Below, piece by piece: positions 1 to 64,000 of a stretch of 64,000 nt of DNA (its first letter is position 1; every line of letters starts with the position of its first letter). This stretch comes from Undaria pinnatifida (lineage: Eukaryota > Sar > Phaeophyceae > Laminariales > Alariaceae). Where the stretch lies: positions 10,982,205 to 11,046,204 of the forward strand of contig JABAKD010000005.1 in assembly GCA_012845835.1 (NCBI GenBank). The letters run 5' to 3'. The notes under the pieces were generated by a model. The model did not search any database. It saw only the letters and a program-made list of their open reading frames with translations, and was not told the DNA's origin. Position numbers and translations under genes: made by a program.

Positions 1-2204
1 ACATCCTCCTACTACTGCTAGTCGACATTCCCGCCTTCCCCCCCCCCCCTCCCGGCCTATCACCCGCCGCAGATCACCCTTGCGTTCATGTTTTTTTTCC
101 TCAACTCGCGTGCTTTGGCGCACATGCCCCGTACTCGTACTTGACATTTGGGGAATGTAAGGTTAAAGGGGGGGACACAGAGTGCCCCCTGCAGGTCTGC
201 CAATTGAGCAGGTCCCCGGAGAGTACACACTTTCTTTTCCTTCGTAGCGACGTTGCTTTATTCGATTCCACCGGAGCCCCGGATAGCTTCTGAGATCGGA
301 GGCACGTGTCTCCGATCTATTTCTTGACTTTCCCGAATATAAAACGCTAACCTTATCATACGAAACCCATCCAATTGATCTCAATTTCGGATAATTATTG
401 GACTTTCGAGGTCGTATCTTAACACTAGCCCACCCTGATGAGTCGCAGATGCAGAAATATGGGAGATTCGGGGGAACTCCGGTTCTACGAACTAGACCAT
501 GAGTCGAAGATGCGGCTCCTCAAAGCCCACTCCCACACCTCTGACGGTCTGCCTATGGAGCCAGGAACACGCGAAGAAAAGCAGTTGAAAGAAATGCAGA
601 CCCTACAACAAGGCAAAAGTCACCCATCAAAAACCTGCCGCGTGCCGCCGGTGTGGCGGGGGGGGGGAGAAAAGGCTCTAGAACCTGCCGCATATCGCCG
701 GTGAGGCGGGGGGGGCAGGAAAGGCTCTGCGGCAAACCAATCACATAAAGGGTACGATGGCGAGGCGAGCCCTCGTCGATATGGAGGAGAACACAGGCGC
801 CAACACAAGGAATAAGTCATGCGAAAAACCTCCCGCGGGCCAGCGGCATGGCGGGGGGTTAGACGAGGAAACGACAAATACCCGGGATGGAAGGTGGCAA
901 CACCTACAGCCCTGCGAGGGGGGGAAAATGTATGGTCGAAAAAAAAAAAAGTAGAGCAAATACAACACACAAGATTAAAGATGACACACAGACCCGTACA
1001 TAGCCCTGTACCACGTGACGCGCGAACAGGGTACGCTGGTCGCCCCCCGGCTTTGGGCTGAGGAGGGCGTCGGCAGGGCGAAATTGAACAATCAATGACG
1101 AAAAAGCGACAGCCCTGCGCCTCAGATAGCGGCGTTTTCCCCGAACCCTGACCCGGCACTGAGCAGGGGGTTCGGCAGGACAGAAAGAAAAAATAATGGA
1201 AGAACCGCCCCAAAACCCGACGAAGACCCTCGGGACATACGCCAACCTTATCATACGAAACCCATCAAAATGATCTCAAAATCGGATAATTACACGCCTT
1301 TCGAGGCCGTATCTTAACAAAAACATACAGCAGTACCCCGCACTCGTATCCACACGGTGGTTTACACCTGTGTGTGTTGCCTTCACATGAAACCGATATT
1401 TCTACCCAACGACATCAGTGCGCACAGCAGTGTTCGTGTTGATTCTCCATCCTAGAGACATGAAAAAAAAATGTGGCTACAGACTGTGAGCCAGAGTAAA
1501 CCAAACAGCCGCAATTCATCAAGGCAAAGCAAGTTAAATAATGCTAGCGTACTGGTACGAGAACACAACAAGACAAGCCAGACCATACAAAACGAGAAAA
1601 AAAAAAAAGATGAAAAAAACGACCTGCAGATAAAAAATTCGGGGCGCTGTTCAGCGTAAATGCTCATTAGTACTGGCGTACTTGAACTACTGCTGTACCC
1701 AAGAAGAGGTATTTCCTGTGGGATATATATGTCGTTTGTCTCAATTTCAAACCCGTCCGAATTGCGTGAAAAACCATCCAACACTAATTTCAAGTATTAA
1801 TAGTGTGCCCCCTCAAAACATGGGTGCAGCTCCAAAGAGGATAATATTACAAGTGTCTTCGAGTTGTATATCACGAATCGATCTCATCCTGCGCTGCTAC
1901 ATACGTCCACCCACCCTTTGATATCTCCCAAAAATGATGTATCCGGTCCTCAAGTTGCCATCCACTTGCTCGACTCTTGTATATCTCTCCTATTTTAGTC
2001 TATGCCTCAAAATGTTCATTACTCCTGTTGGTCCCCAAGTTGGCTTGTCAGCAATGTCTTGCCCCATCCTCACGTTGCGCACATTTTGCTGTTTTTTTTT
2101 GCATGCCCCATAGGTCGGACTAACTAGGTCCTCAAATCGGCTGTCTTTTTTTCTATTTTGCGTCTCTTCACCCTTTTTTTCTTGTCTTGATCACGCCCGA
2201 CCAG
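1..2204 (+). other. Tail of upstream WDR35 intron with direct repeats and a minisatellite
   Basis: No exon recognised. About 78 bp at 346-425 recurs at 1242-1319 (both hold CTTATCATACGAAACCCATC and end CGTATCTTAACA), about 895 bp apart. A G-rich unit of roughly 51 bp (CCTGCCGCR...CGCCGGTG...GGCGGGGGG) occurs at about 630 and 681, with a poorer copy near 827. From about 1940 the sequence holds degenerate copies of the start of exon 1. Confidence 0.6.
1943..2140 (+). pseudogene. Degenerate copies of the exon 1 acceptor/start
   Basis: Exon 1 starts GTCCTCAAGTTG. Similar strings occur upstream at 1945 (GGTCCTCAAGTTG), 2030 (GGTCCCCAAGTTG), 2066 (ATCCTCACGTTG) and 2126 (GGTCCTCAAATCG), separated by pyrimidine-rich sequence. 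I read these as decayed duplicates of the 3' splice site plus the first codons. The match is short, so this is the weakest of the exon-copy cases. Confidence 0.45.
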
Positions 2205-2342
2205 GTCCTCAAGTTGGAATCTGTGGGGGTTGCAGGGAAAGAGGCCAACACGCCGGGCGCGGAGGGCGGAAAAGGCGGCGCGGCGGCTAGCGGCTCCAAC
2301 CTCAGCATGAACCAGACACTCGAGGGGCACGAAGGCTCTGTG
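2205..2342 (+). CDS. WDR35: WDR35 exon 1 (in-window numbering)
   Basis: Enters and leaves in phase 0: acceptor ccag|GTC, donor GTG|gtaagt. It encodes 46 residues, from VLKLE through a Gly/Ala-rich linker to [15 protein letters not shown], the start of an N-terminal WD repeat. The conserved VLKLE and [11 protein letters not shown] segments fix the frame. Confidence 0.93.
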
Positions 2343-5300
2343 GTAAGTGGTACGAGGTGGAGGAGGTGGGGGGAAATTATGGAGTCTATTGATAGCAGTA
2401 TAATCAAACCTGGAGGGCTCTGACGTGTGTTACGGGGAAGCATGATGGGCTGGGTGATGTAACCGAATTCTTGAGGGGTAAGAAAGCCAAGTGGTAAGGG
2501 CACGACGGAGTGTGGCAGTATCTCTCGTTGGAGGGTTACAGTTATTAATAGTACAGGCCTACGAATAAAAAACAACCCTGTAGCATGCGCGTTGGGCTCA
2601 CCTTTTTTGAGAGACGCGAAGAAGTCAGGATTAAAAAAAAAACGTGCTGATGTTGAGGTATTAGTCTAGTGGGGTAGTAGTCCGTTTGACCGCTTGCAGA
2701 AGGTTGACCAATGGCATACTTACCCAAACTAAGCGTTATAACACTCTTCCCCCCCTGAAACGGCGGGATAGCAGGTCGGCCGGATATACGGGCGGACCTG
2801 TGGTCAATATCCAAGCGGTTTCATTTCCTGGGTATACCGGGGAGAGTATTTTTCAAGTTCGACATGGGGAAAGTCTCAAAATGATTATTATGGTGGATGG
2901 TGGGATTTGAACCCACGACCCCCCCAAAAAAACATGGTCCTGCCGACAACGCCATTTGTTAGGGTATTAGTGGGGTATTAGTCCGTTTGACCACTTGCAA
3001 AAGGTTGACCAATAGCTACCTTACCCAAACTAAGCCTTATAACGCTGAGCGGCTAGCGATGCACTGATCATACCAAGGCGTACCAGGTATAGTATTTAGT
3101 GTATGGTCTCAAGTTTGCTCAACATTGATGCCACAACACAGCACACATTGGACAGATAATACAGATCATATAGATCATATAGATCATTGAGATCGTACGA
3201 ATCATCTAGATCGTATAAATCACGTTGATCATATACCTCATGTAGATCATATAGGTCATGTAGATCATGTAGATCCTATATATGCCGTCATGGTGTGCTA
3301 CGTAAGATCTGTGCAGTACAGATCCAACCCAGGATTCGTGTGCTAGATAATTAAGAATATACGGCTCCCACCCTGCCACGTAGTCTATAGGCCATGCAGA
3401 TCATATACCAGGAACGGCGTGGTTTAACGTGTATTGTTCCACCCGTGGCAACAACATAAAACCCAGGTTTGCGTTACCTGGAACGCGACGTACTCGAAGC
3501 TCACCACGTGCGACGAGCGAGGGCTGATCATCGTGTGGATGCTGCACAAGGGGTTGTGGTTCGAGGAGATGATTAACAACAGGAACAAGTCTGCCGTCAG
3601 GGACATGAAGGTTGGCGACACGCGTTAGAAGAGTGTCGGTGACGGTGAACGGTTTCGCTGTGCCCTGCGGTAGCTTTAGCACTCTGACATAGCAACCGTT
3701 TGATCTGTTCATGTGAACGGTCCTTGCACTCCCTTCCAGAGCGATCCTTGACAAAACAAGATCACCACCTGTCGAATGAGGGTACAAATATGTCCGATAT
3801 CCTACCACGATAGACATATGTAGCACTGTTTGCCACTTTTTTTTCTGAACTTCGGCACTCTTTAACCCCTTTTGAACCCCCAAACCCCTCCCTATACTAA
3901 ATCCAAGTACATTTGCAAATAAACGGTTTCCAGTTGTAAAGGCGTTAACCCATTTCCAACTCCTAACATTATTGTATCATATTCTAGCTCCAAGTGCTTC
4001 CTCCCCACGTCTGGTGCGCGGTGCTAAAAAAAAGGGTTAGCCCAATATATTGCCGGCATGCACTTTGTTCTAGTCTTTTTTGTTTTTTCGTCGTTTTTCA
4101 CCAAGGATATATAAGATTGTTCGTTGGGTTTCACTTTCAATTTTCTCGAAACCGGTTTCTGGGTAGGGAGGGGTACACAGCTCCTCAAGGGAAGGAGCCT
4201 CACAAAAACAAATGGCGCACGACCCTACCGCAGCGCGTATCAGGACTACGCGAAAAAACCGTCACGAAAGGCATCTATGAAGGCACCAGTAGGGATTTTC
4301 TTCATGAATAGGAGGTCGAGCATCCACATCTCAAAGTCGTGTTGCCCGTAGGCTTACTTTTTATGTTTTTATGATTTGTGCTAGACAAGGAGCGTACAAA
4401 AAGGGTATGCTACGACCATGTTTCCCTTCAAGAGAGACGCAAAAATAATACAGTTTACCGTGTTTTTTTTTATCTCGTGGAGACACCTGGTTTCGCCAAA
4501 CTGCATGCCAGCGCTGGCTGCAGGGGTGGCCACCCTCGGGTAAACCCGACATCCAGGCTCAACAGACAGGCGAAACCCGACATCCGGACTGCTTCGCTTC
4601 TGCTGTATGTGCACCATGAACCCTGAACCACAGCCGGCGCTAATTGTGGTGTAGTGGTTGTTGCCAGCGATTTTCACGGGTTGGATCGCTTCTCGCGGGT
4701 AGGATCGGTCCAAGGTGACCCGTGACCCGTGACCCGACCCGACCCGACCCGACCCGACCCGACCCGACCCGACCCGACCCGACCCGACCCGACCCGACCC
4801 GACCCGACCCGACCCGACCCGACGCGACCCGACCCGACCCGACACGACCCGACCCGACACGACCCGACCCGACACGACCCGTGAGATTACAGCACCTCCT
4901 GAACCGACCCGATCCGACGCGTGAGGTTTCGAACAACTCCTGGGCCAAGCATACTTCACCCGCGAGTAGTTGGAAAACATGTATGACCTGACCGGCGGGT
5001 CGCGGGTCGGGTTACGACAGGTGAACATGTCAGGGTATGTATATGGCGCACGTCTAACAAAACGCTTGTGTAGCGGATACGGTATTCCCGTAGTGGTTTC
5101 CTAACGGGAAACCTTGGCGTCGGATATTGGGGGAAATGCAGGACAGGACAGGCGGCTCTCACCGGAATGCATGAGTGCTTGGCAGACGGCGATGACCACC
5201 CCCTTAGCAAAGCAAATAGCGCTGTTTGGGGCCGACCATGTCCGGTAGCCGTGCGAAACTAGCTGCAACCCTTCTACGGCTGCAAAGCATGTTATACAAT

Positions 5301-8300
5301 ACTTCCAAGTAGGTACCATGCTACGGTGTAAAAGTGGCACGTTATGGGCCAAATGTTTTTTTCGCGCAGACGGGCTGCTCAACTGACGAAACTAATGTCC
5401 ATTTTTTTTTTTCTGATCCCTTTTTGGGGGATTTCCACAATATATTTTTTGTTGCGCACCAGCGCATGGGATGGTTTGTCAGATTCGAGCTTCCGATATT
5501 TTCTCAAAGTTTACTTGCTGTGTGAGGCATGGAGCTTCGCAGTGAGAAGCCTCAGGAGAAGCGAGGTGTGCCTCTATCGTGACGTCGTCGGTTGTTGTTC
5601 CCAAAATTTTGGCTCACTTCTAACGGCGGTAGCAACAAGCAAGGTTAAGGCATTGGAGAAGGTTAAGGGATTTGATGATAATGTTGCGCAACGTTGAGTA
5701 GACCACCGATCCCCTGTGGATCATCTAGATCTGCCAGGAACGATCTTTATGGTTTATCTAGCTCATGCGGCCGGGTGGGAACCGTACGATCTGCAATCGA
5801 TCCAGCACATTTTTTCCTAGGTTAGATCGGCATCCAATAAGTACAGATCCTGCTTAACGTCTACTATACTCGATCTTGATCACGAGGTGTTCTGGGCGTG
5901 TAATGTTGTTTGGGGCCCCTGCGATCACCGAGGTTTCAACCATGCAGCGTTGATCACATGAATACGCTGCAGAAAGACAAACAAGCGTCTCCCCCCGTCA
6001 ACGGCAACGCGGTCTGCCCCATCCATGGTATTTAATGCCCGGCCTTCGTGTCTGTCCCGCAAATACCGGCCGCCTCGAGGATGGGATTTCTTTGTAGCTA
6101 AAGTATCCCGACTTAGTATCAGTTCATCAGTTTTCTGGCGTTGTATCAGAGGTGTGCGAATGTACCAATGTTTCGCGCGTGCAGACAACATACAACGAAG
6201 CGCGACCCGGTATGCCGAGAATGAGTCAGTGAAGCGAGCAACGGGAAGGGGAAGAGGAACTGACAACCGATAAAATAGACAACAGATTACGGGCACATTT
6301 CCAATTCTGACATTTTAACGAGAACGCGAACCTGCATGCTGGAAGATTTTCAATGGACGACCAACGGGCAGGAGGAGATATACACAATCTCCGCGGACGG
6401 AGAGATATGTCGTCAAAGTCGATAAACGTCGCCAGGAATGTTTCGCCCGTTCATTCCTTTACCAAAGCTGTTTCCCGGCCTTCTTAGTGTCACGAAACTT
6501 CCGCGCGCTTGCAATCAATCTGCAAAACGCAACAAAAGACAGACAAAACATCAGCGTAATCATAGTCCTACGAAAACGCAAACCTGCACGTCGCAAATGG
6601 TTCAGTGGGCGAAAAAACGTCGGAGGAGCTTGCCAATCGGTAAAGAAACAGATAATTGAGTACGAGCACGTACACTGTTTCTAAAATTCTGACACACCTG
6701 GTACAACGAAACGGTGAACCTAAACCTGGGCGAAAAATTGTTTCAGTGGACGAGTAACGGGCAGAAGATCTGCATCATTTACGCGGACGGAGCGGTGATC
6801 GTGGGCTCGGTGGACGGCAACAGACTGTGGGGAAAGGAGCTGGAGATGGGGTTGCAGAACGTGGAATGGTCGCCCGATGGTCGAAGGTTAGCGCACAAGT
6901 CGATCAAAATCTTATCATATCACACTCGTGCCATGATAAGATTGGTAGTCTTTGGCCAAGCCCTCATCGACATTCTTTCTTCCTCCATCGTCTCGTTCGC
7001 AAGCGCCCAACGTTTGGCAAACCCTCATCCTTATTCGGTGCTCTCCGTGAATTATATATTACAAACCCTGCATATTTTGTTCCCTGGACGGCGCCTTATC
7101 ACGTCGCAAAAACTCGCCGTAGAGGATGGGTGGATGGCTATCACCCTCTTGAGAAAGTGCGTACAAAAAAATGGAGGAGAGGTAGGTTCCAGGATATTGA
7201 CCGCCATGTCTATATACCATGCGCCCGCTCAAGGATTTCGCTTGATGACGACGCCAAACGAGTCGAAAAACCTTGGTTGTTTCGGTGCTCTCCCGCGCGT
7301 ATCACGCGTAGGATATTGTTTGTGACGACGGCCGGAGAGGTACTCGTCTACGACGCGCAGGGGAAGCGAGTTAAGGCGATGACCCTCCCAGAGGGGGCAA
7401 GAGTGTCCTCCGGCGACGGTGCAGACGCCCACTTGTCATCCCCCCGCGACGGAAAGTACGACGATTCCGACGACGAGGACAAGCAAGGGGAGGGAGAAAA
7501 GGACGGGGGGAAAGGGCGGGTTATTTCTCTGGACTGGTACGACGGTGCGGAGGGTCTGATGCACCCGCAGGTGCCGACTCTTTGCCTCGCACTGGAAGGA
7601 GGCACCGTGCAGACGAGCAGGGGGGTTGACGACGCCAACCCGATCGTGATAAACGCGCACATGACTATAAGACAGGTGAGGCGAGGGACCATACGATCGA
7701 GTAGGCGCGCGCTGCGATGGGGGGTGGCGCTTTTTTTCGGCAAAGTTTTCCCCACTGGCGAGGGTTCCGAACCGAGGAGCTTAACCCCTATAGAACCCCG
7801 AAATGATTCCCTATATTTATTTCAAGTAATTTCCCCCCGAAAATGGGTTTCCAGCCGTAAAGGCGTTACTATCCAATATCGTGGTGACACCGGTTTGTAT
7901 TTGCCAGCTCACTATTATTCGTAGTAATCGAGGCCATGGCACTCGTCCGGTGGCTGGCTTCTCAGATTGAGGCTTCTGAGGGTAGACAGGGAGAGCTCTC
8001 CTCAGGAGAGAAGCACCAGAAAGGAATGGCGCACCCCTGCTGCTAGAGTGCATCTGAGGCCGGCTCGGTATTCTCGTGCCCCTGCAGGCGTTTCGCGTGC
8101 CAACAGCCCCAAGAGGATGCCCTCGTCTTTTTCGTGTCCCCTTTTTCGCCGATGCCCCTACGTGCAATACTGCCTCCGGCGCATAAAAAAACGCCGGCTG
8201 TGACGGTGCCGTGTTTCTGCGGCAATGGCAACGATGCACGTGGTGTGTGGTTCGCGTTGGCACAGGGGCATTTTGCTTTCTACCACATTCATATGCACGT

Positions 8301-11300
8301 ATCAGTAGATATGTGTCGCTCTCGTTAGGTACCCGCACGGCAGGGTATTTCCCGGGCTTTCCAAGGGGTCGTGGTCCGGCCCGCGGGTCCGTCGGGAGGT
8401 CTTGAAATTCTCGCGGGTCGAGTCGGACTGCGCCAGGATGTTTTCGAAATCTCACGGGTCGCGTCCGGTCGGTTCCCAGGATGTTTTCAAATCTGACGGG
8501 CCGGGTTGGGTCAGGGACCTGATCCGATCCGATCCGCGAGAAGCACTACCGGACCCGTCGAAAGCCCTGCATATTCGTAGCTGTCGTCAACCAACTTGTG
8601 TGCGGCGGTGGTCGGCGATGGTCGGCGATGGTGGCGGTCGTGGCATCCGGCTTCCGCGTGTCCCGAACGGGATCACTATTGTTTTTTGGCGCGGTATGTA
8701 GATTAGAAAATCACACTCGCAATATTAAGACCTACGCCTGTCATGTCACCTAGAAAATGCGCTTTGTTTCTCATGGAACGCCAGCTAAAGTACTATATCT
8801 ACTACGGCAACTTTTCTGCCGGCGCACCACATTTTCAAAATGGTTTAATCTGCATGCCCACTCTCTCATTCCAACACCAGGCTCGATGGAACACAAACGG
8901 AACCGTGTTGGCTCTTAGTGGCAGCGCCCGTGCACAGCTGAGTAAGTCGGGGCAACCTCGCGACCTGTCGGTGGTCAAGCTCTACTCTCCTTACGGAGCG
9001 GTGCTTCGCACCCTAAAGGTATGTCGGTTCTCAAACAACAGATATTTCGTCGATCCACCCGTTTTTTTTTTCTTTCTTCCATTTTCTCTTTTTTTTTTTT
9101 TTCTTGCAATTTTTTTTCGTGTGCTGGCTTGCATACGTGTTGCCCCTTGTGTTCGGAGCGGTTGGCATTGCATAGCCAAACCACCTTGCTGTACTTTGCA
9201 ATGAATATATCTGTCTCGCAGTCTGCGACCACCGAGAGAGATCGTCTCTCTAGGAGTCACGCAGAACGGACACTGGTTGTCCTGGGTGTAGATGGGGTGG
9301 AAATATCCAGAGCGTTTTTTTCGGGTCGGTCCCCTTCTCGCGGGTCGGATTGGGTCAGGGTAACCCGGCCCGACCAGTAATATTCCGAAATCTTCCGACC
9401 CGACCGCGCTCGACCCGTGAGATTTCCAACATCTCCTGACCCGAACCGACTCGATCGGCGGGTTTTTAACCCCTTTAGAGCCCCTAACCCCTCCCAGTAC
9501 TAACTCCAAGTGATTTGTCCCTGAAAACGGGTTTCCAGTTCTAAAGGCGTTAAGCACCTCCTAACTCGACCCGCGGGCCGGGTCATGGCCAGTGAAAAAC
9601 CTTGGAAACACCAGTTTGGTGAGAAGAATGCACACACCGGCCAAATGACGCGAAGCACGAGAAAGGGGGGCTCTTTTTTTCGGCCGAGGTGTTTCTGCTC
9701 GACGAGGCTTTGTCGACCAAGACAAAAACTACCTCAAAACGATTTTGTGTCTTTGTAAATTGTGCGTTTCACAATAACGTTCGCCACGTCCCTAGACCAT
9801 GAGGTGTTCCTAAGAATAAACTTACGGCTGTGCTCAGAAGTCGGTCTGCCTGGTGAGGTTCGAGAGCTCTCGGAATGAAGAAAAAAAGAGGCCCCAGAAA
9901 AAGTTGGGTGCTCCTCTGCCGTAGGGCTTACTTTCCTATCTGTTGACGACTTGCCTGCTCTCCAAAGCACGCCATTTTTTTTTGGAAACCCTGCAGTGAC
10001 GGTGATTTTGATCTGATAACGTAGATTCTCCCTCGAACATGTAAATTCATTTGTTATCTCCCCCCACACTGCTATGATCCCGTTTGTGCTGTCTCCCGGA
10101 ACCCCGGAAGTAACCTAATATATTTTACCGGTTGGGTAAATATAAAATGAATTGGTTGCCTGATTATCTCCCCCCCCCAAAAAAATATGAGGGTCTATGT
10201 TCTCCAGACTACGGGTAGGCATGGAATGAGTACCCCCTCCCCTCCCCCCCTACATATGCAAGCTCTCGTACATGTCTGAGTAGTATGAACTTCACATCCT
10301 AAACAGTATCGTTTGCAATCAGTATTTCACTTGCTTACTCTCTAGTTTTTTTTTTCTATCATTTTCTACGTAGATCGTCGATCGATAGGGCGCTTCTCCC
10401 CGTGAAGATCATTGGTGCACTCAAAGCTATGGTCACCCAGACCACCGCCAACGTTACCCCGGCGATGTAGACCCGCCGGTCTAATGGATGGCGAAATCTG
10501 CTCTGTACTATCGGAAGCCCCTTGCATTGACGGTGGAGGATCTTACCTTGACCCGATTTTACGGAGCTCGTCGATTAATATAACCAGGCTTTCGTACCTT
10601 TCAAGCTCCTGTGCACTCTCTCCCCCAGACAAACAGCCATGTTGTCTCGTGTTTCAAGCCATGCATGTTAACCCTGCTCTTTCTTTTTTCCGCAAGGTTC
10701 CGGGTAACGGCATCAGCAGCATGGCATGGGAAGGGGGCGGGCTACGAATTGCGCTGGCCGTGGACGCTTACATATACTTCGCCAACATTCGGTGCGGTGA
10801 ACTCCTACGTTTAACGTTGAACGCATGCTACTATATGAGTCATCCCTCTCTAGTGCGGTAGAGGTTGCACTTCTTGGGCCATTTTTTTTTTCTGACGTTC
10901 TGATTGGTCGACCTCCCCAAGTGCGGAACTATCCATTAGAGTACGATAACTTTACGACTGTATACATTTTTAGAACTAATGCATAGACATGTTGGCCGGC
11001 TTGTGCGAACGAATGGCTTCGAATTCACGTTTCGGTTGACCTTGATGATATCGGCAGCTCTTCAACGTCAGGAGCTCAGAAAATTCTTAGAACCTTCTGC
11101 ACCCCTAACGTGGGACGAATCTAGCGTAGGCACGTGCTCTGCGATAAAGGTAGCACATTTTTTTCCGTTTTTTTTTTTCTGAATGACGGGGATCTCCTTA
11201 ACCCAATTACTGTTTTTTTTTGTGGTTCTCATGTTGTGTACCTAGGGCCATGTTTTTTTTTCATCCGCGATACAGCAGGTTTCATTGTTTCTCCAAGTCA

Positions 11301-14300
11301 GTGCTTGGGTTAAGAAGGACGTGTCTTAACCTCCTAAAGTGAGGGGTAGTATTAAGAAAAAAAATGGTGCAGCACCTCTATCGTAGCACACATCTAAATG
11401 TATAGTCTAGTGCCTCTACTGTGAGCATACGGAAGGAGTGTCGCCTGCAATTCCGGAGGCGTCGCACTTGATCGCTTGAGATTACTCCAGGAGCTCTGCG
11501 TCTCGCCCAGAATCTTGACGACATGAAAAAACAATTTGGCTCAAGCCCAATGAACCAGGTGTATGTACAGCGACAGCTCTTGAAAAAAGCGCAAATTAGA
11601 TTCCAATGATTTTTGGGCGGTCCCTCAGTTGGTCAACTTCATAGAGCTGTGAGTCGGCAGCATTTCACGACTAAAACCTATTCGGCAGGTTCCGTAAGCC
11701 AACTATCTGACATTGGCCGGCTGGGAATCAGCCGGTCTCGCCAGCCGGCTTGCCGACGACTTCAGCCAGGCGAGAGAACCGACCCCAACCCCCCCCCCGG
11801 TCGAGGTCGAGGGGGCTCCGACTGAAACACAAAACGCACCCCGCATTAAACAATCCTTGCTAGAAACATGGAAACCCAGTAAGTCGAATATTCGACACCT
11901 CTGTTTCACGACTAACTTTAGTACGGCCAATGGCTAGTTGGTGACTTCTTAATTTCCCGTCATCCCATTTATTACCCTCGCACTACTCTCGTGCTCCCTC
12001 CCCGTAGTACCTCAGATCGGGGGTCACACAGTAGGCCCTCCTCTCCCCTCCCCACTACGGTACGTGCCTTTACTTTTTATCGCGAGATGAATTCAGCATT
12101 TTCTTCCATAGTCGACTCGCATCGAATTGCGCCTACCCACGGTACCTTAAGGTGTGCCGACTCACAGCCTTGTTTGACAATTGAGTCACCCGGTCAACCA
12201 TAAATGCTTGAGCACAAAGGTGTTTCGTAGCCGCTAGCGTAGCGCGTGTCTTTGCTGACGCACGTTGGGGCACGGGGGGGGGGGTATCTATGCCAACGAC
12301 AACGGCAGAGCTAACCAACTTGCACACTGCTTATACAAGAGGCGACGGGGGGTTAATCCTGTAGATTGGTTGATTGGGTTAGGGTTATGGTTAGGGTTCG
12401 ATATCATTCGACGAGGACGTCAACCCTTTTCTCGAATAAGGGTTGACGTTGGCAAGGTACAGTAGGGCGGCAGGGGTCAATTATCGTTTTTTTGGTGAAG
12501 AGCCGTGGTACGGCGCGGGTTGCATTTGTTATTAGCCCAGACGTTTCTGGCTGGTGGAAGCCGTCAACTAAGGACCTACCCCATAGTTTTGGACGCGCCC
12601 CATGTCGTGCAGGAGCGGCCTGTACGCAACGCTGTGCAGTTCGTTGGTCTAGTTGGTCGAGGTTAGCAATCGCGCGTTTTTTTTATTATCCAATGCCACC
12701 CTAACCACGCGGCGGAGCCACGTGACCGCTCCTGCAGACTTGGAGCCCCCCAATGGGTTATAGGGTTAAGGCTAGGGTTACGTGAAGGTGTTGGGTTAGC
12801 CTGGTCCTACGTCTAAGGTCGACATAGACCTCACGCGACCTGCAGAATTTTGTGTGCAGGGCGCTCCTGCACGTAGAGGGCGGGCCACAGCTTCGGCTCC
12901 GATGTGTAGTTTTGTTATTCATGTTGTTCATTATGGTCGCCTGCTGCAGCCCAGAAGATTGTTGTATCGGGGTTAGATTGCATTTTTTTTCGAACAAAAG
13001 TTGCGTGTGTTTGGGGGGGTTACAGAGCTCGAGATCCTCAAGTGAGAACCCTCGGAACAATCTAGACGCCAACCGCACCGTAGCCCGCGCCAAAAATTAT
13101 GAAATAGTTGAAATTATTGAGCACAAGCTGCCAGCCCATTCCATCGGGGCCGACGAATCGCGCGGAGCCGAATCCAAAAATGCTAAATCGACCAGTCCGA
13201 CCCATTCAGCTACCAGGAATACTATCCTAAGCTGGGGCCAAGCTAAAGCCTCCCCACTAATGTAGGTACAGCAGCCTCGACAGGATTATTTTTCTAGAAC
13301 CGTATCCAGGGTGTGTGGAGACAAGCCCCCTGGAAGCAGCGTGGACATCGTTCTTCTGTTCTAACGGCGAGCGCGGAAGACGTTGGATACCGCCGCTGCG
13401 GTTCAACTCCATCGCGCAGGCAAATGCGTCAGCATGCACAATGTGTCCACCCTCGTGTTAATAGCGCCGATGGAGGCACGCCGAAGTTCGTCTGTTCCTG
13501 GCAAACTTCTTTCCTTGGTATCTACGGGGATACGAGCTCAGCCGCGTTAGGGCTAACTTATGTCGTTTCCATGAATCTAGCGCCGGCAACCGAGGGATAG
13601 AACTTTAAATCACTGCAGAGTATGTTTCACGTTCGTACGTGCACAGATGAGGACCAATTAAACCGCTCTCCACGGGTTCGCCTTTCCCACAAAAAATGGG
13701 TTCTATGTCGCTGTTTGGCAACTGACAGACCCGACTATGCATGGACTTCCACGGCGCGAGGAAGTGTTTTGGCCTACGCCTACCAGAAACCGGACAAGAC
13801 CGACACTCAGGTAAGTACGTGGTCGTGGCTTCGTACATTCAAATCAGAAAAGCATTGGTGTGAAAGGCAACTGCGGTACAAATCATTTTCGAGTTTAGTG
13901 AACCGAAATATCAACATCAGCAAAAACGTATCTCACTAACCACCATCTTCCGTAGCAGATTTTATGTTGATTGCTTTCCTTCGCCTCGAGGAAGTACCTT
14001 GAAATACCCTCTTCTTCATGTACGGCGTTGCCCGGCGATGTTCTCGTATTGGGTTTGTGCTGGGCTCACTCTGCTTGCCCCGAAACGAATTTCCACCGTG
14101 CATGCGCCACACACAAGCGGGCACGCATCTCATGAACAAGCACCACATACAACATTGTGACCCGATGATCCCACGCACCTCATGGAATAGGCACCTCATA
14201 CAACATTGTGTCCCGATGATTCCATGATAGCTTTACGCCGAGCCCACATTGCTTGCCCCAACGGATCGCCACCATATAGACTAACATGTATATTACACAT

Positions 14301-17300
14301 ATATATTATATAGACCCGATGGGGCTGGTCGGTGTTACTTGCCGAGTTACTTGCGCGGTGTCTATTTTCGAAGGATGTTCACGCGGGTCAGGAGTTGTCC
14401 AAAAGCTCGCGGGTCTCGTCGTGTCGAGTCAGGAGATGTTTAAGGTCTCACGGGTCGGGTCAGGTAGTGTCGAATCAGGACGGCTTCAAATGTTACGGGT
14501 CGGGTCGGGGGACCCTGACCCGACCGGATCCAACCCGCGAGAGAAAATCCGACCCGCGAGAGAAAATCCGACCCGCGAGAATCCGTGCCATTTTGTTTTT
14601 AGCGGTCTTCCAAATGCTTTTCTCCCGTTTTCAACTTTCGACACCCTCGGGGTTTCAAGCCAATCACATCACGAAGGGGAAGCTTGTATTATACACACAT
14701 AAACATATATATGCGCTACTTATGCGAGAGTGCGCTATCGAGCAAGGCTCCTTTTGTGAAGGAGAAATCAATTTTGAGATTATGATCTCTCGACGCGCAC
14801 GGGGTCGGGAAAAAACCGACGGACTCCGTCCCGGCTTGTATGGATGCAAAACGTCTACGATCCTAACACTACCATCATGGGTGACACTGAGTGCACCTCC
14901 ACGGCCCCGGCTTTCGTAGGGATGCCAAGGTTCACGGGTCAAAAGCAAGGCTAGGGCCATGCATGCCAATCAGAACACCTCCACGACCCCCGGGCTCAAA
15001 TCTTCCCTTACCCTTGTGCGTACAACAACAATAAAGGTGTGCTTCTGGGACATAAAGGCCGGCGAACGGAGAGTGAAGCAGCATCGCAACCTTAAGCTCA
15101 TTAGTGGGGGAGGGGAGCATGTGTGCATTGTCGCGGGGCCAGACGAGCAAGGGAGGTAAGACGGGTAACCGTTCCGTCGTCCATGGAATCGACTCGATCT
15201 CTATCGAACTTTCGGTTTCTTGACGGACGGAGGCTAAGGTGTGGTCATTTTCGGACCTTTTCGTGACAGCGACTCGGCGTCACTCGCGCGAGTGACCCCC
15301 CTTTTCCTCTTGCGGTCTTCGTCTTTCGTGCTCTTTTCGGTTTTTGTGGTATGGATCCGCAACGGAATGGTAAGCTGTGCTGGGCCAAAAACCTCGACTA
15401 AAGTAAGTCTTTTTCGGCGAGGAAGAGAGTCAGTCGTGCGAGTATGATAGTACGAGAGTATGATGGCTCAAACCCAGGAGTGAAAAAGGGTGGATATCAT
15501 GACATCATAATAAGATCATCGTAATATCATCATGACATCATCATAACATCATACCATCGTCATAATGTCATCATGACATCATCATAACATCGTCATAAGA
15601 TCATAATCACATCATCATAAGATCATCCTGACATCATCCTAACATCATCATAACATCATCATAATATCATTATAACATCATTATAACATCGTCCTAACAT
15701 AACGATAACATCATCATAAGATCATCATAAGATCATCGTAACATCATCATCGCATCATCCTAACATCATCCTAACATCATCATAACATCATCATAACATC
15801 ATCATAACATCATCATACCATAACCACAACATCATCATAACACCATCATAGCATCATCATAACACCATAATATCATCATCACAACATCATCGTAATATCA
15901 TAGTCTTGGTTTGGCTACGCTCTAGTCCTCTACGCATGCCTCCAATAGTGCGACAGGAATGCACCAACGTTTTCAGACGGAGTTCGCTTGGGCAGGTCTA
16001 CACCTCACCCCAAAATGGACTTTGGGAAAATTCAGCGTTTTTCACGGGTCATGACCCGGCCCGTGGGTCTGGTTAATGGGATTTCAAAAACTCGCGGGTC
16101 GATTAGGGTCTGTCAAGAGCTAATCAGAATCTCAAGCGTCGGATCGGATCGGATCGGGTCGGGTCGGGCCGGGTCGGGTCGTGTCGGGTCGGGTCGGGTC
16201 GGGTCGTGTCGGGTCGGGTCGTGTCGTGTCGGGTCGGGTCGGGTCGGGTCGGGTCGGGTCGGGTCGGGTCGGGTCGGGTCGGGTCGGGTCGGGTCGGGTC
16301 GGGTCGGGTCGGGTCGGGTCGGGTCGGGTCGGGTCGGGTCGGGTCGGGTCGGGTCGGGTCGGGTCGGGTCGGGTCGGGTCGGGTCGGGTCGGGTCGGGTC
16401 GGGTCGGGTCGGGTCGGGTCGGGTCGGGTCGGGTCGGGTCGGGTCGGGTCGGGTCGGGTCGGGTCGGGTCGGGTCGGGTCGGGTCGGGTCGGGTCGGGTC
16501 GGGTCGGGTCGGGTCGGGTCGGGTCGGATCGGGTCGGGTCGGGTCGGGTCGGGTCGGGTCGGGTCGGGTCGGGTCGGGTCGGGTCGGGTCGGGTCGGGTC
16601 GGGTCGGGTCGGGTCGGGTCGGGTCGGGTCGGGTCGGGTCGGGTCGGGTCGGGTCGGGTCGGGTCGGGTCGGGTCGGGTCAGGTCGGTTGAAGAGGTTGT
16701 CAAAATCTCAACAGGGTCGGGTCAGAACACCCTGCTATGATCCGACCCACAAGAAGCGACCCGACCCGGTAAAAAACCCTGAAAAAGGTTGAAAGTACAA
16801 CCCGATAAACAATCTCATCGCCTAGGTATGTAACACAGCACGATGGAAAATACGACAGGGCTCCAGCTGTATTGGGCAGTTCCTCGGCCAGGGAGCCCCC
16901 TTAAGGAAGGAATTGCGTGTCCAAAAAACGTGCTACCCCTGTTGTGGTATGCGTCCCTCCGAGTTGTCGCTGATGACTTTGTTCGGAGTCGCACTTCGTG
17001 CCCCCTGCGGCTCCCTATAGGGCATTCGACTAGCGATTAACCCCTTTACAACTGCGACCTCGGTTTAGGAGACAGGCAGGCTATATTGGAATTAGAAGGG
17101 AAGTCATCCCACGGGTGGGGGTGCAGCAGAAAATTCTAATAATTTTCTGAGCTCGTAATATGAGGAGCTAGCTCATTACCAGGTATCTCACTCGAGACGT
17201 GACTTCGAAGGCATTTGTTCGCGCAAACCGACCAACGTTTTTATGCTGTAGTCCTAAATCAAATGTACCCGTAACACAATAATACTAACCGATAGTTCTA

Positions 17301-20300
17301 CACCTGAGGAGGCTAACCGCACTAAAGAGGCCATATATTTTTTTTGGCCCAAAACATGCAACCCCTACCGCACTATACCGCACTATAGAGGGATGCTTCA
17401 TATAAGGTAGTCAAAGGGCTGATGGCACTGGCGCGTAGTGGAGGACCCAAGGTTATAAGAATGATGGCCACAAAAGTAGTGCCCTCTCTATGTGACCGGG
17501 AGAGTCTCAAAGCGAAAACACTCTACTGACCCAGTTGGCGGTCCCTAGATATCGCACACAGGCTTGATTGAGAACGAAACCCGTTGCCACGACCCACTGT
17601 TTGCTTTCTTCAGGCGCACGCTGATCCTCGTGAACGTAGTTGGATGTATATGTTGGTGATGGCGCTCTCTCGATTAGACCAAGAGCTCAGGAAAAACAAC
17701 AGCATTCTAATGGTTCAGCTGACCGTCCCTGGATATCCCAAACCAGCTTGATTGAGAACGAAAACCCCCTGTCGCGCCATCAAACACCAGCAAAAACCAG
17801 CTTGATTGAGAACGACACCCCTTGTCGCCCCCCGTGGTTTTCCTTCAGACACGCGCTGATCCTGGTCAACTCAATTGGCTCCCCTGTCGAAGAACGCCTG
17901 CTTCCGCATAACATTTTCCCTCTGTACATGGTAATGTCGGGCGCGCACGTGGTCGTCGCGGGAGAGGCAGCTGCCTACGTGTGGCAGTATAAAAACCAGG
18001 CAAGTGGGCGCGCGCTACGGCAATCAAAATGAAGGGTGGAGTGAGGGCGACAGGCGGATTAGATCGATGCTTCGGAAGCAGACACTGAAGGGAGCTAGAC
18101 GGACGGAGTTAGGCTTCGTGATTGCTGTCTTGTACCCAGTTTAAAACCCTCCGGTTTAAGGCCGCAGAAGATATAAGACAGATGAATCAGGTATTCACTA
18201 GGCAAAATCCACGGTGGGGGGAGAGTTACCGCCTTGTTCACGAGGGGTTGTTCATCGCTCCCCCGAGTGACTCTGCAACTCAATGAAAACAGAATACTCT
18301 GATCGTTTTTTTTAGGCGCGGCGCAGCCAACTATTCCGGAGCGGTTTCATGTCGCAAAAAGCAAAAAAACAATAGCTAGAAAACTTGTTCCTGCCTTTTT
18401 TCACTAGGGTTTTGTTCACCACCTCCTCGAGTGACTCTGTTAACTCAATGAAAACAAGAGGTTCTAATCGTTTTTTTTTGGCGCGGCGTAGCTAAGTGTT
18501 CCAGAGCGGTTTCATGTCGCAAAACAAAGAGGTGCTCTAATCGTTTTTTTTTGGCGCGGCGTGGCTAAGTTTTCCGAAGCGGTTTAATGTCGCAAACAAA
18601 AAAAAAAACAGCTAGAAAACTTGAAGACCACAAAGAAATAGGGAGTACACTCGTGCGAGTGACCCCGAGCCACAGCATAAAGGGGGTCCTAAAAAAGACC
18701 CCCCTCCTATACCCACGGCCCGGAAAAAAAAACGTATGGGAGCTGTATTGCCGTAGTACCAGATAAGATCATAAGGTTGAGGTAGAGATAAGGCCACGTA
18801 AAATTGGCTTGTCACGGGGTGGTCAAAAAGTGGGTATACCACTGCAACGAGAAAGAAAAACGTGGAGTGCAGCAAGGTAGAGCGGGCGGCATGCCACGAT
18901 AACGAGAAAAGCAGGGTGGAGCGAAGGGCAGCGGTTGGATTTTTTCAAAGTCCACCCGGAAGCACAGAAGGTGGCTTAGGCTTTTGCTGCATATCTTTCT
19001 TCTTTTTGTTTTGTTGCAGGTGGATTGGATTGGTGCTAGGCCGGAAGTAGGCTCAGAGGGCAGTTGGACGTCGTACATAAGGTTTCTCTTTTCGGGTTAT
19101 CCCTTGGATTTGTTATTCAATTTTGGGAATGTTCAGAATCGTTCTAAGGTAGCCCCCCCAACTTTTCTATGACGAAATCGCCGGTTTCGAAACCAGCTCC
19201 TCCCGGTCGTATCTCCTGAAGAACGGTGTCCCTCGACACCCTCCCCGACGTCATCGTTCGATCGTCTTTCCCAACGAGAAAAAGTTTGAAGCCGTTTTTT
19301 TTACAGCATCCTTCCTCGTGTCGAGCAGCCACGAAACGTTCGCTACAGAAAATCGCTGGTTTTGGGGCGGGGCTATCGTAGAATCATTCTCCATACGTGG
19401 TCGACGTTGGACGTCATTCTACACGTTGCCGGATGCCAATAAGTGGTAACGTCAGGGGGCAATCTGACCTTTCTGAGGCTCTTTCTTCCCGTAAATATAT
19501 GCCCGACCCAACCGCTGGGTTTGGGGGGGACACTAAGAGCGCAGCCTGACGAACAGCCCCAATGGGCTAGGTACACACCTGGCAACGAATAAGTTTGGTT
19601 TCCTGGGTGGCATGCGGTGTCGTCGGCTTCATCTGTGAGAGTTGAAACGTATGCGCCAGTATGGGCCTGGCACGTACGTAGGCTGACTTCCGATTTCATT
19701 TTTTACGTTGTTGGCGGATGCATGACTTGCTTCAGCTATGAGATATACTTGTTCAGCTTTTGGTTTGTTTTATTTTCTCCCTTGGGCCGTTCTTCCACCC
19801 CAGAGTGACTGGAGCCTGTCCTGTGACCACGGACCTGACTATGCGAGTTACCGTGGGAACAACAACATGTTTCAGACTGTAACACAAAATTGTCGTTTCG
19901 ACGTCTTGGGGTGGTGCGGTCGTTACTTGATCATCATCATACCCCCGGACCCAGCGATGCGGTAGGGGCGGTTATGTTGTTTTTTTGGGGGGCATTTGCT
20001 CTGCGGTCGCTCGGGGTCACTCGCGCGAGTGACCCCTTGTTCCTTTTCGCGATATTAATCTTTCGTGCTGCTTCAATTTTGCACCCATGACTTCGCAATG
20101 GGATGGCAAAAAGCTCGCCTGCGCGCCAAACAAACCCCGCCTATAACTGATGCTACAATACCCCCCCCCCCCCCAAAACAAAACATTGGTGTTATTTAAC
20201 GAATATTTCATGGCTGCTCGACACGAGGAAGGATGATGTAAAAAAATGAATTTTCAGATATTTTCTTGTTTGCAAAGGACTATCGAACGATGACGTCGGG

Positions 20301-23300
20301 GGGACACGGGGCACCATTTTTCAGGAGATACGGCCGGGAGCTGGTTTCGAAACCGGCGATTTCGTTGAAGAAATTTGGGGGGGGGCTACCGTAGAACTGC
20401 TCCTTACAATGTCTTTGTATCCGCGAGATGCAGAGTCACTCGTGCGAGTGTGATTCAAACCCAGAGGCTAAAATGGAGCACCCCCCCCCCTTTGTTGCAG
20501 CGTTGGTTATCGTTAGCCAGAAATATTGATTGACCTAAAAGTGCTACCCCTTTTGCGGCTCGCGCCGCCTTTATTCTATATTTTTTTTCGTGTGTGTATC
20601 CATAATTCGCCAGGAGTCTGCTCTGTCAGTAGAAACCGACCCCGGAGCGCTGATCGCGGCTGCCTTGAAGCGCACACCGGGAGCAGGAAGGGAGAGAGTA
20701 GTGGACCCAGACAACCTTGTTTCGCCTGCCTGCGCTCCGGAGGCATATGCTGGCGGCGGCGGCGGGGGAGAATCTACTTCGAACCCCATCACAGGTACCA
20801 CAAATATGTCTACACGGTAGTGTCTCTCTGTAGTGCTGGTTGAATAGTGCCGGTTGCCCGCTATGGTGCCTGTTAAGTTGCTTGGTACATGTGGGGATAC
20901 CAGTAGTGGCAGTGTACGGAGTAGTGCCGGTTGCCGATATAGTACTGGCATTTCCCTCTATAGTGCACATATTGGCACTATAAACGGGATCACTACTGTG
21001 ATGCCTATTAAGATTTAAGAAAGCTCTTGCGAAAGCAAAGTTGTAGCTTAGGTGCAAGAACTAGACCTAGTAGCGAGAACCGATCAAGCGCAAATAGAGC
21101 TATAGCAATTCAGATGCATCGGACATGTCTGCAGTAGAAAGAGAATCTTACTCAAGTAGTAAGCAGATTTATAGCTCAAGTACACGACCTAGGTGGAGTA
21201 AGCAAAGGCTAGGCTATAGCGGAGTTATCGCGGGGTGGAGCAAGTCATGCTGTCGGCCCTCCGACGACGGCGGCTACGATAGAGGAAGCTGTTTTGAGTT
21301 GTTTTTTTTTTCCCCTAAATGAGGGGGCGCCTCAACCCAAACGCGTCGAAATGCCAATATTATTTTAGAAAATACTTTTAGTTTGCACACCTACGCGATG
21401 GGCTTGTTTATCGTTTTTTTGCATTTTTTTTGTTTACTCAAACTCAGTCCTGAAACTCGCTGCCGATCACATTTCTTTTTTTTTTTCATCTAGAGTACTT
21501 TCGGTAGCACAACATGTTGGCTGCCCTTCGCATGGGTTTTCGCGGTCAGGGTATTTTCGGTAAGACAACACCGTAGATCAACACCGACCTCCACAGCCTA
21601 CTTTTGTGGTCTGTCACCCGCTGTTGTGCAACCGTTCAGCCCAACAGCATGCGTTTTCATATGTTTGTTCGCGGTTTGTTTCTCGTGACTATGATATTTC
21701 TCGAACCAATAGCGTTGGCGGTGTCAGAGAGCGCGCTGCTGCTTGGGAGGGAGGACGGAACCATCTGCCGTTACACGCTGCCTCACATAAGCCTTGAGAA
21801 CAGGTACGGTCACCGAAGCCGTTCAGCGGGTTGTACTATACACTAACCTTACACCAGTAGCTCTAAAAACAAGCACGGAGAAATCGTCGCCGCTGTGCGA
21901 TGTCTTAACCCATCACAGAGCTGTGAACATTTCCAGAAATTAACTCCTATTAATATAACGATTTTATCAGACGTGTGTGGGTATCAAACGAGGATAAGGG
22001 GGTCTTGGAGATCCCCGAGAATACATCGCCTTGCTGCAAATAGAAACCCAGTTGTTTGAGCAAGGCTTCCTAGCATCATGCTACGATGTTATCCTCGCTT
22101 TGAATTCTGGAGGACGCACCAGGTCGGGGACATGATGGCTGCCGTTCGTAGCGGGATTGCTCAAAAACAATCCCGAAAACGCACATGATGCCGGAAACTA
22201 CGTAGCACGATTCCAGGCGGCAGGGTAAACCACACCCGTTCACAAACCTTGGTTATTTGAAGCGGCCTTGATGTGCGCATCGTATACGCACACCTGTGCC
22301 AAAGACGGTCTCTGTTCTAAGCGCCCGTGTGGTGTGCGTAAACCTGTTGTTGCTGTTGTTGTTGTTGTTGTTGTTGCAGGTACACCGTTCGAACAAAGCC
22401 GCAGAAACTGGCCTTGAACTGCAACAGCTCGCTCGTAGCGGTGATTGACTCGGCGGGATTGCTCTCGGTTCAAGACTTGGAAGCTAAGGTAAGCGAGGCG
22501 TAGCACGCTAGGTACGACTAGAAATGGGCGGCACATACCCTCAAGGGATGGCATGCTCGCACGGCCGGAATAATCTCTGGCTCGAAGGGGCTATCCATGC
22601 CTTACAGCGGTACCGTTTATGAACAGCATGCTTCAAAGGCTGGAAAGCCTTTGTTAGAAAAGGCTTCGGAAGCCTCATACCGCTTACGGGCATCGCGCTT
22701 GCGCGGCTAGAATAAACTTGTCACAATGAGCTGTCCGTGCATGACTCAACATGCTTGAAAAAAAGACTTGTTGGAAAGGACTACGCATGATTCATACTGT
22801 TTATCCGCAGCCACCTTGAAAGGCTGGAATAACAATGCTGGAAAAGACAACCCATGCTTGATATGCACCAGTATGTTTGCACAAGACTGTAAGAAGCTTG
22901 TTACAAGGGGCTGTCCATGCTTCGTACTAGTACACCGTTTATCGGTGGCGTGCTTTGCACGGCTGGAAAACTCTTCATTAGAAAGGGCTTGCTGCCCATG
23001 CCTCATGCCGGTTAACGTCGAATTGCGTAGACGGCTACGATAAAGTTGTTTGAAAGAGCCTCCAACGACGTTCGTATACCGTTTGTCAGCAGCGCCCTTG
23101 TAAGGCTGAAATACACATGCCAGAAAAGACTGCACATGCTTCGTACATGCCGTTTGCCGGCAGCATTTCTTGCACAAACCGGAACCATCTTGTTCGACAC
23201 GGCTCCCCGTGCCAAATGCTCTTTGGGGGGGGGGCTGCCACTTACTGTGGTTTACAGCTGCACTTGCAGCGCAAGAACAAGGTGCCGACCTTCGACGCGC

Positions 23301-26300
23301 GCACGTCCCATCGACGCACGCGGCAGTATCGGTGCACCCCTAGCCCTGTTTTCTGATGCTGAGGCACCCCTTATTGTGCGGTAGGGGTTGCAGTTGTTGA
23401 ACCAAACGTTTGTGACCGGTTGACCCCCTCAAGTGCGGAACTATCCATTAAGAGTATGGCAACTTTTTACAAGTATCTTTTGTTTCGTGACTTGAGGCAC
23501 AGAAAATAATGGCCGTGTTTTTTTGCGCGAACGAATATTGCCTTACGCATAAAGTCATGTTTTCGGGTGAGATATTGAGCTGCTCCTCATGTTTATTGCG
23601 GCTCAGAAAACTTCTGCCGCATGCACCTCCTAGCGTGGAGATGGCTCTGGATCCTCGCCAGAGGAGCGCTATGCCCCACCGTGACACCGATGTTGAACAG
23701 AAAACCGAAAAACCGAAATTTCAACCCTGGGACACTAACTCGAGACCTGTCATAAGTACACAAAAAAAAATCAGGTCGCCCCAAAAAACAAACAAGGATG
23801 GCATTTCCGACGATTTTGGAATTAACGCATTTACAACTAGACACCCGTTTTTGGGGACTAGAGTACTTGGATTTAGTATAGGGAGGGGTTTGGGGGCTAT
23901 AAAGGGGTTTGGGGTGTAGGAGTTCACGTCATTCAGGAAAGATAAATGGCTCCCAAAAAAAGGTACTACACCTGTACCTCTATCCTACGTATTTCTTACA
24001 AACACTTCTAAACACGCCAGCTGCGAGTTCGATAGATTTTAAGGGCCGATACTCATCTTTGAAAGCGGCGTGGTACACCGGCCACTCGTTGGTCCTACGC
24101 ATGTTGCACGCGTCCATTCGTCCGTTCCCCCCCCTCGTCTTCCCCTTTCCCACTGCAAAGGCTGAGGGTGACACCTCCAAAGGGATGGCATCCGTCGACC
24201 CAGGGCCCTGGGCTGGCGTGGAGAGGAGGGATGCGTGGGATGCTGTATGGGCAACCGACGACCCCAACCAGGTGAAGCAAAGCCAAGAGAACAAAATGGA
24301 AGGCAGTCTGCGAATTTTACGGTGAAATGATGGATATATATATATATATATATATGTATGTGCAGCGGCGGGTATTTTAGAACACTATCTTTCAATTTCG
24401 TCAGCTGTGAGTTCCATGAATTTACGGGTCGATACTAATCTTCGGATTTGTCGTACGTAAGTGCGGGAAGCCGATGATCCTTGCGGGGTGAAAACCGTCC
24501 ATTGATTTCTTCCAAGGTCAGGCACTGCCGTGATGTGCCGGTTCTAGCGCAGTACCCCTTCGTTTCGAGGCACGCGTTTTTTTTAACGCTAACCCTGACC
24601 CTATCCCTAACCCCCAAGCACACCAAACCCGTTCATTTCGAGGGCGGGACCAAAAGCTACAGGAGGCGGGTCATGTTTGGCACACTTTGTTTAGCAATGG
24701 TTCGGGGTCACTCGCGCGAGCGACCCCCGCGTTCCATGGCGACGTCAACCCCTTTATTTACAACTGGAAACCCGTTTTTGGGGACAAAATTACTTGGATT
24801 TAGTATAAGGAGGGGTTCGGGGGCTCTAAAGGCATTAAGCTCTTGTGTTGTTTTTATATTATGATATAGCTCAGTGGGTGCAATAGTAAGCTACGCTGCG
24901 CCGAAAAAATCGCCCGACGTACTTTGATCAGAGGGGTACAGGGTCAATTGTGCGCGTGACTCAAAGTCGGCAGCGAAAAAGGGGGCTTGCCATAATACAA
25001 TAATGCCGTAGCTTTGGTCGCGGGTAGTGTGATAACGCTAACCCTAAGCCCAACTCAACCCTACCCCCCCCCCCCCCCCCAGAAAAAACACACAAACCTT
25101 GGTATAAAGTGGTGTAGCCTGTTTAAGACCACTCGGTTGAAGACCACCCGGTTTAAAACGCTTCGGGAGGTAGTACCAGGTATAATCGGCTTGTCACGAA
25201 AAAAAAGATACCTGGAATCAGTATGGGATCAATTTTGCAGTAGTGCAATATGAGGCCATGGTACTGTTGAGATCACCACCACAAACGGGTTTGTCACGTG
25301 GCGGTATTAAAGCGGGTACAGTGTTCAACGCAAGTCGACCAGGGAAAACAATGCTGAATTCTTCTCGCGATAACAATGAAGGCGTTGTTATACCGTAGTG
25401 GCGAGGGGAGAGGAAGGCCCGCTATGTAACCCCGGACCCGAGCTACTACTGGGAGGGAGCGCGAGGTTAGCGCGAGAATAATAGATGGAGTAAAAAAAAA
25501 GGAATAAAGTGTCGATTTAAAGTTCCTGTCGTATCGTATGGTAATGTCTCTAAATTCACCCCCCCCAAAACAAATTACATTCGCATCCTTTCCGATGTTA
25601 CCACTACCACCTCGGCAGCTAGCGACCATGGAAAAGGCGAAAACGGCGATATTTTCAACAACGGGGAAGCTGATTTCTGTACTGCTGTCGAACATGCCGA
25701 GCAGGCGACACCATGTCGATCACAAAATTTTCCATCATTTTTCCTCCACCGTTGAATTCGCTTCCTTGTGTTACTATTGTCGCGATAAAAACGAAGGTGC
25801 GCACCCTCGTAGTGGGGAGGGGGGTAAAATCCTGCTTCGTGACGCCGGATCTGATTCACGCCTAGGGAGGGACGAGGAGAATAAAACTTCGAAGATAACA
25901 TACAACAAGTAGATGCTATGGGTAAGCATATATATATGTGTATACATAATCTTGAATCTCACAGCTGTAGCGTTGTATTTGTATATTTTTTATTTTCGTG
26001 TATACTGAGGGCACCCCTTTCCAACACAATCGGTACCACCTCGGCAGTTAGCGGCGATGGAAAAGACGAAGCTGGTTATTTTCAACAGCGGGGAAGCTGA
26101 GGAGCCGGTGCCGTGCTCGGGGCACCTATGCCGATTGCAGGGGCTGGAGGCGAGGCACGTCTTGGTGGACGCTGTCATGGCGGCCCCGGAAAGTCCCGAC
26201 AGGTGTGACATGTGCTGCCATACACGCAATATTGCGTTGTCTGTTCGTGAGAGGCAATAAATAAACAGTTTCGGGCTGAGCAATCAATCATATGTACAGG

Positions 26301-29300
26301 GGGTGTCCTCGTTTCACGCGTTGCCGTAGCCTTGAGATTGTTGACCCTCGGATTACACTGCCGTGTGATTTGTTTTCTTAAAATTAGAATTTGGGCGAGT
26401 GGAATAGAGAGCTCTCCTCAGGGTGAGGGATTGTCCTCAAAACAAAAAAAAATTACACATCTTACCATGGCATGTTTCACTCTTAGGATACGTGAAGTCG
26501 CTTGAGGGGGAACGCAGAAATCAGAAACAAAACACGGTTACGTGGTAAAACAAACGTAGGGGAAACGGACGCATGCTACGACCAATATATTTTCCGAGGC
26601 TCTTAACCTGATAAGGAGATTTTCACCCCTCTGAGGCAAAACCGATTTCGAGTAAACCGATTTCGGTAGGGGGGTTCCTTCTGGGACCCCATTTTTTTTT
26701 TCTTGCGGTGGCTCGGAGTCAGTCCCGCGAGTGACCCCCCATGTTTAATTTTATTTTTTCGATGCGGACCCCCGAATGGAAGGGTTAGCTACGCTGCGCC
26801 AAACAAGTCTGAGCCATGTTTTGTCGGTGAGGTGCGGAGTCGCTCGTGTGAGCACGACACCTCAAAATCGGCAGTGACAAACGGGGTAACCCCCCCTACC
26901 AAAAAACGGGGTACCCCCCCCCCCCTCCCCCCCCCCCCCCCCCCCCCCCCGCCCTACCGTAGTCCTGGTCTAAAGTGACAGTTCTGCCGGATCATCTAAA
27001 ACCCATGGCCTAGGTGTGTGCCCGGAAAAAACAAATTTCAAGGAAAACAAATTAACAGAATGTCGTTCCGACCATTTTGGGTTGAGATGGGTTAAGGAAA
27101 CCCGTCATCCAGACGCTGCTCTTTTTTATTATAGTTAGCCAAAATGTGCTGCCGTGAGCCATCCCACGGGGTAGGGGTGCAGCAGAGTCTAAGAATTTTC
27201 TGAGCTCCTAACATGTGGAGCTAGCTTAATATCTCACCCATCCGATACTGCATGACTTCCGAAGGCATTCGTTCGCATAACCCGACCAAGCTTCTATGCC
27301 GTAAACCTAAAAGAAAAAATGTACTTGTGAAATTACTTGATCAATGACTATTCGGTAGTTCCTCACTTGAGGAGCTCAGTCGGACAGGTACATTATTAGT
27401 TAATCCAACAACTGCAACCCCTACCGTCGGGTGACCCCTACCGTGGGATGCGTCAGTGTATAGCTTTTTTTTTGTGTGTTTTATCGTGGGACCTGGTTTC
27501 TACGACCTCCCGTCATATTCGGTGAAGGAATAATTATCACCATAGGTACCAGTTCCCATGACGGCACCACGAAAAAGCCAATGGCCGCCAGCCACACCCG
27601 TTCTGTCTTTTGCCAAAGTTCGTGGCGAACAGAGCGGGTAAAAAAAACAACGCGGTTGCCTTTGAGGAACGATGTCGCATTGATTTCCTCGGTAAGGGGT
27701 CATCTCTATTGAAGGACATAAGCTTCGTCGAAAAAAGCAAAGGCTGAAGTTTTCATCGTGGACGGCTATTTTGCGTCTTCCAAAGGGTAGCTTTGTCCGC
27801 AAAATGCGAGAAAGAAGGCAGACAAATAGGTATTCATTGTGTTTGACAGAGAGAATGGAGCACGTCTGTGTCAGGAATCGGAGTCGCAAGAGATTGTAGA
27901 ACGTTATGAACGAGCTCTCCAGGGTCAGTCTCGGGTGCAGCTCGTCGCGCGCAGGCTAGCAAGGGCCCGCCGAGCACAAGCGAGTTGGGGCTCTTGCTGT
28001 GGGCAGATATGAGGTATGGCCAGCCAAGCCAGGCATTGAATTGTTTTCTTTCCCACCCGCCTGCCCTCATATTATTTTTTCAACTGAGGCAAGGAAGGGG
28101 AGGGGGGTGGGGGGGGAGGGGTACGGGTAATCGGGATTCCGTACATTTATATATATATGTTATTGTTTTATTTTAGGTTTGAGTGATGGTATTTAATTGT
28201 TTTCTTTCCCACCCGCCTGCCCCTATATATTTTTTTCAAATGAGGCAAGGAAGGGGGGGGCGGGGGGGGAAAAGGGGTACGGATAGTCAGGATTCCGTAC
28301 ATTTATATATATATGTTATTGTTTTATGTTAGGTTTGAGTAAAGTCGGAGGAGTCGAATCCTTCGGAGGCTTGGTCACCCGAGACGACTGTAGGGGGTGA
28401 TAGTTAGGAACCCGGCTGATATCATTTTCGGGAGAAAGAGGCAATATATGTGTGGGTGGGATACACAGGAGGTTTCAGAAGGCTGCAATGGGTGTCTCTG
28501 GCCAAGGGGGAGAAATCTCTCTCTCCCACGACCCTGAAAACGATGACGACAACGCAACTCGAAAGATTTACAATACCTTTCCGTATGTCATATTTCCCGT
28601 CATTTAATCAGGAAATCAATAGCAAAAATAACAGCACAGCATCGAAAAAAAAAGGGGTCTCGACATGAGTCGTTCTACGAGAGACGGAGTACTGTTTTTT
28701 GTAAGAATATCTTCGGACTGGCGGGATGGGAGTCCCGTAACCCCAAGTCGTCCGGTTACTGCTTATTCTTTTTTTGAAACACGATTTTGTTTTGCTTCGT
28801 TTACCGGGGTCATGGGTTTGTTTGCTTTTTTGTTTGTTCGTTTTGTGGTTGCCCTTTTGTTTATTAAAAAGATACACAATGTTTGGGTGAGGTAGGGAGC
28901 TCCTCAAGCCAAGAAGCTTGCAGGATTGCGGGGAAAAACACGGAGCACGTCTGCCGTAGCGTGTGCTTCTTCACGGGTGGGGCCAGTTCTCGCGGGTGGG
29001 GCCGGGTCGGCTCGGGTCGGGTCGGGTCGGGTCGGGTCGGGTCGGGTCGGGTCGGGTCGGGTCGTGTCGGGTCGGGTCGTGTCGGGTCGGGTCGTGTCGG
29101 GTCGTGTCGGGTCGGGTCGGGTCGGGTCGGGTCGGGTCGGGTCGGGTCGGGTCGGGTCGGGTCGGGTCGGGTCGGGTCGGGTCGGGTCGGGTCGGGTCGG
29201 GTCGGGTCGGGTCGGGTCGGGTCGGGTCGGGTCGGGTCGGGTCGGGTCGGGTCGGGTCGGGTCGGGTCGGGTCGGGTCGGGTCGGGTCGGGTCGGGTCGG

Positions 29301-32300
29301 GTCGGGTCGGGTCGGGTCGGGTCGGGTCGGGTCGGGTCGGGTCGGGTCGGGTCGGGTCGGGTCGGGTCGGGTCGGGTCGGGTCGGGTCGGGTCGGGTCGG
29401 GTCGGGTCGGGTCGGGTCGGGTCGGGTCGGGTCGGGTCGGGTCGGGTCGGGTCGGGTCGGGTCGGGTCGGGTCTGGTCGGGTCGGGTCGGGTCGGGTCCG
29501 GCCGGAAACAAGTGGAAAAAACAAAATGGCGAAAAAATGGCAAAAAAACTCTTGGATAAAAACCACCGGTAATACGGGGGTGAATCTGGAAGAATAACTG
29601 TGCCAGCGTTATCGTTTGACAGGGCGGTCGTCGTGGACGTCGAAACGCGCGCATTGGTCGAGGCGCGGGAGCTGATGACCACGGACGGTTTGCAGGAAGC
29701 GTACCAAGCCATCTCCAAGAAGCCCCACCTTAGGTGAGGGTCCTGCCTACGGTAGGGATTCGGTGATGGAGTCGTTTTTAATCTAATTTTGGTTTGCTCA
29801 TCCCTTCAGTTTCAGTTATCTTCTCACGTTACCTTTCTCTTTCTCCCTCCCATTGACGTAACTCATATCCAGGGTCACTCAGCAGGCTCTTCTCCCCCTT
29901 CCCCACCACGCCACGCTACGCGCCTGCTTTTTTATCCCGAGAAGATTCCAGCTATTTCTTCCCTAGTCGACTCGCATCGAATTGTGCCTACGATGGTTTC
30001 CCGCGATAGTGCCTATGAAATCGCCTGGCAAGGTCTGAATACAGTAGCGGGGGCTGAAGTCTTGCCGCAATGACCAGGAAAGTGTATACCGTCAGTGGGA
30101 GGGGGGAGAAAAGCCTGCTCAGTGATCCCCGGATCTGAGTCGCAATTAGGGAGGGAAAAGGGAAGAAAGAAAAAATGCGCACAGATAATAGAACGCATTA
30201 GCAAAAATTTTGACTTGACACTTGATAGATCCCGATTCTCACCTTGTGTCATGTGAGCGCGCCCTGAGCACTGAAACTGACACTTGGCGATTATCCCCGC
30301 AATAAACGCGTCCTATTTTGATAGACCCTCAGCCCCAACCTGTATCCTTCCAGACCGATTCCTTTTAGGCCAATTCGTGAACGCGGGCATCCAATTTTGC
30401 ACTTGAGGGTCGCCCCTAACTAACGGAAAAAAAACACGAATCCTGATAGTGTCACGATTCTTTACAGTTTAAAATTCTGAATTGTTAGGTTTCCAATAAA
30501 CTAAGTACTTTTTTTGTGGTTGTGAGGAATCCTGAAATTTCAATTTTTATGGAGAATGTGAAAGCGATCCAAACTCCGGATTCCTGACTGACAAATATCA
30601 CGACTCGTGAAAATATCACGTTTTGTTTTTGTCAGGATTCCCGACGTTTGTGGTGCTCGTTAAGAACGGCCCTATAAATGTCTTGTTTTATAAGATGAGC
30701 GTTCTGAACACGGAAGGACGGGGATATATCAGACAGCGCAGCGCAACGCATCTCTCACCAGCCCAGTAACAAGTACAAGCTCAATAGCAATACAGCTTGA
30801 AACACGTCCGAAGCGCCGAAGAGGTCTTAGGTAGGGAACGCTAGGCGAGCACCCCCTGGTAAATCAGTGGATATTTAATTTCTTTGATCTGTCTGCACGG
30901 GGATACGGGTATCAACGAGTCTTGGGTCTACGATGACAGTGCTGCATGGCCTCAATTTGAAATCGATCGAGCTTATAGTTAGAGTTTTTCTTATCGAGCT
31001 TGTCTTTTCTGTCGGACGGGAACATATTACTACTATTGTTTTGAGCGACACGTGCTTTGTGTCGCTGATACGCAGGCCTGTGGACGGGCTCCTCGCCGAG
31101 CAGGCGCTGGAGTCGGTGGATTTTGGGCGTGGCTAGGTTATTGGCCTTTGGTACTGTGTTACAAAGGCACCTTCCGAAGCGGTCACCTTATTATGTCACC
31201 CCCACACATACATTTATCAATACCAGCGCTTTTCACTGGTCAGATCGCTTCTCGCGGGTCGGATCGGGTCAGGGTGACCCTGGAATTGACTTGGGCTCAA
31301 CCCGTCGTTCTTGAGAAACCTCCTGACTCGACTCGAACCGCGATGGTGGGTGAAGACCTCTTGACCCGACTCGACCCATTATAATTGAAACAAAAACAAC
31401 CTGACCCGACCCGACTCGACCCGACCCGGGATTGTTTTTGAAAACTTCATTACCCGACCGCCTCGGGCCCGGTCATGAGCCGTGAAATGCCCTGATTAAG
31501 ACCAGCATGGGCCGAAAAAAGGTAGTAAACCACGTTTACATTGCTTTTATGCGCAGGAAAATTGGGTTATAGTTAGAAACCAGGTTGGTACCTGATATTC
31601 ATTTTTCGTTTCGATTTTTGACGTCCAGCAATGTGCAGCAGCGGATCGTCCCACACGCCAGGGGTGCAGCATATTCTAAGATTTTCCTGAGGTCCTGACA
31701 TGAGGAGCAGCTCGATATCTCACCATCACCCGAAGCATGACTTCGAAGCCATTCATTCGCGCAACCCGACCAAGACGTTTCTATGCTACTAGTCCAAAAA
31801 CAAGAACGCTCGTAATAGTTACCATTCTGACCGGTAGTTCCACGCTTAAGGAGCTTACGGTCACACAAGCACTTGGTCCGACAACTGCAACCACTACCGT
31901 GGCCGGGCCCCAGAAGGTAAGAGGAAGCCAAGGGAAACCAAAGAGACATCTGGAGGTCTATGCAGGTACCTAACATTTATTTGTTTGCAACGCTTCTTTT
32001 TCGTGTGCTTTCCTGTGATAATGTGCAGGCTGTGGAGGCTTCTCGCCGAGCAGGCGCTGGAAGCGCTGGACCTGGGAATGGCCGAAAAGGCTTTCGTATT
32101 GTGCGGCAAAGACGCCTTCCAGGGTGTCCGCCTGGTCAAGCGCCTGAGCACCATGTCAGACAGGTTAGCTCGCGGTGTAGACCACCGCGGAAAAACCTCT
32201 CTGGCCGTCCACTTCGTATGCAGAATCAACGTGGTGAAAATTTGGATTTGCAGCCCTACCGTAGCATGCTCGGAGGCGTTAAGGCTAACCCCGGGGTTAG

Positions 32301-35300
32301 GGTTAGGGTTAGGGTTAGGAGAGGACAGAACGCCCCGGGGCGAATATCACGTTCTTGTGCCGTAGACGGCCTCCTTCTGTATAGGCGTACTTCCCCACGT
32401 AGCTCGTACGACGGCGCCTTAGATCTCTCTAGGATGGAGGCGTTAAGGTTATATCCTTAGGGTTAGGGTTACCGTTAGGGTTAGGGTTAGGCGAGGAAAA
32501 AACGCCCTCAGGCGAATGTCAGGTTCTCGTGTTTTAATGAAAACCTCCCCCCGTTTATGATTACTGACCTACGAAGCTTGTACCACAGAGCCTTGCATCT
32601 CTTTAGGATGGATAATCAGCGCGGACGCTGGATGTGCTGGGTGTCGATGAGTGCCAAAGGAAGAATCGGTTTAATGGGGAGAGCATACACACCCGCACAC
32701 CCTCCTCGATCTCACTCCCGATTTTTTTTTTGCGCAGAATACGGCGGAGGGCGGAAGTGAGCACCTACTTTGATCGCTTCGAGGAGGCGGAGAACATGCT
32801 CCGAGAGATCGATCGGAGAGATCTCACCATTTCTTTGAGGGAAAGGCTTGGTGACTGGTTCAGGGTTGTGCAGGTAAGCCGCGATACCCACGATGCAATC
32901 ACAGTTCGCACGTCGGGCATATCAAGATCTGTTTAAATGATCTAGATCCTTACCAGAAAGTTGTCGGTGGACGGTCTAGTTACGACCTGTCAAGGCGTCT
33001 TTGGAGCTATCACACTAGTTTTAGTATGTGGCGTTCCTTGATGGCCGTCCTTGACGGTTGTCCGTCAAGGGGCAAAAGTGCCGTCAACCCCGACACACTA
33101 GCGTAACAGGTATGTATGTTGTCATTATATTAATAGGTGATCTAGACCCTATATGTATCTGTCGTCATGATATATTTTCTATATCCTTATTTATGTCGTC
33201 GCGATAGATAATCTAGATCATGTACGTGTCACCACGATAGATAACCTCCAGTAGATTCCTAGACATGTCGTCGTGATAGCTACTCTAGATCCCTATATTC
33301 CGTCGTCATGATAGATACGTTAGATCCTATATATATTGTCGTGAGAGATCACCTAGACCTTACACATATATCTGCTATCATGATAACTGATCTAGACCAT
33401 ATATATTTGTGCTGATATGATAGATAAATCTATATCCTATACCTGTGTCGTCATGGTATATACGATGTGAAGGATCTATGTAATACATATCCCAACGCAG
33501 GAAACAACCACGTGCCATAGACCGTTCAGATCTTACGGCTCTTACCCGGCCACATGATCTGTAGGCCACGCAGATCATATAGACCAGAGATCGATCTTGC
33601 CCTGGCAGGAAAATATCGTTGAGAAGCACCTGATCTGTCCGAGGTGTGATTTTTTCCCGTTTCATTTATGGTTAGATGGCAGGGTCGGAGACATTCTTGC
33701 CATTTGATGGAGATAAAACACTTTTTTGACACGTTTAGATTTTGGGTACGTGTAACGGGATGGCCTCGATACAAAATAGGTTTCTGGTGCTGTATTCCTG
33801 GGATGGTAGAATGCCTCTCGAGCCGTTCTTTGTTCGGACGGTGAGGGGTGCCGTGTAGAGGTGGCCCAGGTGTGAAATGCAACGATCAAGCAGGGCGAAC
33901 GCTGGTGGTGCACCTTTTTTCCTTTGCTCGCAGGGGATAGGAACACGTAGGTGGGTAGAGTAAACTGGAACTCCTGGTCTGCGAAGGCCTGTGCGTCCTG
34001 TTTTGGTGACCACCTCATGCAGACCTCGGCGAACATCATCTACCCCCGCCATGCCGGAAAATGAGCTCGGTAGAATATCGACAGTTCCTCGGCGAGGCCA
34101 GCGTTTCATCCTCGCGTATACTCTTACCACATTTTGCCGGCATCCTCGGCTCTGGTTTCTGTCGTTGAAAACTCTCCATGTTAAGTACTGCCCATGAAAG
34201 GCGTGTTCTGCAAGCACTTATGTAATCGACAAGCCCCCCGACGAACGGACGGCTGTTCGATGGGTTATGCTCATTCTTCAGTGACTGTACGTACGAGGGT
34301 GCCGTTCTGGTTCCGCTGCCGACAAGTGGTGCGATAGGGTATGTTCTTTTAACTATGTATTTTTTTTTCCTGTTTAAGCTGCCCAATGTATTTGGGGTAA
34401 CCATTCTTGAATCACGGAAGGCATTTTTTCGTTTTTTTTTGTTTGTTTTGTTGTTGTTGTTGTTTGTTGTTGTGTTTTTTTTTTTTTTTCTGAATGTCGG
34501 GGCTCCATAACGCAGAACTCGTCGGAATAAACGTCATTTGTTTTTAATGCTTCTCTGACTGGCCGACCGACAAACTAACATAAGTCAGCTCATCGGTTTT
34601 GCCGCCAAGCTATTGGCCACAAGTCGTGAAATCCTGCCGGTTTACAGCCCTAGAAATGCCTCTTATTTCAAAGGTGATTTTGGCAGGCGCGAAGCATGTA
34701 TTTGGTTAAAATACGAATGCTGTTTATACACACCCCGCAAGTGAGTCTGTTCATCAAGTCACACGCTCAGGTTACCCCGAAATATCAGATTTTGGGTGGG
34801 GTACAAATAAAGCCTCTCGTTAGGTTAAGAGCCTCGGAAAAGCTCCCCATCAGGTTAGGATCCTCAGAAGAGCTCCTCATCAGGTTAAGAGCCTCGGAAA
34901 AGCTCTTAATCAGGTTAAGAGCCTCAGAAGAGCTCCTCGTTAGGTTAAGAGCCTCGGAAAAGCTCCTCATCAGGTTAAGAGCCTCGGAAAAGCTCCTCAC
35001 CAGGTTAGGATCTTCGGAAAGCTTCTCATCAGGTTAAGGGCGTCAGAAACGCTCCTCATCAGGTTACGAGCCTCAGAAGAGCTCCTCATCAGTGTAGGAG
35101 CCTCGGACAAAGCTCCTCCTCAGGTTAAGAACCGCGGGAGAGCTCCTCATCAGCTTAGGAGCCTCGGACAAAGCTCCTCATCAGGTTAAGAGTCTCAGAA
35201 AGCTCTTCATCAGGTTAAGAGCCTCTGGAAAAGTAGGCGCACCTCTTTCGTATACTAGCATGCGTCAACGTTACTTGAGGAACGACGCATGCGACCCGGA

Positions 35301-36573
35301 CGAATGCTACGGCAAAAGTTCAATCCCATTATTTTTTAGGGCATCTCACGTAACTGAGTTCTATAACGTACCCGAAAAAATGATTTCGCGACCAGTGAAA
35401 GTGCTGCCCGATCAAACATCCCATGGCGCCGGCAGTCAACGACATGCACTGGACAAAAAAAAATGAAATTATGACGATTTTGGGTTAAGGAGCCCCACCA
35501 TTCATATTTTTTTTATGTTTATCCTAAAGTTGGCTACCTCTATCAAGGCAAGCGTCGACGGTAGACGTGCACCCTTTGTTTTTCTCTGTTTTCTTGTTAA
35601 CCTCAGGGGGCTCTGAACGCTCACTCTAACAGGACTGACTTGTGGGTAAACCGACAGCGCAACCCGATCAACGAGCCCTAAGGCCTTTTTTGCTTTCTGT
35701 GACAGCTGTTTCGCAAGACAGGAATGAGACTTTTCGACCAGTTTTGGGCTAAGGCGGGCCCGGCTGTCAGAAAATAATATGGCAGCCATTTTCGTAAGAC
35801 AAGAAACAGCATTCGGACTATTTTGGGTTGAGAAGCCCAACCATTCAGAAAAAAAACTGCCTTCCATGGGCTGCCTCTATCGTTGCACGTATCAAGCACT
35901 ACTTTAAGCGGTCTATCCTTCGTTAGGTTTCACCTTGGTTGCTCTCGAGGTCAGGCTTTGAGTACGGTTTAGAGCTGTTCTTAGGGCTATTCTCTACCTG
36001 CAGTACGCGTCTGCTGTTGGTCGCACCTCCCCCAAACCCCTACCTGCACCGTACTCCTGAAGCAAGGTGAAGGTAATCACGCTCAGCTTTCCACGGCTTG
36101 GGGTAAGAGATGGGGGTTGCACTTGTCTTGTTTTCAGCTCCTGCGTCGCAACGGTACACCCTGCATGCATTGCTTCAGCTACGTACGATATATGCGTGTA
36201 CCAATTTTGGTTGGTTTGTGTTTTTTTCTGGGATATTCCTCCACTCTAGAGTGACTGGAGCCTGTCCTGTGACCACGGACTTGATTATGCGAGTTAATGT
36301 GAGAACAACAACAACAACAGCAACAAAAAACAACAACAAAAAACAACTACACCGATAGTTTTTAACTCGCTGCCCTTTTTTTTAACCTTTTTTCCATCGA
36401 AATCTGTGCTGTACGCTAGCTGCTAAAGCAAGGTGGTGGCGATGACGCGCAGCTTTTGACGGCGTGGGGTAAGGTGGGCGAGCACTACGCGGAGAGGGGC
36501 AAGTGGGGGAAGGCTGTGCCGTTTTTCAAGCAAGCCAAGAACCTCGAGATGATGGCAGAGTGTTTCTACAGGT

Positions 36574-36605
<32 letters not shown>

Positions 36606-39600
36606 CTCACACTGGTGAGTTTTGGAACGGATTGATTCTTTTCAGACTTAAATTATCAGGGATGTGTACGGAGTGAGAACATATCCGCGGAGCGGTTTTT
36701 ACGGAGCGGTTCGATCAAATCGCACCGCTCCGTGAGATTTGTAGCGGCCGATATCCGCTCCGTGACAATCTGTGACTTTTCCCACAAGCGGATATCCGCT
36801 CCGTAGCACACTAAAAAAATCCGCTCCGATCCGTGACATTTTCAAGAGCGGGTATCCGATCCGCAATAATCCGTGAGTTTCCCAACACGCGGATATCCGC
36901 TCCGCTCCGTGACAAAAAAAAAAAAAAAACCCGCTCCGCTTCGTACGCATTATAGCTGCGCGGTTAAAACCGTGAACAGCGGTTTTTCTACGGAGCGGTT
37001 GGGGCCACTCCGTGGGTAATCCGTACCTACTCCGTAGCATATCTCACGGATCAAACCGCCGAAAGTAACGCTTTTTCCACGGTCGAAATTGTTCACAAAG
37101 CTGGATAATCTACCGTAGAACGCCATGATCTCACAGGGTATTCCTTGTATGGCGCCCATAGCTACGGCATCCACCCCCCGCCCCGCGTAAACAACGTAAT
37201 ATGAACAGGTGGTCATTTTGTTGTCTTTCACTGTTGGTTTAGTTGGTTTCACGTTTCAATTGTTTTTCAACCTTTTTCATGGTTGAGAGCCGAGTGAGAC
37301 GCTGCTGCTGTTGCGCGTCTCCTGCCCCGGCCCCCCGTCACTCTGTGCTTTATGATCAGCAAATACATGTTTACGTAGTCAATGGTCAATATTCTTCTTG
37401 ATTTTGTTTGTTTTGACGATGGATGCAACGTTTACATGTGCACTTTTCTCCTTTTGTGCTGGGCTTTTGGCAGCACAAGGTTGCGCAAACGAAAAAAAAA
37501 ATCCATGTTATCCGCCATTAAAACATATCCATTCGTACCTTTTGACATTTACTCGCGGATATCGGTATCATTTTCACGGTTAACCGTATCATCGCAACGG
37601 ATAACTGCTACGGTGCACCGTAGGGAAATGCCGTAGTTTTGTGCGGTTTGCTCGACGGGATGAGATAAACCGGTCGGTGAGAAAAACCGTGCGACGGATA
37701 TCCGCTCCGCAATAACCCGTGACATTTGTAGCTGCGGATATCCGCTCCGTGAAGATCCGTGACTTTCCCCGCAAGCGGATATCCCCTCCGCCCCGCCCCG
37801 GAACACACTCGAAAGAATCCACTCCGCTCCGTGTCATATTCAAGGGCGGATATCCGCTCCGAACTAATCCGCGAAATTTGTAGGGGCCGATATCCGCTCC
37901 GCAATAATCCGTGATATTTGTAGCGGCGGATATCCGCTCCGCGCGATTTTAAAATAAAAAACCGATCCGCGGAGCGGTTCTTACTCCGTACACATCCCTG
38001 ATAAATTTAACTAATACTCTCGGAATTTAGCGGTATAGCGGCGTTCCTCATTCCCAGTCTTGCGGGTGAGAACTTTGAAATTTCGTTTCGTATAGGGTAT
38101 TTTTTGCGGTAGTACATGGGGAACTGTTGTTCACCTGCAGCGCTGGGAATGACAAACACCGCCAAACGTTTGAGAGGCACAGTTCAGAATATGAAAAAAA
38201 CAAAACAAATCCAGCCCGAAACTCGCTATTTTCTGGTGGCCATATCTTAGTCTGTGGTCATAGAAGACGCCTTTTACGATAGAGGTATCCATTTTTGGCT
38301 TTGTGGCTGTACTCTTTTCGAAATGAAGGGGCTTCTTAGCCAAAAATCAGAGGAAAAGAAAAAAAAATCATACCTAGGCCATGGTTTTGTTGGCCGGGTT
38401 GCACTTTTCTTTTCTCTCCAAATCGACGCACTTTCATCTAAAGAGGCGTTTCTGTCAACAGCGACACGCTGCAGTAAACGCAAAAAAAAAAATTGGCAAG
38501 CTTTTGGCAACCTTCTTAATTCCCTTAGTTTCTTTTCGATCTTCGTCAGATCTCGAATAGAAAATCAAAGTTGCGAACAGCAAGCAGTAACTTTATTTTT
38601 ATTAAAAATTTGTCAACGAAGGACAAAACATGTATCGTCCAAGAACAAAACCTTTTGGTAAATAAACGTTGATCTTTTGGCAAGTCCAAATCTACAGGGC
38701 TTTTGCGCGGGTCGGATCAGGAGGTTTAAACGACGTCGGGTGCTGAGTCGGGTCGGATCAGGAGGTATTCGAAAGCTCACGGGGCTGGTCGGGCTGGGTC
38801 AGGAGTTTTTCGAATCTCACGGGTCGGGTCGGGTCGGGTCGGGTCGGGTCGGGTCGGGTCACCCTACCCGCGAGAAATGGCCCGACCCGTGAAAAGCCAG
38901 GCAGATTTCCGCAAGCTTGCCAAAATGTTGGTCGTTTCGTGGGATCAGGAGGTTTAAAACAACATCGAGGGTCGAAGTCGGATCAGGTCAGGAGGTGTTC
39001 GAAATCTCACATGTTGGGTCGGGTCAGGCCGGGTCAGGAGTTGTTCAAATTTTTCTTGTTGGGTCGGGTCGGGTCACCCTGATCCGATCCGACCCGCGAG
39101 CAAAGATCTGGCCCGTGAAAAGCAAAAGCCACGCAACGTTCATAAACTTGCCAAATATACGCGTACGTCGTTAGAGATTGGACCTTAGCCGCTCCACACG
39201 TTAGGGTTTTGCAAATGGGAAGACTTACTAACTCCGGTCTCAGGGAAGTTGGTGGACCGTTCTCCCCCACGGATCGAACGATATAGTAAGTCCATCTTGA
39301 AACCATTTTCGAAAAATCGAAACCAACTCAACGTTGTCCCCCACGCATGCATCCAACGAGCTCGCCAATCTTGGAACCATGTTCGATTTTCCGAAGCTAA
39401 TTCCAACCGCGTTTTTTCACTTGCGGGGCTGGAAATGACAAAACACCGCTGATTTTTTTTTCGGAGTCAATTTCGTTCAAAATCTTAAAAAGAAACAGTA
39501 TCAAGTACGGATCTCGCTATTTTCTCATCGCCGTCACTTATTACCAGTCTGTTTTCACAAAACGGGAAACACCAAATAATCTATCCTCAAAGGTCCATTT

Positions 39601-42600
39601 TTGACGGCACGTTGGAAATAGCAAAACCAAAAATGGCAGTTATTCAACAACTGTTCGTAAAGTTTTCCCATTTTAAATCTGGTACAGCAAAAAAATATCA
39701 ATATATATATAAAAAAATTTTTATTCATAAACTGGTCTACGAAGAACAAACTATGTCCAAGAAAAACACGTTTTTGTCAAGAGCAAACAAATCTTGGCCA
39801 TTTCGGCAAGTCCGAATTTCTTTACACTGGCCAAATATTTTTTATAAGGAACGGCCTTAACCTCTTAAAACCGTTTTTTTTTCACGAATGACAATGCAGA
39901 TTAGAAGACTACGCCGGTCTCAGAGAGCTGCTGGACGTTCTCCCCCACGGATCAAACGAGCTTGCCAACCTCGGAACTATGTTCGAATCTGTTGGATTGG
40001 GGGAAGATGCGGTGCGGGCGCTGCTGAGGCTAGGGAATCCTAAGGGGGCAATCGACGCCTGCGTCCGACTTAATCATTGGGGAAGGTATGAACAGATCGG
40101 AGGTGTTTTTGATCGCTTTTCATGACTGGTGTCTTTGTTGGGCAGACAGATCAGACAGGTACTGCGTGTGTTGGATTGTATCTTTGGTGAACGTTCTACG
40201 GGTCGTGGTTCCGATTCCTTTGGGAAGCATGCACTTCCGTAGATCGGACAAATCAGGTCAGATCCCTACTACTTGCTGACGATCTGTGCCCGTCAGGGCA
40301 GGCAGATCCCTGGTTTAGACGATCCACATGACCTATAGTGTATCATGTTATCAGAATGATCTGCTATACTGCAGTACCAGGAAAATGCTTTCTGAGTTGG
40401 ATCTGCACCGCACAGATCTCACACCGCATACAATTATGACAGATGTAGGACATATATGATTTAGAGGATCTAGATGACCTAGATCGTGGTCCGCCCGATA
40501 TGTATATTATAAGACATTATGAATGTGATGAACACGCCGTCGACAAAAGTTACGTTATCGGTGAATCTGTTTTTTTCCCCGGCAAGGTTCTTGACTTGAG
40601 GAGCTCTACGTATGCCTAACCCTAAAACCAACTTGAGCGCAAATGAAGTTGGTTTCCGATGAACAAACCCGTGTCCCCAGGCGTTAAAAAGAGCAACACA
40701 TTTTTGCAACACAAGAAAAGGCATTCCTGAGATTTTCTGTCAAGGAGCCCCCTTGTCATTTCAAAAATGTTTTCGGCCAAAAGAAAGTGTGCTTCCTCTA
40801 AATTATGGTAGCACGCGCCCGCCCGCAGTTGAATTTCTTGGTGCTCGACTATTTTTCTTTTCAGGCGCATACTATGATAGGGTTAAGCATTTAGATTTTG
40901 TTTAAAAGCATTCCGAACCGACGGGGCTGTAAGGCACATTTTACACAATATTCAACCCTTTTTCGAACTGTAAGGCATATTTTACACTATTTCCAAGTAG
41001 TTTGTCGCCATGTCGGGAGTGCAGCGCTATATCTTCTGACCGACGGAGCTTTTCAACCTTTCTTCGAACTGCGAAACATATTGTTCACTTATTCTAAGTC
41101 GTTTGTCGGCATGTCGAGAGTCCAATGCTCAATGGCCTTTTTTTGAAGAGGAATTACTCCACTCCTGCCAACACATGCCACGTAATATAGAAGGTGGACT
41201 CTTTCATTTTCCAAGTCTTCTCACATGGGGACTCTACACCCCAACAACACAAGAAAAACGGATTTCAAGCAAAATGAAATTGAAGTCCGACGAATAACCA
41301 GTCCCATGGCCAACGTGTTGAAAAACAAATGCTAGGGTTTTTGAACCAAGAAAGACATCCGGACTATTCGACCAAAGCTACGGTAGGGGGGTGGGTCCCT
41401 TTATAAGGGACCCGTTCTTGCAGTGGCTCGGGGTCACTCTCGCGAGTGACCCTCCTGTTCCTTGCGGTCATAAGCTTTCGTGCTGTTTAAATTTTGCGAT
41501 ATGAATCCTTAGAGGGATATGGTTAGCTAGGTTGCGCCAAAACTAACCACCTAACGTCTTCCGGTCAGTGAGGTACAGAGTCACTCATGCGAGTATGATA
41601 GTATGATAGCATGATAGTACCATAGTATGATATGATATGATAGTGAACACCAGGTAGTGAAAAATGGGGGCGTATTAACATCCCCCCTACCGTAGCCTTG
41701 CTCAATTTTTGGGTTCAGCAGACCCCGTCGTTCAGAAAAAAACAGGTGATCCTAAGAGAGTGCTACGTATCTCTATCGTAGCGCTTGTCTGCCGAAGCAC
41801 AACTTGTATCTACGTACGGTATTCTACATTTCATTTTCTGTACCTAGGCCATGGAACTGATTTCTCTTCGGGTTGACGCGTGCTACGACAGAGGTAGCAC
41901 TTTTCGTGTGAAATGGTTTCTGAATGGCGGGGCTCTTTAACCCAAAATCGTCGGTAACACGCCATTTGTTTTTCACGATTCTCGTCGTGCACTTAGGTAT
42001 CAGTTTTATTTTTCTCTAAATCAGTTTTTCGGAGGAACGTGTCTTGAGCTCCCAAATTGAGGGACCTCAGAAAAAAAAGTGGCGAACCTCTATCGTAGCA
42101 CGCGTCGATTGCGCTTTCATCATTTTTTTTATAGAGCTCTTCAAGCGAGGAGCGTCGGGAAAATGCTTGTTCCTCCCCTCCGTAGCGTGAATCCCTGACG
42201 AAAGTCTCATGATTCCAACAAAGCCCATGCTCGACGTAACAACATTTTGTTCTCCACTTTCGATTTCAGGGCCGTGGACCTTGCGGAGAAGCACGACTTC
42301 CCGCAAATCGAGGCGCTGATTGCGCGGCACACGAGCCAGCTCCTACAGAAAGGCGACCCTCTTCAGGCCGTCGAGGTCTACCGAATGGCGGGCAAGGCGA
42401 CGGACGCCGCCCTCCTATTGGCCAAACTAGCGGAGGATGCGGGTGAGCAAAAAAAAACGGGACCGCATTTTTATTTTCACAAAAAACCACTAAAAATACA
42501 CGTCAGCCGTGATATCGCGGATTTCGTCAAGAAACGTCTTTGAAAGCTTGTTTGTGATACTTCACTCCTCTCTCTCGTGTTCTACGGGATGTGTGTGCCT

Positions 42601-45600
42601 CATGAAGACCGCGGGTTCGTAAACGAGATCACGACCCCTGCCGATACTCCCACTTTTCTTCGGATCTGTCATCCCTCTATAGTGCGGAGCGGGTTGCACG
42701 CTTTGTGGCCAAAAGTTTTTTTCTGACATTCTGATTGGTTGAGCTCCTCAAGCATGAAACTATCGGTTGGCATGGCAATTTCACCAGTACATTCGTTTGA
42801 GGACTATTCATCGCTCAAACAAGCAAGTGTTGGTCGGATTGCGCGAACGAATGTCTCCGAAGCAATGTTTTGGTTGGGTGATATATTGAGTTCATCATGT
42901 TTGGATCCCAAGAAAAATTCTTAGAATATTCTGTACCTCTTCCGTGGGATGAGTCATGATTGGGGTTTTCGCGTGGAACCATCTGCGGCAAAATTTGGGC
43001 CATGCCGTTCACGTGCGTATTATTTCGTGCTTGGTCGACTAGAACTGGTTGAAGACGCGAAAACACCGGACGACGGTTTTCGTGTCAAAAGCTTATGTGC
43101 CACTACTGACCATGCGCTTACTTGCGCTACCGTTCTTTTGCGGATGATTGGGGCTTTGGCCTAAGATAGTCAATGCTTTCGCGAAATCGCCGCCATTACT
43201 TTTGCTTATTTGGTGGGTTATTGGGGTTTAGCGCATGGAAGCGTACACCTCGAATTATTCGATCACGAACCATGCCGTTTCTCTTGCGTACGGGGGCTGC
43301 GACACGCGCCCTATTTCTTACCTGGCCAAACCAATGATAGATTAATACGCGAGTGAAAATTGACCGTACCGCGGTTTTGGCGTGAATTAGCCAATCGACG
43401 CGGGTACGGACCACCCGGCCATTTTCAGGGCTTTTCACGGCTCAGCACATTTCTCGCGGGTCGGGTTGGATCCAGTCAGGGTGACCTGTCCCGAATCGTG
43501 ATGAAACAATCGCCTGGCCCCACCCGACCCGCCCCGTTCCGTAATGTTTCAAACACCTCGTGACCCGACCCGGTTCGACCTACAAGATTTAAAAGACCTC
43601 CTGGCTTGAACCGCAGGTTGGGTGATGACCGGTGAAAGGCCCTGGTTATTTTCGTCTTTTACCGGGTGATTGGCGGCTGTTTTTATAGTCCTACGGGTGT
43701 TTTGACGGTAAATTATAATTCATGTTGTTCCAAGTTTCTAACCACCGAGCTAACGGTGCTTCCCCGGGGAAAGCTTGAATTTTTCCCATGTTACACATTT
43801 TTCAGTTTCTCTGAGATAAACTGGGTTGATGGGTATTCCCGTGCTTGCTTTCCCCGAACCGTTTGGAGCAGGGAGAAGACGAGTCGACCCACTGCGCGCA
43901 AAGAAATTGCACGTGCTTGCCGCCTGTGAGGTAGAACGTCACCGAAAACGCGCAGTTGGCGGAGCTGGAGCATCTCGTCAGGTAATGTACGGGATTTTCC
44001 GCGGGTTCAATCCCCTCGGGAATCAAAACCGTTCGAGTTAGGAGGTGTTCGGGATCTATCCCGTTGGATTAGATCGGACTAGATTGGGTGGCGGGTTGTT
44101 GGTCGCGAGTCGGGTCGGGTCGGGCCGAATCGGTTTCGGTCGGGTCGGGTCGGGTCGGGTCGGGTCGGGTCGGGTCGGGTCGGGTCGGGTCGGGTCGGGT
44201 CGGGTCGGGTCGGGTCGGGTCGGGTCGGGTCGGGTCGGGTCGGGTCGGGTCGGGTCGGGTCGGGTCGGGTCGGGTCGGGTCGGGTCGGGTCGGGTCGGGT
44301 CGGGTCGGGTCGGGTCGGGTCGGGTCGGGTCGGGTCGGGTCGGATCGGGTCGGATCGGGTCGGGTCGGGTCGGGTCGGGTCGGGTCGGGTCGGGTCGGGG
44401 CGGGTCGGGTCGGGTCGGGTCGGGTCGGGTCGGGTCGGGTCGGATCGGGTCGGATCGTATCGGGTCTGGTCGGAAAGAAAGAGGTCAATTTTCACGGGTC
44501 GCCTCAGGTCACCCCGAACCGACCCGACCCGACCAGACCCGACCCAACCCGACCCGACCCGACCCGACCCGACCCGACCCGACCCGACCCGACCCGACCC
44601 GACCCGACCCGACCCGACCCGACCCGACCCGACCCGACCCGACCCGATGCTGGAGATTGGACCGGACTCGCGAAGCGCCCTGGTATTGACTAGACCAATC
44701 TCGCACAGAGCAGCAGAGCGACAGCCATGATTGTCTTGCCATTGTATGTTTGCTGAGGGTACATTCTAGGCGCCATCGTAGAAAAGGGGACGGCGCATGT
44801 TCTCCTGAGTCTTGGATGACATTGAAGCGGACGAATACGGAACAGCAGAGCCATCGTCGCAGAGAAGGGTGGGAGCGGGCGTGCTATATCGAACTCTGGA
44901 TGTGATTACAAAAACGAACTGATTTTTCAGAGGTGATGCGTGGTAGACGTGATAGCAACTCCTAGGCACCTCCTCTTGGAGATGATTCACCAAAGAAGTG
45001 GGGCTTGGGATGGCAACCCGTAGTGCGCCGGTATATCAAAACCCGTTGTATGGTGGAGCCTCAAGCCAGACAAAGTTCGACGGTCAGTACTGCGTCCGTA
45101 ACGTTAGAACTAATCGTATAATGGTTTCTTGAACAACATAAACTATCGCAGGAAGAAACGATTATGTAATTTTACAAGCTCTTGTGTACCGCGAAGCCCC
45201 AAACAACAACGCAATACTGCTGTATACCATGCTCAGCAAACAAGGCGCCAACGGTACAGCTAAAGGTTCTCTCGTTTGCTGGAGCCTTTCTTCTCACACG
45301 CGTCATGTCTCTATCGAATTGAATTTCACCAGGGAAGATCGGCGGCAGAGGTTGCGGCCGCGACGGCTGCCACGTTGCACACCCTCATGGCTACTTCTGC
45401 CAACGACGCAGACGACAAGAGAGCAGCTAAGGTGCGTCGCTTGAGTTGCGGCCACCGTAACAACACACTACCGACAATCGCCTGTTGCGGTTGCTTGTCC
45501 ACATATCCTTTTACAGCGCCCGACTGTTGCGGTTGCTATTCAACTAGGTACTTTCCCGGACGCATGCTACGCTAGAGGTAGCACTTTTTGGCTATTTTGT

Positions 45601-48600
45601 TTTCTGAACGATGGGGCTCCTTAACCCAAAATCGTCGGAAATTGGCGATTTTTTTTGCATGGTTCCCCTGGTTTACCTAGGTGATGGTTTTCTTATATTC
45701 GGTAGCAGTTTTGTTTTTTCTCCAAGTCAGTTTTTGGGGAGAGCTCTTCAAACTCCCAAATTGAGGAACCTCAGAAAAAACAATGGTCGGTGCACCTCTA
45801 TCGTAGCACGCGTCTCCGGGGCCATCTGCACGTTGAATGACCCTTACCCCGACAGCTAGTGCTTAGGGGAGCAAAAGGAGCATCGTTGGGTGCACGTTTC
45901 TTATCACGTGCTTACCGGGTGGGCACTTTAAGGAGAAAAAATATAGGTCTTTACGCCTGACACGGTACAAGTAGCACTTTTGGCATTTTTTTTTTTGTTA
46001 TCGGCGGGTCTTTGCCCAAAATCGTCGGATTGCCGTTCCTGTTTCCCATCTTGTTTTTGTTGGTTTTTGCATCTAAGTCGTGGGTTAGGTCGTCCGGGTT
46101 GGTTGCACTTTCGGTTTTCTCCAAATAATTCTTCGGGTGGGTCGTTCTACGGTAGCCCCCCTCAACTTTTCTTTAATGAAATCGCCGGGTTTTGAAACCA
46201 GCTCCTGACCGTGTCTCCTGAACTACGGTGCCTCTTGCCACCCCGGCGTAATCGTTCGATAGTCCTTTGAAAACAAGAAAATATATGAAGATATTTTTTT
46301 CATAGTATCCTTCCTCGTGTCGAACAGCCATGAGACGTTCGTTACAGAAAATCGCTTTTTTTTGGGGGGGGGAGGGGGGGGGGAGGGGTATCGTAGCATC
46401 AGTCGGGTGAGTGACTAGAGCTCCTCGAGTAACCACCCTCGTCAGAAGGGAAAAAATGGTGCACTTTTTCCACGAGCATGCGTCTGGAAGCCGTGTGACG
46501 ACTGCAGTATTGGCGCGGGCTGCGATGGGGGGGTCGCTGGTTTTGGCCAAGTCTCGTTGGCGGGGTTCCTCAGCCTGAAGATCTACGATATCAAAAGTTC
46601 CCTCGTGTATGTTTGCGCAGTATGGGTTCTGCGCCCGATTCGCGCTGCGATAGAGGTAGCCGTCTTCGATTGCTTCGTTGCTGAACGACCGGGCTCTTAA
46701 TCTATTAATAAAATCGTCGAAACACGCGTCAGGGGATGTATGTGTCCGATTTTTTGAACGGGAAATAGGCGCAAGGCACACACACCTCTGCCCCAGCACA
46801 GACGAATGCTACGGTAGAGATGTGCAGTAGTGTGTGCACCATTCTCTTTCTGAGACTCCTAACCTATTTGGGGAGTCTTTTTTTACGTCGTACACATCTC
46901 CCAAAAAACTAGTTTTTGTGGGAAAATCAAAGCTCTTCCTGATGACGGTGACCGTGACAATGACGAGGACGACGACGATGATTGATTGTGCCGTGGTCTA
47001 CCTAGGTACGTATGCAAGACCAAGTTTTGTTTTTTTGGAAATACAATGCAGATACGACGATTTTTGGTTAAGGAGTGAATCCCGTCATTCAGAACATGTT
47101 GCAGCCCTACAAGTGCTGCCTCATTCTATCGCAGCATACGTCCACGATGAGACTTGTCATGTTGCTGGCTCTCCCCATTCGTAGATGAATCACGAGACCA
47201 CAATTGTTGCATTGTTAGGTCGCTTTCTACCTGGTGACCAAAACGGGATAGTGGGGCGTTCTGGTCGTGGCCGCAGCTTCTGACCGTGAACATTGCATTG
47301 ATTACTCCTTTCACAAAAACGTCCGAAAAACTCCCTATTTTTGGTCTAATTCGAATTGTTTTCCCCCTACTTTTTATCCTGTTCGGATTTCAGGACGTTG
47401 TGTTTTGGGGCTGCTAAACGTATTTTACTTGCTTAGCAGTCTAGATATACGGTTACAAGTTCATGTTAAGGTTCCAAGTGTTTTGGTTTTTCGACTGCCA
47501 TTACGAGGGAACGCAGCAAACAAGACCAAGTGGGATTACAAAAAACAGTGGAATGCGTAGTTTTTTGTGTATATCGTAGGTACGTGGTACCGATTACTAT
47601 GTTCCTCCACAGCAAACGCTTCACCTCGCTTCGCCTTCGCGCTACGATGTATTGACTAGTTAGTCTAGTTCCAAGACCCTGTTCTGGTTCCGTGCCTTTT
47701 GTTTTTCGGCTGATGAACGTATCTTGACTATAACAACAGTCTATTAATAGCAACAACAGTCCTACGTATAACAGCAGCGCATAGCTCTTTTCGGCCTGTA
47801 CCCGTGTTTGTGTGGGAGACAAGAAAGTCTTGAATTTTTGTGAAGTTGAGGTGTGCCGGTTCAAAACGGTTGCGTAATTGGTCTCTATATTTCGTTCCCT
47901 CGTCGGCAAAAAGCTTAGCAGCGCGGGGACAGAGATTCGGAGGCATACCACTACCTATGATAGCCCAGCGCCACCTGTACAATAGAAACATTTTGCCAGG
48001 AAGCGCATATCTGTTCCGCAATTTCGACAACGTTTTTGCTATTGATCGGGACATTTTAGCTACAAGTATATATCGGATTTTTTGTGAAGTTCAGTTGTGC
48101 CGGTTCAAAACGGTTACATAATCGATCCTATATATTTCACTCAATCGTTGGAACAGGTGTTTAGCAGCACGACGAGAGATATGCGGAGACCTACCACTAC
48201 CTGTGATAGCCTAGCGCCACTTGTACATTGCAAAAACTCGACCAGGCAGCGTATCTTTGTTCCGAAATCTTGACAACGTTTTTGTTGCTGATCGGGAGAT
48301 TTTGGTGGTCTTTCTACTGCTGTAGCTTCAACCAGTGGGGTGCGTGCTACGGTAGATGTATCAGGTTTTGAGCCACGACGCGTGCTACCATAGAGGTGCG
48401 CCTCTTTTTTTTTTTCTGAGGTTCCGGGAGCTTAAGACCTACATCCCAAAAACTCATTTGGATAAGAATCAATTCTGCTACCGGATGAAACATCCCACGG
48501 CCTAGGTAAAGAACGAGATTCACGCGAAAAAAAAAGGCCTAATTTCCGACGATTTTGGGTTAAGGAGTGTCTTAAGTCATTCAGAAATCATTTCAGACGA

Positions 48601-51600
48601 AAAGTGCTACTTCTGTCGCAGCACGGGTCCCAAACCATCTTCGGTACGACAGAGTCGTTCTACGGTAGCCCCCCCAACTTTTCTTGACGAAATCTTCGGT
48701 TTTGAAACCCGCTCTCGGCCATGTCTGCTGGAATGCGGTGCCCCTTGCCACCCCGACGTCATCGTTTGATCGTCCTTTGCAAGCCAAAAAATACATGAAG
48801 ATTTTTTTCTTTTCAGACCATCCTTCCTCGCGTCGAGCAGCCATTGGAAACGTTTTCGATAATATAGAAAATCGCTGGTTTTGGGGGGAGGGGCTATCGT
48901 AGAATCAGCCGACGGGCGTTCTCACCTGTTAAACTGCCAACTAGGATTTTGGCACCCTGTTCGTCCGTTCCTACTTTATTTCTTGCACACCCCACCTCAG
49001 TCCGCATGGGATTGCCCATCGACTGCAAGCGAATAGTGCTCGTCCAAGAGACAGGGGAGTCATCACAACCTAGGGGTGCAGCAGCTTCCAAGAATTTTCT
49101 GAGCTCCTAACATGAGGAGCTCAATCAAAACTTCCCCCGAAGCATTGCTTCGAAGGCATTCGTTCGCGTAACCGGGACAACATTGCTATGCGCTGGTCCA
49201 AAAACAACCATGCTCGTGGAGTTACTTGATCGAATGACTAACCGATGGTTCCGCGCTTGAGGAGCTCACAAAAAACAAATTTGGCTCAAAAGCGTGGTAC
49301 CCCTACGAACCGTGGGATGCCCCCGTTCCCAAACCGGCAGAGTGCAGCGTTAAGCTTCGGTCGAACCCCCGTCGGTCTGTACCTGCGGTTTAGGCTACAA
49401 ACGTATAAGAAATGTTGTGGAATACTTTTTACGGCAGGCCCCAAAAGGGTCAAAGAAGGGTTAAGACAACCAGTATGCCATCCAATCGTCGCAACAGGTG
49501 CTCGACAGTGCGTGGAGAGGGGCGGAAGCGTACCACTACTACATGTTAGCGCAGCGCCAGCTGTACAACGGAAACACCGAGCAGGCGGTGCGAACGGCTA
49601 TAAGGTAAAATTAGCCCCCCCCCCCCCCCGACATCAGGGCCCGACGACTCGTGTGGTGTTTTAGAAGTAGAGGTCCAGTCAGTTGGTTGGCTTTTACCCC
49701 GCCACCTAGCTAAGAACCAAGCCGTGATGTCCAGCGGACTTAGTCCGCTTCGGAGTGAAGCACGGCACGTGCAACGAGAGGGGTATCGCTTTTCGGCTGA
49801 AATGGTTCCTGAATGACTGGGACTCCTTAACCCAACCTCATCGGAAATTATTTCGCACGATTCTCGTTTTAAACGTAGGCCATGGATTCTTCATTCGCGA
49901 TAAAGCAGGTTCTATTTTTTCTTCTAAATCAGTTATTGAGTTACGAAGGACATTGTCTTAACCTCCTCCTGCAGTGAGGAGTAGTGTTAAGGAAAAAACG
50001 TGGCGCACCTCTTTCGTAGCACGCGTCGCACAGAGCCATTCGCGCGAATGGCTCAAAAGAGGTAGTGAAAATTGGGCTTTTTGGGATACTCCTCGTACCG
50101 TGATGATTGTGGTAGCCCCGTTACCATGAATATGACCCCCCGTACCGGGACATTTGGGGTCCCCCCCCGTGCCGTAGCTTTGCTCCAATGCCTCTGCATG
50201 GCTGGCGTTAGCACTTTTCGTCCTGGGTGGGTTTAAGCTGGAAGCGGGCGGACCCTGTCTACTACTTCGTGCATTGGTTCTCCGTCTTCCAACCCTTGAC
50301 CTTTGGAATCCCTCCTACACGATGCTATCGCCGACATTCCCACTCGAAACAGATCGTAGGCTGATTTAGGTCATGCCTCGTGTTCAAAAGACAAATCCAC
50401 GAAGAAACGAAGCTATCGCGAGCTAAATACAGGAACGGAATGCGATAGGCTGAGCGGTTGCTTGTCGTGTTTCGTCCTTGAAATGCGTTAGAGGGACAGC
50501 CTTACCACATATTCGGCTCTAGGGTTGAGATTCACTGTGTACAACGCGAACATAGCGTACTCTACCCTTAGTGTTAGCCCCGGCCCAAGTCAACCCATGC
50601 TTAGGGCTACGTCTATTAACCACCTACATAGTCTGCGTCAGCGACAACGTCGACTACGTGGAAAACGTCTACTGATCACTAATTGACTGAACGACAACTT
50701 TTTGTGCGTCGTGCTTTTGGCCCAAGGTGTGCCGAGTTCGAGGACATCCTCTCTCCTTGGGACGTGTATTGCTTGGTTGCCCTTACAGCGTACCACAGCG
50801 GCTACATGGGGGTGTGCAGTAGGTAAGCACGACGATCTTGAGCCATGCTGCCTGGCAGGGTATGTTAGTGTGTTTTTTCACGGGTTTCCACGGAACGCTC
50901 CATGGGAACCCACCGTATACTGTACCGGGTCCTGTGGGGGCTCGTGGGACGCCTCTTTGCACATCCTTTGGAACAGCGAGGGACCTCATGGGAAGTTCCG
51001 CGGGCCCCCAGTCAAGAACGCCATGTTGCCAAATTACGGTTTCCCGCGTCTGCCTTTCCGTTGATCTAGATGCTTTTGGGCACAAAGAGTGGGCGATGAT
51101 GGCACGTGAGTATGCAAGTCACTCTAGCGCTGATGTTTTTTTTTTTTGTGAAAATTAGGAGATGCTGACGTTTGGGGTTGGAAGTAGCTTTGCCCTAGTT
51201 GAAGTTTATCCATCGCTTTCGTCGCCCTTTCTCCGGGGTTTCCATACTAGCGTGTTTATTTGGCAACCTATCCGGCCCCGGTTGATGTTCACGCTGACGC
51301 TCATCCGCCGCATTTATTCCCCTTTCCCAGGGTTTATCTCGGCAGGGCGTTCATGAATCGATTATCCTATCCCAAGTGTTGTCTATTCACGTTTCGCCCC
51401 CACCTCCCGGAGCGTCCTTAGAAAGATGTTTCGAAGGTGATCGTCCTCGCCCCTTTGAAGTTCATTCACCTCTCTCGTTCGTTTCTCTCACTCCGGGGTT
51501 TCGCTAAATATGGCGTTTCGAAGCTGATAATCTTTCCACAGTTGATGTTCATCTACGTTATTCGCCCCCCCCCGCCTAGGTTTCCGTTTATTAGGCGTTG

Positions 51601-53780: not shown

Positions 53781-56700
53781 CACACGGTGCACAGTTTCTC
53801 TCCACCACTACAGTTGGTGGTTGCGCAAAGAAATTTTGTCGCGACGAGCGCAACAAAACAGACGATGGGAGGATGATACAGGTACTACCTGCTTAGTTCA
53901 GTGTACAGTGACCGCGTCGGAGGATGCCCGAGGCAAGACTGAGGATAGGGCTAATATGGCGGTGGCATGCAAGCATAGTCGATCAGTCTCCATGTTTAAC
54001 CGGCGAAGGCAGTTATTAAATCTCATCTGTCGTAGCACCGGCGGGCGTCAACGGGAAGCGGTCGTAGAGGTCGGCAGATCCAAGACAGCACTCAGAGGAA
54101 CGGGCGGTCACGCCTTTAAGTTTGCAGAACCGACCATGAAACTGGACGTAGGAGGTTTGTCTCAGGTAAAGAGCGACCTAGACAACGCATGGTTAGCGCA
54201 CGCAGGCCCAAGAAACGTTCCGACACGATCCGCACAGTACCGTCCTCGACTAAACCAACCCCGTGCGCATAGCGGTGTATCACTTCATTTTCTCGTACCA
54301 TAGGAGCCCGCTCAACTGCCGGGGCTCAAAATAATATTAGAGCTGAAAAAGTGTAATATGCCCCGTATTTTTGGATGGCTTTACTTAGGATGTTGTGTGT
54401 TCTTACGTACGCACCTGGCGGGACAATGGGCTAGGGCATCGCGGGCAGCAGAAACAAAAATATTGGCATTTGATTCGTCGTCGTCGTCGTCTGACATGGC
54501 CCTTGAGCGGACGAACGAAAGGCCATGGCGGGGATGGTCGCCGATGACTTCCTGTGCAAAGTTGGAGAACTTGAATGTACGTAAAAGCAGAACCAAACGC
54601 ACAGTTTCATGGAAACCCGTATTAACTTATAACACACCGACTGATCTGCTTCTTCTTCAGCTTCTGCTACCTGCTACGGGCTCCTGATCGCTGCTGCTTT
54701 GCTTTGCCGTCTTCTGGTGCTGTTGCTGCCGTGTGTTGAGCGTTGATGCCCGAAGACACACCGTCAGATCTGATACCGGGTAAACGAAACATACAGCAGA
54801 GGTAAACGTACATCTAAAAAGCCATATTTTCCCGTTTCTTCTCGCTCTGTTGCTGTGCTGCTGCATCACATATGGCCCGCCAGGCTCCGCACTTGCGGCA
54901 TTCACGGTCAGTAGCTGCGCTGTGAGCCCACTCCTTTGCAACAGCCAGGGACGGTGCCACTGTGTTCATGTGTATATGTGCGTGCCCTTCCGTTTGCGTG
55001 AGTGGGGTGTGTGAGCTGTCATGTTATAGGCACACAAAAACGAGGCAAACAGGAGAGGGTGCTTTTGTCAAAAGCAACGGCTCAGCCGCATAGATAGTGA
55101 AGAATTCGGTAACGTATGCAGCACAAGTACAGCAGCAGCGGTACAACGGCAACCGTGCTTGAAAGCTGTTGCTTTTGTGCCAGTAGTCATGGTGTATGTG
55201 TGCGAGGTTGATGTGCATCATGAGATCGAACTCCGACTACGTTTGCACGTCCGATGCATGCATTAACCAAACACACATCGCCGGACCTCATGCCAGGTAT
55301 ACGAAGCACATGTATACGAAGCATGCAGCAGGGGCAAACTCAATAGCAGCTCATATCATACTAATAATAGGTACATACCATGTGAACGCGTGTGTTCACC
55401 CTTTTCGACTGACGACGCCCCAGAGACAGCAAGTCAATCCCATCTTGAAAGGCAATTTTATACGTCGTTTGGCATGTTCTGCATGATACCCCGTTGGTCT
55501 ATTAGACTATGTCCAAAGTATCACCCGTCCGCCATTGGGGCGGAGCGGCCGACTCTATTCCCCAGTTACATTTGTCTGCGCTTCCGGTGCTCCAACGAAC
55601 TCAGGCACGATGCACATGGTCTTACCCAGCCACACCCGAAGCACTCGATGTGGTCGGCGATCACGGGTAGTACCAGCCTAATGCTTAGCCGATAGGCCAT
55701 ATGAACAAAGTGGATATTTTAACCAGTATTGTCAAATTGCCTATAGTAAAGAGGTGCATCAGACATGCTGGTACAAGATAGAAAAGCACGTCGAACCGCC
55801 CGGCTACGTGTTATATCGGCGTGGGTTCCGCCCATCGGTAGCGTGCGGCGTGGGTTCGGTAGGTGCTGGCGTTGCCAGCGCGCCCAACACGATGCTTCGT
55901 GTACAGCCACCAAAAAACTATGCAAGCGAAGAACGTTCTACTTCATCTTCGTCGAGTTGATCGTCATGTCGAACGCAATATTCCCTGGGCCGCGTTCACG
56001 AGACGCCCCCCTTTAGTGCTTTCCAAAAACGTTTTTGGGCGAAGATGGACATATCTGGACCTCCTAAATTAAGGAACCTCAGAAAAAACACGGCGGTGGA
56101 CCTAGGCGTCCTGGCCGGAGTATCACGCAGACTCCTGGAAAAGCTGAGTACTGATCGTGAAATTGACCGATTGACCCAGTAGTACATTCCGAACGTGATT
56201 AATATTTCTTTTTTTGATGTTTTTACGCTGCATAGTTAGGACATCGAAGTATCCATCGGAATGCACTATAAATTATTTTTCTGAATGCAGTGTATGGGAG
56301 AGGTATAAGCGCAAGAAGTGAGGAGCCGGGACTGAGAATGCTTGGTCCACCATCTCGTACCGTGAAGCATTAACCACTAGCCACGGAAGTGCTGATATCT
56401 GGTCGCCTCTCAAGGGCGATTTATTTGGACTTGTCTTGAGGTTGTCTAACCTGCTGCTGGTACTTTACACCTGTGGGAAGGTTTTATGCTTTTTTTGGAT
56501 GAGTGATAGGCACACCAGCATTTGCATAGTTCGGGAGAAGCTTGATATTTTGGAGTGCGGCTGTGAATATTTCCAACTGGGAGACGATCCAGATCGGGAG
56601 GGGGACGATGCATCGCAACAGATACGCTGACGTTTTGGAGACGATTTCGAGCGAGTTACAGGGAGGGGCTTTGGCGCTGGTGGCCTCAACCCGTGAAAAA

Positions 56701-56795
56701 AGGGGTTGAAGTAGTTACACCCCCGCCTACTGTAGCGTGCGACGCCGTTTGATTTTTCGTTTTCGCTGCTCGGAAAGAAAACTAGGGGGGCATGG
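53781..56795. other. WDR35 3' flank, no gene recognised
   Basis: Presumably the 3' UTR and intergenic DNA. Open frames here (for example 55390-55695 and 55765-56016) lack recognisable motifs. No confident polyadenylation signal. Confidence 0.4.
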
Positions 56796-56798
56796 TAC

Positions 56799-57074
56799 GA
56801 CGCGTGCGACGATAGAGGTGAAATATTTTTTTTCGGAGGCTCCTCAACTTCTGGAGCTTGAGACATGTCCTTCTCAATCCAAATAAAACGTGTTTGGACA
56901 AAAAATACGACTTCTAACGGGTGAACAATCCATCAGCGTTTAGATGTACTACGAACGAAGATCACGGGAAAAAAAAAATGGGCGAAAAAATGCGACGATT
57001 TTTTTAGCTTAAGGAGCCCCGTCAATTCAGAAACCGTTTCAGATCAAAATGTGCTACCTCTGCCGTAGCACGCA
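56799..57074. mobile_element. MITE family E, copy 6
   Basis: GACGCGTGCGACGATAGAGG at the left; CCTCTGCCGTAGCACGCATC at the right; GCTTAAGGAGCCCCGTCA inside. It lies outside the gene, so the family is not confined to introns. Confidence 0.82.
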
Positions 57075-57718
57075 TCGTACCCCCTATCCCCTATCTTAGC
57101 CTCGGTTAACGATTGACCCCTCTCCCCGCCCCCCAACCAGAAGACTAAAAAATAAAAGCGAATCTGCGTCGGAGAGACAAAGCAGGAAAACACAAACAAG
57201 GTGTGGATTTCTGCCTCACAGGTGGTTCAAAGTAGGATGCAAGACCCACCCTTGATGCGATTCGCCGAACACCCCACGGGTGCTTCGCGCTTGGTGTGTC
57301 GATGTCTGCCCGGTCAGTGAAAACCCCATGTGCTCTGTTCCGGTTTGGTGGGGACGCGAGGATCAATGGTCTTAAGACCACGACTATGCATGGAATGAGT
57401 ACCCCCCCTCCACCCCGCCTCCACATCTAAGGTAGCTGCTGTCTGTTGTCGTGAGAGGGCGACACCATGGCACAATGGCCTAGTAACGTCCACCATGGGC
57501 TCACCAGATACGAGGGCACAAGGGCACAGCACAACCTCCAGGAAAAAAAAACCGCACCCGACTCCCACGGGTAGGCAGGGCGTGTCGTCATGTACACGAC
57601 CCGCGTCTAAGACCACACTTTATCACACCATGAACTCTCCATCACATCACGTCTGTCTACACTAGTGTAATCGGGCGTCTTTCACGCGTGCTACGGTAGG
57701 GCTAGTCACCTTCCTTTT

Positions 57719-57951
57719 CCAGAGCTTTCCATGGATCACGTTACGGGTCACGACCCGGACCGGCCCGTGGAACGGGTCAGGAGGTTCAAAAACAAAAACG
57801 CGGGTCGGACGTCGGGTCGGATCAAGGGGGTGGCGTTCGAAACCGCACGGATCGGATCGGGAGGGTTTCGAAAAATTCCACGCGGGACGTGTCGGGTCAC
57901 CCTGGCTCGTACCGACCCGCGATAACCGACCCAACCCGTGCGAAAAGGCCG
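57719..57951. mobile_element. GGGTC-type element, copy l (unexpanded)
   Basis: Left CCAGAGCTTTCCATGGATC, right CAACCCGTGCGAAAAGGCC. The interior holds GGGTCAGGAGG and GGATCGGATCGGGAGGG with no array. Confidence 0.7.
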
Positions 57952-58272
57952 GATTTTTTCGGCGCTCCTCACCGGAGGATCTCTACGAATTCCTCACCCA
58001 GCAAGACCGACTTCTTTTCGAGAAATCGCACGTCAGACAAGCCGGACAAGACAATCCACGTGGGAGACACATGAGCTACGGTAATAAATGCGTACCACAT
58101 TTTTTTTTGTGTGAGGCCTCTTACTTTTGCTCAAGGAGATCCATATTTCCCACCCAATAAAAACATTTTGAGTAAGCAGAAAGTGCAAACCCGACGGTAA
58201 ACCTATGGCCTCGGTATAGACAGCATTCCCACTGCAAAAAGCAAGAGAGTGACATTCCGACTAATGACGAGG

Positions 58273-58368
58273 GTTAACCCCTTTAGAGCCTCAAAATTCC
58301 TCACTATACTAACGTGAAGCAAATTTGTTCCCGAGAAGGGTTTCCAGTAGGTACTGAAGGCGTTAAGG
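58273..58368 (+). mobile_element. Mini-MITE family G, copy 6
   Basis: TTAACCCCTTTAGAGCC at the left, CTGAAGGCGTTAAGG at the right. Confidence 0.7.
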
Positions 58369-58634
58369 AGCCTCCAAATTTCAGATCTGTTTCTTGCCAA
58401 AAAGTGCTACGTACCTCTATCGTACCACTCAAAAATTGCGCGAAAACTGTAGTGCAATTCATGTCGGATGTGAGAACATATTCTCGGTCGCTCCTTCTTA
58501 GCAAAACAACCACTAAGGTCCAAGGGTACGGTTCTACGGTAGGATTTTAGTACTGCACTAGTCACTGCTAGTCACTTTTTAGGGCGCCATTTTGCAGCGT
58601 CTCGAAGCGCTACTCGTGTGAGCGACTACCGGTA

Positions 58635-58838
58635 CACTTCTTGTGTGTGTTTTATCTGTTCCGAACTATCTACCGCCGCCGCCGAAGATTTACATGCATA
58701 AGGCTGCCCCAGCAAAACTAGTTACCTGGTACTGCAGTGTGCGTGTTTTTATCTGTTTCGAACTATCCACCGCCGCCGCCAAAGATTTACATTCATATGG
58801 CTGCCCCAACAAAGTTATTACCTGGTACTGCAGTGCGC
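58635..58838. repeat. ~101-bp tandem duplication
   Basis: Two units, each with TTTTATCTGTTYCGAACTATC, ACCGCCGCCGCC, AAGATTTACAT and TACCTGGTACTGCAGTG. Confidence 0.9.
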
Positions 58839-58992
58839 TTGACTCTGTTTGGGGTGAGGTTCACCGAACCCCTTGCGCGAGTCAGTTGAGGTCGGCGGAG
58901 AAGGTGGGGGTATAGTCTAGATCTATAGTACCGTAGCCCCCGCCTCGGAGAGAACGGTTCGGGCTTCAAGGTCCAATCTCTATTACGTGTCG

Positions 58993-59226
58993 TTCTACGA
59001 TCGCTGACTATTCTTCAACGAAATCGCCGGTTTTTGAAACCAACTCCCGACCGTACCTCCTGGAATACAGTCCCCCGTTGCCATCCCGACGTCATCGTTC
59101 GATATTCCGTTGCAAACAAGAAATACGTGAAGACGTTTTTTCATGGCATCTTTCCTCGTGTCGAGAGCAGCCATGAAAACGCTCGATAAAGAAAATCGCT
59201 GGTTTCGGGGCGGGGCTATCGAAAAA
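58993..59226 (+). mobile_element. MITE family A, copy 5
   Basis: Left end diverged (TTCTACGATCGCTGAC), right GGGGCTATCGAAAAATTAG. The interior is standard, including GAAATCGCCGGTTTTTGAAA. Confidence 0.78.
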
Positions 59227-59254
59227 TTAGTCATTTGGTACCTTTAGGTTGTTT

Positions 59255-60235
59255 TTCGGAAGACGTCGACGCCGTAGTCGTACAGCGCAGCATATGTCCG
59301 GAGCCACAGACTACCGTGCATCTCCCCGCGTTCGTACGAGCCCCATTCAGCAGTTCCTCAGGTGCCGTGTAGGTGCACCGCCCTTGGATTGGCTTATGGA
59401 TCCCGTTCACCTTAACCTCACCAGGTGCGCCACGGCATGTATGACAGTGCACGACGAAATTCGCAGTTTCTGGTCGCGTCCTGGTCGCGTCCTCGTCGCG
59501 TCTCTACAGCAGCAAGGCGTCTTCGGTCTGATCAAAGGCTTGGTATGGGGGGGGGGGTATCGCCCTCTTCACCGCTGGATTTGAGCCGGCCGCACGAGTG
59601 GCTCTGTAGCCTCACTGATGAAAAGCATTTCCGACGATTCGCTTGGCGCAGCGTAGCTACGAACCCATTCCACTGCGGAATCACACCACAGAGAAAAATA
59701 TTAAACAGCAAACTCGAAAGCTAAGACCCGCGAAAGGGACAGGGGGTCCACTCGCGCGAATGACCCCGAGCCACCGAAAACAAAATCCCCCCAAATTGAG
59801 CCACCCATGGTAGCCTCGGTCGTTCGCTACCGGACGAGATTGAACTCATAGTCATACAACAGCCATCATTCCATCACCTCCATTCTGCATCTGAGCCCTC
59901 CCACGGTAGTGTACCTGTGCAGCATCAGTCTCCGAGGTCCTCACACATGAGGAGCTCAACATCTCATACGGAAAGGATTTCGAAAGCATCCGTTCTCGCA
60001 CAACCCGACCTAGCTTCTTCTATGCCTTACTATAGTCCTAAAACAAAAGAGATACTCGCGAAATTGCTTCACTAACCGGTCTTACCTCACATGAGGAGCA
60101 CAATTGGCCAGGGACGCTGTGGCGCAAAAAAGTTGGCGCAAAATCTGCAATCCCTATACGGTGGGATGAGTTATCTACCGCGCGGCTACGGCCCGCTGCC
60201 GAACGAGGGCCACACCATAGTCGTACAACATCCAC
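59255..60235 (-). pseudogene. Fossil copies of the minus-strand terminal exon
   Basis: Three segments resemble 60270-60385. 59255-59360 keeps CCGTAGTCGTACAGCGCAGC and CAGCAGTTCCTCAGGTGC. 59828-59870 and 60190-60235 keep CTGCCGAACGAGGGCCACAC-like and CATAGTCGTACAACATCC parts. In gene orientation they lie downstream of the exon. Confidence 0.65.
59897..60168 (+). mobile_element. MITE family D, copy 9
   Basis: CTCCCACGGTAGTGTACCTG at the left; CCCTATACGGTGGGATGAG at the right; GAAAGCATCCGTTCTCGC inside. Confidence 0.7.
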
Positions 60236-60239
60236 CCCG

Positions 60240-60599
60240 TCACTGCCCCCATTCCGCATCTAGCGCGTCTTTGGTCTGCTGCCGGAACAGAGCAAGGCCG
60301 TAGTCGTAGAGCAGCATGTCCGCGGCCAGAACGGTGTGCAGCTCCACGTTGGTATGTGCCCAAGCCAGCAGTTCCTCCCGCACCTTGGACCGGGTGCCTG
60401 CGTTTACCACCATTTCGGCATTCCAATCGCGCACTGGGCTTCTCACTCTTGCGTTGAACAAGCGCATTGACAGCTCCCATTCTGTGACAGCATGCGGCGA
60501 ACAAGGTGGAACGAGGGGAGTGAGGCCATAATGGATGGTTGACAGCTGGTACCCCGCGTCAAGATAGGACATAGACGTAACGGGTGCGCGGGGGACGGG
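60240..60599 (-). CDS. Probable terminal exon, unidentified gene (C-terminal 119 residues)
   Basis: An open frame ending TGA at 60240. It opens after a possible acceptor aatag (60602-60600), or it could start at the ATG at 60572. The product has natural composition and well-spaced motifs (STIHYGLTPLVPP, VTEWELSMRLFNARVR, ADMLLYDYGLALFRQQ), unlike shadow frames around it. The last part is loosely reminiscent of Golgi sulfotransferase C-termini, but no diagnostic motif is visible, so I assign no function. The gene would run toward WDR35 (convergent). A family A MITE ends ~25 bp upstream of the suggested acceptor. Earlier exons were not found in 60874-64000. Confidence 0.6.
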   Translation of the reverse strand, partial: PVPRAPVTSMSYLDAGYQLSTIHYGLTPLVPPCSPHAVTEWELSMRLFNARVRSPVRDWNAEMVVNAGTRSKVREELLAWAHTNVELHTVLAADMLLYDYGLALFRQQTKDALDAEWGQ

Positions 60600-60622
60600 C
60601 TATTGTAGACACGCTGGAGGCG

Positions 60623-60868
60623 TTCTCCGATAGCCCCCCCAACTTTTATTTAACGAAATCGCCGGTTTAAAAAACACCAGCTCTCGGCCGTAACTCCTGA
60701 AATACGGCGACCCTTGTCACCCCGGGCGTCGTCGTTCGATCGTTCTTTGCAAACAAGAAAACAAACGGAGATACTATTTTCATATTAATAGCATCGTTCT
60801 TCGTGTCCAGTAGCCACGAAACGTCCGTTAATGAAACCGCCGTTCTTTTGGGGGGGCTATCGTAGAAT
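60623..60868 (+). mobile_element. MITE family A, copy 6
   Basis: TTCTCCGATAGCCCCCCC at the left and GGGGGGCTATCGTAGAA at the right. Confidence 0.85.
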
Positions 60869-60907
60869 CAGCCGCTGGTAAGACGTGAAGGGATGCTGAC
60901 GCGAGAG

Positions 60908-61196
60908 CCATCTCACGCTAAGTGGCGCAGCAGACGTGTCTCAGCTCCTAACATGAGGTACTAGCTCAATATCCCACCATCACCACCACCCGAAACATGA
61001 CTTCGAAGACATTCCTCCACGCAACTCAACCAACGTTTTTTCCATGCGCCGGTCCTGAAACAAATGTGCTGGCGTGCAATTGCCGCACTAACTGATAGTT
61101 TCTCACTTGAGTGAGCTCAACCAATCAGAATGTCAGAAAAAAAACCTTGGCCCCCGAAAACCTGCAGCCCCTACCCTACCACACTATAGAGGGATG
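60908..61196 (+). mobile_element. MITE family D, copy 10
   Basis: CATCTCACGCTAAGTGGCGCAG at the left; CTACCACACTATAGAGGGATG at the right. The right terminus was included in the duplication that follows. Confidence 0.7.
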
Positions 61197-61579
61197 GCTC
61201 ATATAAGTTGGGGATCCGGTGTCTGTTGCCCAAAGCGCAAGCGCAGGCTGCAGGCGGGCTGCGCACAGCACGCGTCGCAGGTATGTTACCCCCCCGCGGC
61301 GGCCTCCCCGAGGACGCTCGGAGACCGCACCTGCCTAGCGGCCGCCAGACGCAAGAAAGTGCGTAAACCTGCAGCCCCTACCCTACCGCACTATAGAGGG
61401 ATGGCTCATATAAGGTGGTCAAAGTTGGGGATCCGGTGTCTGTTGCCCAAAGCGCAAGCGCAGGCTGCAGGCGGGCTGCGCACAGCACGCGTCGCAGGTA
61501 TGTTACCCCCCCGCGGCGGCCTCCCCGAGGACGCTCGGAGACCGCACCTGCCTAGCGGCCGCCAGACGCAAGAAAGTGC
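61159..61579. repeat. Recent ~210-bp tandem duplication
   Basis: Two nearly identical units start at CCTGCAGCCCCTACCCTACC and end CGCCAGACGCAAGAAAGTGCG; the main difference is a ~10-bp gap near TATAAG. The + frame across both (61107-61640) stays open, but the duplication alone explains this. Confidence 0.93.
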
Positions 61580-61635
61580 GAAGTATGCGGGCACACACTC
61601 CCGGAAAACACTTGGGCCAAGAGTATGTTTAGACC

Positions 61636-61920
61636 TATGATACGGCAGGGGGGTTATGTTGTTTTTTGGGCACTTTTTTTTCAGTGGCTCGGTGTCACTC
61701 GCGCAAGTGACCCCTCCCTGTTCCTTGCGGTCACAGGCTTTCGTGAGGTTTAACATTCTCGATATTGATACGGGAAGGGAAGGCTAGCTACGCTACAAAC
61801 AAAAAAAAACAAACGCCGAACGTGTTCTTCGTCCGTGTGGTACAGCAGAGTCACTCGCGCGACTGCCTCGACTGCCTCAAACCCGGTCGTGAAAAAGGGG
61901 GGTACCCCCCTACCGAAGCC
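61636..61920. mobile_element. MITE family B, copy at 61.6 kb
   Basis: Left GATACGGCAGGGGGGTTATG, right CCCCCCTACCGAAGCC. The palindrome GTCACTCGCGCAAGTGAC (one mismatch) lies at 61693-61710. Confidence 0.75.
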
Positions 61921-62300
61921 TTGATGAGAGAGGTATACCCTTTTTTATCTCAGATCCGGTGGTGAAATTTGGGGTTACCCCCCCTACCGTAGCCTTGATA
62001 AGAGAGAGGTATACCCTTTTTTGGCTCAGATCCGGTGGTGAAATTTGGGGTTACCCCCCCTACCGCAGCCTTGATGAGAGAGAGGTATACCCTTTTTTGG
62101 CTCAGATCCGGTGGTGAAAATTGGGGTTCCCTCCCTACCGTAGCCTTGATGAGAGAGAGTTATACCCTTTTTTGGCTCAGATCCGGTGGTGAAAATTGGG
62201 GGTACCCCCTCTACCGTAGCCTTGATCAGAGAAAGGTATACCCTTTTTTGGCTCAGATCCGGCAGTGAAAATTGGGGGTACCCCCTCTACCGTAGCTTCA
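61905..62300. repeat. ~75-bp tandem array grown from a family B terminus
   Basis: Five to six units, each with CCCCCCTACCGTAGCCTTGAT, GAGAGAGGTATACCCTTTTT and GGCTCAGATCCGGTGGTGAAA. The TACCGTAG terminus is repeated in every unit, so the array seems to have started from the end of the adjacent element. Confidence 0.9.
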
Positions 62301-62388
62301 ATCCCGCGCAATTTGTTCGATTCAGACCATGAAATTTTGCACACGTCTTTTATGTGCCCTTGCGAAGACCTCACCCCATGTTCTTGTG

Positions 62389-62419
<31 letters not shown>

Positions 62420-63156
62420 TTTCTTGTTTTTTGGTTGCTTTTTCGTCAGTTATGTTTTTTTTCGGAAAATGTGGACCACCACCTTAGAGCAACTTTTTTC
62501 GGCGAAAAAAGAGAAAAGCCTCCGCGGGTCAGGCCTCGGGATGGGCATGTAGAACGCTTGTGCAAAATTTCAGGGTCCCTATCTCTCAAAAACGGCGTGA
62601 ACATTTTGACTTTTGTGTGTAAAAGTGAGTAAGACACGTTATTTCCTTCAAATGAACTGGTTTTAGTGTAGGATCCAGTTTTTTCGCTAGATTCTGCTTT
62701 GCGTTGAACAAAAGTAGGTCAGATCTTCGATTTGTTGCGCAAAAAAATACAACAGACATGCCTTGGAGTATGTACGTCCAACCGGATCCTGCAAAAGGTG
62801 GCGCACTTTGTTTTTTTGCCCCCGCTGGGAAGATAACCTGAATAATAATGAAAAACTTGAAGGCCTGTCATTGGTTGGTACGAGTTTCGCTCCTAGAGAC
62901 AGCCCAAGGCCGGTAATTTTGTTTTTAGACCATGTCACCCTCTTGCACTGGCCATGGAGGTCACCATGACACCAAATATTCACTCTTTGACTATTAGACA
63001 TTGCGAGCAGTGTTCGTGGGGGGTAACGTGAACCAGCCTGCACGGTAACGGTGCAGAGTCATTACACGCGAGGGGCGAAGCAGAACTTTCTGAGGTCCTA
63101 ACACGAGTTGAGCTAGACGTTGGTTCGAGCAACCCGATCACCATGTATATTCGCTA
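62301..63156. other. Unassigned section with TG and poly-T tracts
   Basis: A (TG)n(T)n tract lies at 62383-62422. 63050-63130 resembles a fragment of family D. No gene recognised. Confidence 0.45.
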
Positions 63157-63158
63157 GT

Positions 63159-63440
63159 GACGCGTGCTGCGATAGAGGTTTACACCACGTTTTTCCCCTT
63201 CAAAAGGTTCCTCAACTTGGGAGCTCAAGACATCTTCCAAAAACTGATATGGTGAAAAACTAAACCGGTATCAGGCAGACGGGAAAAAAACAAAACATGG
63301 CCTAGGTATACGACGTAAATCACGAAGAAAAATAGCCTACCAGGTATTATTTTTATTTTTTTCGACCATTCTGGGTTAAGGAGCGCCACCCTTCAGAAAC
63401 CGTCTAAGAAAAAAGGGCTACTTCTATCGTAGCATGGGTC
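63159..63440. mobile_element. MITE family E, copy 7
   Basis: GACGCGTGCTGCGATAGAGG at the left; CTTCTATCGTAGCATGGGTC at the right. Interior CATGGCCTAGGTATACGACG and GGGTTAAGGAGCGCC. Confidence 0.8.
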
Positions 63441-64000
63441 TAAATTTAAGTATACCCGTGAGACGATCACACTAGCCGAGGATAGTCTCAACACTTGAGG
63501 ATCCCCTAACCGGCGAGAAGGTCAGAAAGTTTTTGCCCAAGAACACGTGCAACGCCAACCGAGGGATGACGCTGATCGGCACTCCCCATGGCCCAGGTAC
63601 ACACACGGCGAAAATATGGTAAAAATATGGAATGGAATTCCGACGATTTTTGAGCGCTGAGGATCCCCCGTCATTCGCAAACTGTAGCATCAAATTTTGA
63701 GAGCTAGTTCTACCGTACGGGCACACCCCCCTCACGGGAAAATGCTAATCGTCGCCAACTGGGACTTTCTCTCTATGCGCTCAAATCACGAGACAGACAC
63801 GGCTCGAACCGATACCGGTACTCCGTTGTGCAGGTTGCTCTAGGTTTGACGCACTCTCCTTGAACCGATCTCGATGTTTGGTTTCTGATTCTCCGCCGTA
63901 CACCCTAAGCTACCAGCGCGCCACAAAAACCGAAAGAACAAGGTCCAATGCATGCAGCCGAGGCCTCAACACCACTCTCTCGATTCGGTAAATCTGCGAA
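63441..64000. other. Right edge, nothing assigned
   Basis: 63585-63700 shows weak family E character (GGCCCAGGTACACAC, CGACGATTTTTGAGC). No exon or RNA gene recognised. Confidence 0.4.

Follow-up and report, generated by a model that had tools for sequence, protein, structure and literature searches.

Partial exon copies in adjoining introns of WDR35 and dynein heavy chain genes of a kelp: probable relics of small tandem duplications across splice sites

The window, by which we mean the whole stretch of 64,000 nucleotides that was analysed, carries a gene identified by Pfam as WDR35/IFT121 on its plus strand and the terminal coding exon of a convergent gene on its minus strand (60240..60599; 119 aa, no Pfam match). 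A query stitched together from the reading frames of the window led to the matching gene model P0001 (1244 aa, label jgi/Undpi1), which the window encodes unchanged from residue 40 onward; the source kelp is most likely Undaria pinnatifida. We mapped 27 exons of WDR35, all of whose introns are of the GT-AG or GC-AG type, with zero mismatches at the joints. The first coding exon was not found within the first 2,400 bases, and exon n in our numbering therefore corresponds to exon n-1 of the initial annotation.

The mean length of the WDR35 introns is 1,845 bp; mean values of 1,203 bp for the kelp Saccharina japonica versus 704 bp for Ectocarpus are given in a published account (PMC6507550). WDR35 introns also contain arrays of the pentamer GGGTC/GACCC with up to 110 copies (4731-4881, 16138-16687, 28993-29498, 44109-44473 and 44513-44647), and short TTAGGG-type runs of 4-6 units are found in a WDR35 intron at 32272-32612, inside a larger local duplication. 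In addition, a dispersed repeat of ~230 bp, present in both orientations and ~71-83% alike in pairwise comparisons, occurs within introns of WDR35 and in the surroundings of the convergent gene (19134-19386, 20166-20373, 46142-46371, 48650-48907, 59007-59227 and 60641-60870).

Every mapped WDR35 exon was scored on both strands against 28 non-exon stretches, namely the 26 introns, the sequence preceding exon 2 and 2.2 kb past the last exon. With exon sequence alone, 7 of the 27 exons match an adjoining intron in direct orientation at scores of 36-59: exons 4, 15, 17, 19, 20 and 24 in their own upstream intron (36-59), and exon 27 in its own downstream intron (52). The controls stayed well apart from these values, with a maximum of 28 for non-adjacent stretches (1,404 tests) and of 25 for inverted matches in adjoining stretches (54 tests). 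Exons 10 and 26 qualify once their flanks are added, exon 10 being the weakest case with a score of just 25 for its exon part alone, which brings the exons with partial same-strand copies in an adjoining intron to 9 of the 27 mapped. For the terminal exon of the convergent gene, the strict score of the copy is 46, compared with a best random score of 26 in 526 comparisons. The initial annotation had claimed such copies for ten WDR35 exons and for the convergent terminal exon; 10 of these 11 items hold. The exception is its exon 1 (exon 2 here, 2205-2342), whose supposed copy we rejected as a chance similarity, consisting of a 12-base match that was equalled or beaten in 32 of 546 random comparisons.

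The WDR35 exons and their copies all lie on the plus strand. Upstream of exon 15 (26048..26202), the copy at 25605..25673 comprises the 3' splice site and the first 53 nt of the exon (86%) with the AG kept; the copy of exon 17 (32029..32163) at 31072..31120 likewise comprises the 3' splice site and the first 42 nt (86%), again with the AG kept. The copy of exon 10 (17849..17999) at 17605..17643, which includes the 3' splice site with its AG and the first 30 nt, is weak alone and is accompanied by an intronic part of the same duplication at 17519..17582, whose source is 17703-17766. For exon 4 (6747..6886), the last 6 nt of the intron and the first 46 nt of the exon recur at 6348..6402 with the AG changed to AA, and the same change is present in the copy of exon 20 (39900..40085) at 39210..39281, which holds the last 5 nt of the intron and the first 60 nt of the exon; a second copy of exon 20 at 39331..39386 covers nt 36-87. 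The copy of exon 19 (36420..36571) at 36054..36107 corresponds to the first 54 nt (80%), and no intron part was seen. Exon 24 (49498..49604) has one copy covering nt 26-79 (47938..47990) and a second one that includes 15 nt of intron with the AG kept (48142..48247), both of which sit inside a 246-bp tandem duplication (47835-48303). The boundary of exon 26 (51997..52057) recurs at 51679..51773 (79 nt of intron and 16 nt of exon, 78%, AG changed to AT) and at 51520..51599 (74 nt of intron and 6 nt of exon, 70%), with a further copy of the intron part of this duplication unit at 51607..51641; two or more copies each are thus seen for exons 20, 24 and 26. Exon 27 (53096..53215) is the source of a downstream copy, as nt 65-105 from its 3' part recur in the downstream intron at 53304..53344, and the 3' part of the convergent terminal exon recurs on the minus strand at 59257..59376, downstream in the direction of that gene.

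The same pattern as at WDR35 was found at six dynein heavy chain loci. We analysed 200 kb spanning two dynein heavy chain genes, chosen by a Pfam family search that was blind to the finding, and placed 113 coding pieces in them by tblastn with brown-algal and other proteins. From the 125 tblastn pieces, 12 had been set aside by hand beforehand as likely relics because of protein overlap and lower score; two of these (C13 11993 and 21005) rely on the numbering of a distant protein and could be true exons, and two of the pieces that were kept (C13 13588-13839 and 75616-76095) seem to be over-extended, taking in intron or repeat sequence. At a score of at least 36, direct copies were present upstream of 28 and downstream of 21 of the 113 pieces (at least one copy for 42 of 113), compared with 0 of 226 in inverted orientation; at a looser score of 30 there was 1 inverted match in 226 versus 57 direct ones. 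Non-adjacent introns of the two genes yielded 6 matches in 12,444 comparisons, five of which are supplied by the over-extended C13 pieces; the piece at 75616-76095 also gives 2 of the 49 direct copies. The sole non-adjacent match outside these pieces scores 74 and is inverted, pairing a dynein coding piece with a copy ~35 kb away (G000:C26:13325001-13425000, 93732-93863 versus 58932-59117). Parts of four more dynein loci (24 pieces, which are HMM match limits and not exons) gave direct copies at 5 of 48 sides, inverted copies at 0 of 48 and non-adjacent matches in 0 of 244 comparisons, and one of the four, L035, has no copy. A different arrangement was observed at G000:C21:7013838-7016297, and alike at 6989116-6991575, where dynein AAA_6-like matches recur every 906 bp within a single long reading frame of 1109 aa. 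The intron-rich dynein genes look different, and this is maybe a case of internal duplications of an intron-poor gene.

Pooled over all loci, which cover 298.5 kb in total and within which each exon was compared with its own locus, a direct copy at a score of at least 36 is present at 61 of 328 exon sides, compared with 0 of 328 in inverted orientation and 6 of 14,092 in non-adjacent introns of the same locus (Fisher's test, 4e-20 for direct versus inverted and 2e-95 for direct versus non-adjacent). The initial observation of partial exon copies in neighbouring introns is borne out by these counts. The position of the copies is equally regular: 33 of 34 upstream copies are centred in the first half of the exon and 22 of 22 downstream copies in the second half, and 4 of 5 copies at the four further dynein loci fit the same geometry. 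Across the WDR35 and dynein loci, 59 of 61 copies thus follow the arrangement described at the outset, with 5' parts lying upstream and 3' parts downstream; the two misses are an upstream copy centred on the exon middle and one from the four further loci located just past the middle. The distance between copy and source has a median of 380 bp and is mostly 0.1-1.3 kb. Among the best matches at the WDR35 and dynein loci, none covers a whole exon piece, which speaks against whole-exon duplication (mutually exclusive exons), where a copy should span the entire exon with both splice sites.

How far similarity continues beyond the copied exon part was analysed for the pairs used for the geometry, 49 from dynein and 7 from the window, with the five from the four further loci outside this extension test. 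Anchored extension exceeded the 95th percentile of the null on the intron side in 30 of 56 pairs and on the exon-interior side in 3 of 55. A first flank-homology test was passed by 20 of 56 pairs, and of the 34 pairs with similarity up to at most 8 nt from the exon end, 23 extend into the intron. About half of the pairs thus show no intron-flank homology of the kind that a simple one-step tandem model predicts, and in a test of head-to-tail adjacency, 15 of 54 pairs had a tile identity more than 0.05 above random. In simulations with 13% divergence per branch, intact tile or flank homology was detected in all trials; detection fell below 97% only with 20-160 bp indels added, and the fastest of these alone approach the data, at 53-73%. 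According to this model, fast intron turnover with indels of 20-160 bp would reconcile the missing flanks, and some copies, a minority, may have arisen differently.

Mismatches between copies and exons amount to 13.5, 12.8 and 25.4% at codon positions 1, 2 and 3 (49 dynein and 11 window copies), the codon-position ratio for dynein being 1.90 (95% interval 1.62-2.25) and the largest divergence of any copy at positions 1 and 2 being 0.23. A freely changing copy compared with an exon that changes at silent sites only would be expected to give approximately 1:1:2, which is the pattern seen. Among the dynein indels, 49 of 58 shift the reading frame, i.e. their length is not a multiple of 3. Splice dinucleotides are kept in 13 of 18 copied AG and in 10 of 14 copied GT; the input comprised 58 pairs (the 56 above plus exons 10 and 26), 32 of which reach the dinucleotide, with dynein exon edges being approximate. 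By our own arithmetic, ~76% of copied dinucleotides should survive at 13% decay per site, and the 32 pairs reaching the dinucleotide give no sign of selection to destroy copied splice sites. Taken together, the codon pattern, the frameshifts and a survival of dinucleotides close to the expected ~76% suggest that the relics are neutral and that spare splice sites persist without being purged at a visible rate.

Local duplication extends beyond exons. Young head-to-tail duplications are frequent, and on this point the initial annotation is supported: arrays of 2-3 adjacent copies with units of 34-315 bp number 29 in 264 kb, compared with 0 in one shuffled sequence; nearly all of them are non-coding, and only 1 of the 29 overlaps a coding piece. 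Intron windows of 130 bp have a copy within 2 kb in direct orientation in 19.4% and in inverted orientation in 6.1% of cases at WDR35 (n=330), and in 15.7% and 3.5%, respectively, at the dynein loci (n=369). Exons exceed these direct rates (7/27 versus 19.4% for WDR35 and 42/113 versus 15.7% for dynein), with the rates being imperfectly matched, as exons were compared with whole adjoining introns and windows with 2 kb on each side. Exons are probably not special in this respect, and a conserved partner probably keeps the events visible for longer. A duplication process targeted at exons was rejected as unneeded, since introns carry local copies too.

We therefore regard it as quite probable (roughly 0.83) that the copies were left by small tandem duplications that spanned splice sites, as part of a general local duplication. 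This is the origin that the initial annotation had proposed, and it agrees with the exclusively direct orientation at a score of at least 36, with the geometry and with homology that runs on into the intron in about half of the pairs and rarely extends beyond the break inside the exon. Small tandem duplications would arise widely in non-coding DNA of the kelp. A duplication reaching from an intron into the following exon would place a spare acceptor and the first part of the exon upstream, and the copy joined to the remainder of the exon would stay intact and spliced; a duplication from within an exon into the following intron would leave a spare 3' part and donor downstream. As the protein would not be changed, such duplications could persist. 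The spare copy would then decay at the neutral rate, with selection holding the exon, and old events at exons should accordingly stay recognizable for longer than purely intronic ones. Each pair would represent one head-to-tail event, and duplication may be ongoing today and lengthening introns.

An alternative source of short exon pieces in introns is templated insertion, in which break repair copies them into the intron without duplicating the intron flank. The shortness of the copies and the missing flank homology in about half of the pairs fit such a process. However, it predicts inverted copies, copies of exon middles and copies on either side, whereas none of the 328 sides has an inverted copy and 59 of 61 copies show the tandem geometry; we consider it unlikely. 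A mobile repeat carrying exon sequence is a good deal less probable still. The window does contain dispersed repeats on both strands, and 4 of the 6 non-adjacent matches come from a tblastn piece that apparently overlaps a dispersed repeat, but within each tested locus (298.5 kb in total) exons match almost solely their own adjoining introns.

The survival of AG and GT dinucleotides might also be taken to indicate that copies are retained for a function, as alternative exon ends or splicing decoys. This survival is, however, about what decay of 13% per site would leave, many indels shift the frame, and mismatches are about equally frequent at codon positions 1 and 2, so that functional retention seems about as improbable as a mobile repeat. 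Chance or low-complexity similarity accounts for the rejected copy of exon 2; for the set as a whole it is refuted by the inverted and non-adjacent controls and is the least credible explanation of all. With tandem duplication across splice sites as the preferred origin, the initial proposal that introns grow in this way retains its tandem basis, but exons need not be special, because intron windows also carry local direct copies. Introns holding a relic from the given exon side are longer (median 1,758 versus 1,293 bp, p 0.004), although longer introns also offer more room for matches. Rather tentatively, introns of this kelp lineage might owe much of their growth to tandem duplications, both those crossing exon boundaries and those within introns, with about one base duplicated for each base substituted as a very rough figure; this rate would follow from ~0.19 visible events per exon side (61/328) over ~0.2 neutral substitutions per site, a horizon based on the largest per-copy divergence of 0.23.

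Related processes are known from other systems. In the Rogers model, introns are gained when an AGGT-containing exon segment is tandemly duplicated, as reported for Drosophila (PMC2891723) and for a potato RdRp (PMC4974935). There too, tandem duplication creates spare splice sites and leaves the peptide unchanged, but a new intron results, whereas in the kelp an existing intron would absorb the spare copy and none is gained: at WDR35, the exons on either side of the copy-bearing introns jointly encode the protein of a relative unchanged, which is not the configuration of that model. For human genes, 4,027 intronic targets of exon duplication were reported (PMC9013439), and according to the Exonize study (PMC12343006) genes with partial, inter-boundary or intronic events outnumber those with full-exon events, and degenerate exons can be flagged. 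Both works resemble ours in that exon sequence is copied within its own gene, introns included, and intronic and partial matches as such are therefore already known; unlike here, both are mainly concerned with duplicate exons that are full or expressed. Internal gene duplication has been called ubiquitous (Gao and Lynch 2009, as cited in PMC4974935), and we likewise see it as a general force on gene structure, with the present work following its fate as a decayed intronic relic. The one-edge geometry, the neutral decay by codon position and the use of copies as dated probes of intron growth do not appear in the consulted parts of PMC9013439 and PMC12343006 or in the literature matches listed, and no title among the matches listed from the open-licence literature treats partial, boundary-crossing exon relics as a route of intron growth. 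In the available text of the giant-kelp genome paper (PMC10498591), the words 'intron' and 'tandem' are absent. Exonic nucleotides with a within-gene homologue at an identity of at least 80% make up ~2% in human, 0.08% in fly and 0.06% in worm (PMC9013439). In the kelp, copies cover 12.1% of dynein coding nucleotides at 80%, a value from two genes and obtained by a different method, so that the difference from human, fly and worm is a hint at most of a lineage trait.

The relics retain splice sites and coding similarity, which calls for caution in gene finding: at least four of them surfaced as apparent exons in the protein search (C13 26502 and 42483; C26 27029 and 27269). Long introns are usually ascribed to transposons. 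Relics of tandem duplication would represent a second source, with traces at roughly a fifth of the exon sides in the sampled genes, and the conserved exon provides a built-in control for dating each event. If introns of this lineage do grow largely by such duplication, exons would serve as built-in clocks, and both the age and the rate of intron growth would be legible in a single genome.
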